Assembly (NCBI RefSeq): GCF_033547075.1
Contig: NZ_CP137891.1
Coordinates: forward strand, 372,001-436,000
Length of the DNA: 64,000 bases
Reading direction: 5' to 3'
DNA from: Flavobacterium ardleyense
GTDB lineage: Bacteria > Bacteroidota > Bacteroidia > Flavobacteriales > Flavobacteriaceae
A program made the translations under genes and the position numbers. The notes beneath the pieces are model-generated. The model did no database searches. It was not told the origin of the DNA and saw only the letters and a program-made list of their open reading frames with translations. Of the stretch, positions 1 through 64,000 are shown in pieces (the stretch's first letter is position 1; each line of letters starts with the position of its first letter).

Positions 1-13
1 CCTGGAGGTACCA

Positions 14-51
14 CGAAAAACCCGAATAGAAATATTCGGGTTTTTTATTGG
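14..51 (+). terminator. Rho-independent terminator of an upstream gene
   Basis: An AACCCGAAT stem pairs with ATTCGGGTT around a short AGAAAT loop and is followed by a T run. It would end a plus-strand gene lying to the left of the window; no part of that gene is visible. Confidence 0.7.
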
Positions 52-80
52 CTAAAATTTCCAAATTTCCACCTATCTTA

Positions 81-263
81 TTTGGGCGAGACCTTCGCCA
101 CAGTGTTTATAGCTCTTAAGATTAATTATCCCATCAATTTTCATGAGAATATTGAATTTGGCTCAGGTCGGGCTGTCCATTATATCTTTGCTGCCACAAG
201 TAACATTTTCAATTTTCACCAATATCTTGGCAGCAAAGGATGCCATTACCATCCCTCTCGCAA
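81..263 (+). repeat. Family 1 dispersed repeat, copy a
   Basis: This intergenic element starts with GGGCGAGACC, continues through GTCGGGCTGTCC and ATATCTTTGCTGCC, and closes with GGCAGCAAAGGATGCC and CATCCCTCTCGCA. The CTTTGCTGCC and GGCAGCAAAG arms can form a long hairpin. Six related copies occur in the window, at 5784, 16477, 24141, 45488, 49548 and 54183. The open frame across it is a by-product of the repeat. Nothing else is recognisable in the gap before the M3 peptidase gene. Confidence 0.75.
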
Positions 264-415
264 ACTCCGCTTAACTACCATATTATTAATTAATAGACGT
301 TCCCATTTCCAAAAACCATCATAAAGTTTTCCTTTCCAGACCTCTGCAGCTACTTCCGACTTTCTTTTTCGAAACAATTACTCTAAATTTACCCTTGGTA
401 CTTAAAAACTTAATT

Positions 416-2527
416 ATGAATAAGAAAATCTGTCTGCTATTCACAATTGTAGCAACAACAATGGCAACACAAGCACAAAAAGGTCAAAGCGACACCCAAA
501 ATCCGCTTTTACAAGAATACAAAACACCTTATACTGTTCCGCCCTTTGACAAAATCAAGAACGAACATTACAAACCGGCAATCACCAAAGGAATCGAGGC
601 ACATGAGGCCGAAATTAGCAAAATTGCTACTGACAAATCAGTACCAACTTTTGCAAACACCATTGAAGCTTTAGAAAATGCTGGTCTTTTGCTCAATAAT
701 GTAACAACCGTTTTCTACAATGTCAATAGCGCTAATACTAATGACGAGATGCAGGCGATTGCAAAAGAAATATCTCCAAGTCTATCTGCCCACAACGATA
801 ATATTTACTTAAACGAAGCACTTTTCAATAGAGTAAAAACTGTATATGACAGCAGAAATAAATTAAAGTTAGGAACCGAACAGTCAAAACTTCTAGAAGA
901 GACCTACAAATCATTTGTACGTAGCGGCGCTAATCTTTCTGTCGCGGACAAAGGAAAGCTAAGACAACTTAACTCCCGCCTTTCATTACTTACATTAACC
1001 TACGGTCAGAATGTATTAGCCGAAACAAACAATTTTGAACTTATAATCACAGATAAAAAAGATCTTGCCGGATTACCTCAAAATATTATTGACGCTGCTG
1101 CCGAAGCTGCTAAGCAAAAGAAAAAAAGCGGTTGGCTTTTCACGCTTTCAAATGCGAGCGTGATGCCATTTCTACAATATGCAGAAAACCGTGAACTGCG
1201 CAAGCAGATATGGACAGCTTATCAAAATCGTGCTAATAACAATAATGAATACGATAACAATAAGGTTCTGCTAGAAATTGCCAACTTACGCACTGAGAAA
1301 GCGCAAATGATGGGCTACAACAGATACGCTGATTATGGACTTGAAGAAACAATGGCAAAAAATCCCGAAAGCGTTTCTAAACTCCTTTCCGATTTATGGA
1401 AACCAGCATTAGAAAATGCAAAGAATGAAAGTGCCGCTATCAAAAAAATGATGGTTGCCGATAAGATTTCTGGAGAAGTTCAACCTTACGACTGGAGATA
1501 CTATACTGAGAAAATCAGAAAAGAGCGTTTTGACCTTGATGAACAACAATTAAAGCAATATTTGAGTATTGACAATGTACAAAATGGAATTTTCGCCGTT
1601 ACAGAGAAGTTATTTGGACTAAAATACAAGCAACTAACCAACATTCCAACTTTCCATGAAGATATTACAACTTGGGTTGTATTAGATGCAGATGGCACCG
1701 AATTAGGGATTTTGCTCATGGATTTTTACGCTCGACCTTCAAAAAGAGGTGGCGCTTGGATGACATCTTACAGAAAACAGCAGATGAAAGATGGAAAGAG
1801 AGTATTGCCAATCATTTCGTTAACGTGCAATTTCCCTGCACCTGTTGGAGATGTACCAACGCTACTTACATTTGACGAAACTACTACTTTCTTTCACGAA
1901 TTCGGTCATGGGTTGCACGGTTTGTTATCAAATGTAAACTACAAAAGCTTATCCGGAACTAGCGTAAGTCGTGACTTTGTTGAATTGCCATCTCAGATAA
2001 TGGAAAATTGGGCTACAGATCCGGAAGTGCTGAAGATGTATGCTCGCCACTACAAAACTGGAGAAGTAATGCCAGATGGTTTGATCAGCAAATTCCAAAA
2101 AGCGGGTACCTTTGATCAAGGATTCGCAACAGTTGAATATCTAGCTGCTGCAATTTTAGATATGGACTACCACACTCAAAGCAAACCTATTACAATGAGT
2201 GCTGAGAAATTTGAAAAGCAATCTCTAGAGAAAATCGGACTTACTGATGCAATTATTCCTAGATATAGAAGCACCTATTTTACGCACGTGTTTTCTGGAG
2301 GATATGCTGCGGGCTATTACAGCTACATCTGGGCTGCAGTTCTCGATGCTGATGCATTTGATGCCTTTAAGAAAACATCTTTATTTAACCCTGAATTGGC
2401 TAAAAAATTTAGAACACACATCCTTGAAAAAGGTGGCACAGAAGACTCAATGATTTTATACAATAAATTTAGAGGTAAAAAACCAGAAGTAAAGCCTTTA
2501 TTAATTAGACGTGGATTGGCACTTTAA
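416..2527 (+). CDS. dcp: M3 family oligopeptidase / peptidyl-dipeptidase Dcp
   Basis: This zinc metallopeptidase would trim oligopeptides, removing C-terminal dipeptides if it is a true Dcp. The M3 signature HEFGH lies near residues 494-498, and the third zinc ligand Glu lies near 523 in RDFVELPSQ, as the family requires. Length is 703 residues, normal for Dcp/oligopeptidase A. The ATG at 416 is preferred to the upstream TTG because it opens directly into a hydrophobic signal sequence (KKICLLFTIVATTMATQAQ), so the enzyme is predicted to be exported to the periplasm or envelope. It stands alone, with a terminator just downstream. Dcp and oligopeptidase A cannot be separated by eye; the signal peptide favours a Dcp-like role. 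Confidence 0.9.
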   Translation: MNKKICLLFTIVATTMATQAQKGQSDTQNPLLQEYKTPYTVPPFDKIKNEHYKPAITKGIEAHEAEISKIATDKSVPTFANTIEALENAGLLLNNVTTVFYNVNSANTNDEMQAIAKEISPSLSAHNDNIYLNEALFNRVKTVYDSRNKLKLGTEQSKLLEETYKSFVRSGANLSVADKGKLRQLNSRLSLLTLTYGQNVLAETNNFELIITDKKDLAGLPQNIIDAAAEAAKQKKKSGWLFTLSNASVMPFLQYAENRELRKQIWTAYQNRANNNNEYDNNKVLLEIANLRTEKAQMMGYNRYADYGLEETMAKNPESVSKLLSDLWKPALENAKNESAAIKKMMVADKISGEVQPYDWRYYTEKIRKERFDLDEQQLKQYLSIDNVQNGIFAVTEKLFGLKYKQLTNIPTFHEDITTWVVLDADGTELGILLMDFYARPSKRGGAWMTSYRKQQMKDGKRVLPIISLTCNFPAPVGDVPTLLTFDETTTFFHEFGHGLHGLLSNVNYKSLSGTSVSRDFVELPSQIMENWATDPEVLKMYARHYKTGEVMPDGLISKFQKAGTFDQGFATVEYLAAAILDMDYHTQSKPITMSAEKFEKQSLEKIGLTDAIIPRYRSTYFTHVFSGGYAAGYYSYIWAAVLDADAFDAFKKTSLFNPELAKKFRTHILEKGGTEDSMILYNKFRGKKPEVKPLLIRRGLAL

Positions 2528-2546
2528 TTTATAGCAGTAAATATTA

Positions 2547-2589
2547 AGTCCTGTAGATATCCTTTGGCATATTTACAGGACTTTTTTTT
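2547..2589 (+). terminator. Terminator after the M3 peptidase gene
   Basis: AGTCCTGTA pairs perfectly with TACAGGACT across an 18-base loop and is followed by eight Ts. It lies about 20 bases after the dcp stop codon and touches the end of the convergent NTF2-like gene, so it may serve both directions. Confidence 0.85.
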
Positions 2590-2950
2590 ATCCATGATAC
2601 ACACGCGATGCGATAATTTTGCCATCCCGAATTTCCAATACTTCTGCAACCATCATATCTTCTTCGCCATCAACTTGACGTAAATATTCCATAAACACGT
2701 GCCGCTCATTTGCAGTTAACGACGTTACTTTATAATGCAAAGTCGGCAATCTGTCAAAAGCATCTTTCCACCACTCCGAAAGCGCTTGTTTTCCAGTGAC
2801 TTTTCCGTTGGTTTCCGGTCTTCTAACTTTTAATTTTGGGCTATAGTGCTCAGCATAATCATCATAAAGTGATAATAATTGGTCCAGATTATGTGAATTA
2901 AAAGCATCAAACCACTTAAAAGCAATTTGCTGTAAACTATTTGGAGTCAT
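2588..2950 (-). CDS. Nuclear transport factor 2-like (SnoaL-type) small protein
   Basis: The product has 120 residues and the size and pattern of the NTF2-like superfamily: an N-terminal helix (ALSEWW and FDAFNSHNLDQLLSLYDDYAEHYSP region), then strands ending in VAEVLEIRDGKIIASRVYHG. The last segment is the usual GKI-x-x-x-RVYHG end of SnoaL-like proteins. These folds act as small cone-shaped enzymes or ligand binders, and the substrate cannot be read from sequence. No signal peptide or membrane segment is present, so it should be cytosolic. It is a single gene, convergent with dcp. Confidence 0.75.
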   Translation of the reverse strand: MTPNSLQQIAFKWFDAFNSHNLDQLLSLYDDYAEHYSPKLKVRRPETNGKVTGKQALSEWWKDAFDRLPTLHYKVTSLTANERHVFMEYLRQVDGEEDMMVAEVLEIRDGKIIASRVYHG

Positions 2951-4260
2951 ATTTATTTTTTTGAAATGTTGCAGAAACAGACTGCAGATTAATTGGCAAA
3001 TGTAGGTCTAATATTAAATCTCTATCAAGTGAATTATCAATTTTTTCAAAAAGAATAAACCCATTTTTAATTTCTCGCTAATCCTCTAGGGATGGATTTT
3101 TTGTGAAAACGTATTATGACCTGTTGCAAATAGTTTCAGAGTTGCTTTAAATTTGAGAAGAACCGTCCCTACATTTTTTTTACTCAATTATAATCCCGTA
3201 GAGACAACTTTATTGTAGCAACGGATTTTAATATGTTGATAGTGGGTTCAGCATAGCTTTAAATTTCAAAGAAGCAGCCGTTGCAATTTTTCACGCAATT
3301 ATAATCCCGTAGGTATGATGCTATTGTAGCAACGGATTTTAATCCGTTGTAATTGGATTTGGTGAATATTCAAGTGCCGCAGGAACGGCTTTATAAATTA
3401 CTACACACAATATTGTGAAATCTTCCACTTTAAAAACAACGTTATTGACTCTGGAATTTTTAAAAAAAAATAAAGCCGAGCCTACGGCTCTTTTTTGTTC
3501 TACGATCATCAATTTACGCAGGATTGAAATCCTGCGTTACAATAAAGTCGAGCCTACGGCTCTGAGCTTTTAAAGTTCTAATTAAAGTGATTTCCATTTG
3601 GCGTTTTTATATACTTTTTTTACCTCGAGTTTTCATTCATTGGCAGCGCCTCAACGTATCAGATAATAGAAATTTCTTTACTGGGCAAAAATTTGGTCGC
3701 TAGTGTACTCTTTGGAATGCATTAATTGGCACAATCGATTTCAATCCATAAATGGGACCGGTGAAGCTCTAAGTTCCGTAAGAATGGCCCCACCATCTTT
3801 TTCCGCAACTATAATCCCGTAGGGATGACTTTATTCTAGCAACGGATTTTAATCCGTTGTAATCAAATCAAATGTAGCTTTAAGTTCCGTAGGAACGGCT
3901 TTATGAATTAGAGCATGCTATTTTTAAGAATTCCTATACTTAGATATCTTCCTATTGTGCGCGTAATCTTCCATAGAATTTATAAAACCGAGCCTAGGGC
4001 TCTTTTTATTCTTCGGTCATTGATTTACGCAGGATTAAAATCCTGCGCTACAATAAAGTCGAGCCTACGGCTCTGAGCTTGATTGCATTATGTTTATTGA
4101 AATGTTGATGGTTTTTACGAGCGGAAGCTACAATAATGTCGGACCTACGGCTCTATTATCTGCACCTCGCTACTGAAATGAATGTTTTTCCGCGTAGAAT
4201 TGTTGCTTCCCCTATCGCATGATCTTACTAAAAGTATGGTGTACTTTGATTTTTTAAATA
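2951..4260. repeat. Gene-free block of decayed REP-like palindromes
   Basis: No coding region is credible across about 1.3 kb. The block is built of recurring palindromes. GTAG-headed hairpins with CAACGGAT/ATCCGTTG arms lie at about 3215-3238, 3326-3349 and 3836-3859 (the last with CTAG). CGCAGGAT/ATCCTGCG hairpins lie at 3517-3536 and 4028-4047, the latter followed by CTAC, the complement of GTAG. CCGTAGG-centred palindromes with arms AAT, GTT or GAG recur between them. The stretches 3365-3570 and 3880-4080 carry the same modules in the same order, so the block looks like a duplicated and decayed array. Confidence 0.7.
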
Positions 4261-4292
4261 AAAAAACCGCTAAAGAAACTCTAGCGGTTTTA
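4261..4292 (-). terminator. Terminator of the pseudouridine synthase gene
   Basis: On the minus strand AACCGCTA pairs with TAGCGGTT across nine bases and is followed by a T run. It lies directly after the stop codon at 4311. Confidence 0.85.
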
Positions 4293-4310
4293 AATACTAC
4301 AATTTGTAGC

Positions 4311-5240
4311 TTACATATTTTTCAAGTTGATAACTTCTTGCTCCGTAAGAGCTCGCCAGTTACCGCGAGGTAAATTCTTTTTGGTCAAACCTGCAAACGA
4401 AACGCGATCCACTTTGATAACGTCGTATTTAAAGCTTTCAAAAATCGCACGAACCACTTTTACGTTAGACGTACGTAATTTCAGTCCAATTTCTGTTTTT
4501 GGCTCATTGTCAATATAAGTCACTTCTTCAACTGCTAGTCTATGGCCGTCAAGTGTTACACCACCAGCAATTTTCTCAAGATCTTCAAACTTTAAATTCT
4601 TATCCAAAGACACATGATAAATCTTCGCAGACTTCTGATTTGGAAGACTAAACTTACGAATCATATCAGTATCATTGGTGAAAAGCAACAATCCTGTTGT
4701 ATTCTTGTCCATTCTTCCTACTGGCTGAATGCGTGCATTTGTAGCACTTTTTACAAGTTCATAAACATTTCTGTGCAATTCATTCTCATCTACCGAAGTA
4801 GTAAAATTCTTAGGTTTGTTAAGCAGGTAATACTCTTTACGCTCTGGAGTAAGCGTTGTCCCATCAAAATTGACCACATCTCCAGGCATTACTTTGTATC
4901 CCATTTCAGTAACGGCAACACCGTTTACCTTTACATTTCCAGACGTGATATAGATATCAGCATCTCTACGTGAGCATACCCCTGAATTAGAAATATATTT
5001 ATTTAACCTGATTTCATCCGGATTCGTCTTCGCTCTTTTAGGTGCCTGATTTGGTGTTTTTGCTACCTTTTCAGAAACTTTTTCAGCCGATTTATCTGCA
5101 GTCTTCGTGTCTGGCTTTACCTTTTTAGGTCCTTGCGCACGTTTTTGCATTGGAGGTTTTGGCTTGCTAGAATTTGGTCTTCCAACACCCTTTGGGCGCC
5201 CTGCACCACCTCTTTTATTACCACCGTCCCTTGTATTCAT
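4311..5240 (-). CDS. rluB: rRNA pseudouridine synthase (RluB/RsuA family)
   Basis: The protein isomerises a uridine in rRNA to pseudouridine. After a basic, Gly/Pro/Lys-rich tail of about 70 residues comes an S4 RNA-binding domain (RLNKYISNSGVCSRRDAD...GNVKVNGVAV), then the catalytic domain with the RsuA/RluB motif GRMDKNTTGLLLFTNDTD, whose Asp is the catalytic residue. The ATG at 5240 is preferred to the one at 5282 because a TAnnTTTG promoter box lies between them. The basic N-terminal extension is common in Bacteroidota orthologues. The exact target uridine (RluB, RluF or RsuA site) cannot be assigned by eye. It lies downstream of the mevalonate cluster but has its own promoter and terminator. 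Confidence 0.85.
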   Translation of the reverse strand: MNTRDGGNKRGGAGRPKGVGRPNSSKPKPPMQKRAQGPKKVKPDTKTADKSAEKVSEKVAKTPNQAPKRAKTNPDEIRLNKYISNSGVCSRRDADIYITSGNVKVNGVAVTEMGYKVMPGDVVNFDGTTLTPERKEYYLLNKPKNFTTSVDENELHRNVYELVKSATNARIQPVGRMDKNTTGLLLFTNDTDMIRKFSLPNQKSAKIYHVSLDKNLKFEDLEKIAGGVTLDGHRLAVEEVTYIDNEPKTEIGLKLRTSNVKVVRAIFESFKYDVIKVDRVSFAGLTKKNLPRGNWRALTEQEVINLKNM

Positions 5241-5257
5241 AAATTCTAAAATTTTTG

Positions 5258-5265
5258 CAAAGATA
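5258..5265 (-). promoter_or_regulatory. Bacteroidota -7 box for the pseudouridine synthase gene
   Basis: The minus strand reads TATCTTTG, a match to TAnnTTTG. It ends 17 bases before the chosen ATG at 5240 and decides that start, because the longer frame would begin upstream of the promoter. Confidence 0.6.
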
Positions 5266-5361
5266 GTATTTAATTTTTTCAATTTGTTTGCTTTTCTTAG
5301 AAGTATTTTTATAGACCTCTGAATGCGAACTGATTGATAATTAGCGCATAATTTTTCTTTT

Positions 5362-5450
5362 GGAGCTTCATCCTGCTATCCACTCCCAATCTTTTTGCCT
5401 CTAAAAAAGAGGCAAAAAGGATTTTCGCTACTATCAGGGCTAGGGCACTT
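5362..5450 (+). repeat. Family 2 dispersed repeat, copy a
   Basis: The element begins GGAGCT and ends GGCTAGGGCACTT. Its centre is CAATCT, then a perfect TTTTTGCCTC/GAGGCAAAAA hairpin, then AGGATTTTCGCTA. It is the simplest of the five family 2 copies in the window (others at 33262, 37323, 48589 and 52646). Confidence 0.7.
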
Positions 5451-5591
5451 GTGCTTAATTGAAATTTTGTGGTGAAATTTTAAGTTAAATCCGCTTGCCA
5501 CATTAGTCGAAGAATGTAAACAAAACCAAAGGCCTAAGCAAATTACAGTAATGAAGTTAATTTGTAACCCCCGACGATGCGCTCCGAAAAG

Positions 5592-5633
5592 CCCACCCCG
5601 CCCTTCGGGCACCCCTCCGAAAGGAGGGGAATG
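5592..5633 (+). repeat. GC-rich double-hairpin element
   Basis: Two adjacent hairpins, GCCCTTCGGGC and CCCCTCCGAAAGGAGGGG, are flanked by CCACC and ATG. The same 40-base element occurs reversed at 45802-45842, where it borders a 19-bp tandem repeat. Between 5451 and 5784 nothing else is recognisable except a short run of near-repeats of GATCATTTGGAT at about 5724-5775. Confidence 0.6.
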
Positions 5634-5783
5634 AATGCCGATTGGAATTTTTTATAGATTTAAAGACATTCTCACAATATCATCCTTTCAAGTCGTAGAA
5701 TCCAATTTTAATTTAGCCTTTTTTGATCATTTGGATTTTTTAGATCATTTGGATATCTTAGATTATTTCGATCTTACCGATTC

Positions 5784-5943
5784 CTCGCGCAAGGGATGGC
5801 AGTGGCATCCTTTGCTGCTTACATCAATATGAATTTTAAAGAAAATCGTGCTAGCAGCAAAGATATAACGGACAGCCCGGTGCCGAGCCTACGTGATTTT
5901 CTATGGTAGTAGAAATCGTTGTGGCGAGGCATGCGCCCAAAAA
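5784..5943 (-). repeat. Family 1 dispersed repeat, copy b
   Basis: This is an inverted copy of the family: GCGCAAGGGATGGCAGTGGC, ATCCTTTGCTGC, then AGCAAAGATAT, GGACAGCCCG and finally GCATGCGCCC. The stem arms are CTTTGCTGC and GCAGCAAAG. It fills the gap between the GC-rich hairpins and the UbiA gene. Confidence 0.7.
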
Positions 5944-5960
5944 ATAACGATACTTCTACC

Positions 5961-6887
5961 TTAAATACTGAGTTGTAGTAACATCTTCCGACCGTGGATT
6001 AAAACCGCGGGCTCAATTAGAACAATGCAGAAAACTCCCGCAACGACAAGGATTTTTAAGACATTATGAAGACGTAAATAATCTGCTTTTTCGGTAGCAT
6101 TCCACAGTTTTATAATCAGAAAAAGGAGCACGAAGATGCTGGAGTAAAAGTAAATGTCCATATAACCTATTTCGAAAACATCGATTAACAAGTAGACTGG
6201 AATGATGCTGCAAAGTGCTAAGACGGTAATTATTTCTTTGGATTTACGCTCGCCAAAAACTACTGGAACGGTTCGATAATTCGCCACAAAATCGCCAGAT
6301 AAATTCTCTAAATCCTTGACCATTTCGCGAATTAATAACAGCAAGTACAAAAAGGTAGCGTGGGCAAAAATTACTTGATAAAAGTTTTTATAGTAGAATA
6401 AAATCGCGAAAAATGGCAAAACTGCCATCATTGCTGCCATGAGATTTCCGATAAAGGTGAATTTTTTTATTTTGTGGGAATAAAACCAAATCAAGAAAAT
6501 ATAGCCTGAAAAAAATAAAGCTGCTCGCCAAGAAACAAGCAACGCCATAAAAAATACTATAAAATTTATTGAGAAGTAAACGTACAGCTTGGTTTTCTGA
6601 CTGACCAATCTGTCCAGCATCGACTTTCTAGGTCGGTTGATTAAATCCTTTTGTGAATCGTAAAAATTATTGATAATATAACCCGAAGCAATAGTTAACG
6701 AAGATGCAAAAACGATTATAAATAGTCGCCAATCCAATAAAATTTCGACTGCAGAAGTGTCTGGAGCTAAAATAAATATTGCCGAAAGATATTGGGCAAG
6801 GATGATAATTGGGATATTATAGCCGCGCACGACCGAAAACAAACTAACTATTTTCATTAAAAGAAGTTTGTTCCTTCTACTGACCAT
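5961..6887 (-). CDS. UbiA-family prenyltransferase
   Basis: This integral membrane enzyme would transfer an isoprenoid chain to an acceptor. The first Asp-rich motif NNFYDSQKDLINRP is near residues 73-86 and the second, KDLENLSGD, lies in the cytosolic loop near the middle; both bind the Mg-diphosphate of the prenyl donor. About eight hydrophobic segments are visible over 308 residues, the usual family size. Close relatives in Flavobacteriaceae are generally named geranylgeranylglycerol-phosphate geranylgeranyltransferase-like, but the acceptor is not readable here. It follows the GHMP kinase and mvaD on the same strand, consistent with using the product of that pathway. An internal ATG at 6857 is an alternative start. 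Confidence 0.85.
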   Translation of the reverse strand: MVSRRNKLLLMKIVSLFSVVRGYNIPIIILAQYLSAIFILAPDTSAVEILLDWRLFIIVFASSLTIASGYIINNFYDSQKDLINRPRKSMLDRLVSQKTKLYVYFSINFIVFFMALLVSWRAALFFSGYIFLIWFYSHKIKKFTFIGNLMAAMMAVLPFFAILFYYKNFYQVIFAHATFLYLLLLIREMVKDLENLSGDFVANYRTVPVVFGERKSKEIITVLALCSIIPVYLLIDVFEIGYMDIYFYSSIFVLLFLIIKLWNATEKADYLRLHNVLKILVVAGVFCIVLIEPAVLIHGRKMLLQLSI

Positions 6888-6946
6888 TGATGCGTATTTA
6901 CATAATTACTTTAAGAATTGACCGAGTTGAAGTTGAAAAAAAGTGC

Positions 6947-7876
6947 TTAAAACTGATAAACAACTTCTAGTTTATGATCTTTTAAGGATTCTCTTGCTTT
7001 GTCGATATTTTCAGTAAATCCTAAGATATAACCTCCACCTCCAGAGCCACAAAGTTTTAGATAATAATCATTACTATCAATTCCTTGCTGCCAAAGTCCG
7101 TGAAATTGCTCAGGAATCATTGGTTTAAAATTGTTGAGTACAATTTTGGACAATTGCTTTGTATTGGTAAAAAGAGACTTGATGTCGCCACCAAGAAAGT
7201 TTTCTACGCAAGCATCGGTGTATTTTACAAACTCATCTTTTACCATTTTACGGAAGCCTTTATCTTTGAGGTTTTCCATAAAAATATTGACCATCGGAGC
7301 AGTTTCGCCCACAATTCCCGAATCTAACAAAAACACTGCGCCTTTCCCGTCAAAACTTTGTGTAGGAATTCCAGTCGCTTCGATATTATCGTGCGAATTG
7401 ATAAGAATCGGAATGCTTAAATAACTATTTAGTGGATCAAGACCAGAACTTTTTCCGTGGAAAAAACTTTCCATTTGAGAAAATATGGTCTTTAGTTGCA
7501 ATAATTTTTCGCGCGTAAGATTTTCCAGAACAGTGATTTTTTTGTAAGCATATTTATCGTAGATCGCCGCCACTAATGCGCCACTACTACCTACACCGTA
7601 TCCTTGCGGAATACTTGAGTCAAAATACATTCCTTCGTCAAGATCGGTTTGCAAACTTTGAATATCAAATGTTACAATACTACTATCTATCTCTGCAAGG
7701 TAAGTAGCAAAACGACGTAAACTTTCATTTGATTTTTGTGCAACTGCCGAATCGTTTTCTTGAGTTTTTAAAGCACCTTTAAAGAAATTATAAGGAATTG
7801 AGAGACCTTTAGAATCTTTGATAATTCCATATTCTCCAAACAGTAAAATTTTCGAGTAAAATAAAGGTCCTTTCAT
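6947..7876 (-). CDS. GHMP kinase, mevalonate kinase-like
   Basis: This is a cytosolic ATP-dependent kinase of the GHMP superfamily, probably phosphorylating mevalonate or phosphomevalonate. The N-terminal SKILLFGEYGII is the first GHMP motif, SIPQGYGVGSSGALVAA is the glycine-rich phosphate loop, and LCGSGGGGYILGF is motif 3. The ATG at 7876 gives 309 residues. The frame stays open into the end of mvaD, but those upstream residues do not look like a kinase N terminus, and the chosen start leaves a 52-base gap. Location between mvaD and a prenyltransferase supports a role in the mevalonate pathway. Mevalonate and phosphomevalonate kinase activities cannot be told apart by eye. Confidence 0.85.
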   Translation of the reverse strand: MKGPLFYSKILLFGEYGIIKDSKGLSIPYNFFKGALKTQENDSAVAQKSNESLRRFATYLAEIDSSIVTFDIQSLQTDLDEGMYFDSSIPQGYGVGSSGALVAAIYDKYAYKKITVLENLTREKLLQLKTIFSQMESFFHGKSSGLDPLNSYLSIPILINSHDNIEATGIPTQSFDGKGAVFLLDSGIVGETAPMVNIFMENLKDKGFRKMVKDEFVKYTDACVENFLGGDIKSLFTNTKQLSKIVLNNFKPMIPEQFHGLWQQGIDSNDYYLKLCGSGGGGYILGFTENIDKARESLKDHKLEVVYQF

Positions 7877-7928
7877 ACTTCCGTATTTATTTTGTTGGGC
7901 TTTTGAAGCAGGAGTTAAATAGTAATTT

Positions 7929-9011
7929 CTAAGAAAGAAAGACGCTTCCACTTCCCACCTCATCACAAATATAATGTTCATTTTGGCAATAGCCAACTAA
8001 ATTTTTCTTAATAAATTCTAAGACTTCATCCTTAACCGACTCTGGATATAGCAAGTGCACATTTGCACCCGCATCTAGTGTGAAGCAAATTGGAGTTTTG
8101 GTCTCCGCTCTGTATTTCCAAATTGCATTAATTATCTCTAATGTATTAGGCTTCATCAAGATAAAATATGGATTGGAACTCATCATCATTGCGTGCAAAG
8201 TCAAGGCTTCGCTCTCAACTAACGCTATGAATTGCGAAAGATTTCCGTTTTTCAGAATGGTTTTTAGCGAGGCTAAGTTTTTGTGAGCTTGATCAAAACG
8301 TGCTGTTGCAAAAGGATGATCATTCATCAAATCATGGCCAATTGTGCTGCTCACTTGCTTCTCACCTTTATCAACTAAAAGAATTGTGTCCTGGTAATTT
8401 TTGAAGTTGTCGTGAAGTTTTTCTTCGAAGGAAATTCCGTACAAATCACTGCTTTTCGAGATTGATTTTGTTTCTCCCCAAACTACCACTTCGCCTTTTA
8501 TACTTCGGCAAGCAGATCCAGATCCTAATCTTGCAAGGAAAGAAGCTTTTTTATTGAAATAATCTTCAGTCATTTTTGGATTCAGCTCACGCTCCAATCG
8601 CATTAAGTTTACCGCCAAAGCGGCCATTCCCGAAGCTGAAGATGCGATTCCTGAACTGTGCGGAAAAGTATTTTCGGTATCAATAAAGAAGTGAAAATGT
8701 TTTAAAAAAGGTTGGTAGACAAAAATTCGCTCTAAAAATTGTTGGATTTTTGGTCTAAATGTTTGTTTTGGCTGTCCTTCAAAACGAAAGTCGAAAGAGA
8801 AATCATCTTGTGGCTCGATTGGTCTAAAACCTAATTTTGTAATTGTTTTACAATTGCTAAGCGTAAAACTCAAAGATGGATTTGCCGGGATTTGATTGTC
8901 TAGTTTTCCCCAGTATTTCACTAGAGCAATATTACTCGGCGCGCTAGATTCAAAATCTCCTTGAATAGCCAAGTTTTCTGGCATTGTAGCAACAAAATCA
9001 CGAATTTCCAT
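7929..9011 (-). CDS. mvaD: Diphosphomevalonate decarboxylase
   Basis: The enzyme converts mevalonate diphosphate to isopentenyl diphosphate with ATP, the last step of the mevalonate pathway. The N-terminal signature SNIALVKYWGK...NPSLSFTLS is the diagnostic substrate and ATP region of this family, HSSGIASSASGMAALA is the phosphate loop, and RLGSGSACRS and DAGANVHLLYP complete the fold. At 360 residues it has full length. It is the first gene of a minus-strand cluster continuing into the GHMP kinase and UbiA genes, and it has its own TAnnTTTG box 22 bases upstream. Confidence 0.93.
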   Translation of the reverse strand: MEIRDFVATMPENLAIQGDFESSAPSNIALVKYWGKLDNQIPANPSLSFTLSNCKTITKLGFRPIEPQDDFSFDFRFEGQPKQTFRPKIQQFLERIFVYQPFLKHFHFFIDTENTFPHSSGIASSASGMAALAVNLMRLERELNPKMTEDYFNKKASFLARLGSGSACRSIKGEVVVWGETKSISKSSDLYGISFEEKLHDNFKNYQDTILLVDKGEKQVSSTIGHDLMNDHPFATARFDQAHKNLASLKTILKNGNLSQFIALVESEALTLHAMMMSSNPYFILMKPNTLEIINAIWKYRAETKTPICFTLDAGANVHLLYPESVKDEVLEFIKKNLVGYCQNEHYICDEVGSGSVFLS

Positions 9012-9033
9012 TTCTTAAAATATAGGTTGGTTG

Positions 9034-9041
9034 CAAAGGTA
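9034..9041 (-). promoter_or_regulatory. -7 box for the mevalonate cluster
   Basis: The minus strand reads TACCTTTG, a full TAnnTTTG match 22 bases before the mvaD ATG. No convincing -33 TTG was placed. Confidence 0.55.
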
Positions 9042-9174
9042 ATCGTTTTTTGAGAATTGGCATATTGCGATTACTAAGCTAGTTCTAAAGCTGCCAAAAT
9101 CTATGAGATATTTACTGAAATAATGGGTTTCTAAAATATTCTAATTAAAGACCTACAATTGCATTGCTCCTTCC

Positions 9175-9182
9175 TAAATTTG
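9175..9182 (+). promoter_or_regulatory. -7 box for tspO
   Basis: TAAATTTG matches TAnnTTTG and lies 22 bases before the tspO ATG, the same spacing as for the divergent mvaD promoter. Confidence 0.5.
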
Positions 9183-9204
9183 CCACAGCATAAAAAAATC
9201 CAAA

Positions 9205-9681
9205 ATGAATAAGTATATAAAGATTGTTGTAATGATTGTGACCTGTCTTGCGGCAGCCTATTTCTGGAATCAGATTGCAGATTACGGGCTGCAAACTTGG
9301 TATGAAACAATTACTAAACCATCCTTTGCGCCGCCAAAAGAAATTTTCGCTCCCGTTTGGGGATTTTTCTTTGTACTCATTGGTCTTGGAGGCGGATTAT
9401 TTTATGCGGAAATTGAAAGAACTCCAGAGCCAGTGCGAAAAGGAATGCTATTTTTCTGGATTCAGTTGGCACTTGCACTTCTTTGGGCATATTTATTTTT
9501 TAGTCTAAAAAACCCCTTGCTTGCAACAATCGAAATCGCTTTGACATGGTTAATTGCTTATGAAACTTATATTCAATTTGGAAAAATTAAGAAATTTTCC
9601 GCGGTGTTATTTATTCCTTATTTGCTGTGGCTGGCTTTTGTTACCGCGCTTTCGGCAACAATTTGGTTTATCAATAGCTAA
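9205..9681 (+). CDS. tspO: TspO/MBR family membrane protein
   Basis: This five-helix membrane protein is homologous to the translocator (benzodiazepine receptor) family, which binds porphyrins and sterols and modulates tetrapyrrole and stress responses in bacteria. The 158-residue length, the WYETITKPSFAPPKEIFAPVWG segment after helix 1, and the Trp-rich helices (WAYLFFSLKNPLLA, WLIAYETYIQFGKI, PYLLWLAFVTALSATIW) are typical. It is read alone, divergent from mvaD and convergent with the YhiN-like flavoprotein gene, whose stop is two bases away. Its ligand cannot be deduced. Confidence 0.88.
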   Translation: MNKYIKIVVMIVTCLAAAYFWNQIADYGLQTWYETITKPSFAPPKEIFAPVWGFFFVLIGLGGGLFYAEIERTPEPVRKGMLFFWIQLALALLWAYLFFSLKNPLLATIEIALTWLIAYETYIQFGKIKKFSAVLFIPYLLWLAFVTALSATIWFINS

Positions 9682-9682
9682 A

Positions 9683-10894
9683 TTAAGCTAATGCATTTGC
9701 CGCGATAAATGCTGTTGTCCAAGCATTTTGGAAATTAAAACCGCCAGTAATTGCATCGATATTTAAGATTTCGCCCGCGAAGTAAAGATTTTCGTGTTTT
9801 TTGCTTTCCATCGTTTTGAAGTTGACTTCTTTCAGATTTACGCCACCAGCAGTTACAAATTCTTCTTTGAAAGTACTTTTTCCGTTGACTTGATATTCGC
9901 CAGAAGTCAATTCATTTAGCAAAGCTGTGGTTTGTTTTTTATTCAAATCTGCCCATTTACAATCTGCGGCAATTCCAGAAGCCTCGGTTAAACTATCCCA
10001 AAGTCGACCAGGAAAAGGAAATGGTGAATGAGAACGAATATTTTTCTTAGCGTTGCTAAGTTTTAAGCCCATGATTATTTTCTCTACCTCTTCGCGATCT
10101 TGACCTGCAAGCCAATTGACGTGAATTTTGAATTGATAATTTTTCTCGGCAAGAATTCTCGCGCCCCAAGCCGATAGTTTCAAAATCGCCGGTCCGCTCA
10201 TTCCCCAATGTGTTATAAGCAACGGTCCTGAAGATGACAATTTGGTTCCCAAAACCTTAACTTCCGCTTCTGAAGCTATTCCAGGAAGTTCTCTAATTCG
10301 AGAATCTTTGATATTAAATGTAAATAATGAGGGTACTGCGGGTACAACTGTGTGATCAAATTCTTCCAACATTTGCCATAGTTTCGGATTGCTTCCTGCA
10401 GCTATCACCAGCTTTTCGCAAATAAATTGATCGTTTTTTGTTTCAACTTTCCACAAATCGTCTTTCTTGAATAAGGATTGAACGCTTTGTGCCGTGAGGA
10501 CTTGAATATTGTATTTGGCTGTCGCCGAAATAAAGCAGTCGATTATCGTTTGAGATGAATCGGTAGTTGGAAACATTCTGCCATCAGCTTCGGTTTTGAG
10601 AGCGACTCCTTGATTTTTGAACCATTCGATAGTGTCGTTTGCACCGAAAGTATGAAAAGGTCCACGCAGTTCTTTTTCGCCACGAGGATAGAATTTCACC
10701 AAGTCATTTGCTATAAAGCAAGAATGCGTGACATTGCAACGGCCACCACCAGAAATTCGGACTTTTTCTAAGACCGAACTTCCTCTCTCGAGAATGGCGA
10801 TTTTTAATTTTGGATTTTTCTGAGCTGCATTTATAGCGCAAAAAAATCCTGCTGCGCCACCTCCTACTATTATAACATCAAATCTGTGCATCAT
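9683..10894 (-). CDS. NAD(P)/FAD-dependent oxidoreductase, HI0933/YhiN family
   Basis: This cytosolic flavoprotein is of unknown substrate. The N-terminal DVIIVGGGAAGFFCAINAA is an FAD-binding Rossmann loop, followed by LEKVRISGGGRCNVTHS, the hallmark of the HI0933/YhiN group. TGGFNFQNAWTTAFIAANAL at the C terminus closes the FAD site. Length is 403 residues, as expected. The first two codons are both ATG (10894 or 10891); the start overlaps the stop of the upstream phosphodiesterase gene by about four bases, which suggests translational coupling. Confidence 0.85.
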   Translation of the reverse strand: MMHRFDVIIVGGGAAGFFCAINAAQKNPKLKIAILERGSSVLEKVRISGGGRCNVTHSCFIANDLVKFYPRGEKELRGPFHTFGANDTIEWFKNQGVALKTEADGRMFPTTDSSQTIIDCFISATAKYNIQVLTAQSVQSLFKKDDLWKVETKNDQFICEKLVIAAGSNPKLWQMLEEFDHTVVPAVPSLFTFNIKDSRIRELPGIASEAEVKVLGTKLSSSGPLLITHWGMSGPAILKLSAWGARILAEKNYQFKIHVNWLAGQDREEVEKIIMGLKLSNAKKNIRSHSPFPFPGRLWDSLTEASGIAADCKWADLNKKQTTALLNELTSGEYQVNGKSTFKEEFVTAGGVNLKEVNFKTMESKKHENLYFAGEILNIDAITGGFNFQNAWTTAFIAANALA

Positions 10895-11577
10895 ATATTA
10901 TGCGGAAAATCACTAATTATTCCGTTGATTTTTAAAGTTTTCATCCTTTGGATATCTTCAATTTCATTGACGGTCCAAGGATAAATTTTTATATTTTTTC
11001 GAGAAATCTCTTCGCAAATTTCAGCATTTAGAAGTGAAAAATGAGGAAAAATGCAATCTGCTTTTGTTTTTTCGGCGAAAGCCAAACTTTTTTCCAATTC
11101 ATCAAAAGTCAGAACGCCAAGTTTTATTTGAGAATTCAAAAGTGCTACTTCAGTTAATACTGTCCAATCAAAAGACGAAATTATAAAGTGATTATAACTC
11201 CACGAATCTTCTTTTATAGACTTTTCGAACTGTTTTACCACCTCTAGAACTGCTTTTGGATTCTTAATTTCAACAATAACTATCACGTTAGCGCCGACGA
11301 ATTCAAGAACTTCGGCCAAAGTGGGAATCGAATATATTTTATCAATTCTCAACTCCTTTAGCTGCGGCAAAGCTAAATCATTTATTTCAGCAAAATCACC
11401 AGTTAGCAGACTCAGATTTTCGTCGTGAAAAACGATTGGGTGACCATCTTTAGAAAACTGAATATCAAGTTCGATAGCTTCAAAATTGCCAGCAATCGCG
11501 GCTCCAAAAGCTTCCAAAGTATTCTCCGGAAACGATTTAGTAAATCCTCGATGCGCGATTTTCAGTAGTTCAGACAT
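10891..11577 (-). CDS. Glycerophosphodiester phosphodiesterase
   Basis: This enzyme would hydrolyse glycerophosphodiesters from phospholipid turnover to glycerol 3-phosphate and an alcohol. The family signature is complete: AHRGFTKSFPENTLEAF (catalytic His, Arg and Glu), ELDIQFSKDGHPIVFHD (metal ligands and second catalytic His), VIVEIK, and YPWTVNE near the end. At 228 residues with no signal peptide it resembles the cytosolic UgpQ type rather than periplasmic GlpQ. The ATG at 11577 is preferred over the GTG two codons upstream. It precedes the YhiN-like gene with a short overlap and follows the AsmA-like gene by nine bases. Confidence 0.88.
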   Translation of the reverse strand: MSELLKIAHRGFTKSFPENTLEAFGAAIAGNFEAIELDIQFSKDGHPIVFHDENLSLLTGDFAEINDLALPQLKELRIDKIYSIPTLAEVLEFVGANVIVIVEIKNPKAVLEVVKQFEKSIKEDSWSYNHFIISSFDWTVLTEVALLNSQIKLGVLTFDELEKSLAFAEKTKADCIFPHFSLLNAEICEEISRKNIKIYPWTVNEIEDIQRMKTLKINGIISDFPHNI

Positions 11578-11586
11578 TGACACAAT

Positions 11587-13134
11587 CTAAATTAGGATTT
11601 GTTTTAGACCATCGGCGATGCTTATCCATAGAAGATTAAAAAATGATTTTTCAGGTATTCTATCAACGGCAACCTCTGCTTTCTTTAGTTCTTCTTTACT
11701 GCTTTTCTTCACGAATATATTCGCAATAGCGCTTACCACTTTGTTTTTACGTTCTCTATCCTTTCTAAGAATTTCGACTTTTAAATCATCATACTTAAGC
11801 TCGAAAGTTCCCTTAGAAATTTGATTATTCCCATTGAAATTAAATCGTACTTCTTCCAGAATTCCCTCCATTTGAGTGTTGGTATATGGCTTGGTGAAAA
11901 CTGCTAAATCTGCCGCAGGAAAGTCGAAAATTGTTCCGTTGATATTAAAAGCGTCCGATTTATCCAATACATTAAAACTCCAATTAACTTTAAATGGCGA
12001 CACTTTCATAAATCTACAATCGATTCGGATTTTGACATCTTCGACTTTATTCTGCTTATAGGCACTAGTAATTCCAGTGGTTTTCATATAAAACTGATCG
12101 AAGCTTAAAATCCCAGGACCTTTATCAAAACCTTTTTCTTCCTCATAAACCAATTTAGCATTGTTGAGTTTTAGAGTATCAATTTTCATGTCAAAGGGAA
12201 TTCCTCGCAATAATTCCGAATACATTTTCTTTCTAGTCAAATCATCCGCAGGCATTTTTGGTCGGTAAATGTCTGCTGAAGGATTTTCGACAACCAGGCT
12301 TTCAGTTTTAAAGAAAAACTCCTCATTGACAAACCCCCATTTCATATTGTTCAGTTTGATAGTATCTGCCAAAATTCCGAAAATATCTTTCTCAGTCTTC
12401 ATCCTTTTTACAAATTGAGGACGGGAAAATTCGGGAGCATAAGCGAATTTTTCTACAATTAGACTAGTATTATTGGTCTTAATTTTCTTTGCAGAAATAT
12501 GATATTCTTTAGATGGTCTGAAGTAAATGCTGTCGCAGGAAAAATCGTAAGTTGAGAAATCAAATGGCAATTTTCTTTTCAAACTGTTGTCAGTAACCAG
12601 AATTCCTTGTATTTCAACATCGATGTTTGCGACATTTAATTTAGGAGTATTCTCAGAATCATTGATGATTTGGAAAGTTCCGTTCTTAATGACAATATTA
12701 GAAACATAAATTATCTTATTAATTAGATCGGTCGTATTCGATTTCGGCTTCTCCTTGTCTTGATCAGACTCAAACATAATTCCCTTTGGAGTCAACACAA
12801 TCAACTTATCCGCTTTGATTGTATTCTTGAAGATGACTTTATAGAGGTCAATATTTATAATCTCAATCGACTTTACTTCGGCAAAAATTCCTTTTTTAAA
12901 TTTTGGATTCTTTAGTGCTTCTGTAGGAATAACTTTGACATCGTTGGCGCTAATTCTTCTTTTTAGTAGTGAAAAATCAGCATCCTTATATGAAATATGG
13001 AAAGCCGCATCTTTCTTGGAATTCAGAAGTTCAGGAAGTTTGTTTTTTATATAGGTGTTAAGTCCAACATCTAGCAACACTAAGAGTAGAAATATAGACC
13101 CTAAAATGATCAGAATTTTTTTTGAGATTTTCAT
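11587..13134 (-). CDS. AsmA/DUF748-like envelope protein
   Basis: The 515-residue protein starts with one membrane anchor (KKILIILGSIFLLLVLLDVGLN) followed by a long region of alternating short beta strands, such as LVVENPSADIYRPKMPADD and IDTLKLNNAKLVYEE. That is the look of the AsmA/DUF748 group of periplasmic bridge-like proteins, some of which take part in lipid transport between membranes. The function here is inferred only from this architecture. It is the first gene of a minus-strand run with the glycerophosphodiesterase and the flavoprotein genes and carries a TATTTTTG box upstream at 13159-13166. Confidence 0.6.
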   Translation of the reverse strand: MKISKKILIILGSIFLLLVLLDVGLNTYIKNKLPELLNSKKDAAFHISYKDADFSLLKRRISANDVKVIPTEALKNPKFKKGIFAEVKSIEIINIDLYKVIFKNTIKADKLIVLTPKGIMFESDQDKEKPKSNTTDLINKIIYVSNIVIKNGTFQIINDSENTPKLNVANIDVEIQGILVTDNSLKRKLPFDFSTYDFSCDSIYFRPSKEYHISAKKIKTNNTSLIVEKFAYAPEFSRPQFVKRMKTEKDIFGILADTIKLNNMKWGFVNEEFFFKTESLVVENPSADIYRPKMPADDLTRKKMYSELLRGIPFDMKIDTLKLNNAKLVYEEEKGFDKGPGILSFDQFYMKTTGITSAYKQNKVEDVKIRIDCRFMKVSPFKVNWSFNVLDKSDAFNINGTIFDFPAADLAVFTKPYTNTQMEGILEEVRFNFNGNNQISKGTFELKYDDLKVEILRKDRERKNKVVSAIANIFVKKSSKEELKKAEVAVDRIPEKSFFNLLWISIADGLKQILI

Positions 13135-13158
13135 AGATTCGCCTAAATGGATTCGTTA

Positions 13159-13166
13159 CAAAAATA
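13159..13166 (-). promoter_or_regulatory. -7 box for the AsmA-like gene
   Basis: The minus strand reads TATTTTTG, matching TAnnTTTG, 24 bases before the ATG at 13134. Confidence 0.45.
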
Positions 13167-13330
13167 GAGCATTTTGAATTGTAATTGTTTACAAGATTTT
13201 CGCTCAAAATTAAATCGAACTCCTCTCGATGTTGCACATAAAAAAAATACTGAAACAAATTTAGACCTAAGTTCTCATTCATTTCAGTACTTCCCTATCA
13301 AAAAAAATCTGGTAAAAAAAACATTAATTT

Positions 13331-13747
13331 TTATTCACTAATAAAGTATCTAAGCAAGTCGGTAGTAGTCACTATTCCTGTGATTTTTCCATTTTCTACC
13401 ACTGGTAAAGCGTGAAATTCACTTTCGAGAAACATAGTTGCTGCTTGCTTAATGGTTGTATCAGCCGTAATTGTCACGACATTTTTGGTCATTACTTGAC
13501 GCATTGTAAACAGATTGTAAACTTCTGCATTTACATCTTCGGCATCATCATCAACCGCGTCTACAAACGAAATTCTAAGTAAATCTGTAAAACTTAACAT
13601 CCCGATAATTTCACCATTTTCTACTACAGGAATATGTCTAATTTTATTCTTTTTGAAAAGTGATTCGGCGTGAGATAATTCATCATCCACTTTAAGCGTA
13701 ACTAAATTCTTGGTCATTATTGAAGCAACCGATATAGTATCTTTCAT
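13331..13747 (-). CDS. Two-CBS-domain protein
   Basis: The protein consists of two CBS domains in 138 residues: SIMTKNLVTLKVDDELSHAESLFKKNKIRHIPVVENGEIIGMLSFTDL and QVMTKNVVTITADTTIKQAATMFLESEFHALPVVENGKITGIVTTTDL. CBS pairs bind adenosyl nucleotides and usually act as energy sensors for a partner. No enzyme or transporter domain is attached, so the partner is unknown. It is a monocistronic gene; a near-consensus TACCTTTA box lies upstream at about 13771-13778. Confidence 0.88.
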   Translation of the reverse strand: MKDTISVASIMTKNLVTLKVDDELSHAESLFKKNKIRHIPVVENGEIIGMLSFTDLLRISFVDAVDDDAEDVNAEVYNLFTMRQVMTKNVVTITADTTIKQAATMFLESEFHALPVVENGKITGIVTTTDLLRYFISE

Positions 13748-13829
13748 AGCATAAGTGTTTTAATTAAGTCTAAAGGTAGTCTGTATGATGAGCAAACCAA
13801 ATGACATTTATCACATTCACGAAAGAAGT

Positions 13830-14489
13830 CTATTCTATTTTACCAATTTCTTGGATTTCATCCGATTGATATACCGTAAATCCCGGTGTGTCATTCTTTG
13901 CGATAATAAACATCGCATTAGCGAGGGTTGTAGATTCGATTGCTTTGTATTTTGCTAAAGATCCTACAAATGCAAAAGATAATAATTTCATCACCGCGCC
14001 GCCAATTTTCTCCGCAAATCTAAATTCCTTTCGATTTCCTAATAATAAGGATGGTTGCATAATCGCGACACTTTTGAAAGTTGTGACTTTTAGGAAATCT
14101 TCAATTTCCCCTTTTGTCTTCATATAATAATTCGATGCTTTTGAATCTGCTCCCAAAGCCGAAATTATCAGAAATTGCGAAACACCATTGTCCATAGCAC
14201 ATTGTGCAAAATTCTTCGGGAAGACGAAATCTACTTTTCGAAAAGCTTCCTTACTTCCAGCTTGCTTGATGGTGGTGCCTATGGTGCAGAAAAAGTCATC
14301 GCCTTTTACCATATCGCAATACTCCTCAGGTTTATCAAAATCTACAATATGATTGACAAGTTTTGGATGCTCAACTTCTACTTCTCGGGAGAAGCTGATG
14401 ACTTTGTCGTATTGTTTGCTATCTAAAAGTTGTTGCAGTAAATGCGATCCGGTGAGGCCTGTACTTCCAATTATTAATGCGGTTTTCAT
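13830..14489 (-). CDS. NAD(P)-binding Rossmann protein, HTATIP2-like
   Basis: This is a 219-residue atypical short-chain dehydrogenase-type protein. The N-terminal TALIIGSTGLTGSHLLQQLL is the nucleotide-binding glycine loop (GSTGLTG), and DFFCTIGTTIKQAGSKEAFRKVDF with SQFLIISALGADSKASNYYMKTKGEIE matches the HTATIP2/oxidoreductase group, including a YxxxK-like pair (YYMKTKGE). Relatives are NADPH-binding proteins of poorly defined function. It has no signal peptide and is read alone. Confidence 0.8.
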   Translation of the reverse strand: MKTALIIGSTGLTGSHLLQQLLDSKQYDKVISFSREVEVEHPKLVNHIVDFDKPEEYCDMVKGDDFFCTIGTTIKQAGSKEAFRKVDFVFPKNFAQCAMDNGVSQFLIISALGADSKASNYYMKTKGEIEDFLKVTTFKSVAIMQPSLLLGNRKEFRFAEKIGGAVMKLLSFAFVGSLAKYKAIESTTLANAMFIIAKNDTPGFTVYQSDEIQEIGKIE

Positions 14490-14648
14490 AGATGAGTGTT
14501 TTTGATAGTGTGTAAGGTACGAAGAAAAGCCGGCTGTGGCTATAATGTAAGATTAGCTTACTAGTACTAATTGTAAAAATTGCTTTTAAAATTGTTAATA
14601 TGCCAAATTTCGAGTCCTCGCATATTTTGTTTTATTACATTTGTGAAA

Positions 14649-14678
14649 CAAAAAAACCACTTCATAAGAAGTGGATGA
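14649..14678 (-). terminator. Terminator after the 20-residue peptide gene
   Basis: On the minus strand CCACTTC pairs with GAAGTGG around TTAT and is followed by seven Ts. It lies directly after the short reading frame at 14687-14749 and has no other obvious client. Confidence 0.7.
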
Positions 14679-14686
14679 TTGGTTAA

Positions 14687-14749
14687 TTAATTTTTGATTG
14701 CAATAATGCTCATCAGAACGATAAACATCAAAAAAGGTAGTTGATCCAT
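14687..14749 (-). CDS. Candidate 20-residue hydrophobic peptide
   Basis: An ATG-started minus-strand frame encodes a 20-residue peptide beginning MDQLPFLMF and ending SIIAIKN. About 14 consecutive residues (FLMFIVLMSIIAI) are hydrophobic, enough for a short membrane helix, with a Lys-Asn end. A perfect terminator follows nine bases after the stop, and an A-rich tract (ATCAAAAAAA) precedes the ATG. No homologue is recognised; the call rests on the compact start-stop-terminator arrangement. A chance frame inside an untranslated RNA is the main alternative. Confidence 0.4.
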   Translation of the reverse strand: MDQLPFLMFIVLMSIIAIKN

Positions 14750-14784
14750 TTTTTTTGATTTTTGGTTAACTTATTAATTTTTTG

Positions 14785-14822
14785 AAACGCAAACCTTAGT
14801 TCCCGCTAAGGTTTTTTTATTT
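14785..14822 (+). terminator. Perfect hairpin with T run, client unclear
   Basis: AAACCTTAG pairs with CTAAGGTTT across a six-base loop (TTCCCG) and is followed by Ts on the plus strand. No plus-strand gene ends here. On the minus strand it would sit in the 5' leader of the candidate small-peptide transcript, where it could be a structured leader. The rest of 14490-15120 shows nothing recognisable. Confidence 0.45.
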
Positions 14823-15120
14823 CCAATAAATGCAGCAATAGAATTGCTCCTTTTATTATTACAAAGTTTGGAATTTTTTACCTTAAAAAAAATCATAGTT
14901 ACTCACAAAAGGATGATAGTTTTGAACAATCCTTTAATGGTAAGAGTTTCAATATAAATTGTAACTTATCTGGGAAACGGTATACAATGAATATAAGATT
15001 AATGTTGGTGGTATTTAAACATACAAACTTGGACAGCTCAGCAGCAATGTTATATGAAAATTTTATATTTAACTCAAAAGGCATTCATAATACAACCTCT
15101 CAAATTATCTACATTAATAA

Positions 15121-15597
15121 AATAATATTGAGCTAAAATCAACTTCATCTCAGATTTATATTCAGATTGTTTTCGCGGTTAAAGGAAGGCAAAGTTTAAT
15201 TCTTACTAAATGGGAAGAAGATCTGTACAAGTATATCACAGGCATAGTTCAAAATAAAGATCAGAAGCTATTAGCAATTAATGGTATGCCTGATCATATC
15301 CATATCTTAATTGGAATGAAGCCTAGTTGCACAGTATCTGATTTAGTTCGTGAAATAAAAAAATCGTCAAATGATTTTATAAATGATAATGGATTTTGCT
15401 CAAGAAAATTTGAATGGCAGGAAGGATATGGTGCTTTTTCTTATAGTCATTCAGCTTTAGATAATATAATTGGTTATATAAATAATCAAAAAGAGCATCA
15501 TAAAGTGAAGTCATTTAAAAAAGAGTATCATTTAATATTAAACAAGTTTGAGATCGAATTTGATGAGAAGTATTTATTCGAGTGGATTGAAGATTGA
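15121..15597 (+). pseudogene. IS200-like Y1 transposase without a start codon
   Basis: The frame is open from 15121 and begins near a typical family start (STSSQIYIQIVFAVKGRQSLI). It continues through the HUH motif MPDHIHILIGMKP, a conserved SDLVREIKKSSNDFIN region and FEWQEGYGAFSYS with the catalytic Tyr region and INNQKEHHKVKSFKKEY. About 158 codons match the usual length of this single-strand DNA transposase family, which includes the REP-associated RAYT enzymes. No ATG, GTG or TTG lies in frame before Met 15286, which would remove the first 55 residues. So the copy is probably dead or starts at an unusual codon such as ATT 15127. Confidence 0.75.
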
Positions 15598-15629
15598 TTA
15601 AAATATTCGTCATTGGGGACATGCCGGAA

Positions 15630-15706
15630 ATGTGCGACCACCTACGGGGTCGAAAAACCTATCCGAAACTCCTTTTCTATAAACATATGATCCCTACGGG
15701 ATCAAG
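15630..15706 (+). repeat. CGACC/GATCCC palindrome repeat, copy 1
   Basis: The unit begins ATGTGCGACCACCTACGGGG and ends in a GATCCCTACGGGATC palindrome, with CTATAAACATATGATC between them. Copies 2 (15966-16043) and 3 (23852-23927) match closely. It lies 33 bases after the transposase frame. A decayed relative containing GACCCCGTAGGTGGTA lies at about 15800-15900. Confidence 0.7.
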
Positions 15707-15965
15707 AACGATGATGTAGTATCATATTAGGAATTTTGCTGTCATTTTATTTATTTTAAAAAATTTGATAGAGATATTTAGATTTTATCTTATCAAAGCT
15801 CTAGGTGGAAATGATGTATTTCCGTTGCAACTGACCCCATCTGTGTCATATATTTATAGAGCTATGCGTCGAAATTGGCGTTGACCCCGTAGGTGGTAGT
15901 ATGTTTATTTTCAGCAAGTCGGCAATGCAAAACAATTATTTTTAAGAATTTATGATGATACCGAA

Positions 15966-16043
15966 AATGTGCGACCATCTACGGGGTCGAAAAAACCTAT
16001 CCGAAATTCCTTGTCTATAAACATATGATCCCTACGGGATCAA
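15966..16043 (+). repeat. CGACC/GATCCC palindrome repeat, copy 2
   Basis: This is a near-identical direct copy of 15630-15706. Together the two bracket about 260 bases containing only degenerate pieces of the same palindromes. Confidence 0.7.
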
Positions 16044-16146
16044 ACAAACATTTTTAAAAATTTATTTCGGAAGAACTTAGCAACATAATAATAAACAGTA
16101 TTTCTAAAATCTTTTCTCTCCGACACTTATTGGCGGTATGCTGTCT

Positions 16147-16154
16147 TAATTTTG
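16147..16154 (+). promoter_or_regulatory. -7 box for the 67-residue hypothetical gene
   Basis: TAATTTTG matches TAnnTTTG and lies 46 bases before the ATG at 16201. Confidence 0.4.
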
Positions 16155-16200
16155 ATAAAAGAAAAATAGTACCTCAACTATAAATTTAAAACAATTATAT

Positions 16201-16404
16201 ATGAAAAAGATAATAATAGAACTGACCGATGCACAATACAAAAAAATGGAAGCCCACAAAAAAAGAGGTGCTGAATTAAATGGATTGTCTGATAGTCTTT
16301 CTGGATGCAGTATTAAATTATGTTGCACTCCAGTTGAAGATTGGTTGGAAATCGAGATGAATGGCACTTTGGATTTGGGGGAAGTAAACTGGAAAATGGA
16401 ATAG
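16201..16404 (+). CDS. Hypothetical protein, 67 residues
   Basis: The frame starts with ATG and reads MKKIIIELTDAQYKKMEAHK, a soluble amphipathic start resembling short regulatory proteins, and it contains a CSIKLCCTPVEDWLEIEMNG segment with three cysteines. No known family is recognised. The codon use is natural for the genome and a TAnnTTTG box lies upstream. It is an isolated gene between palindromic repeats, and the next feature is the family 1 repeat at 16477. It may be a genuine small orphan. Confidence 0.5.
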   Translation: MKKIIIELTDAQYKKMEAHKKRGAELNGLSDSLSGCSIKLCCTPVEDWLEIEMNGTLDLGEVNWKME

Positions 16405-16476
16405 CATTATAGACAAAAAGAAATAATTCATATTGAAATTCAAAATAAAATAGACGAACTCCAGCGACGCCCTTCC

Positions 16477-16633
16477 GTGTTAGGGATGGGAGCGGCATCC
16501 TTTACTGCATTTTCGAAAATTTGAAACTTGAAAACTAATCGTTGTGGCAGTAAAGATATAGTGGACAGCCCGGCGGCGGCTTAACCAAAATTTGAATTTT
16601 AGCAGAGATGTTCTAGCCGACGCAACACCCAAA
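16477..16633 (-). repeat. Family 1 dispersed repeat, copy c
   Basis: The element runs from TGTTAGGGATGGGAGCGGC through ATCCTTTACTGC, GCAGTAAAGATATAG and GGACAGCCCGGCGGCGGC to GCCGACGCAACACCC. The stem arms are CTTTACTGC and GCAGTAAAG, whereas other copies have CTTTGCTGC and GCAGCAAAG, so both sides have changed together. It is almost identical to copy d at 24141, and the two lie as direct repeats on either side of the thi operon. Confidence 0.8.
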
Positions 16634-16650
16634 TTCCAAAAAACGATATT

Positions 16651-17490
16651 CTAATTATTGAAGGTGCTCGCAGTCATTTCCTGAGGGTCAAAAAAATGAT
16701 TCATAGGTCCATTTCCTTTACCAATAGAAATGGCTTTCGCCGAATTTATTGCCTTAAAAACATATTTATGCGCTGCTGCAATTGCTTCAAAAAGAGGCAG
16801 TCCTTGGGCTAAAAAACTAGCAATCGCAGACGAAAGTGTACATCCTGTACCGCGAGTATTTGGGGAATCGACTCTCTTTTGATCTATCAAATGACTTTTA
16901 TTGTTGGCATCTAAATATAATGACGGAATGATGTTGGAACGGAGATGACCTCCCTTTACCAAAACAGCTTTCGCACCCATATCGCTGATTTTCTGAGCTG
17001 CGAGCAGCATGTCATCTGCCGAAATAACTGGAAAACCAACTAAATAAGCAGCTTCGTCTAGATTAGGAGTAAGCAAACTGATGAGGGGGAAAAGTTCTTT
17101 TTGTAAAGTATCTTTTGCATCATTTTGAATCAGGACAGTACCGCTACTTGAAATCATTATTGGATCTAAAATGACTGGAATATTTGGAAATAATTTTAAA
17201 ATTTTAGCGATGCCCAAAATATTTTCGGCAGAATTTACCATTCCAATTTTAATCGCATCGGGTACAATATCCTCCAAAAGTAGGTGTAATTGCTCCGTGA
17301 CAATATGGGCGGGGATTTCGAAAATTGATTTTACGGTCTTAGTATTTTGCAAAGGCAAAGCAGTGAGCACCGAGGTAGCATAACACCCCAAGGCCGAAAT
17401 AGTCTTAATATCTGCCTGAATTCCCGCCCCACCACTGGCATCGAAACCGGCGATGGTTAATACAACGGGATATTTTCTTTGAGTTTTCAT
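16651..17490 (-). CDS. thiD: Hydroxymethylpyrimidine/phosphomethylpyrimidine kinase
   Basis: ThiD phosphorylates hydroxymethylpyrimidine twice to give HMP diphosphate, the pyrimidine half of thiamine phosphate. Visible signatures are TIAGFDASGGAGIQADIKT (substrate loop), ILDPIMISSSG, LLTPNLDEA, KGGHL and DSPNTRGTGCTLSSAIAS, the anion-hole motif of the ribokinase family with its catalytic Asp-like position replaced by the GTGCT loop common in ThiD. The 279-residue length is normal. It is the last gene of the thiamine operon, three bases after thiF. Confidence 0.94.
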   Translation of the reverse strand: MKTQRKYPVVLTIAGFDASGGAGIQADIKTISALGCYATSVLTALPLQNTKTVKSIFEIPAHIVTEQLHLLLEDIVPDAIKIGMVNSAENILGIAKILKLFPNIPVILDPIMISSSGTVLIQNDAKDTLQKELFPLISLLTPNLDEAAYLVGFPVISADDMLLAAQKISDMGAKAVLVKGGHLRSNIIPSLYLDANNKSHLIDQKRVDSPNTRGTGCTLSSAIASFLAQGLPLFEAIAAAHKYVFKAINSAKAISIGKGNGPMNHFFDPQEMTASTFNN

Positions 17491-17493
17491 TTT

Positions 17494-18204
17494 TTAAAAA
17501 TTGACCTTTTTAAAGTTCCAGTTATGAGTGTCAAATAATACGAGTTGGTTGCGCAAGACTTCCATGTCACAAATAAGTTTGAGAGTTTCGTGCGCCATCA
17601 TGGTGCCAAGAACTCCCGGCAATGTACCAAGAACACCATTCTCACTGCAGTTTGGCACATCTTGAGCGCTTGGAGGTTCGGGAAATAAATCTCTAAGATT
17701 TTTTGAACTTTGATAATTAAATACTGCAAACTGACCTTGAAATTTAAAAATTGTTCCGTAAATAAGTGGCTTCTGGAGATTAACACAAATGTCATTTACT
17801 AAATATCTAGTTGAGAAATTATCCGAACCATCAACAATAATATCAAATTGCTCAAGGATTGAAACTGCGTTCCTCTCCGTGAGCTTTTCATCGAAAACCA
17901 GTAGATTGACATTCGGATTTTGTGCAACAAGAACCTCCCTTGCAGCTATAGCTTTGGATTTTCCGATATGAGTATCGTTATATAAAATCTGTCGATGTAG
18001 ATTGTGAATTTCAACAGTGTCAAAATCTAAAATTCCCAATGTTCCTAAACCAGCTGCGGCTAAATATTGATGTATTACACAACCTAATCCTCCAGCGCCA
18101 ATTACTAGTACCTTAGAATTCGCTATTTTATGCTGTCCCTCCATTCCTACTTCGGGTAACATGATCTGCCGATTGTACCTTAAAAAATCATTTAGTGAAG
18201 TCAT
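17494..18204 (-). CDS. thiF: ThiF/MoeB-type adenylyltransferase
   Basis: This E1-like enzyme adenylates the ThiS C-terminal glycine so that it can carry sulfur for thiazole synthesis. It starts with RYNRQIMLPEVG, has the ATP loop VLVIGAGGLGCVIHQYLAAAG, the nucleotide-binding DFDTVEIHNLHRQILY, and the catalytic-Cys segment VPNCSENGVLGTLPG. It is short (236 residues), and the zinc-binding cysteine pairs of the E. coli enzyme are not visible (LRDLFPEPP in place of a Cys-containing segment). Its place between thiH and thiD supports ThiF rather than MoeB. Confidence 0.9.
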   Translation of the reverse strand: MTSLNDFLRYNRQIMLPEVGMEGQHKIANSKVLVIGAGGLGCVIHQYLAAAGLGTLGILDFDTVEIHNLHRQILYNDTHIGKSKAIAAREVLVAQNPNVNLLVFDEKLTERNAVSILEQFDIIVDGSDNFSTRYLVNDICVNLQKPLIYGTIFKFQGQFAVFNYQSSKNLRDLFPEPPSAQDVPNCSENGVLGTLPGVLGTMMAHETLKLICDMEVLRNQLVLFDTHNWNFKKVNF

Positions 18205-18216
18205 ATAGTATTAAAT

Positions 18217-19323
18217 TTAGCTATAGATTTTATCCCAGTTTTTCCAAATTGGTTGATAGCCAACATTCGCAATAACTGCCGCTATTTCTATGGCCGAGCG
18301 TTCGTCGCTAGTTTCAAACTGCTCCAGAGATTCAATGTCTACAGCATAACCGCCGGGATTTGTTTTTGATCCTGCACTCATAGTTGTGATGCCTAGCGAA
18401 ATCATATTATCTCGAAATTTTTCGTTTTCACGAGTTGATAGAGACAGTTCCAAATCTTGATTCCACAATCTATAAGCGAAGATTAGTTGTGCCAATTCTC
18501 TATCACTCATTACAAATTTTGGCTCCATAATTCCTTCAGCCGGTCGTAATCTGGGAAACGAAACTGAGAATTGAGTCTGCCAATATGTTTTTTGCAAATA
18601 TTCTAAATGCAGTGCGTTAAAAAAACTATCGGTTCGCCAGTCTTCAAGTCCGAGCAAAACACCTACTCCAAGTTTATGAATTCCCGCTTCGCCAATTCGA
18701 TCGGGTGTATCTAAACGGAAATCAAAATTTGATTTTTTCCCTTTGGGATGGTATTCTTTATAAATTTTTCGGTGATAGGTTTCTTGATAAACTAATACTG
18801 AATGAATTCCCGCCAAATGCAATTTTAGATATTCATCTGTATTTAAAGGCTGAACTTCCAGTGAAATATTTGCAAAATGAGGCTTCAAGATTTTTACGGC
18901 ATTTAGAAAATAATAACTATCTACGGTAGAATTTGCTTCGCCCGTTACAAGCAAAATATGGTCGAAACCCGCGGTTTTGAGCGCTTTTGCCTCGAGCAGA
19001 ATTTCTGAGTCAGACAGAGTTTTTCGCTTTATTTTATTTTCTAAACTAAAACCGCAATAGGTACAGATGTTTTGGCATTCGTTGCTAAGGTACATTGGCG
19101 CGTACATTTGTATAGTCTTGCCAAAACGCTTTTGTGTAAGCTCTTTACTCATCATTGCCATTTGCTCGAGATAAGGTGCTGCTGCAGGCGAAATCATTGC
19201 AATAAAATCGTTCAAATCCCGCTTGTTGGCAGAAAGGGCGTTCTCTACATCTGCAGAAGTACTTTGATATATCTTTTTCTGAACCTCATCCCAATCATAT
19301 TTTTCGAAAATATCTTTAAACAT
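18217..19323 (-). CDS. thiH: 2-Iminoacetate synthase, radical SAM
   Basis: ThiH cleaves tyrosine to 2-iminoacetate (dehydroglycine) and p-cresol for thiazole assembly. The radical SAM cluster motif CxxxCxxC is seen as NECQNICTYCGF near residue 85, followed by VTGEANSTV and the conserved LPRLRPAEG-like segment SFPRLRPAEGIMEP. At 368 residues it has full length. A Tyr-dependent ThiH implies an anaerobic-type route instead of the oxygen-using glycine oxidase ThiO, which is absent from the operon. Confidence 0.94.
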   Translation of the reverse strand: MFKDIFEKYDWDEVQKKIYQSTSADVENALSANKRDLNDFIAMISPAAAPYLEQMAMMSKELTQKRFGKTIQMYAPMYLSNECQNICTYCGFSLENKIKRKTLSDSEILLEAKALKTAGFDHILLVTGEANSTVDSYYFLNAVKILKPHFANISLEVQPLNTDEYLKLHLAGIHSVLVYQETYHRKIYKEYHPKGKKSNFDFRLDTPDRIGEAGIHKLGVGVLLGLEDWRTDSFFNALHLEYLQKTYWQTQFSVSFPRLRPAEGIMEPKFVMSDRELAQLIFAYRLWNQDLELSLSTRENEKFRDNMISLGITTMSAGSKTNPGGYAVDIESLEQFETSDERSAIEIAAVIANVGYQPIWKNWDKIYS

Positions 19324-19341
19324 ATTTAGAAATTAAAGGTT

Positions 19342-20112
19342 TTAATTATTTAGAAACGAGGTCAACGGACTTGATGCAATGGCGAACGAATTTTGTTTTG
19401 CTAGCTTTGCTTCAAAAGCTTTTCGGCCAGCAATTACGGCGTCTCTAAAGCCCTCTGCCATCAATGTAGGATTTCCGGCCACGGCAATTGCTGTATTTAC
19501 CAAAACGGCATCAGCACCAAGTTCCATCGCCCAAGCCGCGTGTGAAGGCGCTCCTAATCCTGCATCTACAATTACTGGAACTTTAGATTGCTCAATAATA
19601 ATTTCGAGAAAATCGACAGTCTTCAATCCTTTATTGCTTCCAATGGCAGAGCCTAACGGCATTACCGCTGCCGTTCCAGCATCTTCCAAATGTTTGCACA
19701 AAACAGGATCTGCATGGATATAAGGAAGAACAATAAATCCAAGTTTTGCAAGTGCTTCGGTCGCTTTCAATGTTTCTATCGGATCTGGGAGCAAATACTT
19801 GGGGTCTGGGTGAATTTCGAGTTTCAGCCAGTTTGTCTCCATTGCTTCTCGCGCTAGCTCTGCGGCAAAAATCGCTTCTTTTGCATTTCTAGCCCCAGAA
19901 GTATTTGGCAATAGATTGGCCTTGCAGAATTTCAGTTCAGCAAGCAATCCATCGGTATCGGTTTGAAAATCGATCCGTTTGAGCGCCACGGTTACGAGTT
20001 CAGTTCCTGAACCAGAAATGGCATCTAGCATTTCTTTATTAGATCCAAACTTTCCTGTCCCTAGAAAAAGTCGGGAATTAAAAATCTTGTCGGCTATTTG
20101 TAATGATTGCAT
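19342..20112 (-). CDS. thiG: Thiazole synthase
   Basis: ThiG condenses deoxyxylulose 5-phosphate, dehydroglycine and ThiS thiocarboxylate into the thiazole phosphate. It begins with [17 protein letters not shown], the catalytic-Lys region is [15 protein letters not shown], and the phosphate-binding end is [37 protein letters not shown]. Its 256 residues are normal. The start overlaps the end of thiE by 19 bases, so the two are likely translationally coupled. Confidence 0.95.
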
Positions 20113-20726
20113 AGTTGGTAAAGTTGATTGTATAATTCTCGTTGATTGTCGTGACGCGTAATTGCGCCAGAAAGTGCTATTCCGTAAATTCCAGTTTCCA
20201 ATATTGATTTTATATCAGTGAGATGAATTCCTCCGATGGCATAAATTGGAATTTCTATGTTGAGTTCGCGCAGTTTATTCATCGTGTTCTTGTATCCCGC
20301 AAGACTTAATATTGGACTTAAATGTTTTTTAGTAGTAGTAAATGCGTAGGGACCTAAACCAACATAACTGCAGTTTTCCTGAGAACGTTGTAAAACATCA
20401 TCAAAAGTATTTGCCGTGCCACCAACTATCTTATCAGCTCCCACAATAATTTTGGCTGCTGAAATTGACATATCGCTGAATCCTAGATGAACTCCATCAG
20501 CATCAACTTCCTTTGCTATTGCTGGTGAGTCATTAATTATAAAAGTACAGCCGTATGACTCTATGGCTTTTTTAACCTGAATTGCAAGTTTTAGAACTTC
20601 TGTTTGAGAAGGATTTTTATACCGAAGCTGAATCCACTTTCCGCCCGCATCAAGAACTTTCTCGATGTTTAGCATTTGCTCTGCGGCAGTCTCACCTTGG
20701 GATATATATTGAATTTTATCATTCAT
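20094..20726 (-). CDS. thiE: Thiamine-phosphate synthase
   Basis: ThiE joins HMP diphosphate and thiazole phosphate to thiamine phosphate. The family features are present: [33 protein letters not shown] (substrate-binding), [13 protein letters not shown] and IYAIGGI with the C-terminal phosphate site GIALSGAI. At 210 residues it is full length and, unlike its neighbour at 20728-21315, it retains the DGVHLG motif, so this copy is taken as the active synthase. Confidence 0.92.
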
Positions 20727-20727
20727 T

Positions 20728-21315
20728 TTATTTATTCAATTTCATAGATTTAAATTTTTTTATAGGACATTCAGCATTCCATATAGTACCTAAAACAGCT
20801 ACGTGATCAAATCCCGATTCGATTGCACTCTTCTGATTTCCTTCCTCGATACCGCCCAAAGCAACCAGTTTTGTTTCGAAATTCGTCCTAGATTTGACCG
20901 ATTGAATTAAATCAACTTTTGACTTGTAATCTGGTTTCGAAATACTTGGATATATTGGACTTAGAAAAGCATATTCAAAAACTCTCGGCAGTTCATTAAA
21001 ATCATTAATGCTATGAACAGATGTTGAGAGAATCAGCTTTTGCATATCAAAATCTTGTAGAATTTCGTGTCTTCTCGAGCGTGTTCTTTCATTAAAATGA
21101 ATTCTGTTAATATTAAATTTTAGGCTTACGCCAAATTGCTGATGCAGAACAATTCTCGAATAATATTTTTCCTCTACCGAAGCTAAAAGTCTTTCTAATT
21201 CTTCCCTTGAACTATCAGGTTTTCGAAGATGGAAAATTTCTAAACCAGCATCAAAAAGTTGATTTATACAGCTAGCTTCATTGTGTAGAAATTTAGGACT
21301 GCTTACGACTATCAT
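20728..21315 (-). CDS. Thiamine-phosphate synthase paralogue (TenI-like)
   Basis: This is a 195-residue ThiE/TenI-fold protein. It keeps the barrel outline (LEIFHLRKPD, YAFLSPIYPSISKPDY, KLVALGGIEEGN, DHVAVLGTIWN), but the ThiE motif that should read DGVHLG is NRIHFN, and the substrate-binding Asn-Asp segment is missing. Related TenI proteins aromatise the thiazole produced by ThiG instead of making thiamine phosphate. It is encoded between thiC and thiE with gaps of one to three bases. A regulatory or tautomerase role is an inference from the motif loss and gene order. Confidence 0.8.
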   Translation of the reverse strand: MIVVSSPKFLHNEASCINQLFDAGLEIFHLRKPDSSREELERLLASVEEKYYSRIVLHQQFGVSLKFNINRIHFNERTRSRRHEILQDFDMQKLILSTSVHSINDFNELPRVFEYAFLSPIYPSISKPDYKSKVDLIQSVKSRTNFETKLVALGGIEEGNQKSAIESGFDHVAVLGTIWNAECPIKKFKSMKLNK

Positions 21316-21318
21316 TGT

Positions 21319-23148
<1,830 letters not shown>

Positions 23149-23185
23149 TTATATTTTTATTTAATAGTACAGGTACGTAAAAAGA

Positions 23186-23392
23186 CTAACCGCCTTGAGT
23201 GGCAGTAATAATTAGAATAGAATCTGAAGAAGAGAGGTTATGATTTGCCCAGTGAACTTTGGGAATCACAGTATTATTTACAGCGACAGCAATGCCACCT
23301 TGTTTTTCGGGCATTTCGATGTTCATCAAATCCTGAATACTCAGATTTTGTTCGGGAAAACGTCTTAGTTGATTGTTGATTGTAAGTTCCAT
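23186..23392 (-). CDS. thiS: Sulfur carrier protein
   Basis: ThiS is the ubiquitin-fold sulfur donor for the thiazole ring. It is 68 residues long and ends with the required Gly-Gly (IITATQGG), and it contains AVAVNNTVIPKVHW as in other ThiS proteins. It is the first gene of the operon, about 76 bases after the TPP riboswitch. Its ATG lies within GGAATGG, which is perfectly complementary to CCATTCC at 23422-23428 in the leader. Confidence 0.93.
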   Translation of the reverse strand: MELTINNQLRRFPEQNLSIQDLMNIEMPEKQGGIAVAVNNTVIPKVHWANHNLSSSDSILIITATQGG

Positions 23393-23428
23393 TCCAGTTT
23401 TTTTTAGGTATAAAAACTTTAGGAATGG
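23389..23428 (-). promoter_or_regulatory. Possible thiS start-codon-sequestering stem
   Basis: In the mRNA, CCATTCC (23428 to 23422) can pair over seven bases with GGAATGG (23395 to 23389), which includes the thiS ATG at 23392. The loop is 26 bases. It lies downstream of the TPP aptamer and would fit translational control; no intrinsic terminator is visible in this leader. The functional link to the aptamer is inferred. Confidence 0.4.
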
Positions 23429-23467
23429 CTACAGAAGTGCACACGAATGCGCATAACGAGTCATCTT

Positions 23468-23547
23468 ACTTTTCCCTACGGCAGTATGAACTGCATCAGG
23501 TTCAGAGGGTAAAATCTCAGCCTACATTTTGTAGACACCCCTAAAGT
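23468..23547 (-). promoter_or_regulatory. TPP (THI-box) riboswitch
   Basis: The minus strand has all conserved parts: AGGGGTG, CTGAGA, ACCC, TGAACCTGAT, GTTCATACTGCCGTAGGGA, enclosed by an ACTTT/AAAGT P1 stem. It precedes thiS and the whole thi operon, so thiamine pyrophosphate should repress the operon. Confidence 0.96.
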
Positions 23548-23552
23548 CGGGA

Positions 23553-23560
23553 CAAATATA
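23553..23560 (-). promoter_or_regulatory. -7 box for the thi operon
   Basis: The minus strand reads TATATTTG, matching TAnnTTTG, with a TTTG about 21 bases upstream (CAAA at 23582-23585 on the plus strand). The aptamer starts five bases after it, so the riboswitch would be at the extreme 5' end of the transcript. Confidence 0.7.
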
Positions 23561-23851
23561 AAGGAATATAATTGGTAAAAACAAACTCAATTTTTGGATT
23601 TTATGAAATTTCGCTAATTGAAAGCTTAGAAAGTCGGGTATTTAGTGCTGTAAAAAAGACTTTTTGAAACAAAATCCTTTGGCTTTTTACTTTAATAATT
23701 TTTGGATTAAAAATAGGTTTGACTAAGATTATTTCATGTGAAATATATGCAACATTATTTTCTATAAGCATTTGATGAATGCGAGATTATAAATAAAAGT
23801 GGTATTTAAATATTTGACAACTTGATAATTGGGGATTTATGATAATCGTAA

Positions 23852-23927
23852 AGGTGCGACCACCTACGGGGTCGTAGAAGATTTACGCAAATTATCTTCT
23901 ATAAACATGTGATCCCGCTGGGTTCAA
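23852..23927 (+). repeat. CGACC/GATCCC palindrome repeat, copy 3
   Basis: It starts AGGTGCGACCACCTACGGGG and ends GATCCCGCTGGGTTCAAG, with CTATAAACATGTGATC between. It is a more diverged copy of the two repeats at 15.6-16.0 kb. From 23561 to 24141 no gene is credible. Confidence 0.6.
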
Positions 23928-24140
23928 GAATTACTGTGCTACTTTAATATTCGTCAAGTTAATATTTGGAGGAATTCTAAACATTTGGAAAGATCATCTG
24001 CCTATTCTAAAAAAATCTACTGAGATGATTTTTATCAAATTATATGATGCTTGAGAAATCTCATCCTCTTTATTGGACATTAAGTCAAAATAAATTTAAT
24101 TCTGAATGTTACCTTTTACAATCTACAGCGAAGTCATTTT

Positions 24141-24295
24141 GTGTTAGGGATGGGAGCGGCATCCTTTACTGCCCAACAAAAATTTGAATTTTGAAAACTA
24201 ATCGTTGTGGCAGTAAAGATATAGTGGACAGCCCGGCGGCGGCTTAACGTATATTTGAATTTTAGCAGGGAATTTCTAGCCGACGCAACACCCAA
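24141..24295 (-). repeat. Family 1 dispersed repeat, copy d
   Basis: This copy is near-identical to copy c (16477-16633) and in the same orientation. It carries the same CTTTACTGC/GCAGTAAAG stem and GGACAGCCCGGCGGCGGC segment and ends GCCGACGCAACACCC. Confidence 0.8.
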
Positions 24296-24384
24296 ATAAT
24301 TATAAAAATGGAAATTGTCGGCAAAATGTCGGTAAAAACAAATGGGGTAGAACTTCAAATCATGGCTGGAAACATCTATAAATA

Positions 24385-24411
24385 AAAAAAGCTTCTCAGT
24401 TGAGAAGCTTT
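24385..24411 (-). terminator. Terminator of tRNA-Leu
   Basis: On the minus strand AAGCTTCTCA pairs with TGAGAAGCTT around a very short loop and is followed by a T run, immediately after the CCA end of the tRNA. Confidence 0.85.
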
Positions 24412-24496
24412 TGGTGCGGATAATAGGACTCGAACCTACACGCCTTGCGGCACCAGATCCTAAGTCTGGCATGTCTACCAATTTCACCATATCCGC
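24412..24496 (-). tRNA. tRNA-Leu (anticodon UAG), CCA encoded
   Basis: The minus strand folds into a class II tRNA. The acceptor arms are GCGGATA and TATCCGC followed by ACCA, and the T arm contains GGTTCGAGTCC. The anticodon arm is CCAGA-CTTAGGA-TCTGG, giving anticodon TAG, and a variable arm (TGCCGCAAGGCGT) is present. It has its own promoter at 24511-24518 and its own terminator. Confidence 0.95.
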
Positions 24497-24510
24497 GTGT
24501 AATTGTGGTG

Positions 24511-24538
24511 CAAATATACACAAGTTTTTTAATTGCAA
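24511..24538 (-). promoter_or_regulatory. Promoter of tRNA-Leu
   Basis: The -7 box TATATTTG (24511-24518) is preceded by TTG (24536-24538) at a 17-base spacing and lies 14 bases before the mature 5' end. This is the best-spaced Bacteroidota promoter in the window. Confidence 0.75.
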
Positions 24539-24575
24539 AACGTTTTTTTGAAAAAAATTTTAAATTATTTTTCGC

Positions 24576-24583
24576 TAATTTTG
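24576..24583 (+). promoter_or_regulatory. -7 box for the M20 dipeptidase gene
   Basis: TAATTTTG matches TAnnTTTG and lies 28 bases before the ATG at 24612. Confidence 0.5.
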
Positions 24584-24611
24584 AGGGACAACAAAAAATC
24601 AAAAATAAGCA

Positions 24612-26006
24612 ATGGAAAAGAACGAAATAAACAAATATGTTCAAGAAAATAAAGACAGACTTGTTGATGAATTAATGGAACTTTTGAGAATCCCATCCGT
24701 AAGCGCTGATGCTACCTACTCCCAAGATGTAATTGAGATGGCCGATGCGGTGAAAGCGAGCCTTGAAAAAGCTGGCTGCGATGTGGTGGAAATTTGTGAT
24801 ACGCCTGGATATCCAATTGTTTATGGACATAAAATTATAGACCCTGCCCTGCCAACGGTTTTGGTGTATGGACATTACGACGTTCAGCCGGCAGATCCAT
24901 TAGAATTGTGGACTTCTCCTCCGTTTGAACCTGTGATTAAGAAAACTGAAATTCACCCTGAAGGTGCTATTTTTGCTCGTGGAGCCTGTGATGACAAAGG
25001 GCAAATGTATATGCACGTAAAGGCTTTTGAATATATGATCAAGAGTAATACGCTGCCTTGCAACGTGAAATTCATGATCGAAGGTGAAGAAGAGGTTGGA
25101 TCTACGAGTCTCAGCTGGTTTGTGGAGCGCAACCAAGAAAAACTGAAAAATGATGTAATTCTGATTTCGGATACTGGAATGATTTCGAATAAACAGCCTT
25201 CGATTACTACTGGATTGAGAGGTCTTAGTTATGTAGAAGTGGCAGTTACAGGTCCAAATCGTGATTTACATTCTGGCTTATACGGTGGTGCAGTAGCGAA
25301 CCCGATTAATATTTTAGCGAAAATGATTGCGTCGTTGCACGATGAAAATAATCATATTACGATTCCTGGTTTCTACGATAATGTAGAAGAGCTTTCGACT
25401 GAGGAGCGTGCTGAAATGGCAAAAGCGCCTTTTGATCTTGAAGATTACAAGAAATCTATTGACATCAAGAATGTTTATGGCGAAAAAGGATATTCTACAA
25501 ACGAGCGTAACTCGATCCGTCCTACGCTTGACGTAAACGGAATTTGGGGTGGTTATACTGGTGAAGGTGCCAAAACGGTTATCGCTAGTCAGGCTTTCGC
25601 CAAAATTAGTATGCGACTGGTTCCAAATCAAGATCATCACGAGATTACTGAATTGTTTCAGAAGCACTTTGAAAGTATCGCGCCTGACGCGGTTACTGTA
25701 AAAGTTACTCCGCATCACGGTGGTCAAGGGTATGTAACTCCAATTGATAGTATTGGATACAGAGCAGCGAATAAAGCATATACTGAAACTTTTGGTGTTC
25801 CTGCGATTCCTGTCCGTTCAGGTGGAAGTATTCCAATTGTGGCATTATTTGAAAAAGAACTGAAAAGCAAAACGATTTTGATGGGATTCGGTCTTGATAG
25901 CGATGCGATTCACTCGCCAAATGAGCATTTTGGAATTTTCAATTACTTGAAAGGAATTGAAACTATTCCGTTGTTTTATAAGTATTTTGTGGAGATGAGT
26001 AAGTAA
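24612..26006 (+). CDS. M20 family dipeptidase
   Basis: This cytosolic dizinc peptidase would hydrolyse dipeptides or related amides. It shows the M20 pattern: VLVYGHYDVQPADP (first His-x-Asp metal ligands), FARGACDDKGQMYMHVKAF (bridging Asp), FMIEGEEEVGS (catalytic and ligand Glu), then DTG and, near the C terminus, the last His in DAIHSPNEHFG. The 464 residues and the long dimerisation insert with TTGLRGLSYVEVAVTGPNRDLHSG match the CNDP-type dipeptidases found throughout Bacteroidota. It has its own promoter box and a strong terminator; neighbours are unrelated. Confidence 0.92.
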   Translation: MEKNEINKYVQENKDRLVDELMELLRIPSVSADATYSQDVIEMADAVKASLEKAGCDVVEICDTPGYPIVYGHKIIDPALPTVLVYGHYDVQPADPLELWTSPPFEPVIKKTEIHPEGAIFARGACDDKGQMYMHVKAFEYMIKSNTLPCNVKFMIEGEEEVGSTSLSWFVERNQEKLKNDVILISDTGMISNKQPSITTGLRGLSYVEVAVTGPNRDLHSGLYGGAVANPINILAKMIASLHDENNHITIPGFYDNVEELSTEERAEMAKAPFDLEDYKKSIDIKNVYGEKGYSTNERNSIRPTLDVNGIWGGYTGEGAKTVIASQAFAKISMRLVPNQDHHEITELFQKHFESIAPDAVTVKVTPHHGGQGYVTPIDSIGYRAANKAYTETFGVPAIPVRSGGSIPIVALFEKELKSKTILMGFGLDSDAIHSPNEHFGIFNYLKGIETIPLFYKYFVEMSK

Positions 26007-26027
26007 AATCTTCCGCATTTATAAATA

Positions 26028-26068
26028 GAAAATCCGTTCGGTTTGAGACTGAACGGATTTTTTTTGTT
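26028..26068 (+). terminator. Terminator after the M20 dipeptidase gene
   Basis: AATCCGTTCGG and CTGAACGGATT form a long stem around TTTGAGA and are followed by eight Ts. Confidence 0.85.
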
Positions 26069-26105
26069 TAATATTTTTTGAAATTTAGTCAGATTTGAAA
26101 CTTGA

Positions 26106-27165
26106 TTATTTCTTTTGAGAATCGATTAATTTTTGAATTTCTTCCCAACTATAATAGTGAAAAGTTTTGCCGTTACTCATTGCAACAAATAATCCTTGTG
26201 AAAAACTTCCCCCCAAATTAAGATTCGTCACGTCTGCTCCATCGCATTCAATCGTATTTGTTGGTATTTCGGCTATTACTGAATGATGATTTTTATTTCC
26301 TTTTGCTCCTTCTCTTGGATACACCATAAAAGTATTTGCCTGCTGATTGGAAACCAAGATATAGCCTTCGGTTTTTGAAGTATTATAAATCGCAATTCCT
26401 TCATTGTCACTTACAAAATCTCCCTGTCCGAAAATAGCAAGTTCTGTATTGTCCTGAAGTGCTGGATCGGCATAATATTTACGGATTCCGAATTGCTCAT
26501 CAGAGTATATAGACAAATCCCAAATCGTTATCAACTGCAATTGAATCAATTTCCTTTTTACCACTATAATTCCCAAACTTTCTAACAACTTTCGCCTGAA
26601 CTTCTCCTTTACCATTATCGCTGAGTTGATATTGCCATAAATAAGTTCCAGAAGGTCCATTTTTTCGACCTACAATTGCAAAAATCGCATTATCAGTTTT
26701 TCTAGTATAGATTGCAATTCCCATTGGGGCTCTCAGGTCTTCTCCTTCAAAAACAGATATTCCGCCGTTGTCAATAGCCTTTAATTCTGGCAAAGTAAAG
26801 ATTCTAATTTTATTTGTTTCACGTTCTGTCGTAACGGCAATATCTATTTTTTTCCCATTTAAAAATAAACCATAAACGACATCCACATTATTAGGTCGCT
26901 TCAATACTTGAGATTTGCCAACGATAGTTCCTTTTAAGTCAAAGGCGTACAAACCACCTTCTGTGTCTTTGTCTGTTCCTATAATCAAACTTTTTGAAGC
27001 ATCGACCGGATTAATCCAAATGGCAGGATCGTCTGTGTCGTGCGGTAATTTTTGGGTAATAATAGTTGGTTTTAAAGCATCTTTTCGGATTGAAACAAGC
27101 TTATCACTACAAGATATCGATGCGAAAAGTCCAATTGTAACTGCTATTTTATATAAATTTCTCAT
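26106..27165 (-). pseudogene. Beta-propeller 3-phytase, split by a frameshift
   Basis: Beta-propeller phytases release phosphate from phytate with calcium. The first part (27165 to about 26510) has a lipoprotein signal ending ASISC, then DDPAIWINP...SLIIGTDKDTEGGLYAFDLKG and RPNNVDVVYG. The second part (about 26508 to 26106) continues with YSDEQFGIRKYYADP, FVSDNEGIAIYNTSKTEGYILVSNQ and ends EEIQKLIDSQKK. Together they form one complete domain; the reading frame is broken by one extra base near 26503-26511, where GTCTATATACTC would restore the frame if one A were removed. It is either a real inactivation or a sequencing error. It is encoded one base after the acid phosphatase. Confidence 0.85.
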
Positions 27166-27166
27166 C

Positions 27167-28156
27167 CTACTGCTTTTGTATTAGCGTTTTATATAAAATA
27201 TTTCCGTCGGCATCAACGACTTGTGCAAATAATTTTGAATTGGTTATTGAAAAAGTCATAAAACCAGCTTTTTCGGCAAAAAATAGTGTCCCTTCTCTTG
27301 CTCCACTAGGACGAACGGTACAGGCTGATCCTGACAGAAATTGGGTTGTATACCGTCCTTTTGGCTTTATAATTTGCAAATCGTGCTCGTGTCCGCAGAA
27401 ATAAGCATCTACCTTGTACTTATCGAAAACACCTGCAAAATTCTTTTCGAAACTTTTAGTTTCAGCACTACTCTTACGTTTTCCGCCACTATACAAAGGA
27501 TGATGACCCACAACAATTTTCCACGTTACTTTCTTGTCAGTTGTCGCTAATTCTTTTAACAACCACTTTTTTTGAGTCGTAGTATCTTGAGCTTTCATAG
27601 ATTCACTCATTCCAGAATCTGCATCATAATACTTTTCGATAAATGGAGAAGTATCCATAAATAAAACTAAAACCTTGTTTCCATCTTCCAATTCGAATTC
27701 CTTTTTATAATATGTGGAAGGCATATGCCAACGTCGGCTGTGATCTGAATAATCAATCTGAGCTTGCACATTTCCTCTGTGATCGTGATTTCCTAAAGTT
27801 GCATACCAATTATTTTGCAAACTATAATCAGTGTAAATATTCTCGAAAGAGGCAGTCCAAGAATAATCTTTAGTGCTCTGAACGCCGTTTGGATAAAAGT
27901 TATCTCCTACAGTTATCACAAACTCAGATTCAATTGTAGCGGCGGCTTTTCCCATCTGCTTTGCTACTTCTTTTTGATGAAACTGACCATAGCGACCGAA
28001 ATCACCCATCAATAAAAAATTTAGACTATTATCAACCTTTTGTAAGTTAGAAATGTAACCTTCGGAATATCCCGATAATTCCTTTTGCTGAACTTCCTGA
28101 GCATTAACAGTTTTAAAAAATAATACCGATAAAAAAATTAAAATTATATTTTTCAT
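27167..28156 (-). CDS. Secreted purple-acid-phosphatase-like metallophosphatase
   Basis: This enzyme would release phosphate from monoesters outside the cytoplasm. After a signal peptide (IILIFLSVLFFKTVNA) come the metallophosphoesterase motifs: FLLMGDFG, VITVGDNFYPNG, LGNHDHRGN, VVGHHPLYSGG and FCGHEHDLQ. The arrangement is that of tartrate-resistant (type 5) acid phosphatase and the length is 329 residues. It is flanked by a TonB-dependent receptor gene upstream and the phytase gene downstream, which points to phosphorus scavenging from organic sources such as phytate. Confidence 0.9.
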   Translation of the reverse strand: MKNIILIFLSVLFFKTVNAQEVQQKELSGYSEGYISNLQKVDNSLNFLLMGDFGRYGQFHQKEVAKQMGKAAATIESEFVITVGDNFYPNGVQSTKDYSWTASFENIYTDYSLQNNWYATLGNHDHRGNVQAQIDYSDHSRRWHMPSTYYKKEFELEDGNKVLVLFMDTSPFIEKYYDADSGMSESMKAQDTTTQKKWLLKELATTDKKVTWKIVVGHHPLYSGGKRKSSAETKSFEKNFAGVFDKYKVDAYFCGHEHDLQIIKPKGRYTTQFLSGSACTVRPSGAREGTLFFAEKAGFMTFSITNSKLFAQVVDADGNILYKTLIQKQ

Positions 28157-28224
28157 TTTTGTGAATTATAAAAAGCAGAACAGCATTTTACTACTATTCC
28201 ACTTTTTTATTTATAAATAAATTA

Positions 28225-31032
28225 TTAAAAATCTAATTTCAATCCCACATTGTAGCGAGCTTGGTAATATTCTACTTGCTGCGTATGTTGTTTAACTCCT
28301 TGATAATAGCGTAATGGCTGATTTGTTAGATTATTCGCTTCCGCAAAAAGCCGAAGTTGTTTAGTAATTTTGAAAGATGCATTTGCATCTACAAAAAACT
28401 GTTTATCATAATAAGAATCTCGGTCAGCGTCAGGTCCTAGCTCGTCTAAATAATCAGAAGTAAAATTGGTAGAAACTCTTGCGGAGAATCGTTTATTTTC
28501 CCAAAAAAGTGAACCGTTGAACATATGAGGAGTTGTACCAGGCAAGCTTACATTTGCTCTTTCATTTCCATCTTCATCTGCAATTCCCTTAGCTTTTGAC
28601 TGTGTAAAGGTGTAATTGATATAAACTCCAAATCCTTTTAAAATCTTGTTTTCAAAGAAGTCAAACTGTCGCTGAAAGGCAACTTCAAATCCGTAAACAT
28701 TCACATTATCTCCGTTTCTAGATTGCACAAAACTCCAGTTTTCGCCACTAGGAATTGGATTAATCTGCTCTGGAAAGCTATTTCCAAAATCTACAGAAGT
28801 AAAAGACTGACTGCTATATTTATAAATAAAATTATTTAGACTTTTATAAAATGCTCCCGCCGAAATTAGACCAACGGATTTAAAATAGTTTTCCGCCATA
28901 AAATCATAATTAAATGAGGTTGTCGCTTTCAAGTTCGGATTCCCTGCTGAGATCTGCATTTCGGCAGCGTTATTATTCACAAAAGGCGCTAAATCGTAAT
29001 AGTTGGGTCTTGCCAAAGCGGTTGTAAAAGCGGCTCTCAAAACCAAACTTTCCGTCGTATTATATTTAAACGTAAGACTCGGCAAAATGTTTGTATATGA
29101 ATTCTTGGTCGTTATCACATCTTCAATCTGATCTTCGTCCAAAACGCGATTTGCGGTATAATCGATATTTGTGTTTTCAATTCGAACTCCGGTGATCATC
29201 GTTAATTTTTCATTTATATCTTGATCCCATCTAATATATGTAGCAAGTAGTTGCTCTTTTGCTTTATAATTTTGCGTTAGAAATTTAGATGCATCTGAGT
29301 CCTTTTCAAACAAAGTTCCATTTTCCAAATCTAAATTTCCTAAAAATGACGTTGAAGCAAAAGTTCCTGCAACATATTTTGAACCTGGATTAAATCCAAC
29401 TCCGTCAAAATAATCTGTTGGTACAGCTGACAGCGTTGAAAGATGATCATTCAAAGGATCAAATGAATAAAAGTTATTATCTCTCGATTTTTCCTTTAAT
29501 CGCATTCTTAAACCCGTTCTAATTCGACCCTTTTCTCCTGAAATAACCGAAAATGGAAATCTGAAATTTAATTTTGCTCCTAGTTCGTCCTCGCTAGTAT
29601 TGTTGGTATTCTCGGTAACAGAATTTAATTTGAATTTATCCAGAGATTCACCAGTTGTAGATATTAATGGAAAATAATTATCGGATAAGTCTTGAGTCAG
29701 CCCTAGTCCTTTTTGACGATATTCGATATAACGCTCCTGCGGTCTGAACTCACTAGCTTTGGAATAATTTAATGTCCAATCTAAATCTAAATTAGAACTG
29801 ATTAAATGCTCTCCTCTCAAGGCATAATTCTGAACTCTCTGATCTTCTAACCTTGTATTTTTATTGCGACTATTATCTGCGCCACCTTTGGTTTGTCTCT
29901 TAACTCTTCCATCAAAACCGGTTATTGATTCTCCCTGATAGATCGGTTTAATATCATCGTATGTAGTTCTAAAACGATTTTCACGATCATCTCTCCAGTT
30001 GTAGATGGCGTTTGCGAAAATAGTATGGTTATCATTAAATTTATAATCTAATGAAAGTGCGCCGCTACGTCGTATCCTTTGCACATCATACTTTCTTATT
30101 TCAGCTTTTGATAAATAGTCATTCCCAAATTTGTCTTTAGTCCAAACATTTTCGATGTTGTCAGAACCATAGGTATTGTTGTTATAAGATCCGCTAAAAA
30201 CCACTCCAAGCTTACTATCAAAAAGACGGTTTCCATAGACAAATCCTGCCGTATAAGTGCCTTTTTCACGGATTGGCATAAAACCTCCAGCGAGAGTTGC
30301 GGAGATTCGCTCACCATTTGGAGTTGCTCGAGTTACTAAATTCACCGATCCTCCAATAGCATCTGCATCCATATCGGGAGTTAAAGTTTTGTTGACTTCG
30401 ATTGTTGAAATCATATCTGACGGAATCAAATCCATTTGAACATTTCTGTTGTTTCCTTCAGCAGATGGAATTCGATCACCATTTAGCGTAACCGAATTTA
30501 AAGATGGTGCCAATCCTCTAATAATGATATTACGAGCTTCGCCCTGATCATTTTGCATCGTTATTCCTGGAACCCGTTTAAGTGCATCGCCGACATTTGC
30601 ATCTGGAAAGCGACCTGCTTGATCGGACGAAATAATATTCCCAATTGTGCTGCTATTTTTCTGCTGATTTAATGCTTTCGCTTGTCCCTTCAATGCATCA
30701 CCAATAATGACCTCATCAAGCTCCAATCCCGAACCTAATTCGAAATTTATAACAGTATTTCTGCCGTTGCTCACAACAATTGTCTGAACAGAAGAAGAAT
30801 AGCCCATATATGTAACCTCCATTTCAAAAGTTCCTTCCGATACATTTAAAAATTCAAAACTACCGTTATGGTCTGAAATTGTATATTTTTTTTGTTCGTG
30901 AATAGTAATTATCGCTCCAGGCAATGCAAGTTTGTCCTCAGAATCCAGAATTTTTCCAGACACGATACCCTTCTGTGCGAATCCAAATAATGTTGTTAAA
31001 AAGAGTAATGCAAATAAGTAAATCTTCTCCAT
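28225..31032 (-). CDS. TonB-dependent outer-membrane receptor
   Basis: This active-transport beta-barrel receptor has 935 residues. It has a signal peptide (KIYLFALLFLTTLFGFAQ), a CarboxypepD_reg-like domain (VSGKILDSEDKLALPGAIITIHEQKKYTISDHNGSFEF...), and a plug (RFPDANVGDALKRVPGITMQNDQGEARNIIIRGL, VTLNGDRIP, SVNLVTRATP). A long barrel follows, ending in an aromatic Phe (YQARYNVGLKLDF). It belongs to the group whose plug has the SDQAGRFPDANVGDAL segment. It is first in a transcription unit with the acid phosphatase and phytase genes, so it may import phosphate esters or phytate products; the substrate is inferred only from this context. Confidence 0.9.
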   Translation of the reverse strand: MEKIYLFALLFLTTLFGFAQKGIVSGKILDSEDKLALPGAIITIHEQKKYTISDHNGSFEFLNVSEGTFEMEVTYMGYSSSVQTIVVSNGRNTVINFELGSGLELDEVIIGDALKGQAKALNQQKNSSTIGNIISSDQAGRFPDANVGDALKRVPGITMQNDQGEARNIIIRGLAPSLNSVTLNGDRIPSAEGNNRNVQMDLIPSDMISTIEVNKTLTPDMDADAIGGSVNLVTRATPNGERISATLAGGFMPIREKGTYTAGFVYGNRLFDSKLGVVFSGSYNNNTYGSDNIENVWTKDKFGNDYLSKAEIRKYDVQRIRRSGALSLDYKFNDNHTIFANAIYNWRDDRENRFRTTYDDIKPIYQGESITGFDGRVKRQTKGGADNSRNKNTRLEDQRVQNYALRGEHLISSNLDLDWTLNYSKASEFRPQERYIEYRQKGLGLTQDLSDNYFPLISTTGESLDKFKLNSVTENTNNTSEDELGAKLNFRFPFSVISGEKGRIRTGLRMRLKEKSRDNNFYSFDPLNDHLSTLSAVPTDYFDGVGFNPGSKYVAGTFASTSFLGNLDLENGTLFEKDSDASKFLTQNYKAKEQLLATYIRWDQDINEKLTMITGVRIENTNIDYTANRVLDEDQIEDVITTKNSYTNILPSLTFKYNTTESLVLRAAFTTALARPNYYDLAPFVNNNAAEMQISAGNPNLKATTSFNYDFMAENYFKSVGLISAGAFYKSLNNFIYKYSSQSFTSVDFGNSFPEQINPIPSGENWSFVQSRNGDNVNVYGFEVAFQRQFDFFENKILKGFGVYINYTFTQSKAKGIADEDGNERANVSLPGTTPHMFNGSLFWENKRFSARVSTNFTSDYLDELGPDADRDSYYDKQFFVDANASFKITKQLRLFAEANNLTNQPLRYYQGVKQHTQQVEYYQARYNVGLKLDF

Positions 31033-31064
31033 TGTTGATTTAATAAATTAATTAATTTCTGATG

Positions 31065-31072
31065 CAAATCTA
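31065..31072 (-). promoter_or_regulatory. -7 box for the TonB receptor / phosphatase / phytase unit
   Basis: The minus strand reads TAGATTTG, a full TAnnTTTG match 32 bases before the receptor ATG. Confidence 0.5.
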
Positions 31073-31163
31073 GAATCACTGTGTTAAGCTAAATATCAGT
31101 TAGAATTAATTAGCGGTTAAGAAAATTCACAATATGTTAAATCAAAAATGGTGTAAAACACAA

Positions 31164-31197
31164 AAATCCATTCTTTGTCAGAATGGATTTTTTTTCT
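31164..31197 (-). terminator. Terminator after the PH/SHOCT gene
   Basis: ATCCATTCT and AGAATGGAT form a perfect stem with a five-base loop and T-rich tails on both sides. On the minus strand it follows the gene at 31254-31988 and separates it from the TonB receptor gene. Confidence 0.7.
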
Positions 31198-31253
31198 TCT
31201 AATGAAAACTGCTCCAAATTAACCAAGCAGTTCTACAAATAAAGTATTACAGT

Positions 31254-31988
31254 CTACATCAAAGCCAAAATCTCTTTTTTATATCGATCATATTCGCCTT
31301 GCATAATCAATCCATTATCCAAAAGCCTTTTGTAATTCTGAAGTTTGTCAAAAAGTTCGTCTTGCGATAAATCTGTCAAACGTTTCTCGCCCGCATTTGT
31401 AGATTCCGTTTTTGGTTCTTCGTAAAGTTCATAAGAAGTAGATGGAATTATTTCAGCGAAATTCGTCACTTCCTCCGCTTCTACTTCCTCGACTTCAATA
31501 ACTTCAGGTTCTTTCTCATCATGCTCAATTGGAAGTTCAAAAACGCTGATTTCTTCCTCAATTGGAGAGTCGGCGGCCAAATTTGGTTTTGGAGCTTTTA
31601 ATTCTTCAAGTCGTTCTTTGGCGTAAGTATATAATTTCCGAACCTGATTTTTTGGCAGATATTCCATTGTATGAGTAATATCAGATTTTGTAGTAAATGT
31701 GAATTCAGCGCCCAAAATTCCTTCTTTTACAAACGACGCATTTACATCTTCCCAGTCATAATCTATGAATTCCATCGACAAGCCTAAATTCTTTGGTCGG
31801 CACAAAATAATTCGCTTATTTGTTACCACAATACTATCGGGAAGTATGGTCATCGCCGGCATTTTCTGAACCGCAATATATCCTATTTCCTCAGATTTCA
31901 TTAGCAAACTTTCTAGCTTTGCGCTAATTTTTTCAATCGCCTTTGGATCTTGATCTTCGTTTAATATCTTTTTTAAATTATCTAACAT
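31254..31988 (-). CDS. Bacterial PH domain and SHOCT domain protein
   Basis: The protein has 244 residues in three parts. Residues of about 35-125 form a bacterial PH-like domain (YIAVQKMPAMTILPDSIVVTNKRIILCRP...YDWEDVNASFVKEG). An acidic linker follows (EEEISVFELPIEHDEKEPEVIEVEEVEAEEV). The C terminus is a SHOCT motif (LTDLSQDELFDKLQNYKRLLDNGLIMQGEYDRYKKEILALM). SHOCT segments are short oligomerisation modules; the function of such proteins is unknown. No signal peptide is present. It is last in a minus-strand run with the YjbR and cyclase genes, 21 bases after the former. Confidence 0.8.
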   Translation of the reverse strand: MLDNLKKILNEDQDPKAIEKISAKLESLLMKSEEIGYIAVQKMPAMTILPDSIVVTNKRIILCRPKNLGLSMEFIDYDWEDVNASFVKEGILGAEFTFTTKSDITHTMEYLPKNQVRKLYTYAKERLEELKAPKPNLAADSPIEEEISVFELPIEHDEKEPEVIEVEEVEAEEVTNFAEIIPSTSYELYEEPKTESTNAGEKRLTDLSQDELFDKLQNYKRLLDNGLIMQGEYDRYKKEILALM

Positions 31989-32009
31989 CGCTCGTAGCTT
32001 TTATTTTTT

Positions 32010-32381
32010 CTATTTTCCTAATTCCTCAATTTCCTTTTGAATCTTCTTGGTCAAGCTCACAAAAACTAAATTATAAGAGTCTTGCAACCATTCCAAAACC
32101 AACTTATCCGATGCATCTTGATTGATTGCAACCGTATTCCAATGCACCTTGCTCATGTGATAACCGGGCGCGACCGCCTCATATTCCTGCCTGAGTGCAA
32201 TCGCTTTTTCTGGATCGCATTTCAAATTTATAGCGGGATTACCTTTTTCCCAACTATCAAGTCCAGTCAAGCAGAACATTTTTCCGCCGACTTTAAAAAC
32301 TAAAGTATCTTGATCAAACGGAAAAGCTTCACTCGTGCCTTTTAACGAAGCGCAAAAATCATATAATACTTCAATGTTCAT
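32010..32381 (-). CDS. MmcQ/YjbR family protein
   Basis: This is a 123-residue small protein of the MmcQ/YjbR fold, sometimes called DNA-binding because of its fold. Characteristic parts are the start LYDFCASLKGTSEAFPFDQDTLVFKVGGKMFCLT, the middle NLKCDPEKAIALRQEYEAVAPGYHMSKVHWNTVAI and the DKLVLEWLQDSYNLV helix. The biological role is not established. It lies between the cyclase and PH/SHOCT genes, five bases after the former. Confidence 0.85.
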   Translation of the reverse strand: MNIEVLYDFCASLKGTSEAFPFDQDTLVFKVGGKMFCLTGLDSWEKGNPAINLKCDPEKAIALRQEYEAVAPGYHMSKVHWNTVAINQDASDKLVLEWLQDSYNLVFVSLTKKIQKEIEELGK

Positions 32382-32386
32382 AAATC

Positions 32387-33172
32387 TTAGTAATGCAACG
32401 TTTCAATTCTATACAGAATTGGTTTGCTCGGGCTTGCATCATTTTCAAACGAGGCAATCTGCAAATTCAGCAAATAAGTCCCGTCTTCAATAGCATCTCT
32501 CACAAAAATCATTTCGGTTATAGTGGCATCCATTCTCGCATCGGAATTCAAATTGTCAACATCTGTAACATTCCAAAACGCTTTATGAGCCAATAATTTC
32601 CCATCATCTTTCTCCTTATCCACACTCGGCAAGTCAACTAACAGATGTTTTATTCCACTCTTTTTGCAAAAATTCGCAGCATCTTCAGTCAGATATGGCG
32701 GATTTGTATTGGAATAATTATTATTCTTTTTTGATTTTAAATTTGGAAGTGTTCGAATAATCAAAGCCTCAGTATCTTCAAAATGATCTTGAGAATTTGA
32801 CTTTTCAAGTGCCAACATCAGCTGTTTTTTACTGATAACCAGATCTCCTTCGCGTTCTTCTGGTTGAATTGTAAGTAGTTCAGCGAGGAAAAAAAACTGT
32901 GTTAGACACTTATTTATGCTAAAAAATTCTCGCGTAATATGCCCAACACATTCGGTATGCGTCCCGTGCCCATGCGGATTAAAGAAAATATTATTAAAAT
33001 TCGTACTGCTCCCTTCCGAAACTTTCCCGACCCATTCGCCAAAAACCTGAGGCTCAATTTTCGGCTGCTCAATATACCACGCAATCGGATTTTCGCCATC
33101 AGCCGTAATCGGAATGGAAATATCCAGCGGTTTCGACAAGTCTACTCTAAAATTTCGAATCTGTGCTTTCAT
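32387..33172 (-). CDS. Cyclase / kynurenine formamidase-like hydrolase
   Basis: This metal-dependent hydrolase is of the cyclase (KynB-like) family, which cleaves amides or esters such as N-formylkynurenine. The family metal motif HxGTHxD appears here as HGHGTHTECVGHI, with the usual Asp replaced by Glu. Other segments are LLVDLPSVDKEKDDGKLLAHKAFW and ILNLQIASFEND near the end. The ATG at 33172 is chosen because the -7 box at 33197-33204 lies just upstream and the longer TTG start would fall within it. No kynurenine-pathway genes are nearby, so the substrate is unknown. Confidence 0.8.
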   Translation of the reverse strand: MKAQIRNFRVDLSKPLDISIPITADGENPIAWYIEQPKIEPQVFGEWVGKVSEGSSTNFNNIFFNPHGHGTHTECVGHITREFFSINKCLTQFFFLAELLTIQPEEREGDLVISKKQLMLALEKSNSQDHFEDTEALIIRTLPNLKSKKNNNYSNTNPPYLTEDAANFCKKSGIKHLLVDLPSVDKEKDDGKLLAHKAFWNVTDVDNLNSDARMDATITEMIFVRDAIEDGTYLLNLQIASFENDASPSKPILYRIETLHY

Positions 33173-33196
33173 AAAATTATTGGGATTACTGCTTAT

Positions 33197-33204
33197 CAAA
33201 GATA
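33197..33204 (-). promoter_or_regulatory. -7 box for the cyclase-YjbR-PH/SHOCT run
   Basis: The minus strand reads TATCTTTG, 24 bases before the ATG at 33172. It rules out the longer frame beginning at 33199. Confidence 0.6.
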
Positions 33205-33261
33205 AAAATTATAAAGAAGTTTCAACTTTTCAATTCTCCTATTGAGTAAGATTTTTTTTCA

Positions 33262-33414
33262 GGAGCTAAATCCCGCTTTCTACTACAATCTGCAAGCACA
33301 AATTCCTTGTGCACAATGCGCGGCAAGGAGCTTCCGTTGGTCGCTCTTGCTGCGCAGTGCACAATGTCATTTGCCACTTGCAGGATTTTCGCGACAATCG
33401 GGGCTAGGGCACTT
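33262..33414 (+). repeat. Family 2 dispersed repeat, copy b
   Basis: The element runs from GGAGCT to GGGCTAGGGCACTT. Between CAATCT and AGGATTTTCGC lies a long arm pair, CTGCAAG...CTTGCAG, enclosing nested pieces (CCTTGTGCACAATGC, GCAGTGCACAATG). It is almost the mirror of copy c at 37323-37473, which is on the other strand. Confidence 0.8.
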
Positions 33415-33475
33415 ATTTTCAATTCAAATATCGTGAATAAAGTGAATATGAAATTTTAAGAGTAAAAAAGAAACG

Positions 33476-34603
33476 TTATTCCACCAGAAAAAGATCACTA
33501 GCAATTCCGTCGCTGAGAAATTTTCCTTTTGCTGTAGTCTTTAAGATTCCATTTTCTAAAACAAGTAAACCATCATCGCAAAATTTTTGAGCGCGATCTA
33601 TTAAATAATCCGAAATTTCAGTTCCAAAGTTATTCTGAATAGTTGAAAGTGAAATTCCCCAAATAGTTCGAAGTCCCGTCATTACGGTTTCATTATAACG
33701 ATCTTGACTGCTCAAGATTTCCTGTTCAAAATCTCGTTTTTTAGATGTAATTCCTTTGATGTACTTAACGTTATTCGGAATGTTCCAAGAGCGGGATTTT
33801 CCGTCATAACTATGTGCCGAAGGGCCAATTCCGATATATTTCTTGCCCAACCAGTAACTTGAATTGTTCTGAGAGAAGTAACCTTCTTTGCCAAAATTCG
33901 AAATTTCGTAATGTATAAATCCTCGTTCTTTTAATTTGTCCATCAAAAAAGCAAAGTGTTCCTGAGCAATTTCATCTTTTGGCGCTTCGATCTTTCCTTC
34001 TTTTATAAGTTGAAAAAGTGCAGTTCGAGGTTCGACAGTTAGTGCGTAAGTCGAAATATGTGGCACGCCAAACGAAAGCGCTTTTTCGATATTCTGTTCC
34101 CACTGCACTAATGACATTCCAGGAATTCCGTAAATCAAATCAATCGAAATATTATCGAAATACTTTGCCGCCGCTTCCAAGCATTTTGATGCTTCTTCGG
34201 CGTTGTGCGCGCGATTCATCATTTTTAAATCTTCTTCAAAAAATGACTGAATCCCAATTGACAATCTATTTACTGGTGTTTTAGAAAGCTCTATAATTCG
34301 CTCAGGACTTAAATCGTCTGGATTTGCTTCGAGGGTAATTTCAGGATTATCTACAACATCATATTCTTGATACACTTTGTCGATCAGAAAAATGATTTCA
34401 TCATTGCTCAAAACCGATGGCGTTCCTCCGCCGAAATAGATGGTTTCAATTTTTTCATTTACTGCTTCATTTTTACGAATCGTAATTTCTAGCGCTAATG
34501 CCTCAACCATTTCTGTTTTGTACTTCATTGAAGTCGAAAAGTGGAAATCGCAGTAGTGACACGCTTGTTTGCAGAAAGGAATATGAATATAAATACCAGC
34601 CAT
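33476..34603 (-). CDS. hemW: Radical SAM heme chaperone HemW
   Basis: This radical SAM enzyme is related to coproporphyrinogen III dehydrogenase HemN and is now regarded as a heme-insertion chaperone. The cluster motif is CKQACHYCDFHF at residues 11-22, followed by ETIYFGGGTPSVLS and the SIGIQSFFEEDLKMMNRAHNAEE segment; HYEISNFGKEGYFSQNNSSYW is also diagnostic of the HemW group. The short N-terminal extension seen in HemN is absent. Length is 375 residues. It follows ruvC by 51 bases on the same strand. Confidence 0.9.
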   Translation of the reverse strand: MAGIYIHIPFCKQACHYCDFHFSTSMKYKTEMVEALALEITIRKNEAVNEKIETIYFGGGTPSVLSNDEIIFLIDKVYQEYDVVDNPEITLEANPDDLSPERIIELSKTPVNRLSIGIQSFFEEDLKMMNRAHNAEEASKCLEAAAKYFDNISIDLIYGIPGMSLVQWEQNIEKALSFGVPHISTYALTVEPRTALFQLIKEGKIEAPKDEIAQEHFAFLMDKLKERGFIHYEISNFGKEGYFSQNNSSYWLGKKYIGIGPSAHSYDGKSRSWNIPNNVKYIKGITSKKRDFEQEILSSQDRYNETVMTGLRTIWGISLSTIQNNFGTEISDYLIDRAQKFCDDGLLVLENGILKTTAKGKFLSDGIASDLFLVE

Positions 34604-34654
34604 AGAATTTTGTGGAGTTGAAAGAATAGTTCTAAATGAATTTTGATTTCGAGA

Positions 34655-35233
34655 TTACTTCCGAACCTTGTCTTCATTTTGTTTTACAAAAGCGTCCCAG
34701 CCAGTATAGCTTTTCTCACCGGTTGGTTTTCCCGAATTAAAAAAGTGACAAACCGCAGCCGCTAAACCATCAGTGCTATCTAAGTTTTTTGGAAGTGTTT
34801 TCAAACCCAATAATTGCTGAAGCATTTTGGCAACCTGCTCTTTGGAAGCATTTCCGTTTCCGGTAATTGCCATTTTTATCTTCTTCGGTTCATACTCAGT
34901 AATCGGAATTTGTCTCGAAAGTCCCGCCGCCATTGCAACGCCTTGCGCTCTTCCTAATTTTAACATTGACTGTACGTTCTTACCAAAGAAGGGTGCTTCA
35001 ATCGCGATTTCGTCTGGATGATGCGTCTCGATAAGTTCGATTGTACGTTCAAAAATCACTCTCAATTTCTGATAATGGTCGTCGTATTTATTCAAAATTA
35101 ATTCGTTGAGCTGGACGAATTCCATCTTCTTCTGCACGATCTTTATAATTCCAAAACCCATAATTGTAGTCCCAGGATCTATTCCTAAAATGATGCGCTC
35201 GTTTACCGATTTTATTTCCTTATTTTGCAGCAA
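34655..35233 (-). CDS. ruvC: Holliday junction endonuclease RuvC
   Basis: RuvC resolves Holliday junctions during recombination. Catalytic acidic residues are seen in IILGIDPGTTIMGFGII, AIEAPFFGKNVQSMLKLGRAQGVA and, at the C terminus, NLDSTDGLAAAVCHFF. The length of 192 residues is normal. No ATG is available in frame; the most likely start is a TTG at 35233 or a codon very close to it. That codon overlaps the ATG of the divergent gene. ruvC is encoded directly before hemW. Confidence 0.9.
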   Translation of the reverse strand: MLQNKEIKSVNERIILGIDPGTTIMGFGIIKIVQKKMEFVQLNELILNKYDDHYQKLRVIFERTIELIETHHPDEIAIEAPFFGKNVQSMLKLGRAQGVAMAAGLSRQIPITEYEPKKIKMAITGNGNASKEQVAKMLQQLLGLKTLPKNLDSTDGLAAAVCHFFNSGKPTGEKSYTGWDAFVKQNEDKVRK

Positions 35234-36168
35234 TGATTTTAATTTCTCACAAAGCTAAACAATTCTTGGCCGTTGTCGCCAAACTTTTGGTTGTGGCGGC
35301 GGCATTTTATTTTATCTACTATAAACTCGCCAATGATGAAGCGGTAAAAAGTGGTTTGTTTCTAGAAAAGATTCAAAGTAACTTTAGTTTTACAGCAATT
35401 TTTATCTTGCTTTTGCTGAGTTTTCTAAATAGATTTCTCGAAATTATAAAGTGGCAAAACCTTATTTCTACCATCAAGAAAATTTCGATTGGCGAAGCAA
35501 GCAAGCAAGTCTTGGCCGCTCTTACACTATCGATTTTTACACCAAACGGAATTGGGGAATATGCTGGAAAAGCGTTATTCTATCCAAAAACGCAGACCAA
35601 AGAAATTGTATTTTTAAATCTGGTTTGCAACGGAATTCAGATGATTCTATCAATCCTTTTCGGAATTGCAGGCTTGGTTTGGTTTAATCAAATTACCAAA
35701 ATAATTTCGAACACTCAGTTACTGCTAGCTTTTGGAATTCTTGCAGTAATTATAGGATTGGTTGTTAGTTTACAGAGAATTGAAATTCGCGGGTATTCAA
35801 TTCAAAAACTTTTCGAAAAGATAAATGCAATTCCCAAGAAAATTCACAGGAAAAATATAGGATTGGCTATTTCGCGTTATATGATATTTTCGCATCAAAA
35901 TTTATTACTCTTTGTACTACTCGGGGTTGAGTTGCCATACTTTACAATGATGGCGGCGATCACGGCGGTATATTTTCTGTCATCTTCATTGCCAGCATTT
36001 CAAATGTTTGACTTTGCAATTAAGGGAAGTGTCGCTTTATTATTCTTTGCTCCACTTGGGGTTGAAGATTGGATTCCAATTTTAGTAACTACGATTATGT
36101 GGTTTCTAAATGTGGTTTTGCCCGTTGTAATCGGAAGTTTTTATGTCATGAAATTCAAACTGAAATGA
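35233..36168 (+). CDS. Lysylphosphatidylglycerol synthase-like membrane protein (flippase-like)
   Basis: This is a polytopic membrane protein of 311 residues with about eight hydrophobic segments and the conserved pattern of the LPG synthase transmembrane/UPF0104 family: NRFLEIIKWQNLISTIKKISIGEASKQVLAALTLSIFTPNGIGEYAGKALFYPK. Proteins of this fold are proposed to flip lipids or lipid-linked sugars. Its stop overlaps the ATG of the glycosyltransferase gene (ATGA at 36165-36168), so the two are coupled and may act on one glycolipid. It is read divergently from ruvC with no intergenic space. Confidence 0.8.
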   Translation: MILISHKAKQFLAVVAKLLVVAAAFYFIYYKLANDEAVKSGLFLEKIQSNFSFTAIFILLLLSFLNRFLEIIKWQNLISTIKKISIGEASKQVLAALTLSIFTPNGIGEYAGKALFYPKTQTKEIVFLNLVCNGIQMILSILFGIAGLVWFNQITKIISNTQLLLAFGILAVIIGLVVSLQRIEIRGYSIQKLFEKINAIPKKIHRKNIGLAISRYMIFSHQNLLLFVLLGVELPYFTMMAAITAVYFLSSSLPAFQMFDFAIKGSVALLFFAPLGVEDWIPILVTTIMWFLNVVLPVVIGSFYVMKFKLK

Positions 36169-37298
36169 TTGTACTCTATACGCTAATTGGATTTTACATC
36201 GTCTGCTATATTTTCAGCATCGTGCGATTGTGTTTGGGCTTCAATAAGATTAAAACTTTTAAAGCTGATAATTCTGAAGCGAGAACTAGATTTTCGGTAA
36301 TTGTTCCTTTGCGAAATGAAGCCGAAAGTATTTCTGAGCTCTTAACAAGTTTCGAAAATATAAAATATCCATATTCTCTATTCGAAATAATATTTGTGAA
36401 TGATGATTCGACCGATAATTCTGCTTCAATCATTAATAAATGGCGAATGCTGAATACTGCAATTGCCACCACAATGATCGAAAATGTGAGGATGAGCAAT
36501 TCTCCCAAGAAAGATGCGATAAACCGGGCGATTCCGATTGTACAATATGAGTGGATTATAACCACTGATGCCGACTGCAGGTGGAATGAAAAGTCTATCT
36601 CCACTTATGACAATTATATTCAGAAAAATGATGTGAAGATGATTGCATCGTCGGTAGTTTATGAAAAAGCAAAAGGATTTCTTGAACGTTTTCAACAGAT
36701 AGATCTGATTAGTTTGCAAGCAACCACGATTGGAAGTTTTGGTTTGAACAATGCTTTTATGGCAAACGGCGCGAACTTCGCCTATCAGAAATCTTTTTTT
36801 AAGGAACTAAATGGATTTGAAAGTGATAATAATATTGCTTCGGGCGATGATGTTTTTTTGCTTCAAAAGGCTTTCGCCAAATATCCGCAGCAGGTTCGAT
36901 ACCTGAAATCTGAAGACACAATTGTGACAACTTCGGCTGAAATTTCGTGGAAGAGATTGTTTAATCAACGAGTACGTTGGGCTTCGAAAGCCACATCCTA
37001 TCAAAGCGAATATGGCGAAATGCTCGCGGTGTTTGTATTTATAGGAAATCTTTCGTTTGTTGTGAGTGTAATTATGGCTGTATTTAACTTATTGCCATTA
37101 CAGATTCTGGCAGTTATAATAATCGTAAAGTACCTAGTTGACTTGTGGCTTCTAACTTTGGGGAATAACTTTTTGAAAGCAGAAAAAGTGATGATTCCGT
37201 TTCTTTCGGCAATTATCTATCCTTTCTTCAGTGTTTTGATTGGATTTTATATTCTGATTTTTGGAATGAAGTACAATTGGAAAGGTCGTCAATTTTAG
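36165..37298 (+). CDS. Membrane glycosyltransferase family 2
   Basis: This processive-type glycosyltransferase would use a nucleotide sugar to build a surface glycan or glycolipid. After an N-terminal membrane helix come TRFSVIVPLRNEAESISELL, FVNDDSTDNSA (Asp pair), TTDADCRW (DxD), GDDVFLLQKA and QRVRWASK, the QxxRW motif of this family. Two or three membrane helices follow at the C terminus. The ATG at 36165 overlaps the stop of the previous gene; the longer upstream frame reads through that gene and is not credible. The 377-residue product has no specific sugar assignment. Confidence 0.88.
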   Translation: MIVLYTLIGFYIVCYIFSIVRLCLGFNKIKTFKADNSEARTRFSVIVPLRNEAESISELLTSFENIKYPYSLFEIIFVNDDSTDNSASIINKWRMLNTAIATTMIENVRMSNSPKKDAINRAIPIVQYEWIITTDADCRWNEKSISTYDNYIQKNDVKMIASSVVYEKAKGFLERFQQIDLISLQATTIGSFGLNNAFMANGANFAYQKSFFKELNGFESDNNIASGDDVFLLQKAFAKYPQQVRYLKSEDTIVTTSAEISWKRLFNQRVRWASKATSYQSEYGEMLAVFVFIGNLSFVVSVIMAVFNLLPLQILAVIIIVKYLVDLWLLTLGNNFLKAEKVMIPFLSAIIYPFFSVLIGFYILIFGMKYNWKGRQF

Positions 37299-37322
37299 AA
37301 ACAATATTTCAATTGAAACCTA

Positions 37323-37473
37323 GAGCCCTAGCCCTGATTGTCGCGGAAATCCTGCAAGTGCCAAATGACATTGTGCACTGTGCGGGAAGAGCGACCAACG
37401 GAAGCTCCTTGCCGTGCATTGTGCACAAGGAATTTGCGCTTGCAGATTGTAGTAGAAAGCAGGATAAAGCTCC
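37323..37473 (-). repeat. Family 2 dispersed repeat, copy c
   Basis: This inverted near-identical copy of 33262-33414 runs from GGGCTAGGGCTC-like ends to GGAGCT with the same CTGCAAG...CTTGCAG arms. It lies directly after the glycosyltransferase stop codon and reaches close to the end of the lipoprotein gene. Confidence 0.8.
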
Positions 37474-37484
37474 AAAAAAATATT

Positions 37485-37970
37485 CTAATGTTCCATTTTA
37501 AGAATCACCGGAAGTATAAACTGCGTCTTTACTGGAGTCCCACGCTTTAATGCTGGGTGAATTTTGGGAAAATCGATCAGTCGGTGGCGCAAAATACTAT
37601 CTATTTTGATGGTGTCATAGGCGATGCTATCCTTCGGAAAATGGGGTTCAAATTTGATGGTCGAGTCTGGGAAAACCGTAACTTTTACTTCAATAGTGTC
37701 GAGTTCCGGATACAAAACCGACAGTGTATCGAAATTGAGTTTGTGCTGAATAGTTTGAGTGAGGAATTCGAAAAAACACTGTCGCTGCAACGCTTCATCG
37801 TCAATTGTTTCACAATTTGGAACCGATGGAAATTCGTCTACTTCGTTCCAATTAATACTTTGAAGCTCTTCTTTAAGCAACTTTTCTTTGTTAGGCACCT
37901 TATTGCCTGCAAAATCGCAGGAGCAAAAAAGCAAGGCAAAAGCGATAATTGAAAGATATTTTTTTCTCAT
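37485..37970 (-). CDS. Lipoprotein with a TonB C-terminal-like segment
   Basis: The 161-residue product has a lipoprotein signal (KKYLSIIAFALLFCSC, acylated Cys at about 18). The C-terminal part LIDFPKIHPALKRGTPVKTQFILPVIL resembles the end of TonB C-terminal domains (PAlkrGxPVxxxFxxPI). The middle is acidic (NWNEVDEFPSVPNCETIDDEALQRQCFFEF). Relatives in Flavobacteriaceae are hypothetical proteins with this TonB-like end. A role in envelope signalling or TonB-type interaction is inferred, not shown. Confidence 0.65.
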   Translation of the reverse strand: MRKKYLSIIAFALLFCSCDFAGNKVPNKEKLLKEELQSINWNEVDEFPSVPNCETIDDEALQRQCFFEFLTQTIQHKLNFDTLSVLYPELDTIEVKVTVFPDSTIKFEPHFPKDSIAYDTIKIDSILRHRLIDFPKIHPALKRGTPVKTQFILPVILKMEH

Positions 37971-38048
37971 ATTGTCGTGTCAGAAAAAACACTTTTGTAT
38001 CTTTAAAAATACAAATTTTAATTGCCAAAAGTACTAAAAATAAATTTT

Positions 38049-38549
38049 ATGGATTTACTTCTAATTGTTCTTGGTTTTTGTTGCCTAATTACTGGGATTG
38101 CGGGCAGTATTCTACCGGTAATTCCCGGAACTCCATTAGCGTGGATTGGACTTTTGTTGCTGTACTTGGCACCATCAATTCCGATGAATTATTGGGTTTT
38201 GGGCATCACTCTAGCAGTTGCACTAACAGTTGCGATTCTAGAATACGTAGTTCCCGCAAAGGGAACGAGACGGTATGGAGGTACAAAATATGGTATTTGG
38301 GGCACCAATATCGGCCTTGTACTAGGTTTGATTGCTCCTATTCCATTTGGAGTGATCATTGGCCCCTTTATAGGAGCTTTTGTTGGGGAATTTGTTTTTT
38401 CTAAGCAAAGCCATACCAATTCTTTTAAAGCAGCTACGGGGTCATTTATTGGATTTTTGGCATCAGCATTTATCCAATTTCTGGTTTGTGTGATTTTCTT
38501 GGGGATTTTTATTGGTGTGGTGTGGGATTACAGGGAGATTCTGTTTTAA
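38049..38549 (+). CDS. DUF456 family membrane protein
   Basis: This is a small polytopic membrane protein of 166 residues. The repeated hydrophobic segments with Gly-rich turns LIVLGFCCLITGIAGSILPVIPGTPLAWIGLLLLYL and GLVLGLIAPIPFGVIIGPFIGAFVGEF are typical of DUF456. The ATG at 38049 is preferred over an upstream TTG; a near-consensus TATCTTTA lies about 45 bases before it. Function unknown. The downstream stretch 38550-38735 is empty. Confidence 0.82.
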   Translation: MDLLLIVLGFCCLITGIAGSILPVIPGTPLAWIGLLLLYLAPSIPMNYWVLGITLAVALTVAILEYVVPAKGTRRYGGTKYGIWGTNIGLVLGLIAPIPFGVIIGPFIGAFVGEFVFSKQSHTNSFKAATGSFIGFLASAFIQFLVCVIFLGIFIGVVWDYREILF

Positions 38550-38737
38550 GACTTAGTCCACCGCCTTTAAATGCTTTGGTATTATTATGCTTGCTCGTAA
38601 TTTTGATGGTAGTACGAGTTGTATGCTTGGAATAGCAACTTCATAGAAAAAACAATCTTAATTCTTAATTTGCACAACTTCTTGGGGACATAATCTTTTG
38701 ACATACATAGAGTGAAAGTTGCTTAAATTAAAAAAAG

Positions 38738-38765
38738 CACTTCAATTTTGAAGTGCTTTTGTAAA
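38738..38765 (-). terminator. Terminator of tRNA-Asp copy 1
   Basis: On the minus strand AAGCACTTCA pairs with TGAAGTGCTT and is followed by Ts, six to eight bases after the tRNA end. Confidence 0.85.
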
Positions 38766-38771
38766 AAGTAG

Positions 38772-38845
38772 CGGTCTGGACGGGACTCGAACCCGCGACC
38801 CCATGCGTGACAGGCATGTATTCTAACCAACTGAACTACCAAACC
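38772..38845 (-). tRNA. tRNA-Asp (anticodon GUC), copy 1
   Basis: Acceptor arms GGTTTGG and CCAGACC, D arm TAGTTCAGTTGGTTAGAATA, anticodon arm CATGC-CTGTCAC-GCATG (GTC) and T arm GCGGGTTCGAGTCCCGT give a standard 74-base tRNA without encoded CCA. A second copy of the same tRNA lies at 39050-39123. It has its own TATATTTG box at 38865-38872. Confidence 0.96.
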
Positions 38846-38864
38846 TACTATATTTCTGCGAGTG

Positions 38865-38872
38865 CAAATATA
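38865..38872 (-). promoter_or_regulatory. -7 box of tRNA-Asp copy 1
   Basis: The minus strand reads TATATTTG, 19 bases before the mature tRNA 5' end. Confidence 0.6.
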
Positions 38873-38905
38873 CTACACTTTTTAGATATCCAATCATTTA
38901 AAATC

Positions 38906-38972
38906 AAAAAAGCCATCCACAAAGTGGAAAGCTTTTCATTGGTTTAACTACTAAACCGGCCCATCTCTGGGC
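38906..38972 (-). ncRNA. Three consecutive hairpins between the tRNA-Asp genes
   Basis: On the minus strand three stems follow each other: GCCCA-GAGA-TGGGC (38972 to 38959), GGTTTA-GTAGT-TAAACC (38957 to 38941) and a terminator-like AAAGC...CCAC-TTT-GTGG...GGCTTTTTT (38936 to 38906). GGTTTAGTAGTT resembles the tRNA-Asp 5' end GGTTTGGTAGTT, so this may be a decayed third tRNA or a small RNA. No promoter box was found directly upstream. Confidence 0.25.
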
Positions 38973-39007
38973 AAAACAACACAACTACTTTTGGTGCTTA
39001 TATTGGG

Positions 39008-39040
39008 CAAAAAAGCACCTCATTTCTGAAGTGCTTCTAC
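39008..39040 (-). terminator. Terminator of tRNA-Asp copy 2
   Basis: On the minus strand AAGCACTTCA pairs with TGAGGTGCTT and is followed by six Ts. Confidence 0.8.
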
Positions 39041-39049
39041 TCAATTTAG

Positions 39050-39123
39050 CGGTCTGGACGGGACTCGAACCCGCGACCCCATGCGTGACAGGCATGTATT
39101 CTAACCAACTGAACTACCAAACC
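39050..39123 (-). tRNA. tRNA-Asp (anticodon GUC), copy 2
   Basis: The mature tRNA sequence is identical to the copy at 38772-38845, with the same GTC anticodon loop. It has its own promoter box at 39143-39150 and its own terminator, so the two copies are separate units, not one primary transcript. Confidence 0.96.
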
Positions 39124-39142
39124 AACTGCCTTATTGCGAGTG

Positions 39143-39150
39143 CAAATATA
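39143..39150 (-). promoter_or_regulatory. -7 box of tRNA-Asp copy 2
   Basis: The minus strand reads TATATTTG in the same context (GCGAGTGCAAATATA on the plus strand) as for copy 1. Confidence 0.6.
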
Positions 39151-39210
39151 GGACTCTTTTTGATTTGCGCAATACCTTTTGACACTTATTTTTAAAAAAC
39201 TTTTGCTCTA

Positions 39211-40137
39211 TTATTTAAACCGCTGTTTTTCTACTAGATAGGTGGTCATTATTTTTTCAAAATTTTCTGAAACCGATACAGGAACGTACTTAATTTGATT
39301 TTGCGCACATCGCATCTCTACCTCTTTAAAGTAACTGCTAACTCTTTTCTCATATTCGTCCTTTATTGAATCGGAATATAAGTCAATGGTTTCGCCAGAT
39401 TCCAAGTCAATGAACTTTCGAGGAGCGCTATCAAAATCGAAGTTCATTTCGGTTTCTTTGTCATATACATGAAATACAACTACTTTGTGCTTATTGTGCT
39501 TTAGATGCTGCAAAGCATTGAAGAGTGCCTCTTGATCTCCTGACTGAAACATATCTGTAAAAAGTACTATCATCGAACGTCTGTGAATCTTTTCGGCAAT
39601 AAGATGTAAATACTTGGTAGTATCTGTTTGCTTTGTTTCTTTGGGCGTATCAAGAAGTTTCTCTAGCTGATCCAGCAACATTCGGTGCTGCCTGCCACTT
39701 CCTTTTTCGGATGCGTAGAATTCGTACGAGTCACTATAAATACTTAGTCCAACAGCGTCTCTCTGTCTTTTAAGTAAATTCATCAATACTGCTGAAGCCA
39801 AAGCCGAAAATCCAATTTTCGATTTAAAGAATTGATCATTCTTACCTAACTTTGGGTAGTGCATTGACGAAGAATTGTCAATTATTAAATGGCACCGTAA
39901 ATTGGTTTCTTCTTCAAAGCGTTTAGAATATAATCTATCCGTACGAGCATACAATTTCCAATCAATATGCTTTGTGCTTTCGCCAGCATTGTAAACCTTA
40001 TGCTCCGCAAATTCTGCAGAAAAGCCGTGAAATGGACTTTTGTGCATTCCAGAAATAAATCCTTCGACAACCTGATTTGCTAATAGCTCTAAATGTTCAA
40101 ATTGTGAAACGGTCTGTATTTGTGATTCGATTTTCAT
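39211..40137 (-). CDS. DUF58 domain protein
   Basis: The 308-residue cytosolic protein carries the DUF58 signature FSAEFAEHKVYNAGESTKHIDWKLYARTDRLYSKRFEEETN and then a vWA-like core with a MIDAS-type motif, LIIDNSSSMHYP, and later VLFTDMFQSGDQ. DUF58 proteins are often encoded with MoxR ATPases and take part in assembling or folding metal-dependent complexes; no MoxR gene lies within this window. A TATATTTG box only six bases before the ATG suggests a leaderless message. Confidence 0.88.
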   Translation of the reverse strand: MKIESQIQTVSQFEHLELLANQVVEGFISGMHKSPFHGFSAEFAEHKVYNAGESTKHIDWKLYARTDRLYSKRFEEETNLRCHLIIDNSSSMHYPKLGKNDQFFKSKIGFSALASAVLMNLLKRQRDAVGLSIYSDSYEFYASEKGSGRQHRMLLDQLEKLLDTPKETKQTDTTKYLHLIAEKIHRRSMIVLFTDMFQSGDQEALFNALQHLKHNKHKVVVFHVYDKETEMNFDFDSAPRKFIDLESGETIDLYSDSIKDEYEKRVSSYFKEVEMRCAQNQIKYVPVSVSENFEKIMTTYLVEKQRFK

Positions 40138-40142
40138 ATATC

Positions 40143-40150
40143 CAAATATA
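40143..40150 (-). promoter_or_regulatory. -7 box of the DUF58 gene, very close to its ATG
   Basis: The minus strand reads TATATTTG and ends six bases before the ATG at 40137. With a normal initiation distance the mRNA would have almost no 5' leader. Confidence 0.45.
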
Positions 40151-40199
40151 AGCAGATAAAACTAATGTGTCTGTGACTGCAGTTGAAATTATAAGGCAA

Positions 40200-40232
40200 A
40201 AAAAATGCCCAACATTTGTCGGACATTTTTAA
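40200..40232 (-). terminator. Terminator after trxA
   Basis: On the minus strand AAATGTCC and GGGCATTT form an imperfect stem followed by a T run. Confidence 0.55.
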
Positions 40233-40249
40233 ATCTTATATGAGATGAA

Positions 40250-40567
40250 TTACAACGCTGAAGTAATTGAATCTGCATAGGTTTGTTTTGGAGAAACTCC
40301 AACGTGCTTCTGAACAACCTCACCGTTTTTGAAAACTAAAACAGTTGGAATATTTCTTACACCATATTTTGCAGCAAATTCTTGATTAGCATCTACGTCT
40401 AACTTTCCTACTACAGCTTTTCCTTCAAATTCAGAACTTATTTCATCAATGATTGGACCTACCATTCTACATGGACCGCACCAAGCTGCCCAAAAATCTA
40501 CTAATACTGGTTTGTCTGATTTTAATACTAATTCTTCAAAATTTGCATCTGTTATTTCTAATGCCAT
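40250..40567 (-). CDS. trxA: Thioredoxin
   Basis: This cytosolic thiol-disulfide reductant is reduced by thioredoxin reductase. The active site is WAAWCGPCRMVGPIIDEIS, with the cis-Pro segment VRNIPTVLVFKNGE. The length of 105 residues is exactly that of classical thioredoxin. It has a TAAATTTG box upstream and its own terminator, and it lies just downstream of dnaE on the same strand. Confidence 0.96.
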   Translation of the reverse strand: MALEITDANFEELVLKSDKPVLVDFWAAWCGPCRMVGPIIDEISSEFEGKAVVGKLDVDANQEFAAKYGVRNIPTVLVFKNGEVVQKHVGVSPKQTYADSITSAL

Positions 40568-40607
40568 AATTATTATTTTTTTAAAGTTAATTGTCGTTTG
40601 AAAGAAA

Positions 40608-40615
40608 CAAATTTA
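40608..40615 (-). promoter_or_regulatory. -7 box of trxA
   Basis: The minus strand reads TAAATTTG, 40 bases before the trxA ATG. Confidence 0.5.
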
Positions 40616-40720
40616 AGGAATATATTCTACTATTCTGTTAATAAAATCCATATGGCCTTCTTAAATTAAGCTTCATAAATAATTTTACTAGATAAATTTT
40701 AGCATCCTGATGATCATTAT

Positions 40721-43700
40721 CTAGTTCAATTTATACTTAATGTCCTCTTTTTCAAGCGCAGCCAAAAGTGGCTCACAAATTTTTACTTTTAAAAATCTGC
40801 TAGGCATTGGCAGTGAGGTTACAATTTTTACAGTTTCGACTGCCTCCATACTTTCAACAAAATTTAACTCTGTTTCTACCTCACCATCCTCGGTAATATC
40901 TTCAAAGATTAATGATTCATCATCATCGCTTTCATCACCCATTGTCGCAGCAACAAGTTCTGGAACAACAGCTGTAACGGCAGTTTTTTCTTCGGGTGTA
41001 ATCTGCTCGAGCTCCATCACATCAAATGAAACTGGCAAATCGCCTCTAAATGTTTGCAGAATAGCACCTAAATCGTGAATAAAAGTCGAATTTAACTGCT
41101 CAATATTAAGGTTCAATGTTAGCTTTTTTGCCTGAGACTCTAATAAATCTTGAAGCTGACAAATCTCTGTAAAAGAAATTCTAGGATCTGACATTTTTCC
41201 TGTTTCTTTATTTGCCCAACCTGGTTTGACGTTTATCTTGCAAAATATAAAATTCTTTGCCACAAGGAAATGCCTAAACTTGAGATACTCTTCACCAAAA
41301 ATGCTGAAATCTTGACTATCATCAAAACCTTCGACTGTAAACTTTGCCCAATCTTTTCCGTTCTTACTAGTTAGATATTGAACAGAACTCACCACGCCCG
41401 CAACTTGTAAAGATTTTCCGACGTGTGGCCCCAAATCTGAAAATGAACTTAATTTATCTTTACAGAAATGTTTAATCTCGTATCGGAAGTCATCCAGCGG
41501 ATGTCCAGATATATAGATTCCCACAACTTCTTTTTCTCTAGCGAGCTTTTCCATTGCGCTCCACTCCTCACACGGCGGCACAATTGGCTCAGGAATCTGC
41601 ACATCACTCGACTCTCCAAATAAACTTACTTGAGCAGAATTTTCATTCTCCTGGAACTTCGCTCCATATTTCACCGCTTTTTCCAAGAAAGTAATTCCAT
41701 CACCTTCATTATGGAAATATTGGGCTCTGTGAGTATCTTCAAAAGAATCAAATCCTCCGGCAAGGACTAGATTTTCGAAAGCTTTTTTATTAGCTGCTCG
41801 CAAATCGACTCTTTTGGTTAGATCAAAAACGGACTTATATCTTCCCGCCTGACGGGTTTTGACAATTGTTTCTACAGCGCCCATCCCGACACCCTTGACC
41901 GCACCCATTCCAAAACGAATAGCATTATTTTCGTTTACAGTAAATTTATAAATAGATTCATTAACATCTGGCGCCAAAACTTCAAGTCCCATTCTTTTGC
42001 ACTCTTGCATAAAAAAAGTGACTTGCTTGATGTCATTCATATTGTTTGAAAGAACCGCCGCCATATATTCTTCAGGATAATTTGCTTTTAAATATGCCGT
42101 TTGATACGCAATCCACGCATAACAGGTGGAGTGCGATTTGTTAAATGCATATTCAGCGAAAGCTTCCCAATCTTTCCAAATCTTCTCTAATTTCTCTTTT
42201 GAATGACCTTTTTCTGCTGCCTGATTGATAAATTTAGGTTTCATTTTATCAAGGACATCTCGTTGCTTTTTACCCATTGCTTTACGCAAAACGTCGGCAT
42301 CACCTTTAGAGAAATCAGCCAATTTTTGAGACAAGAGCATTACCTGCTCTTGGTAAACGGTAATTCCGTATGTTTCTTTTAGTAATTCTTCACAGGCATC
42401 AAGATCATAGACAATTTCCTCTTCGCCGTTTTTACGTTTAATAAAACTGGGAATATAGGCAATTGGACCTGGACGATAAAGCGCATTCATGGCAATAAGG
42501 TCATCAAAAGTCGTAGGCTTTAACTCCTTCATATACTTCTGCATCCCTGGAGATTCATACTGAAAGATCCCCACAGTCTCACCGCGCTGGAATAGTTCGT
42601 AGGTTTTTACATCATCAATCGGGAACTCATCAGGATCTAGAAGCACTCCTGTTCTATATTGAATTAGCTTTACACTATCCTTAATTAGCGTCAAAGTTTT
42701 TAGACCCAAGAAGTCCATTTTTAAAAGCCCAGCGCTTTCTACTACCGAGTTATCGAATTGCGTGACATATAAACTTGAATCTTTGGCTGTAGCCACAGGT
42801 ACAAAATTTGTAATATCGCTTGGAGTGATAATTACACCACAAGCGTGAATACCAGTATTTCGTAGATTACCCTCAAGCACCTGCGCCTGCATCAGCATTT
42901 CGCCGCCAAGGCTATCTTCATTTGCCACCGCAATCAATTCGACGATGCGTTCAAATTCCTCTGGACGCATTACTTTTTTGATTGCAAACAAATCTTCTTT
43001 AAAGAATCGAGCAAGACTCCACTTACTAGGCATCATACCTGGAATAAGTTTAGCAATCTTGTCCGCTTCAAATAGAGGCAGATCCAATACTCTGGAAGTG
43101 TCTCGAATAGCCGACTTTGTTGCCATTCGACCGTAGGTAATAATCTGAGCTACTTGTTTTGAACCATATTTCTCGATCACATAATCCATAACTTTACTAC
43201 GACCTTCATCGTCAAAGTCAATATCGATATCGGGAAGCGAAACCCTGTCAGGATTCAAAAACCTCTCAAAAAGCAGGTTGTATTTCAGCGGGTCAATATT
43301 GGTTATTTTCAGGCAATATGCAACAACTGATCCTGCTGCAGATCCACGACCGGGACCAACTGACACATCCATCGCCCTTGCCGCAGCAATAAAGTCTTGT
43401 ACAATTAGAAAATAACCCGGGTATCCTGAATTTCGAATCGTCAATAATTCAAAATCAAGTCGTTCTCGAATTTCATCGGTTATAATTCCGTAACGTTTTT
43501 CTGCACCTTGATAGGTAAGAAATTCTAAGTATTTATTTTCACCTCTTACGCCTCCATCGACTGCATCTTCGGCAACAAAAAACTCTTCAGGAATATCAAA
43601 TTTAGGAAGCAAAACTTCGCGAGCAAGACTATAAATTTCAATCTTATCTACAATTTCGGAAAGGTTAAGAATCGCTTCAGGAATATCCTGAAACAACTCT

Positions 43701-45295
43701 TTCATCTGATCCGGAGACTTAAAGTAATATTCTTGATTTGGTAATCCAAATCTATAACCTCGACCACGACCAATTGGCGTTGCCTGTTTTTCACCATCAC
43801 GTACGCATAATAAAATGTCGTGTGCGTTGGCATTTTCTTTTTCTAAGTAGTAAGTATTATTGGTCGCAACAATTTTGATGTCGTGGCTTTCGGCTAGCGA
43901 AATCAAACTTTCGTTGACACGATTTTCGTCTTCCTGATTGTGACGCATAATCTCGACATACAAATCATCTTCAAAAGTATCTTTCCACCAGAGCAATGCT
44001 TCTTCAGCTTGACTTTCACCCATATTTAGAAGCTTACTTGGCACTTCTCCATATAAATTTCCAGTCAATACAATCAAATCTTCTTTGTATTGCTCTATAA
44101 CTTTCTTGTCTATTCTAGGAACATAATAAAAACCTTGTGTAAATGCGATGGACGACATTTTGGCCAAATTATGATAGCCTTTTTTATTTTTTGCCAAGAA
44201 CACAACCTGATATCCGTTATCTTTTCGGCTTTTATCTAAATGATCTTCACAGACAAAAAACTCACAACCAACAATAGGTTTCATTTCAATAGCTGTTGGC
44301 TCTTCACCATTTGCTAATGAAACTTTATTTTTCGCATCAGCCGTTTTGTTATAATTTAGAATATCTCGCACAAAGTGAAATGCTCCCATAAGATTGGCGT
44401 GATCTGTCATTGCCACCGCAGGCATTTTAAATTTTGCAGCAGCAGCCACAAGCGCGGGAACACTGATGGTTGATTGCAAAACCGAAAACTGCGTATGGTT
44501 ATGAAGATGCACAAAACTAGCCTCTTGTAGTGCTTCGATCGTTTCTTTATCTTCTGTAACAACAGTCGATGAAGCTTGAGATTTCGCCAAACGAGCTCTA
44601 ATTGTATCAGAAGCTTTCTTAAGATTCGTTGGTTTTAGTCCAACTAATTTTATTTCAGAAGGATTGACTCTCAAGAAATTATTAAAATAATCTGCAGTGA
44701 CCTGAAGTTGCTCTTTTGTAAAAATCTGCCGTCGAATCAGCTCCAAGAAACATCTTGTAGTCGCTTCCACATCGGCAACGGCATTATGGGCTTCACCAAA
44801 AGGCTGACCAAAGAGGTATTGATGTAGTTCGGTCAGAGTTGGCAATTTAAATTTTCCTCCTCTACCTCCTGGAAGTTTTAGAAGTCCGGCCGTAACTTCC
44901 GTACAAGTATCAAGCACTGCCATCGTAGAAAGTGGCGATGCCATTGCAGCACGATGAAATTCACAACCCATAATATTAAGGTCGAAATTCACATTTTGTC
45001 CTACCACAAATTTAGCTTTGGCCAATGCAGCATTAAATTTCTCCAACACAACATCAAGCGGAAAACCTTTCTCGTCAGCAAGTTCTGTAGATATACCGTG
45101 AATTCTTTCGGCATCATAAGGAATATTAAAACCATTTGGCTTAACCAGATAATCCTGATGTTCGACTAAATTCCCCATCTCATCGTGCAACTGCCAAGCA
45201 ATCTGAATACAACGTGGCCAGTTATTTACATCAGTAATTGGCGCATCCCAACGTTTAGGTAATCCGGTAGTTTCTGTGTCAAAAATTATATACAT
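40721..45295 (-). CDS. dnaE: DNA polymerase III alpha subunit with fused proofreading exonuclease
   Basis: This is the replicative polymerase, 1524 residues, much longer than the 1160 of E. coli DnaE. The N-terminal 180 residues form a DEDDh exonuclease: YIIFDTETTGLP, VVGQNVNFDLNIMG and EAHNAVADVEAT. A PHP domain starts near residue 263 (HLHNHTQFSVLQS...AMTDHANLMGA). The polymerase site PDIDIDFDDEGR is near 688-699, with GPGRGSAAGS before it. The helix-hairpin-helix, OB and tail regions follow. So proofreading is probably carried on the same chain, as commonly seen in Bacteroidota. A TAATTTTG box abuts the ATG. Confidence 0.96.
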   Translation of the reverse strand: MYIIFDTETTGLPKRWDAPITDVNNWPRCIQIAWQLHDEMGNLVEHQDYLVKPNGFNIPYDAERIHGISTELADEKGFPLDVVLEKFNAALAKAKFVVGQNVNFDLNIMGCEFHRAAMASPLSTMAVLDTCTEVTAGLLKLPGGRGGKFKLPTLTELHQYLFGQPFGEAHNAVADVEATTRCFLELIRRQIFTKEQLQVTADYFNNFLRVNPSEIKLVGLKPTNLKKASDTIRARLAKSQASSTVVTEDKETIEALQEASFVHLHNHTQFSVLQSTISVPALVAAAAKFKMPAVAMTDHANLMGAFHFVRDILNYNKTADAKNKVSLANGEEPTAIEMKPIVGCEFFVCEDHLDKSRKDNGYQVVFLAKNKKGYHNLAKMSSIAFTQGFYYVPRIDKKVIEQYKEDLIVLTGNLYGEVPSKLLNMGESQAEEALLWWKDTFEDDLYVEIMRHNQEDENRVNESLISLAESHDIKIVATNNTYYLEKENANAHDILLCVRDGEKQATPIGRGRGYRFGLPNQEYYFKSPDQMKELFQDIPEAILNLSEIVDKIEIYSLAREVLLPKFDIPEEFFVAEDAVDGGVRGENKYLEFLTYQGAEKRYGIITDEIRERLDFELLTIRNSGYPGYFLIVQDFIAAARAMDVSVGPGRGSAAGSVVAYCLKITNIDPLKYNLLFERFLNPDRVSLPDIDIDFDDEGRSKVMDYVIEKYGSKQVAQIITYGRMATKSAIRDTSRVLDLPLFEADKIAKLIPGMMPSKWSLARFFKEDLFAIKKVMRPEEFERIVELIAVANEDSLGGEMLMQAQVLEGNLRNTGIHACGVIITPSDITNFVPVATAKDSSLYVTQFDNSVVESAGLLKMDFLGLKTLTLIKDSVKLIQYRTGVLLDPDEFPIDDVKTYELFQRGETVGIFQYESPGMQKYMKELKPTTFDDLIAMNALYRPGPIAYIPSFIKRKNGEEEIVYDLDACEELLKETYGITVYQEQVMLLSQKLADFSKGDADVLRKAMGKKQRDVLDKMKPKFINQAAEKGHSKEKLEKIWKDWEAFAEYAFNKSHSTCYAWIAYQTAYLKANYPEEYMAAVLSNNMNDIKQVTFFMQECKRMGLEVLAPDVNESIYKFTVNENNAIRFGMGAVKGVGMGAVETIVKTRQAGRYKSVFDLTKRVDLRAANKKAFENLVLAGGFDSFEDTHRAQYFHNEGDGITFLEKAVKYGAKFQENENSAQVSLFGESSDVQIPEPIVPPCEEWSAMEKLAREKEVVGIYISGHPLDDFRYEIKHFCKDKLSSFSDLGPHVGKSLQVAGVVSSVQYLTSKNGKDWAKFTVEGFDDSQDFSIFGEEYLKFRHFLVAKNFIFCKINVKPGWANKETGKMSDPRISFTEICQLQDLLESQAKKLTLNLNIEQLNSTFIHDLGAILQTFRGDLPVSFDVMELEQITPEEKTAVTAVVPELVAATMGDESDDDESLIFEDITEDGEVETELNFVESMEAVETVKIVTSLPMPSRFLKVKICEPLLAALEKEDIKYKLN

Positions 45296-45299
45296 AGGG

Positions 45300-45307
45300 C
45301 AAAATTA
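45300..45307 (-). promoter_or_regulatory. -7 box abutting the dnaE ATG
   Basis: The minus strand reads TAATTTTG and ends five bases before the dnaE ATG at 45295, which would give a leaderless or nearly leaderless mRNA. Confidence 0.45.
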
Positions 45308-45487
45308 CGAAAGGAAATTCAAAGATTGAAAGATTGAAAGATTTAAAAATTGCCTAGGAGGGGAATTTGCGCCGAGATAAAAAAGCCAAATAATCTAAAC
45401 AAGAAGAGGACTTGAAAAATGCGTAATAATAGCAAAGAAAGCGTAAAAAAAACTCGATTTTAGGAACAAGTATCATTTTTATAATTT

Positions 45488-45630
45488 TTTGGGCGAGACC
45501 GGCGCCAGAACTTTTCCGGAAACATTTAAAATTTTATGTGGCGCCGGTCGGGCTGTCCGTTCCCAATCTTTCTTGTAGCTTTCGCTGCGCAAAGCCACAA
45601 GAAAGGATTTTCTCTACCATCCCTCTCGCA
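45488..45630 (+). repeat. Family 1 dispersed repeat, copy e
   Basis: It starts TTGGGCGAGACCGGCGCC and ends CCATCCCTCTCGCA. The inner GGCGCC pair flanks the GTCGGGCTGTCC segment, and the stem is TTTCTTGTAGCTTT/AAAGCCACAAGAAA between CAATC and GGATTTT, so the hairpin differs in sequence from that of copies a-d. The remainder of 45308-45800 holds nothing recognisable. Confidence 0.75.
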
Positions 45631-45801
45631 GCAGATATGTCAAGATAGGTTAAATCAAATTGACTGTAGAATTGAAAATAGATGGCAAATTAAGAAACAA
45701 GAATAATATCTTAGTATTCATAATACTTTTAAATATAGTCTAGATAAAAGTGCTAAAATTACCAAATTCAACACTTACTCCCCAAATCATTTGTGCGCAA
45801 A

Positions 45802-46070
45802 CCATTCCCCTCCAACGGAGGGGTGCCCGAAGGGCGGGGTGGATGACCCAAGACGAGATGGATGACCCAAGGCGAGATGGATGACCCAAGACGAGATGGA
45901 TGACCCAAGACGAGATGGATGACCCAAGGCGAGATGGATGACCCAAGACGAGATGGATGACCCAAGGCGAGATGGATGACCCAAGGCGGGGTGGATGCCC
46001 GAAGGCGGGGTGGATGACCGAAGACGAGGTGGATGCCCGAAGGCGAGGTGGATGGCCCAAGGCGGGGTGG
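45802..46070. repeat. 19-bp tandem repeat next to the GC-rich hairpins
   Basis: About 12 head-to-tail copies of a 19-base unit, close to GATGACCCAAGACGAGATG, with AAGAC/AAGGC and GAGATG/GGGGTG variants, follow the reversed copy of the 5592-5633 element (45802-45842). Open frames across it in three frames give the artefactual peptide repeat GHPSRLGSSIS and are not real genes. Copies nearer 46000 are closer to the GC-rich element (GCCCGAAGGCGGGGTG), so the array probably grew from it. Confidence 0.85.
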
Positions 46071-46199
46071 GTGCGCACGACAAGCAATGCTCGCATATTA
46101 AAAAATCATCGCAATTAAAAATAGAAGCCATAACTAATTGCATTCCTTCGCACTCATAACCTTAGTTCGCAAAAAGACCATTCCCCTCACTTTACCCCA

Positions 46200-46232
46200 A
46201 AAAAAAACCATTCACATATATGAATGGTTTTA
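46200..46232 (-). terminator. Terminator of the RRM gene
   Basis: On the minus strand AACCATTCA pairs with TGAATGGTT around TATATG and is followed by nine Ts. Confidence 0.85.
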
Positions 46233-46303
46233 TACTATATATCGTAATGCTACAGAATAACCTTATAATATAGAATCGCGTTTGCGAAAAAATTGATTGT
46301 TAG

Positions 46304-46675
46304 CTAGTAACCACCTCTGTTTCCACCACCACGGTTGTCTCCGCCACGGCTTCCACCGTTTCCGCCACCGTAACCACCGCGAGAATCTCCACCACGACCA
46401 CCGCCGCTATTGAAGCTTCTTCTTTCACCTTCTGGTTTTGGCTCAGATTTGTTAACAACGATAGCACGACCTTGAACAGTAGCACCGTTCAATTCGTCAA
46501 TAGCTTTTTGAGCTTCTTCGTCATTTGGCATCTCTACGAAACCAAATCCTTTACTTCTTCCAGTAAATTTATCAGTGATAATTTTTACAGAGTCAACTGC
46601 TCCGTATGCTTCAAACGATTCTCTTAAATCTGCTTCCTCAATACTGAATGGAAGGCTTCCAACAAAAATATTCAT
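46304..46675 (-). CDS. RNA-binding protein, RRM plus Gly-rich tail
   Basis: The single RRM domain spans residues 1-80 with RNP2 NIFVGSLPF and RNP1 KGFGFVEM. A tail of about 40 residues rich in Gly, Arg, Asn and Ser follows (SGGGRGGDSRGG-type runs). Such proteins are small RNA chaperones, abundant in Bacteroidota and cyanobacteria and often cold-induced. Length is 123 residues. It has a TATATTTG box and a strong terminator, so it is monocistronic. Confidence 0.93.
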   Translation of the reverse strand: MNIFVGSLPFSIEEADLRESFEAYGAVDSVKIITDKFTGRSKGFGFVEMPNDEEAQKAIDELNGATVQGRAIVVNKSEPKPEGERRSFNSGGGRGGDSRGGYGGGNGGSRGGDNRGGGNRGGY

Positions 46676-46700
46676 AGGTCCTTTTTTATAATAATTACAA

Positions 46701-46708
46701 CAAATATA
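46701..46708 (-). promoter_or_regulatory. -7 box of the RRM gene
   Basis: The minus strand reads TATATTTG, 25 bases before the ATG at 46675. Confidence 0.55.
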
Positions 46709-46806
46709 AAATATTTTTTCAACTTTCCTAACTAAATCATGAATTATTATTATTCAGCATAGTAGTTAATAATTGTAATTTTATTTATTCTTTCAAATTT
46801 CTGTAA

Positions 46807-47292
46807 TTACAACGATGGCTCTACGGGGATTTTATAGAAAATACCTTTTTGAAAATGCAGCTCAGCAGGCTCTAAATCCGTTGGAAGTGTCGGTCCAAGT
46901 TTTGGAGCTTTAAATTCAAATGATCCTGTAATCGTCTGATTAACATCGTCAAATTCGGTAATTATAATTTGACCTTCACCTTTGTTAATTCCGGTTTGGT
47001 AAGATATTTCTTGGGTATTTTGATTGATAAGAAAACTTGCTTGGTTTGCAATTCCAGTTCCTAAAGTATAGGTGGACGGAAGAGCAGAACTCGTTTTAAG
47101 TACTAGACTTTCATATTGTGTTAAACCTGTTAGCACGACAGTTCCATTGGCAGATCGAACTGCTGTCACATCTGCAGCACGCCAACTGTCACCATTTTTT
47201 AGTCCTTCAAATCCAGGATTATTTCGGGTAATTTCATCAGTACAAGCGCTCATCGTAAGTACAAGAGCAAAAAGGGCAGCTATTTTTTTCAT
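46807..47292 (-). CDS. Small lipoprotein, DUF6252-like
   Basis: The 161-residue protein starts with a lipoprotein signal (KKIAALFALVLTMSAC, acylated Cys about 17). It has a beta-rich body with GFEGLKNGDSWRAADVTAVR, YESLVLKTSSALPSTYTLGTG and the INKGEGQIIITEFDDVNQTITGSFEFKA segment, a pattern shared by flavobacterial surface lipoproteins of the DUF6252 type. Its function is unknown. A TATTTTTG box lies at 47315-47322. It is read divergently from rpsP. Confidence 0.7.
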   Translation of the reverse strand: MKKIAALFALVLTMSACTDEITRNNPGFEGLKNGDSWRAADVTAVRSANGTVVLTGLTQYESLVLKTSSALPSTYTLGTGIANQASFLINQNTQEISYQTGINKGEGQIIITEFDDVNQTITGSFEFKAPKLGPTLPTDLEPAELHFQKGIFYKIPVEPSL

Positions 47293-47314
47293 AATCTAAA
47301 TCGTATTAAGAAGA

Positions 47315-47322
47315 CAAAAATA
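47315..47322 (-). promoter_or_regulatory. -7 box of the DUF6252-like gene
   Basis: The minus strand reads TATTTTTG, 22 bases before the ATG at 47292. Confidence 0.45.
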
Positions 47323-47436
47323 CTATTTTACAGCAAAAAAGCTATAATAAGCAAAACTATTTAAATCGAAAAATTGTATATAATCGCACTACGAAAAATA
47401 TTTAAAGATAAAAATAATAAAATTGAAATAAAAAAG

Positions 47437-47444
47437 TATCTTTG
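47437..47444 (+). promoter_or_regulatory. -7 box of rpsP-rimM
   Basis: TATCTTTG is a full TAnnTTTG match, 49 bases before the rpsP ATG. Confidence 0.6.
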
Positions 47445-47493
47445 CACCCTTAATTAACAGAGGTCGAGTACCTCAAAATTTAATCAAAAGATT

Positions 47494-48033
47494 ATGTCAG
47501 TAAAAATTAGATTACAGAGACACGGAAAAAAAGGAAAGCCTTTTTACTGGGTTGTTGCAGCAGATGCACGTGCAAAAAGAGATGGTAAGTACCTAGAGAA
47601 AATTGGTAGCTACAATCCAAACACAAATCCTGCAACGATCGAATTGAACATTGAAAGTGCTGTACAATGGCTTCACAACGGAGCTCAACCTACAGATACT
47701 GCAAGAGCAATTCTATCTTACAAAGGAGCTTTACTTAAGCACCACCTTGATGGAGGCATCCGTAAAGGAGCCTTGACTCAAGAACAAGCAGACACTAAAT
47801 TGGCTGAATGGCTAGATGCTAAATCTGGTAAAGTTGAAGCTAAAAAAGAAGGTCTTTCAACTGGAAAAGCAGATGCTAAAGCAAAAGCTATCGAAGCTGA
47901 GAAAAAAGTAAACGCTGATCGTATCGCTGCTACTAAAAAAGCTAATGACGATGCAATCGCTGCTTCAGAAGCTGCTAATTCAGAAACTACCGAAGAAGCT
48001 TCTGAAGAAAACAATGAAGAAACTCAAGCTTAA
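47494..48033 (+). CDS. rpsP: 30S ribosomal protein S16
   Basis: S16 is a small-subunit assembly protein. The core is typical: VKIRLQRHGKKGKPFYWVVAADARAKRDGKYLEKIGSYNPNTNP and DTARAILSYKGALLKHHL. The core ends near residue 90; the remaining 85 residues are an Ala/Lys/Glu-rich extension (KADAKAKAIEAEKK...ETTEEASEENNEETQA) that is common in Flavobacteriia and absent from E. coli S16. rimM follows after 14 bases, but trmD and rplS of the E. coli operon are not here. Confidence 0.97.
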   Translation: MSVKIRLQRHGKKGKPFYWVVAADARAKRDGKYLEKIGSYNPNTNPATIELNIESAVQWLHNGAQPTDTARAILSYKGALLKHHLDGGIRKGALTQEQADTKLAEWLDAKSGKVEAKKEGLSTGKADAKAKAIEAEKKVNADRIAATKKANDDAIAASEAANSETTEEASEENNEETQA

Positions 48034-48047
48034 TTATACTGGCGGTT

Positions 48048-48572
48048 ATGCGTAAAGAAGATTGTTTCTACTTAGGTAAGATCGCTAAAAAATTTAGTTT
48101 CAAAGGTGAAGTTCTGGCCTATTTGGATACAGACGAACCCGAGTTATATGAAAACTTGGAATCAGTTTTTGTTGAATTCAACAAAAATCTGGTTCCATTT
48201 TTTATTGTAAGTTCTTCATTGCACAAAAACGATTTTCTCCGAATCCGCTTTGAAGATATGAATACCGAGGAAGATGCAGATTCAATTATAAACTGCCCAA
48301 TCTACCTCCCAATCTCAATGCTACCAAAGCTTTCAGGTAATAAGTTTTATTTTCACGAGGTTATAGGTTTCGAAATTGAAGACAAGCGCTTAGGGGTTTT
48401 CGGCAAGATTGTATCTATAAATGACACTACGGCGCAACCGCTTTTTGAAGTTGAAAACGGCGCGGTGCAACTATTGATTCCAATGATCGACCAGTTTTTG
48501 GTCAAAATAGATCGTCCCAACAAAAAAGTATTAATGGATTTGCCCGAAGGTCTGATTGAAATGTATCTTTAG
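48048..48572 (+). CDS. rimM: Ribosome maturation factor RimM
   Basis: RimM binds S19 and helps 16S rRNA maturation in the 30S head. The N-terminal part has DCFYLGKIAKKFSFKGEVLAYL (the usual start of RimM) and the PRC-barrel part has KFYFHEVIGFEIEDKRLGVFGKI and LLIPMIDQFLVKIDRPNKKVLMDLPEGLIE. Length is 174 residues. It is read in an operon with rpsP. Confidence 0.94.
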   Translation: MRKEDCFYLGKIAKKFSFKGEVLAYLDTDEPELYENLESVFVEFNKNLVPFFIVSSSLHKNDFLRIRFEDMNTEEDADSIINCPIYLPISMLPKLSGNKFYFHEVIGFEIEDKRLGVFGKIVSINDTTAQPLFEVENGAVQLLIPMIDQFLVKIDRPNKKVLMDLPEGLIEMYL

Positions 48573-48588
48573 ATAGAGCATTTTTTTT

Positions 48589-48712
48589 GGAGCTAATCGC
48601 GCTATCCGCTACAATCTTGCTTGTATGCTTGTGCTCCGCAAGCACACAAACAAGGATTTCCACTACACCCGAGCGTAGCGAACGGACCGTAGGTAATCCG
48701 GCTAGGGCACTT
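48589..48712 (+). repeat. Family 2 dispersed repeat, copy d
   Basis: The element runs from GGAGCT to GGCTAGGGCACTT. The centre is CAATCT, then a TTGCTTGTATGCTTG/CAAGCACACAAACAA stem, then AGGATTT. A module ACCCGAGCGTAGCGAAC lies at 48667-48683. It fills the gap between rimM and trmN6. Confidence 0.75.
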
Positions 48713-48740
48713 TTGCTATCTTCAACAATCATTTTTAAAT

Positions 48741-49454
48741 ATGAGCACTTTCCAGTTCAAGCAATTCAGTATCAATCAAGACAAAACCGCGATGAAGGTC
48801 GGAACAGACGGTGTCTTACTTGGCGCTTGGGCACCAATCACTTCTCCTATATATAGCATTCTTGATATTGGCGCCGGAACAGGACTTATTGCATTGATGC
48901 TAGCACAACGCAGTAATGCCGAACAAATTGACGCAATTGAAATTGACGACAATGCTTATTTGCAATGTGTAGAAAATTTTGATCAATCGCCTTGGACGGA
49001 AAGGTTATTCTGCTACCACGCAGGTTTGGACGAACTGATTGAAGATCCAGAAGATGAATACGATCTTATTGTTTGCAATCCTCCTTTCTACTCCGAGGAT
49101 TATAAAACTCCAGACGAAAGTAGAAACACTGCACGTTTTCAAGATTCTTTGCCTTTTGAAGAACTTGTTGAAGCAGCAGACTTATTACTTTCAGAAAATG
49201 GAATTCTCTCTGTTATCATTCCTTTCAAAGAAGAAGAGAAATTTATCAAAATCGCCAAAGATTTCGAATTATATCCTCAAAAAATTACTCACGTAAAAGG
49301 AACTCCTGAAACCGAAATCAAAAGAAGTTTGATGGCTTTTTCTCGAGATGAAAATTCTAATCCTACGATTGACGAACTGATTATCGAAATTTCACGTCAT
49401 AATTATACTGAAGAATATAAAGAGCTGACCAAAGATTTCTATTTGAAGATGTAA
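48741..49454 (+). CDS. trmN6: tRNA1(Val) (adenine(37)-N6)-methyltransferase
   Basis: This SAM-dependent enzyme methylates A37 of tRNA-Val(UAC). The opening FQFKQFSINQDKTAMKVGTDGVLLGAWA is the TrmN6/YfiC signature; the SAM loop is LDIGAGTGLIALMLAQR and the catalytic NPPY-type motif is VCNPPFYSED. Length is 237 residues, as in E. coli YfiC. The start ATG at 48741 follows the family 2 repeat closely. Confidence 0.92.
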   Translation: MSTFQFKQFSINQDKTAMKVGTDGVLLGAWAPITSPIYSILDIGAGTGLIALMLAQRSNAEQIDAIEIDDNAYLQCVENFDQSPWTERLFCYHAGLDELIEDPEDEYDLIVCNPPFYSEDYKTPDESRNTARFQDSLPFEELVEAADLLLSENGILSVIIPFKEEEKFIKIAKDFELYPQKITHVKGTPETEIKRSLMAFSRDENSNPTIDELIIEISRHNYTEEYKELTKDFYLKM

Positions 49455-49547
49455 TCTTTCAAAATTCATAAATCCATATTTTCATCCGCCATCTCTTACA
49501 GAGATAGAATTTCTATTTCAACGAGATGATGATTCTTAACGCGATTT

Positions 49548-49700
49548 TGCGCAAGGGATGGGAGCGGCATCCTTTGCTGCCAAAAAAATAGTAAATTTTT
49601 AAACCATTATTTTTGGCAGCAAAGATATAGAGGACAGCCCGCCCCGAGCCACCGAAAACTTCTAATTTAAGATACAATTTCTGGCGAGGATGCGCCCAAA
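49548..49700 (-). repeat. Family 1 dispersed repeat, copy f
   Basis: It starts GCGCAAGGGATGGGAGCGGC, has ATCCTTTGCTGCC and GGCAGCAAAGATATAG arms, and ends GAGGATGCGCCC after GGACAGCCCGCCC. It lies between the ends of the convergent trmN6 and membrane-protein genes, a position typical of the family. Confidence 0.75.
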
Positions 49701-49710
49701 AAAGTAGGAT

Positions 49711-50850
49711 TTAAAGGTTAATTCTGCTTGAACTCTGCAAACTTATTATGTGGAAAAGCAGGAATGAAACGCATAAAATAAAATAGGAAATGTCTGCTTT
49801 ACTATTGTAAAACGCGTCGTACAAGCTATGTTGCATTGACATCCAAACGAAATGTAATGCGATGGTTATGAACAAAATTATGGCGCTATAAAAGTATACA
49901 TCTTGACGATTTTTGACTATAAAATAGCTTAGAAAACTCAAAATAATGCAAGCAAAACTGAATTCGAAAGGCATTAAATAGGACGACTGAATGATGAATG
50001 GATTCATTTTTAGGAAATCGTCGAAGTGCCCGATGACAAAAGGCAGGAAAGTTGCCGCGAAAGTTAGCACTGCTATTATTCCGATTATTATGGTGTTTTT
50101 TATGCTAATATCTCGATTTTTGAGTGCAAATAAAAACACAACCACATACGGAATTGCGTAGACGTTACGTGTGGAAAGCAGCAATCCGATGATAATTCCG
50201 TTCCATAATAAGTTCTTTTTTTCGATGGTTTTGAAGAAATAAACGATCGAAATTAAGATGAGTGTACTATTGAAAAAGATGTTGCTTCGGCCCACAATTT
50301 CCCATAGCAAAAATGGGGAAGTCGCGATAATAATAAAGTAAGCAGTTTGTGTTGGCAAAGGTTTATTGAGAACTTTTAGCAACAGAATAAATGCCAAAAG
50401 TCCGATAATCGACAGATACCCCAATTCTCCAAGAAGGTAAAAAGGCAAGGCAACGACATAATAAAACGGCATTGGTCCGGGATAATTGTTCATGTGCGAG
50501 AGTGCAAAATAAACATATTCGCCAGCGAAGTAATTATCCCAAAACGATGTAATCACGCTCCATCTGTCGACATTTAAGGTTTCGACTGGAACTTTTTGGA
50601 AGATAAAATAAGATGTGATAAATAAGACAATAAATCCTATAATGTTGACAAATTTTAGCCGTTTTCCAAAGCTTTTAAGTTTGTCTTGATATCTGAAGAT
50701 CAGAAAATAAAAGCTTGTAATTAACACCGAAATAGGTACTGCGAAATCCGTAACTCTACTGAGATATTTGATCGAGAAAATCAGATTGATAAACAAAAAT
50801 AACGAAAGTGAAATGTTGCTTTTGATTTTGTCTGCGCCTGAAATTTTCAT
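49711..50850 (-). CDS. Polytopic membrane protein, probable glycan-related
   Basis: The 379-residue protein has about ten hydrophobic helices from residue 12 to the end and one hydrophilic loop, NVDRWSVITSFWDNYFAGEYVYFALSHMNNYPGPMPFYY, reminiscent of the first external loop of membrane glycosyltransferases of the C superfamily. It follows the family 2 glycosyltransferase gene after two bases, so both probably act in one glycan pathway. No family is securely recognised. Confidence 0.6.
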   Translation of the reverse strand: MKISGADKIKSNISLSLFLFINLIFSIKYLSRVTDFAVPISVLITSFYFLIFRYQDKLKSFGKRLKFVNIIGFIVLFITSYFIFQKVPVETLNVDRWSVITSFWDNYFAGEYVYFALSHMNNYPGPMPFYYVVALPFYLLGELGYLSIIGLLAFILLLKVLNKPLPTQTAYFIIIATSPFLLWEIVGRSNIFFNSTLILISIVYFFKTIEKKNLLWNGIIIGLLLSTRNVYAIPYVVVFLFALKNRDISIKNTIIIGIIAVLTFAATFLPFVIGHFDDFLKMNPFIIQSSYLMPFEFSFACIILSFLSYFIVKNRQDVYFYSAIILFITIALHFVWMSMQHSLYDAFYNSKADISYFILCVSFLLFHIISLQSSSRINL

Positions 50851-50852
50851 TC

Positions 50853-51589
50853 TTAGAATAACTTTGATTTGATTATTCCAGTTTTTGCAAGGAAATATTT
50901 AATTGAGACTTTCATCACTCCCAAACCATATTGCACACTTCGCTTAAAATTTATCGATGAAGCGTCATCAAAATATTTTGTCGGGCAGGTAATTTCGGCG
51001 ATTTCGTATCCTTTAAAAAAAATTTGAGCTAGAAATTGATTGTCAAATATAAAATCGTCAGAGTTTGAATTGTAATTGATACTTTCCAAAACTTCTCTGT
51101 TGTAAGCTCTGTAACCTGTGTGATATTCGGATAATTTCTGATTCATCATCACGTTCTGGAAGAATGTCAAGAAGCGATTTGCGATGTATTTATACCGCGG
51201 CATTCCGCCTCTAATAACCCCCCCCCTAAAATCCTAGATCCAATCACTACAGGATACAAATCACTTGCAATTAGATAGCTCATAGAATGAATCAACTTGG
51301 GGGTGTATTGGTAATCTGGATGCAGCATAATCACGATGTCGGCACCTAATTCCAAGGCTTTGTTGTAGCAGGTTTTTTGATTTCCGCCGTAACCTAGATT
51401 ATTTTCGTGTTTGATAATGTGTTTGATTCCAATATGTCTGCCGACATTGATGGTGTTGTCGGGACTATTATCATCGACTAGAATCACATCGTCTACGATT
51501 TCGAAAGGTATTTCGTTGTAAGTCTGTACTAATGTTTTTTCGGCTTTATAAGCAGGCAAAACCACAATAATCTTTTTATTGTCAATCAT
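50853..51589 (-). pseudogene. Family 2 glycosyltransferase, off-frame at a nine-G tract
   Basis: The first part (51589 down) reads KIIVVLPAYKAEKTLVQTYNEIP, VILVDDNSPDNT, NLGYGGNQKTCYNKALELGADIVIMLHPDYQYTPK and VVIGSRILGGG, as in dolichyl-phosphate-sugar synthase-like enzymes. The second part (from about 51203) continues RYKYIANRFLTFFQNVMMNQKLSEYHTGYRAYNREVLE. The two are in different frames; the break is at nine Gs on the minus strand (Cs at 51218-51226), where ten would give a continuous GGGVIRGGMPRYKY. It could be a phase-variable OFF state, a true pseudogene or a sequencing slip. Confidence 0.82.
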
Positions 51590-51966
51590 TATATTGGAAA
51601 AATGGATTTTATAATTAGTTCTTGGAATAAGGTTTTACGGCAAAATATAAAGTACGCAATAACGTGAATTAAAGGTTGGGATGAAAATGTTTTGTTAAAT
51701 TTGTTGAGTGGGATAAATTTGAGAAAAGATAAAGTGAAAGTCCTAGTAGTATAGTTTGAAATGCTGCTGTATTAACATAATAAGATCATTGATAGTAAGT
51801 AATACAACTCAAAAGGAGTAAATTGAATTTATTCCCATTGCACATGAATAATATAATATTAATTTTAGATAATCAGAATAAGATGTTGAAATGAGAAGGT
51901 TTGTAATTATAGATGATAATGGACAACAAAGTTGTATAAGCAAACAATCAATTTAAATAAATAAAA
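51590..51966. other. Gene-free stretch
   Basis: Nothing recognisable was found in this AT-rich interval: no coding frame, palindrome or promoter pair of note. It separates the glycosyltransferase unit from the toxin-antitoxin pair. Confidence 0.5.
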
Positions 51967-52269
51967 CTAAATTCTTTCCCTCCATTGATTTGGATTCCTA
52001 ACCGTGTGAAAGATTCCAAGAATAGTAATGACTTTTTTACTTTCATTTAGGTGATAGTATATTCCGTAAGGAAATACATCGGTCAATGCCATTCGCACGC
52101 TTTTATATTTTTTCTGAAACAACAAAGGGTTTTGCGCAATAAATGCGGTTGTCTTTTTCACCTCTGAAACGAATCGCTTTTCCAGTCCAATCAACTTACT
52201 TTTGTAAAAATGCTTTATTTCATAAATATCATTTTTAACTTCCTTATGATTTACTAGATCGAAACTCAT
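51967..52269 (-). CDS. RelE/ParE-family toxin
   Basis: This 100-residue toxin of a type II toxin-antitoxin pair has the usual ParE-like features: a helical N terminus (EVKNDIYEIKHFYKSKLIGLEKRFVSEVKKTTAFIAQNP), a central strand with FQKKYKSVRMALTDVFPYGIYYHLN, and the ending VITILGIFHTVRNPNQWRER. Its start overlaps the antitoxin stop by four bases. Whether it attacks gyrase (ParE) or mRNA (RelE) is not decidable by eye. Confidence 0.85.
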   Translation of the reverse strand: MSFDLVNHKEVKNDIYEIKHFYKSKLIGLEKRFVSEVKKTTAFIAQNPLLFQKKYKSVRMALTDVFPYGIYYHLNESKKVITILGIFHTVRNPNQWRERI

Positions 52270-52493
52270 ATTTCAGCATCTAATGCTTTATAAAACTCTT
52301 CAATAGCCTCAATTTTGTCAGGATTATTTATGTCTGTCAATCTCTCATCCAAAAGATCTTTTTGCCACTGAGGCAGATCATCTTCTTCTTTTTCAATATT
52401 TGGATACATACTTTTTAGACGTTCCCACTGCTCTATTGGAATAAATACGCCTGTTGGTCTTCCGTTGTCATCTTTAATAATTTGTGTCTTCAT
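52266..52493 (-). CDS. Antitoxin of the RelE/ParE pair
   Basis: The 75-residue product begins MKTQIIKDDNGRPTGVFIPIEQWERLKSMYPNIE, a Phd-like or addiction-module component with a DNA-binding N terminus, and ends in an acidic helix (NNPDKIEAIEEFYKALDAEI) that would cover the toxin. It lies immediately before the toxin gene with a four-base overlap. Family identity is inferred mostly from position. Confidence 0.75.
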   Translation of the reverse strand: MKTQIIKDDNGRPTGVFIPIEQWERLKSMYPNIEKEEDDLPQWQKDLLDERLTDINNPDKIEAIEEFYKALDAEI

Positions 52494-52645
52494 AATTATA
52501 TATTTGAGGAAAACATCACCTATTTTCTTGAATCTAAAGTAAATATACGATTTTGAAATTTATAGAAAAAACAAAACATTCTTAATTCAATCTCCGCAAC
52601 TACTTCAATTTGATCTAACTTCTCACCATCTTCTTCAACACCACT

Positions 52646-52830
52646 CCCCTAGCCGTGATAGTAGCGTACCCGAGCGAAGCGAACTGGCGAAGCAAATCCC
52701 GCAGGCAGCAGCGCTATTTTTTCCTAGCGAAAAAGAGCGACCTTAGTCCCGATAGCAATCGGGATCCTTTTTCGCTACTGGAAAAAAAGTGCTGTCACGA
52801 GGAATTGCAGAGAATAGCGCGAATAGCTCC
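52646..52830 (-). repeat. Family 2 dispersed repeat, copy e
   Basis: The reversed element runs from CCCTAGCC to AGCTCC. It holds the ACCCGAGCGAAGCGAAC module (52668-52684), a TCCCGATAGCAATCGGGA hairpin and paired TTTTTCCTAGCGAAAAAG/CTTTTTCGCTACTGGAAAA arms, so it is the most elaborate copy. It lies between the toxin-antitoxin pair and the acyl-CoA dehydrogenase gene. Confidence 0.7.
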
Positions 52831-52859
52831 TGAAAAATCTTATAATTACTATTTCGAAT

Positions 52860-52890
52860 TTGATTGCAATCAATAGAATACGTACTTTTG
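52860..52890 (+). promoter_or_regulatory. Promoter of the acyl-CoA dehydrogenase gene
   Basis: TTG (52860-52862) and TACTTTTG (52883-52890) are 20 bases apart, and the ATG follows 21 bases later. Confidence 0.6.
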
Positions 52891-52911
52891 CACCCATTAA
52901 TATACCAACCT

Positions 52912-54090
52912 ATGAGACCAGATTTATTTCAAGCTCCGGATTATTACAATCTTGATGAATTATTGACCGAAGAACATAAATTAGTGCGTGATGCAGCCCG
53001 CGAATGGGTAAAGCGTGAAGTTTCGCCAATTATTGAGGATTATGCTCAAAAAGCTGAATTTCCTAAACAAATTATCAAAGGTCTTGCAGATATTGGTGCT
53101 TTTGGCCCATATATTCCGGAAGAATATGGTGGTGCAGGATTAGATCAAATTTCGTACGGACTTATTATGCAGGAAATAGAGCGTGGAGATTCTGGCGTTA
53201 GATCGACTGCTTCTGTGCAATCTTCTCTTGTGATGTACCCAATTTGGAAATACGGAAACGAAGAGCAGCGTATGAAATATCTTCCTAAACTTGCTTCTGG
53301 CGAATTTATAGGATGTTTTGGACTTACCGAGCCTGATCATGGATCTGATCCAGGCAGTATGGTGACAAATTTTAAAGATATGGGCGACCATTATCTTTTG
53401 AATGGTGCCAAGATGTGGATTTCGAATGCTCCATTTGCGGATATTGCCGTTGTTTGGGCAAAGGACGAAAGTGGTCGTATTCACGGTCTTGTTGTAGAGC
53501 GCGGAATGGAAGGATTTTCGACTCCAGAAACGCACAACAAATGGTCGCTTCGTGCATCTGCTACGGGCGAGCTTATTTTTGATAATGTAAAAGTTCCAAA
53601 AGAGAATTTACTTCCTAATAAATCGGGTCTTGGCGCGCCACTTGGCTGTCTTGATTCTGCACGTTACGGTATTGCTTGGGGCGCTATTGGTGCTGCCATG
53701 GACTGCTATGACACGGCTTTGCGTTATGCAAAAGAGCGTGTACAGTTTGGCAAACCGATTGCTGGCACTCAATTGCAGCAGAAAAAACTTGCTGAAATGA
53801 TTACCGAAATTACAAAAGCGCAGTTACTTACCTGGCGTTTAGGAGTTTTGCGCAATGAAGGAAAAGCTACTACAGCTCAGATTTCGATGGCAAAACGTAA
53901 CAATGTGGATATGGCGATTAATATTGCTAGAGAAGCGAGACAAATCCTAGGTGGAATGGGAATTACAGGCGAATATTCGATTATGCGTCACATGATGAAC
54001 CTTGAATCAGTAATCACATACGAAGGTACTCACGACATTCACTTGCTTATTACAGGAATGGATATCACTGGAATTCCAGCTTTTAAATAG
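52912..54090 (+). CDS. Acyl-CoA dehydrogenase, glutaryl-CoA dehydrogenase-like
   Basis: This flavoenzyme would oxidise an acyl-CoA; its closest family features are those of glutaryl-CoA dehydrogenase. Segments are the start DLFQAPDYYNLDELLTEEHKLVRDAAREWVKREVSPII, the FAD/substrate site CFGLTEPDHGSDPGSM, FDNVKVPKENLLP, ARYGIAWGAIGAAMDCYDTALRYAKERVQFGKPI and the catalytic Glu in VITYEGTHDIHLLITG. The ATG at 52912 gives 392 residues and is preferred to the longer frame because it follows a well-placed promoter. Confidence 0.92.
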   Translation: MRPDLFQAPDYYNLDELLTEEHKLVRDAAREWVKREVSPIIEDYAQKAEFPKQIIKGLADIGAFGPYIPEEYGGAGLDQISYGLIMQEIERGDSGVRSTASVQSSLVMYPIWKYGNEEQRMKYLPKLASGEFIGCFGLTEPDHGSDPGSMVTNFKDMGDHYLLNGAKMWISNAPFADIAVVWAKDESGRIHGLVVERGMEGFSTPETHNKWSLRASATGELIFDNVKVPKENLLPNKSGLGAPLGCLDSARYGIAWGAIGAAMDCYDTALRYAKERVQFGKPIAGTQLQQKKLAEMITEITKAQLLTWRLGVLRNEGKATTAQISMAKRNNVDMAINIAREARQILGGMGITGEYSIMRHMMNLESVITYEGTHDIHLLITGMDITGIPAFK

Positions 54091-54111
54091 TATTTTTATT
54101 ACAATATATTT

Positions 54112-54146
54112 TACAGAAAGCTTCCTGAAAAGGAGGCTTTTTTGTT
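54112..54146 (+). terminator. Terminator of the acyl-CoA dehydrogenase gene
   Basis: AAGCTTCCT and AGGAGGCTT form a near-perfect stem around GAAA and are followed by Ts. Confidence 0.75.
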
Positions 54147-54182
54147 TTTAAGAAATTGGGCGTTTCTGCTTGATGTTTTTTA

Positions 54183-54352
54183 TTTGGGCGAGACCTTTCG
54201 CCAGAACGATTTGTGCAAAAAGTCATGTTGAATGTGGCTCAGGTCGGGCTATTCGTTCCCAATCTTTCTTGTAGCTTTTGCTCCGCAAAGCCACAAGAAA
54301 GGATTCGCTTCGCCTGTTCGCTTTGCTCGGGTCCACTGCTATCCCTCTCGCA
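54183..54352 (+). repeat. Family 1 dispersed repeat, copy g
   Basis: It begins TTTGGGCGAGACC, has GGTCGGGCTATTCG, a TTTCTTGTAGCTTTT/AAAGCCACAAGAAA stem as in copy e, and ends ATCCCTCTCGCA. It also holds a GTTCGCTTTGCTCGGGT module at 54316-54332, the reverse complement of that in family 2 copies d and e. Confidence 0.7.
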
Positions 54353-54520
54353 AATTTGTGGTGAGGTTGGTGTGAGGTGGTTTATTGGGAAATCAATGGC
54401 CATCATGATTTGCGTAGCAAGAAACTGGAGTCTTTGTAGAAATAAAATTGAGTCTCATTAGTAATTTGGTTGCTAAAATACTTGGCTGTAATCTATAGCA
54501 ACACTAGCCTATTCTCAAAC

Positions 54521-54690
54521 TTGTCATTTCGACGTAGGAGAAATCACATAATATAGATTTCGCAATTATTGTAATACTTTTTGTAAATATGAACATCTAT
54601 GTCAACGTCGCCTCGATTTGCAAAATTCTGATTATGTGATTTGCTTCGCCTGTTCGCTTTGCTCGGGTCTCGCTCTGCTCGAAATGACAA
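54521..54690. repeat. TIR element with TTGTCATTTCGA ends, copy 1
   Basis: It is bounded by TTGTCATTTCGA and TCGAAATGACAA, perfect 12-base terminal inverted repeats. An inner pair, GAAATCACATAAT and ATTATGTGATTTGC, is also inverted. It includes the GTTCGCTTTGCTCGGGT module at 54652-54668. Confidence 0.75.
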
Positions 54691-54746
54691 ATAAATGGTT
54701 GGGAATGGCGAGGACCTTTAGCGTCAACTTACTCTACTCTCAAAAC

Positions 54747-54896
54747 TTGTCATTTCGACGAAGGAGAAATCACATAATATAGGTTTCGCAATTATTGTAA
54801 TATTTTTTGTAAATATGAACATCTATGTCAACGTCGACTCGATTTGCAAAATTCTGATTATGTGATTTGCTTCGCCTGTTCGCTTCGCTCGGGTCT
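54747..54896. repeat. TIR element, copy 2, right end missing
   Basis: It is nearly identical to 54521-54690 for about 148 bases (TTGTCATTTCGACGAAGGAG onward) but lacks the right inverted end; after GTTCGCTTCGCTCGGGTC the sequence diverges. The intervening 56 bases are unique. From 54897 to the terminator at 54979 nothing else is recognised. Confidence 0.75.
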
Positions 54897-54978
54897 TCTC
54901 CAGATAGCAATCGGGATAGGATTACAAGTTTGCGGGTAGTTGGAGCGAGTAAGGTACGGTGACAAGAAATCCATTCAC

Positions 54979-55007
54979 AAAAAAAGCTCCGAATCTCGGA
55001 GCTTTTT
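54979..55007. terminator. Bidirectional hairpin before the ferredoxin gene end
   Basis: AAAAAGCTCCGA and TCGGAGCTTTTT form a perfect stem with a very short loop and flanking A and T runs on the two sides. It is the natural minus-strand terminator of the ferredoxin/FNR genes. Confidence 0.85.
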
Positions 55008-55075
55008 TATTATATAATTATTCAATTGTAACCTCAGCAACTAAAGCTAAAAGCTGATAGCTGACAGCTAAAATC

Positions 55076-55408
55076 TTATGATTCTGGCGCCAATTCCACA
55101 CAAAGTCCATCAATCTCTTGAGTCAAATTAATCTGACAGCCAAGACGACTATTTTCTTTTACGTTAAAAGCCTCAGACAGCATCGCTTCTTCGTCATCAT
55201 TGCGCTCAGGTAGTGGAACGTCATTGATAACATAACATTGACAAGAAGCACACATCGCCATCCCGCCACAAGTGCCAATTGTGCCTTCGGGAGCAAGCTC
55301 GTACATTCGAACTAGTTCCATTACGTTCATATTCATATCGGTCGGCGCATCAACTGTATGCGAAACTCCATCTCTATCTATTATGGTAATCTTTACGTCT
55401 TGTGACAT
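55076..55408 (-). CDS. 2Fe-2S ferredoxin
   Basis: The protein carries a plant/adrenodoxin-type 2Fe-2S cluster: GTCGGMAMCASCQCYV supplies three Cys and SRLGCQI the fourth. The ATG at 55408 gives 110 residues and is preferred to a TTG two codons upstream. It lies 31 bases downstream of the type 2 ferredoxin-NADP reductase gene on the same strand, so the two are likely electron-transfer partners. Confidence 0.92.
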   Translation of the reverse strand: MSQDVKITIIDRDGVSHTVDAPTDMNMNVMELVRMYELAPEGTIGTCGGMAMCASCQCYVINDVPLPERNDDEEAMLSEAFNVKENSRLGCQINLTQEIDGLCVELAPES

Positions 55409-55439
55409 AATCAAAGTTTTTATAATTTAGAATAAAAGC

Positions 55440-56492
55440 TCACTCAATTGCTTTTACAACTGCTTTCTCAGCTTCTTTTCGAGTTCCATCAAAACCATCA
55501 ATTCCAGCAACAGTAGTGTATTTAAGCACATACTTTTTACCTGGATTCAACATTTGATACACACTCTGACACATCAAAGTCGCTTCGTGGAAACCACAGA
55601 GAATCAACTTCAATTTTCCCGGATACGTATTGACATCGCCAATAGCGTAAATTCCCGGAATATTTGTCTGATAATCTAAAGCGTTATTTACTTTGATAGC
55701 ATTCTTCTCTATTTCCAACCCCCAGTTTGCGATTGCTCCTAATTTTGGCGAAAGCCCAAATAATGGAATCAAATAATCGCAATCTATTGTTCGGCTAGAT
55801 GCTCCTTCCTGAATTGTTACTGCATTTAAATGCTCATCTCCGTGCAGCCCAACCACTTCTCCTGGAGTAATTAATTTAATTTTACCCTGATTTTTTAATT
55901 CCTGTACTTTATCCACAGAATCTAAAGCTCCTCTAAATTCATTACGCCTGTGTACTAAGGTAACTTCGGAAGCGATATCCGAAAGGAAAATACTCCAATC
56001 CAATGCCGAATCTCCACCTCCTGCAATTACAACTTTCTTATCTCTGAATTTCTCCGGATTTTTGATGAAGTATTTGATACCTTTTTTCTCGTAGAATTCA
56101 AGATCTTCAATAATTGGTTTGCGAGGTTCAAAACTTCCAAGACCACCGGCAATTGCAATGGCAGAAGCGTGGTGTTTTGTTCCTTTATTAGTGGTAACTA
56201 TAAAAGTTCCATCTTCTTGTTTGTCGATAGTTTCGGCAGTCTCGCCCAAGGTAAATCCGGGCTGAAACTGTTTGATTTGCTCCATCAAATTATCTACAAG
56301 ATCACCCGCTAATACTTCGGGATAACCCGGAATATCAAAAATAGGCTTCTTTGGATATAATTCGGTTAGCTGCCCTCCCGGTTGTGGAAGAGCATCAATA
56401 ATATGGCATTTAAGTTTTAATAATCCTGCTTCAAAAACGGTAAAAAGTCCTGTGGGACCCGCACCAATAATTAATATATCTGTTTCAATCAT
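55440..56492 (-). CDS. Ferredoxin-NADP reductase, type 2 (YumC-like)
   Basis: This FAD- and NADPH-binding protein has the thioredoxin reductase fold. The FAD loop is ILIIGAGPTGLFTVFEAG, with PQPGGQLTELYPKKPIFDIPGYP, the NADP loop VVIAGGGDSALDW and the second FAD motif IPGIYAIGDVNTYPGKLKLILCG. The redox CxxC of thioredoxin reductase is absent, as is usual for this ferredoxin reductase type. Length is 350 residues. The 2Fe-2S ferredoxin gene follows directly. Confidence 0.92.
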   Translation of the reverse strand: MIETDILIIGAGPTGLFTVFEAGLLKLKCHIIDALPQPGGQLTELYPKKPIFDIPGYPEVLAGDLVDNLMEQIKQFQPGFTLGETAETIDKQEDGTFIVTTNKGTKHHASAIAIAGGLGSFEPRKPIIEDLEFYEKKGIKYFIKNPEKFRDKKVVIAGGGDSALDWSIFLSDIASEVTLVHRRNEFRGALDSVDKVQELKNQGKIKLITPGEVVGLHGDEHLNAVTIQEGASSRTIDCDYLIPLFGLSPKLGAIANWGLEIEKNAIKVNNALDYQTNIPGIYAIGDVNTYPGKLKLILCGFHEATLMCQSVYQMLNPGKKYVLKYTTVAGIDGFDGTRKEAEKAVVKAIE

Positions 56493-56590
56493 GGTTTAAT
56501 ATTTTCGAAAAGTTTCAACTTGTTTTCATTCGCAAAGGTCGCCTTTCTACTCTGTGGTATCTATGACATTTATCACATCATTAACGAGTC

Positions 56591-57790
56591 TTAAAAAATT
56601 TGATATCCAAGAACAAAAGCCAAAGAAGTAAATTTAGAGTTCCACAATGTACTGTCTGCTAATAACCGTTGCGGACCTAAATACCGAACTTCTGCACTTA
56701 TCTTTTTATATTTGTAACCTGCACCCACCATCAATTGAACTTGAGGTTTGAATAGAATCGGGTATACGTTTTGCTCTATATAATAATTTTTATCATTTAT
56801 TTTGATTGCGTAAACTAAACCTCCATTTACAAATATTTTTGATTCTGATTTAAGAAACATATAGTGCCGAATTCCCATTTGAAACTCAATTGCTTTATAA
56901 TCTACAGTACCTGTAAACATAGTTTGATCTCCTTCACCTTTAAAGGCAGCGTACACTGGCTCAAAAAGAATGGACCACTTATTTCTATTAAATGGCAAAA
57001 TTACTTCGGCTTCAAGCCCTACTCTAAGTTGAGTATTATCGCCGTAATCGTAGCTAAATCGCGCATCACTATTATGGTCTATAGAAAAAGAATTTTGCAC
57101 AACACCTGCCCTAATGCCAAGATGAAATTTGGTTTCACCTGACTCCGCAACGTCCACGGTGTCGCCCATGCAAGCATTGTATTTTTTAAAAAATCGCACA
57201 AAATCACCCTCGAAGTAATTTACATTTTTAGCTCTATTCTCAGTTATATCGTCACATTTTAAATCTGAGTACAATTGACGTTTAAACATATTATTGGAAT
57301 ACTTCTTTCTGTTTCCAATTGCATCTGTAACATAATAATTCTTACGAACCAATTGCTTAATTGGGGCTTGATTTACTTCGTAAAAATAAGTTGTAAATGA
57401 TCCATCCGCATAACCATATAGATTTGCAGCTCCCTTTACAATTTCTTTAAGCAATAATGTTTCTGTTTTATAAACCGATTCTCTTTGCTCTGTAACAGGA
57501 GAAAAAACATCCCAACGATCAAGCTCAACGGTTTTACGGATATACTTAGAAAAATCTTCTATTTGAAATTCTTGTACGTTATCAATAGTGGCAATTTGTA
57601 CAGTAGAATCCTCTGTTAATTTATATTCAAAATTGGTCGGATTTGATTTCCACTCCACATCTTTTATTAGACAAGAAACTTTACTTCCTGAATTATCGAT
57701 GAAATAAGCTGGTTTGAAGGTAATTTGTCCTAACATTGAATTAGAGCAAACCATGATAATAAATAGTAGAATTCCAGAAATTTTTTTCAT
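56591..57790 (-). CDS. Outer-membrane beta-barrel-like protein, paralogue A
   Basis: The 399-residue exported protein has a signal peptide (ILLFIIMVCSNSMLGQ). The first 190 residues contain FKPAYFIDNSGSKVSCLIKDVEWKSNPTNFEYKL and a TVELDRWDVFSP segment. The second half is made of amphipathic strands ending in aromatic residues (LVYAIKINDKNYYIEQ, SAEVRYLGPQRLL, FTSLAFVLGYQIF), as in flavobacterial beta-barrel proteins; the terminal Phe fits outer-membrane insertion. Its paralogue lies 275 bases upstream on the same strand at 58066-59259. The function is unknown. Confidence 0.7.
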   Translation of the reverse strand: MKKISGILLFIIMVCSNSMLGQITFKPAYFIDNSGSKVSCLIKDVEWKSNPTNFEYKLTEDSTVQIATIDNVQEFQIEDFSKYIRKTVELDRWDVFSPVTEQRESVYKTETLLLKEIVKGAANLYGYADGSFTTYFYEVNQAPIKQLVRKNYYVTDAIGNRKKYSNNMFKRQLYSDLKCDDITENRAKNVNYFEGDFVRFFKKYNACMGDTVDVAESGETKFHLGIRAGVVQNSFSIDHNSDARFSYDYGDNTQLRVGLEAEVILPFNRNKWSILFEPVYAAFKGEGDQTMFTGTVDYKAIEFQMGIRHYMFLKSESKIFVNGGLVYAIKINDKNYYIEQNVYPILFKPQVQLMVGAGYKYKKISAEVRYLGPQRLLADSTLWNSKFTSLAFVLGYQIF

Positions 57791-58065
57791 TGGTAACTGT
57801 CGATTAGTATTGGGTCAATTATTAGTAATTTTTCTTATTATAAGTTTGAAAAAAGGTTATTGCCATCTACCTAAATCTGAAATAGTAAATAGCGCTACAT
57901 AATCCTTTATATTGTAAACAATTTCTACACTCACTCCTGAGGCAATGGGCAATAAAATGCTATTGGCACTTTTTCGTATCGGAAATAATCAATTTAACGT
58001 GGAGATTATTTATTTTCTTGTTACAATAAATAAACTATCTCAAATTAAAAAAGTTGTGATTAAAT
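57791..58065. other. Spacer between the two paralogous outer-membrane genes
   Basis: Nothing recognisable lies in this AT-rich interval. No terminator stem and no full TAnnTTTG box in a useful place was found, so it is unclear whether the two paralogues are co-transcribed. Confidence 0.45.
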
Positions 58066-59259
58066 TTAGAAAATAGTATAACCTAAAATGAAGGAGTAGG
58101 AAGTATAATTAGCATTCCAAGTACTGTGATTAATTATCATTGATTGGTTTCCAATATATCTAAATTCTGCACTAATTTTTTTATACTTGTAGCCCGCCCC
58201 TAAAACAATTTGGAAACCTAAATCAATATCTACGGATGTTGGTCGTCCAGATGGAGCGTAAACAGCATTATTTAAATCTTTACTATATAAGAAACCCGCG
58301 TTCAAAAATAATTTCGAATTACTTTTAAGGAACATATAATGTCTCGCCACCAAGTGCAATTCTAATGCTTGATAATCAATATCATCGGTATAGTCGGACC
58401 CATCCCCATCACCTTTATATGATGTATAAGCAGGCTCTAATGCAATTGCCCATTTACCTCTATTAAATGGTAATAAACTCTCAAACTCTACCCCAACTCG
58501 AAAATTTGTTTTCGCTCCAAAGTCGTAAGCGTAATTTTGATAGACGAGGTGACGCACGTCGACTTGATTACTACTCAAACCGATTCTAGGTGTAATATGA
58601 ATTTTTGTCTTAAGTGCCGAAGCCATCTCCGTCTGACCATTATCACCATTATACTTTTGAAAAACATCTATCAACTCTGATCTAAAATAGGAAAGATTGT
58701 TAATTTTTGAAGCCTTTACTTTATCGCCCAGCAACTCCGATTCTAATTGCTTCTTGTAAAGGTCATTTTTGTAGACAATATCTTTAACACCATCATTGAT
58801 AACATATTGTTTTTGAATCAATTGCTGTGGGTTTTTGCCGTCAATGCTATAAAAGTATGTATTAAAACTATTTTCAGAATAGGAATATAATGTTGCAGCA
58901 CCTTCCACTAAAGTTCTAAGAAACAATGTTTCAGTTTTAAAGATAGGCCCCTTTTGCACTGTAGGAGGAGAAAATTTATCCCAACGATCTATCTCAACCG
59001 TCTTTCGAGTATACTTGACGCCTTCGCCAACTTGAAATTCCCGAACATTATCAATAACCGCAACTTGCACAATCTCATTCTCGGATAGTTTGAATTCAAA
59101 AGTGGTTGGGTTGGATTTCCAATCTACGTCTTTGATAAGACAATCTATTTTAGTCCCCGAATTATCTACATAAAAGGCTGGTTTGAATGTAATTTGAGCA
59201 ACAAGTGAATTAGACACTACAAGAAAGAACAGCAATAAAATATTGTAAATATTTTTCAT
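58066..59259 (-). CDS. Outer-membrane beta-barrel-like protein, paralogue B
   Basis: The 397-residue protein is collinear with paralogue A: signal peptide (ILLLFFLVVSNSLVAQ), FKPAFYVDNSGTKIDCLIKDVDWKSNPTTFEFKL, TVEIDRWDKFSPP, then a strand-rich half ending YTSYSFILGYTIF. The central region between about residues 140 and 240 diverges most, while the first 120 residues and the barrel framework are conserved. It probably arose by tandem duplication. The substrate is unknown. Confidence 0.7.
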   Translation of the reverse strand: MKNIYNILLLFFLVVSNSLVAQITFKPAFYVDNSGTKIDCLIKDVDWKSNPTTFEFKLSENEIVQVAVIDNVREFQVGEGVKYTRKTVEIDRWDKFSPPTVQKGPIFKTETLFLRTLVEGAATLYSYSENSFNTYFYSIDGKNPQQLIQKQYVINDGVKDIVYKNDLYKKQLESELLGDKVKASKINNLSYFRSELIDVFQKYNGDNGQTEMASALKTKIHITPRIGLSSNQVDVRHLVYQNYAYDFGAKTNFRVGVEFESLLPFNRGKWAIALEPAYTSYKGDGDGSDYTDDIDYQALELHLVARHYMFLKSNSKLFLNAGFLYSKDLNNAVYAPSGRPTSVDIDLGFQIVLGAGYKYKKISAEFRYIGNQSMIINHSTWNANYTSYSFILGYTIF

Positions 59260-59303
59260 AGGCAGGAGTTATTAAAGTGGATATTTTTAGGCTTTTAAAA
59301 GAA

Positions 59304-59546
59304 CTACAAACCAATATTTGTTACAGTTTCAATTTGTGGAGCAAACTTTTTAATAGTCGTTTCTACTCCCGCTCTCAGCGTCATCTGATTGACGGTGCAA
59401 CCTACACAAGCACCCTGCAACTGGACTGTAACATGTCTGTCGTCAGTAATACCAATAAGCTTAATATCGCCTCCATCTGATTTTAGAAATGGTCTGATTT
59501 CCTCTAATGCGCGTTGTACCTCAATTGTTAATTCGTCTGTTGTCAT
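59304..59546 (-). CDS. NifU-like Fe-S scaffold (Nfu domain)
   Basis: This 80-residue stand-alone Nfu domain carries the CxxC motif (GACVGCTVNQMTLRAGVETTIKKFAP) that holds a 4Fe-4S cluster for delivery to target proteins. DGGDIKLIGI is the usual start of the fold. It lies 54 bases after the Mrp ATPase gene on the same strand, forming an Fe-S maturation pair. Confidence 0.93.
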   Translation of the reverse strand: MTTDELTIEVQRALEEIRPFLKSDGGDIKLIGITDDRHVTVQLQGACVGCTVNQMTLRAGVETTIKKFAPQIETVTNIGL

Positions 59547-59599
59547 AATAGTAAAATATAAGAATAGCGCGACGCTGATTCTTTATTGATAAATTCGAA

Positions 59600-60730
59600 C
59601 TATTTCCCTTTTACACTCGAGCATCCGGCCATAGTAGTAATTTTAATTGCTTCGGTAGCTGGAAGGTTTTCATTTCTAGCTACAACTTCTTCAACAACAT
59701 TACGAGCTATTTCTTTAAAAACTTCTGAAATTATCGAACCTTCCTGCAGGGCAGCTGGACGACCGATATCTCCTGCTTCTCTTACAGATTGCACTAGTGG
59801 TACTTCTCCAAGGAATGGAACTTTTAAATCCTCAGCTAGGTGGCGGGCACCCGATTGTCCGAAGATATAATATTTGTTATCTGGCAGCTCAGCGGGAGTG
59901 AAATAAGCCATGTTTTCTATAATTCCCAAAACAGGAACATTAATCGCTTCTGACAGAAACATAGAAACACCCTTACGAGCATCTGCAAGTGCAACTGCCT
60001 GTGGTGTACTTACTACGACAGCTCCTGTAATAGGTAAAGCCTGCATAATAGAAAGGTGAATATCTCCTGTACCTGGAGGGAGATCAATCAAAAGAAAATC
60101 TAGTTCTCCCCAGTGACTATCAAAAATCATTTGGTTTAATGCTTTTGATGCCATTGGCCCACGCCACACTACAGCCTGACTTGGAGCGGTAAAGAAACCG
60201 ATAGATAAGATTTTGATTTCGTAACTTTCGATTGGTTTCATTTTTGACTTTCCATCAACCTCCATTGAAGTAGGTTTTGCAGATTCCACGTCAAACATAA
60301 TTGGCATTGATGGTCCGTAAATATCGGCGTCAAGAACTCCAACTTTAAAACCCATTTTACCTAAGGTAACCGCAAGGTTTGCAGTTACAGTAGATTTACC
60401 CACACCTCCCTTACCAGAGGCAACGGCAATAATATTTTTAATTCCAGGAATTTGCTTCCCTTTAATTTCTACTTTCTCTTGAGCTTCCACCTTGATATTT
60501 ACCTTAACGCTAGCTTCGGTTAAAAGCTTTTCGCGAATTGTATTGATAATATCAGTCTCTGCTCTTTTCTTGATATGCATTGCAGGAGTTGCAAGCACAA
60601 GATCTACTATAACTTCATTACCAAATACTACAACGTTGGTGACAGCGCCACTCTCTACCATATTTTTACCTTCTCCGGCAACTGAAATACTTTCTAGGGC
60701 GTTTAAAACTGCTTTTTTATCTAACTTCAT
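59600..60730 (-). CDS. Mrp/ApbC-family Fe-S cluster carrier ATPase
   Basis: This P-loop ATPase of the Mrp/Nbp35 family inserts Fe-S clusters into apoproteins. An N-terminal DUF59-like (FeSCP) domain of about 90 residues precedes the deviant Walker A IIAVASGKGGVGKSTVTANLA and VGVLDADIYGPSMP. The end has the extended IENMAYF segment. Length is 376 residues. A TATCTTTG box lies at 60792-60799. The stop is followed 54 bases later by the Nfu gene. Confidence 0.93.
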   Translation of the reverse strand: MKLDKKAVLNALESISVAGEGKNMVESGAVTNVVVFGNEVIVDLVLATPAMHIKKRAETDIINTIREKLLTEASVKVNIKVEAQEKVEIKGKQIPGIKNIIAVASGKGGVGKSTVTANLAVTLGKMGFKVGVLDADIYGPSMPIMFDVESAKPTSMEVDGKSKMKPIESYEIKILSIGFFTAPSQAVVWRGPMASKALNQMIFDSHWGELDFLLIDLPPGTGDIHLSIMQALPITGAVVVSTPQAVALADARKGVSMFLSEAINVPVLGIIENMAYFTPAELPDNKYYIFGQSGARHLAEDLKVPFLGEVPLVQSVREAGDIGRPAALQEGSIISEVFKEIARNVVEEVVARNENLPATEAIKITTMAGCSSVKGK

Positions 60731-60791
60731 GGATATAAAATATAAAAATTATCAGTTTAGAGTTATTTTTATTTAAACTGATTTCATATTG

Positions 60792-60799
60792 CAAAGATA
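60792..60799 (-). promoter_or_regulatory. -7 box of the Mrp-Nfu unit
   Basis: The minus strand reads TATCTTTG, 61 bases before the Mrp ATG. Confidence 0.45.
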
Positions 60800-60929
60800 G
60801 CTTGAAAAGTTCTGATTTGAAAGATATTTAAATGTATAATTCCCCCGAAGAAGGGCGGAACTCAAGAGTAAATTTTCAGCTACAAATGCGGTATTTTTCC
60901 AAATAGAATGAACTTGGTCTAGGCATACC

Positions 60930-61274
60930 TTAGTATAACACATCCATTGGCGGATTCCAAAAATTTTCTTCGAAATCCTGAAGTTGATTATTTATAACTA
61001 TATGACCTTCACTTTCTAAAAGTTGTTGCATCAAGTTTGTTCCTTGAAAGTGATGCTTGCCGGTAAGAAGACCATTTCTATTTAAAACTCTATGAGCGGG
61101 AACATCGCTCTGATTGTGTACGGCATTGAGTGCCCAACCCACCATTCGGGCAGATTTTGGCGAACCTAAAACTTTCGCAATAGCGCCATAGGAAGTTACT
61201 TTTCCATACGGAATTTTACAAGTAACATTATAAACCCGTTCAAAGAAACTTATCTGCTCCGCTTCATGCTCCAT
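60930..61274 (-). CDS. Alkyltransferase-like protein (MGMT fold, Cys absent)
   Basis: The 114-residue protein belongs to the ATL group of the O6-alkylguanine-DNA alkyltransferase fold: FFERVYNVTCKIPYGKVTSYGAIAKVLGSPKSARMVGWALN, where the helix-turn-helix binds DNA. The catalytic PCHR of MGMT is PAHR here, so no alkyl transfer can occur. ATL proteins bind alkylated DNA and pass it to nucleotide excision repair. It is one base from the LysE-family gene on the same strand. Confidence 0.92.
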   Translation of the reverse strand: MEHEAEQISFFERVYNVTCKIPYGKVTSYGAIAKVLGSPKSARMVGWALNAVHNQSDVPAHRVLNRNGLLTGKHHFQGTNLMQQLLESEGHIVINNQLQDFEENFWNPPMDVLY

Positions 61275-61275
61275 T

Positions 61276-61908
61276 TTACCAATAATGATTTATAATTCGC
61301 AATAGTGTAAAAAAAGCAATTATGCCTGTGGTGCTTCCGATGATATAGTTCATGTTTTTCATAAAGAAAGCCGCTTTCTGTTCTAATTTATTGAAAAAAG
61401 CAATGTAGATATAAAAGGCGCTGAAAGCTCCAAGACCAGAACCAATGACGAAGGACCAAATTTCTGCATTTGAAAAAGAAAAATATTGATAAGATGCCAA
61501 GGTCACACTAATAAAAACATAGAAGGGTACTGGAAACACGTTAATTGCAGACAGAAACATTCCTAAAAAGAACCTACTTTTCTTCGAATGTTTTTCCAGA
61601 TGCTTCTTTTGCGGTGAAATTTTATTTCCTTTTATAAAAAAGAAAATAGTGAGACTTAAAAAAATTGCAAAACCAACCTCTCGTAATAAAAGTGAAATGG
61701 AAGGATTCTTATCAATGATCTCAGCAAAAAAAAGTGAGATTAAGGTCTGCAAAATTACAATCAATGAGGCGCCGCCTGCAAATACGAGAGCTCTCACTCT
61801 TCCCTCTTGCATACTTAATTTTGCCGCAGTCATATTAATCATACCGGGAGGTAAAATTCCTAATGAAGCAGCAAAAAAACCGTAGATAAGCGGCAATATA
61901 AAATTCAT
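61276..61908 (-). CDS. LysE-family transporter
   Basis: This 210-residue membrane protein has about six hydrophobic helices. The first, YGFFAASLGILPPGMINMTAAKLSMQEGRVRALVFAGGASLI, is the conserved start of the LysE/RhtB amino-acid exporter superfamily. A basic loop (KISPQKKHLEKHSKKSR) sits in the middle. Substrate unknown. It lies between trmB and the alkyltransferase-like gene with very small gaps, so the three are probably one unit. Confidence 0.82.
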   Translation of the reverse strand: MNFILPLIYGFFAASLGILPPGMINMTAAKLSMQEGRVRALVFAGGASLIVILQTLISLFFAEIIDKNPSISLLLREVGFAIFLSLTIFFFIKGNKISPQKKHLEKHSKKSRFFLGMFLSAINVFPVPFYVFISVTLASYQYFSFSNAEIWSFVIGSGLGAFSAFYIYIAFFNKLEQKAAFFMKNMNYIIGSTTGIIAFFTLLRIINHYW

Positions 61909-61914
61909 ATTTAT

Positions 61915-62589
61915 CTATTTAATTTTGAATTTTATATATGTAATTGCTTTGTTTACTTGTAGGTATTGATTTTCATAAAACGTCTGAATAGCCGTAACTT
62001 CTTCGGGCGAACCTTCATTTTTGTAGACATCATGATTTGCGTAAAGCACTTCGTGACCTTCTCCATGCAGAAGTCCAAGCGTGTAACCATGCATAAATTC
62101 GCTATCTGTTTTTAGATTCATAACGCCATCAGGTTTTAGAATCCTTTTATAAAGTTGCAAAAACTCTGTATTGGTCATTCTATGCTTGGTGCGTTTGTAT
62201 TTTATTTGTGGATCAGGAAACGTTATCCAGAATTCAGCAACCTCATGTTCAGCAAAAATTCCATCGATGATTTCGATTTGAGTTCTTACAAAGGCAACGT
62301 TGTTCAGATCTGTGTCAGTTGCAGTTTTTGCACCTCTCCAGAAACGCGCTCCTTTAATATCAATTCCCACAAAATTCTTATCAGGAAATCTCTCGGCAAG
62401 ACCTACAGAATATTCTCCTTTACCGCAACCAAGTTCTACTACAATAGGATTGTCATTTTTGAAAAAATCAGAATTCCATTTGCCCTTTAGAGGAAATTCA
62501 TTGCCTACAACTTCTTCTCTCGTTGGCTGAAATACGTTGCTGAATGTGTCGTTCTCTAAAAATCTTTTAAGTTTGTTTTTGCTTCCCAC
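61915..62589 (-). CDS. trmB: tRNA (guanine-N7-)-methyltransferase
   Basis: TrmB methylates G46 of tRNA with SAM. The SAM loop is VVELGCGKGEYSVGLAERFP, followed by FVGIDIKGARFWRGAKTA, and the catalytic segment is FWITFPDPQIKYKRTKHRM. The GTG at 62589 (MGSKNKLKRF) is chosen because the TTG further up falls within the -7 box at 62608-62615. This gives 224 residues, a normal size. Confidence 0.9.
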   Translation of the reverse strand: MGSKNKLKRFLENDTFSNVFQPTREEVVGNEFPLKGKWNSDFFKNDNPIVVELGCGKGEYSVGLAERFPDKNFVGIDIKGARFWRGAKTATDTDLNNVAFVRTQIEIIDGIFAEHEVAEFWITFPDPQIKYKRTKHRMTNTEFLQLYKRILKPDGVMNLKTDSEFMHGYTLGLLHGEGHEVLYANHDVYKNEGSPEEVTAIQTFYENQYLQVNKAITYIKFKIK

Positions 62590-62607
62590 AATAAAATAAT
62601 ATTTTGG

Positions 62608-62615
62608 CAAAATTA
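62608..62615 (-). promoter_or_regulatory. -7 box of the trmB-LysE-ATL unit
   Basis: The minus strand reads TAATTTTG, 18 bases before the GTG start at 62589, and rules out the longer frame. Confidence 0.55.
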
Positions 62616-62674
62616 AGGAAATATATAAAACTTTAGATATATTTATCTTGCTACCTTAATTTACTTTTATTTAT

Positions 62675-63751
62675 ATGTCAAAATCTGATACCGTTTTGAA
62701 AATCAACATCCTTGTAGCACCGCTTAATTGGGGCTTAGGCCACGCCACCCGTTGCATTCCAATAATTCAAGCACTTCTTGAATTAGGTTTCAATCCAATA
62801 ATTGCCTCGGATGGAATGGCATTAATACTATTACAAAAAGAATTTCCAAAACTAAAGTGTCTGGAACTGCCTTCCTACAATATAGAATATCCCGAAAAAG
62901 AGTCGGATTTTAAATTTAAAATGCTTCAAAATATTCCCGGAGTAGTTGACGCGATGTTGGCAGAAAAAAAACTCGTAAAGAAGTGGGTTTCTGAATACAA
63001 TCTAAAAGGAATAATTTCGGATTCACGGTTTGGTGCTTATTCAAAAAAAGTTCCCTCGGTTTTTATTACCCATCAACTAAATGTTCTTAGCGGAAATACT
63101 TCGTGGCTAACCGGAAAAGTTCAGCGACTGATAATTAAAAAATTTGACGAATGTTGGATTCCTGATTCTGAAGCAAAGCCAAATCTGAGCGGAAAATTAG
63201 GGCATCTAAAAAATCCTTCAGATTCAGTTAAATACCTTGGTCCGTTAAGCCGTATGGTGAAAAAGAAAGTACCTCAAAAATATAATCTGATGGTTTTACT
63301 TTCGGGTCCCGAACCTCAACGATCGCTACTAGAGGAAATTTTGACCTCTGAACTTAAAAGCTATACTGGAAACATTATTTTCGTAAGAGGAGTTGTTCAG
63401 GAAGAAAGAACAATCGTAAAGGTTGACAATTGCACTTACTACAACTTTATGACTTCGGAGGAGTTGGAGCAGAAGATTAATGAGAGCGACTTGGTCATTT
63501 GCCGTTCAGGCTATACAACGATTATGGATCTTGCGAAACTTCAGAAAAAAGCACTCCTAATTCCTACTCCTGGACAATATGAACAAGAATATCTTGCAAA
63601 ACGACTGCATAAAAAAGAGATGCTGCCATTTGCAAAGCAAGAAAATTTCAGCATTTCAGATTTGGAAAAAGTGGAAAATTTTAATGGCATACCTGAAATA
63701 AAGGAAGAAGTAAATTGGAAACAACTATTTTGCCTTTTTGAGGGTGAATGA
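62675..63751 (+). CDS. Glycosyltransferase, family 28-like
   Basis: This is a 358-residue GT-B-fold protein. The N-terminal part [36 protein letters not shown] has the Gly-rich start of MurG-like transferases, and the C-terminal part has [69 protein letters not shown], which matches the donor-binding region. The acceptor is unknown. The gene is convergent with the histidine kinase at the window edge, overlapping its end by 27 bases. Confidence 0.85.
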
Positions 63752-64000
63752 GAATTCCGAACCTTTACCTAGTTGACTTTCTATATAAATTTTCTCTCCG
63801 TGACCTTCTACAATATGTTTGACGATTGCCAAACCAAGCCCGCTACCTCCTACGTCGCGAGACCCACTTTTGTCTACTCTGTAGAATCGTTCAAATAATC
63901 GGCCGATATTTTCGGATGAGACACCCTCACCATTGTCGCTAATTCTAACAATCACCTTATCTTTTGTAAGTTCTTCGATACTAACTTCAGTTGAGCCATT
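63725..64000 (-). CDS. Sensor histidine kinase, C-terminal part (runs off the window)
   Basis: This is the ATPase end of a two-component kinase: [74 protein letters not shown], with the G1 (DNGEG), F (FERFYRVD) and G2 ([14 protein letters not shown]) boxes. The reading frame is open to base 64000, so the sensor, HAMP and dimerisation parts lie outside. The sequence is of the PhoR type, but the signal cannot be assigned. Confidence 0.9.

Follow-up and report, generated by a model that had tools for sequence, protein, structure and literature searches.

Flavo-1 repeats in Flavobacterium ardleyense suggest small intergenic DNA elements with exchangeable hairpin heads

Results

The window analysed here, a 64-kb stretch of the Flavobacterium ardleyense genome, holds twelve short repeats of 81-181 nt, one at each of the positions at which an earlier note, made from the sequence alone, had reported them. 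The frame and the paired arms given there were confirmed for all copies, the frame reading ATCT...AGGAT on one strand and GGMATCC...GATAYAG or GATTGGGAG on the other, with element ends of the form TAGCC...GCTCC or GCGNN...CCAAA. A covariance model (R1) built from 28 copies of the own genome, four of them from the window, recovered the same 12 repeats and no others in a search of tiles covering the window (matches taken to an E value of 0.1). The earlier note knew of no named family for these elements and sorted them into two, but both are one Rfam family, Flavo-1 RNA (RF01705), whose model matched eight of the 12 copies at or above its gathering score and two below it and missed the other two, with E values down to 1.2e-13. 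Rfam types Flavo-1 as 'Gene; sRNA' and models it as a single hairpin of 76 nt. Flavo-1 RNA appears in Weinberg et al. (2010; PMC2864571), and a review names it as one of the bacterial sRNA families of highest abundance, giving no function there (PMC9029176). The base sequence, the internal loops and the hairpin are common to RF01705 and the window copies, whereas family 1 of the window adds to the Rfam model both a closing stem and another hairpin, and a third, long class has a fixed tip.

Family 1 copies in the window differ in their closing stems. GCGAG/CTCGC closes the copies at 84..261 (minus strand; RF01705 52.7 bits), 45491..45629 (minus; 50.3 bits) and 54186..54351 (minus), the last of which carries a TTCGCTTTGCTCGGGTC module in its 5' internal loop and was matched by R1 (33.3 bits) and not by RF01705. 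The stem GCGCA/TGCGC is found at 5787..5938 (plus; 47.1 bits) and 49549..49697 (plus; 45.6 bits), and GTGTT/AACAC at 16477..16630 (plus; 38.8 bits, below the gathering score of 42) and 24141..24293 (plus; 43.3 bits), two copies that are 89% alike over 176 nt. Family 2 includes the short-class copy of 81 nt at 5362..5442 (minus; 71.2 bits) and a copy at 48589..48704 (minus; 36.7 bits, below the gathering score) with, as judged by eye, an added CCGTTCGCTACGCTCGGG-type module in the base. The copies starting near 33262 and 37323, which had been placed in family 2, belong instead to the long class with its conserved tip GAGCGACCAACGGAAGCTC, each being 145 nt in length (33262..33406, minus, 45.1 bits; 37329..37473, plus, 50.0 bits). 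The copy reported at 52646 (52650..52830, plus) is probably an altered member of the same class, judging by eye from a module in its 5' internal loop and a changed tip; it had no RF01705 match, and R1 matched only positions 52740-52828 (23.2 bits, E 0.0047).

A covariation test with shuffle and slide controls showed that 94.5% of the pairing cells pair, compared with 65.4% after shuffling, and that 211 cells were changed on both sides, compared with a shuffled mean of 64.5; covariation was found in the conserved base helices of Flavo-1. Moreover, on the Flavo-1 strand 46 G·T stood against 7 A·C, and 22 against 0 in the two base helices. The closing stem of family 1, which is missing from the Rfam model, occurs in seven types in the own genome and was paired at five of five positions in 38 of 44 parsed copies. 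These 44 (24 own, 20 from relatives) are the copies that fitted the parse among 77 entered (56 own and 21 relatives' copies taken as family 1), the 33 unfitted ones being mostly family 2 or long class with some family 1 copies among them; some of the six imperfect closing stems look like mis-parsed ends. The fold of one strand is selected, in the base helices and in the closing stem, and to this extent the structural selection proposed in the earlier note is borne out by covariation and G·T excess. In the distal arms, paired changes do not count as independent evidence, since the two arms move as a unit, the head (see below). The same note had named lack of covariation, or arms alike only through recent duplication of copies with unrelated inserts, as what would speak against its proposal; the base helices covary independently, while the distal arms come close to such a case.

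The R1 search found 56 copies in the first 800 kb of the own genome. No replication-strand bias was seen among them (28 plus, 28 minus) or among the Rfam matches in either genome half (22/37 and 19/22 plus/minus), where the halves assume a terminus opposite dnaA. This observation counts against spread as a single strand, as lagging-strand transposition would often give such a bias. The number of copies also varies widely between genomes, 26 of the 40 searched carrying Flavo-1, with at least 88 matches in G004 and 0, 0 and 1 copies in the same-genus genomes G018, G020 and G024, respectively. The closest own-genome copies, judged by the best 40 of 163 copy pairs, are at most about 92% alike, and therefore no recent activity shows in this genome. 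In 38 of these best 40 pairs similarity begins no further than about 46 nt from the match start and ends no more than 70 nt past the match end. On the negative side, no composites with genes between two halves were found by pattern in the 800 kb and in 80 loci from relatives, and a search for a base without a head by regular expression gave two hits only, both within long-class copies.

These data bear on the reading, implied by the Rfam type, that Flavo-1 is a very-high-copy gene encoding a structured small RNA. Such an RNA would fit the strand-specific G·T excess, and the A-rich run, about 9 nt long, that comes after GCTCC in family 2 could perhaps be part of a transcript; in addition, several 5' transcribed regions of F. 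psychrophilum coincide with Flavo-1 matches (PMC9723704). However, 56 copies in 800 kb, in both orientations and, where flanked by tandem genes, more often opposite to these genes than in the same orientation (26 versus 12), speak against a small RNA gene, as does the near absence of Flavo-1 from G018, G020 and G024. In the account given in PMC9723704, matches seemed to lie sense or antisense alike and many fell outside transcribed regions, which we count in favor of mobile DNA. We consider the small RNA reading unlikely.

Comparison of one intergenic region among relatives (43 of 80 loci entered the alignment) showed nine filled sites and seven changes of state, at least six of which are forced by supported branches; gain and loss are not separable for every one of these changes. 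The sister pairs L143/L103 and L108/L120 differ in their filled or empty state (two of the 38 matches in the relatives' loci, L091:1 and L080:21378, are cut by locus ends and were left out of the sister-pair and head-in-place comparisons). Near-exact empty forms are present in L120, L113 and L129, those of L113 and L129 being uninterrupted at the junction, and L103 has an additional deletion. The single resolved junction has defined ends and no clear target duplication, a duplication of 2 nt being possible. Presence/absence polymorphism of this kind is expected of mobile DNA, one of the two readings offered in the earlier note, and these alignments suggest that Flavo-1 repeats are short DNA units gained and lost in the spaces between genes. 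A role as cis-acting 3' or 5' elements of mRNAs, such as terminators or stabilisers kept for that purpose, would agree with the mostly intergenic placement (for 45 of the 56 copies, any overlap with a called ORF is 20 nt or less) and with the mild orientation bias of 26 to 12. Against this role, the numbers of copies in tandem (38), divergent (9) and convergent (9) regions are about what the summed lengths of these regions would give, copies are gained and lost within one intergenic region, and on the folded strand the hairpin is followed by an A-rich run and not by a T-run. We regard this role as quite improbable.

At the same intergenic site L143 and L128 have one head in common, while L108 has a different head at the same junction. 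A search with one head of about 55 nt gave 43 matches in nine of ten genomes, and all 30 of the matches that were read lay within a Flavo-1 base. By these 30 matches, the same head occurred in both kinds of base in six of the nine genomes, and in G138, G140 and G142 heads were 100% identical across bases. Among the 26 of 30 copies that were parsed, the similarity of heads in different bases averaged 0.930 for the 14 pairs from one genome and 0.928 for the 155 pairs from two genomes, with a maximum of 1.000 in each set, so that heads were no closer within a genome than across genomes and their similarity dates the exchange to no particular time or genome; the bases of the remaining L201, L211, L212 and L220 were read by eye. 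Taken together, the comparisons suggest that copies with different bases exchange the hairpin tip as one preformed block.

Head exchange was seen in relatives rather than in the genome of the window, and with one head studied in depth; in the quarter of the own genome that was compared the best cross-base head match was 0.79, which was short and simple and was not counted. If instead the base changed while the head stayed constant, the outcome would be indistinguishable except at the L108/L143/L128 site. An apparent head swap between L121 and L099/L106 was not given main weight, since the flank that they share is in part element sequence. The hairpin nuclease SbcD was rejected as a driver of head change, as it scored above the cut-off in the own genome and in only three of 22 same-genus genomes (counted without G018, G020 and G024); Flavo-1 copy numbers with and without SbcD did not differ significantly (p 0.13).

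Candidate partners were sought by scoring the presence of protein families across these 40 genomes, and none of Y1_Tnp and Y2_Tnp (two HUH transposase families), RVT_1 and IS110 was common to all Flavo-1 genomes among them. That no mobilising enzyme emerged from these four families is a point against mobile DNA. If Flavo-1 were a REP or REPIN element moved by a resident RAYT or IS200-type Y1 transposase, the shared life style (intergenic, folded, in many copies, with near-clean empty sites) would be accounted for, and Y1_Tnp is indeed present in 23 of the 40 genomes and in the window. However, five of the 26 Flavo-1 genomes (G004 with its many copies, G011, G012, G016 and G025) gave no Y1_Tnp match, the Y1 gene of the window, the only Y1 locus inspected, is flanked by a different palindromic repeat with the nearest Flavo-1 copy starting at 16477, and neither a GTAG nor a CGTC tag was noticed by eye, all of which makes this source of mobility improbable. 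A SINE-like retro-element, in which reverse transcription would copy a folded, A-tailed RNA into new sites, would be in line with the A-rich run 3' of family 2 and with structure selected on one strand, but the reverse transcriptase family PF00078 had no match in the one-contig own genome or in eight other Flavo-1 genomes (9 of 26). Unless these genomes lost the enzyme once the copies had spread, its absence speaks against this reading, which we hold to be highly improbable.

Discussion

The explanation that we judge moderately probable is that Flavo-1 is a high-copy, non-autonomous, folded intergenic DNA element with a constant base and an exchangeable head, which spreads as a folded single strand and whose heads are replaced between copies. 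Copies would spread as single-stranded DNA recognised through the fold of the base by a putative enzyme, in a REPIN-like manner. One copy may replace the head of another through gene conversion over short homology or through template switching, presumably with limits set by conserved sequence around AGCGG(C/T)ATC and ATATAGC, and only self-complementary heads would be kept, as the base needs a hairpin on which to close. A more specialised form of the element, in which the constant folded base serves for docking and a dedicated single-strand recombination activity swaps self-complementary heads between such sites genome-wide, appears rather unlikely to us, the more so as heads are no closer within a genome than across genomes; a few literature searches found no description of a hairpin cassette exchange system.

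In contrast to the sRNA of the Rfam entry, the copies studied here act as presence/absence-polymorphic DNA with exchangeable heads. The open-licence literature searched on Flavo-1, RF01705 and repeats contained no description of the family as mobile DNA or with exchanged heads. Should Flavo-1 prove to be mobile DNA, a large number of 'sRNA genes' annotated in Flavobacteria carry the wrong type. If hairpins are exchanged whole, covariation in distal stems can also appear without base-by-base selection, which calls for caution with repeat-based RNA families, and an enzyme moving Flavo-1-like elements would be either new or so far overlooked in this role.

Similar features are found in other systems. 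REPINs, as described in PMC3116915, are likewise intergenic hairpin units with conserved ends, a less conserved spacer and paired changes, and their excision may have a counterpart in the near-exact empty forms at the one Flavo-1 junction, whereas for Flavo-1 no link to a RAYT was found and heads are common to two kinds of base. The GTAG and CGTC superfamilies of REPs are also short folded intergenic repeats, the CGTC type being without a known transposase as well (PMC3733652). Compared with these, Flavo-1 copies are longer (81-181 nt in the window), have internal loops and a closing stem, and show no such tag by eye. Integron attC sites form an imperfect hairpin with a conserved base, a variable apical part and a strand-specific fold, and so does Flavo-1. 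In contrast to integrons, no gene cassettes seem to lie between Flavo-1 copies, and the element ends, compared by eye, are unlike the attC boxes. With regard to a MITE of a DDE transposon, the single junction described above has no clear target duplication (2 nt possible), and the closing stem of family 1 gives inverted ends.

Results

The earlier note had described twelve repeats in the window as two families of one design. All twelve positions proved to be real, being recovered at E up to 0.1 by R1, a covariance model built from 28 copies of the same genome (4 of them from the window), which gave no window match beyond the twelve. The observation was correct and its interpretation partly right. 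The shared design with different outer ends is that of a single known family, Flavo-1 (Rfam RF01705). In Rfam scans of the window, RF01705 matched eight copies at gathering level; a permissive scan added two that scored under the 42-bit gathering threshold, ten in all, and left the elements at 52646 and 54183 unmatched. R1 covers only the 3' half of the one at 52646 (E 0.0047).

Across the 3.19-Mb genome, a single contig (C1) with the window at 372001-436000, RF01705 had at least 100 matches, at least 94 of them over the cut-off (150 of 952 candidates scored). With R1 at E ≤ 0.1, the first 800 kb yielded 56 matches, a density that extrapolates to about 220 copies per genome, which is a lower bound because 3 of 15 long-class tips found by pattern fall outside the R1 matches. 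Flavo-1 was matched in 26 of 40 genomes, namely 23 of 25 from the same genus (own genome counted) and 3 of 15 others; per-genome counts are minimum values, with at most 89 candidates scored.

Each copy combines a folded base with an upper hairpin, the head, which is probably exchangeable. Read along the Flavo-1 strand, family 2 in its short class has the form TAGCC-NN-GAT...GGMATCC-hairpin-GATAYAG...AGC-NN-G...GCTCC, after which comes an A-rich stretch of about nine bases. Family 1 adds another hairpin as well as a closing stem (GCGAG/CTCGC, GCGTG/CACGC, GCGCA/TGCGC, GCGCG/CGCGC, GTGTT/AACAC, GCGTT/AACGC or GCGCC/GGCGC), which is absent from the 76-position Rfam model. This stem pairs perfectly in 38 of 44 parsed family-1 copies, a count to which chance may contribute a small part, as the 3' end was set by whichever candidate end motif scored best. 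A third, long class makes up 15 of the 56 matches, all with a match length of 144-148 nt, and a tip of the form GAGCGACC..AGCTC, mostly GAGCGACCAACGGAAGCTC, is present in 12 of these 15. Another exchangeable block is the CCCGAGCGAAGCGAACTGGCGAAGCAAAT-type module, seen by eye within or close to the 5' internal loop of elements from each of the three classes (C1 near 36099 and 267609; window 48589, 52650 and 54186). A TTCGCTTYGCTCGGGTC module is common to the Flavo-1 copy at 54186-54351 and two neighbouring repeats (CTTGTCATTTCGACG...) at 54517-54670 and 54743-54896, which are 97% identical to each other.

The alignment of the 56 matches, which was fitted to the structure and is therefore biased in favour of pairing, had 94.5% paired cells, compared with 65.4% after shuffling and at most 56.5% when slid by 1-3 columns. 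The covariation check proposed in the earlier note gave 211 two-sided changes in this alignment, against a shuffled mean of 64.5. An earlier MAFFT alignment of 28 copies recovered the same outer pairs, and in three of these, with 15, 12 and 13 two-sided changes, pairing was never broken. The suggestion that paired arms reflect selection on structure holds for the base and the closing stem; the paired head arms are not in themselves evidence of base-by-base selection, since both arms move together.

Heads seem to be exchanged between bases. At one junction, two orthologous loci of relatives (L143 and L128) carry the same head, while a third, L108, has a wholly different head on a closely similar base. 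A search of ten named genomes with the L108 head yielded 43 matches in nine genomes (two partial), and all 30 inspected by eye lay within Flavo-1 bases; of the nine genomes, six had this head in both family-1 and family-2 bases. In three relatives (G138, G140 and G142) a head of 55-56 nt is 100% identical across the two base types, and the G140 pair has an extra T and flanking variants in common, diverging just outside AGCGGT and TTTAGC. The upper structure is therefore a block common to different bases. Head identity across bases was similar within genomes (mean 0.930, 14 pairs) and between genomes (0.928, 155 pairs), which counts against a recent date of exchange. In the quarter of the own genome examined no such pair was found, the best reaching 0.79.

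Presence of the element also varies among relatives, as a check for insertion polymorphism confirmed. The 80 named loci closest to the largest searched protein of the window, all from Flavobacterium or Flavobacteriaceae, contained 38 Flavo-1 matches, and in one intergenic region alignable in 43 of them the element was present in nine. On the neighbouring-gene tree this pattern needs seven changes, at least six forced by supported branches; shuffled labels required a mean of 8.4, with a count as low in 57 of 500 shuffles, so presence hardly follows the tree. Sister loci are discordant (L143 filled, L103 empty; L108 filled, L120 empty), and L085, sister to the filled L128, has a different repeat at the junction. 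In L113 and L129, both outside this seven-row group (support 87/87), the junction is uninterrupted. Filled forms showed no clear target duplication at the resolved junction. L103 lacks about a dozen additional bases there, and thus loss is not always exact. Several relatives (e.g. L136, L142 and L148) have another palindromic repeat (CACCATATAAGTGATATAAG...CTTATATAACTTATATGG) in this region.

No replication-strand bias was seen, with 28 plus and 28 minus copies in the first 800 kb and RF01705 hits of 22 plus/37 minus and 19 plus/22 minus in the first and second genome halves (dnaA at base 515). By a simple ORF caller, 45 of the 56 copies have no ORF overlap above 20 nt, and the remaining 11 overlap either short ORFs or one end of a longer ORF, where the start is uncertain. 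Copies between tandem genes run antiparallel to them in 26 of 38 cases (p ~0.03).

Discussion

A cruciform in double-stranded DNA is expected to prefer neither strand. The Flavo-1 strand, however, holds 46 G.T against 7 A.C cells, and 22 against 0 in the two base helices, from which we infer that the selected form is single-stranded, either RNA or single-stranded DNA. In the F. psychrophilum transcriptome, Flavo-1 hits are reported to coincide with several 5' transcribed regions, but they seemed indistinctly sense or antisense and many lay outside transcribed regions (PMC9723704), a pattern that on balance favours a DNA element over an RNA. Flavo-1 appears in a table of Weinberg 2010 (PMC2864571) and, in a review, among abundant sRNAs with no function given (PMC9029176). 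Our literature search found no prior description of the closing stem, the fixed-tip long class, the strand-specific fold, the presence/absence polymorphism or heads common to different bases. REPINs (PMC3116915), REP superfamilies (PMC3733652) and RepRanger (PMC12306157) were compared with Flavo-1 by their published descriptions.

Flavo-1 is most likely a folded, non-autonomous DNA element; its base would be recognised as single-stranded DNA, and its heads may be swapped by short-homology conversion or template switching. Four candidate mobilising enzymes were rejected, each being missing from some Flavo-1 genomes: Y1_Tnp had no match in 5 and reverse transcriptase none in 9 of the 26 Flavo-1 genomes, IS110 occurred in only 5 of the 40, and Y2_Tnp in the own genome alone among those 40. 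The own-genome IS91-type Y2 transposase had ten matches, nine of them within 40 kb at C1:2241964-2282134, five of these clustered matches with equal score, against none in 39 relatives.

SbcD was over the cut-off in the same-genus genomes G018, G020 and G024 (0, 0 and 1 Flavo-1 matches), compared with 3 of the 22 others, and the difference in copy number with and without SbcD was not significant (p 0.13). At window 15145-16046 and 23847-23930, a RAYT-like Y1 transposase gene (PF01797) adjoins a different palindromic repeat, CTACGGGGTCG ... ATCCCTACGGGATC (family D8, three copies), and the two probably form a resident REP system separate from Flavo-1. The window further contains a tandem array at 45778-46119 (period 19 nt, 13 registers) and a minus-strand TPP riboswitch at 23456-23552, upstream of minus-strand ORFs from 23139 downward that include a phosphomethylpyrimidine kinase (16651-17490).
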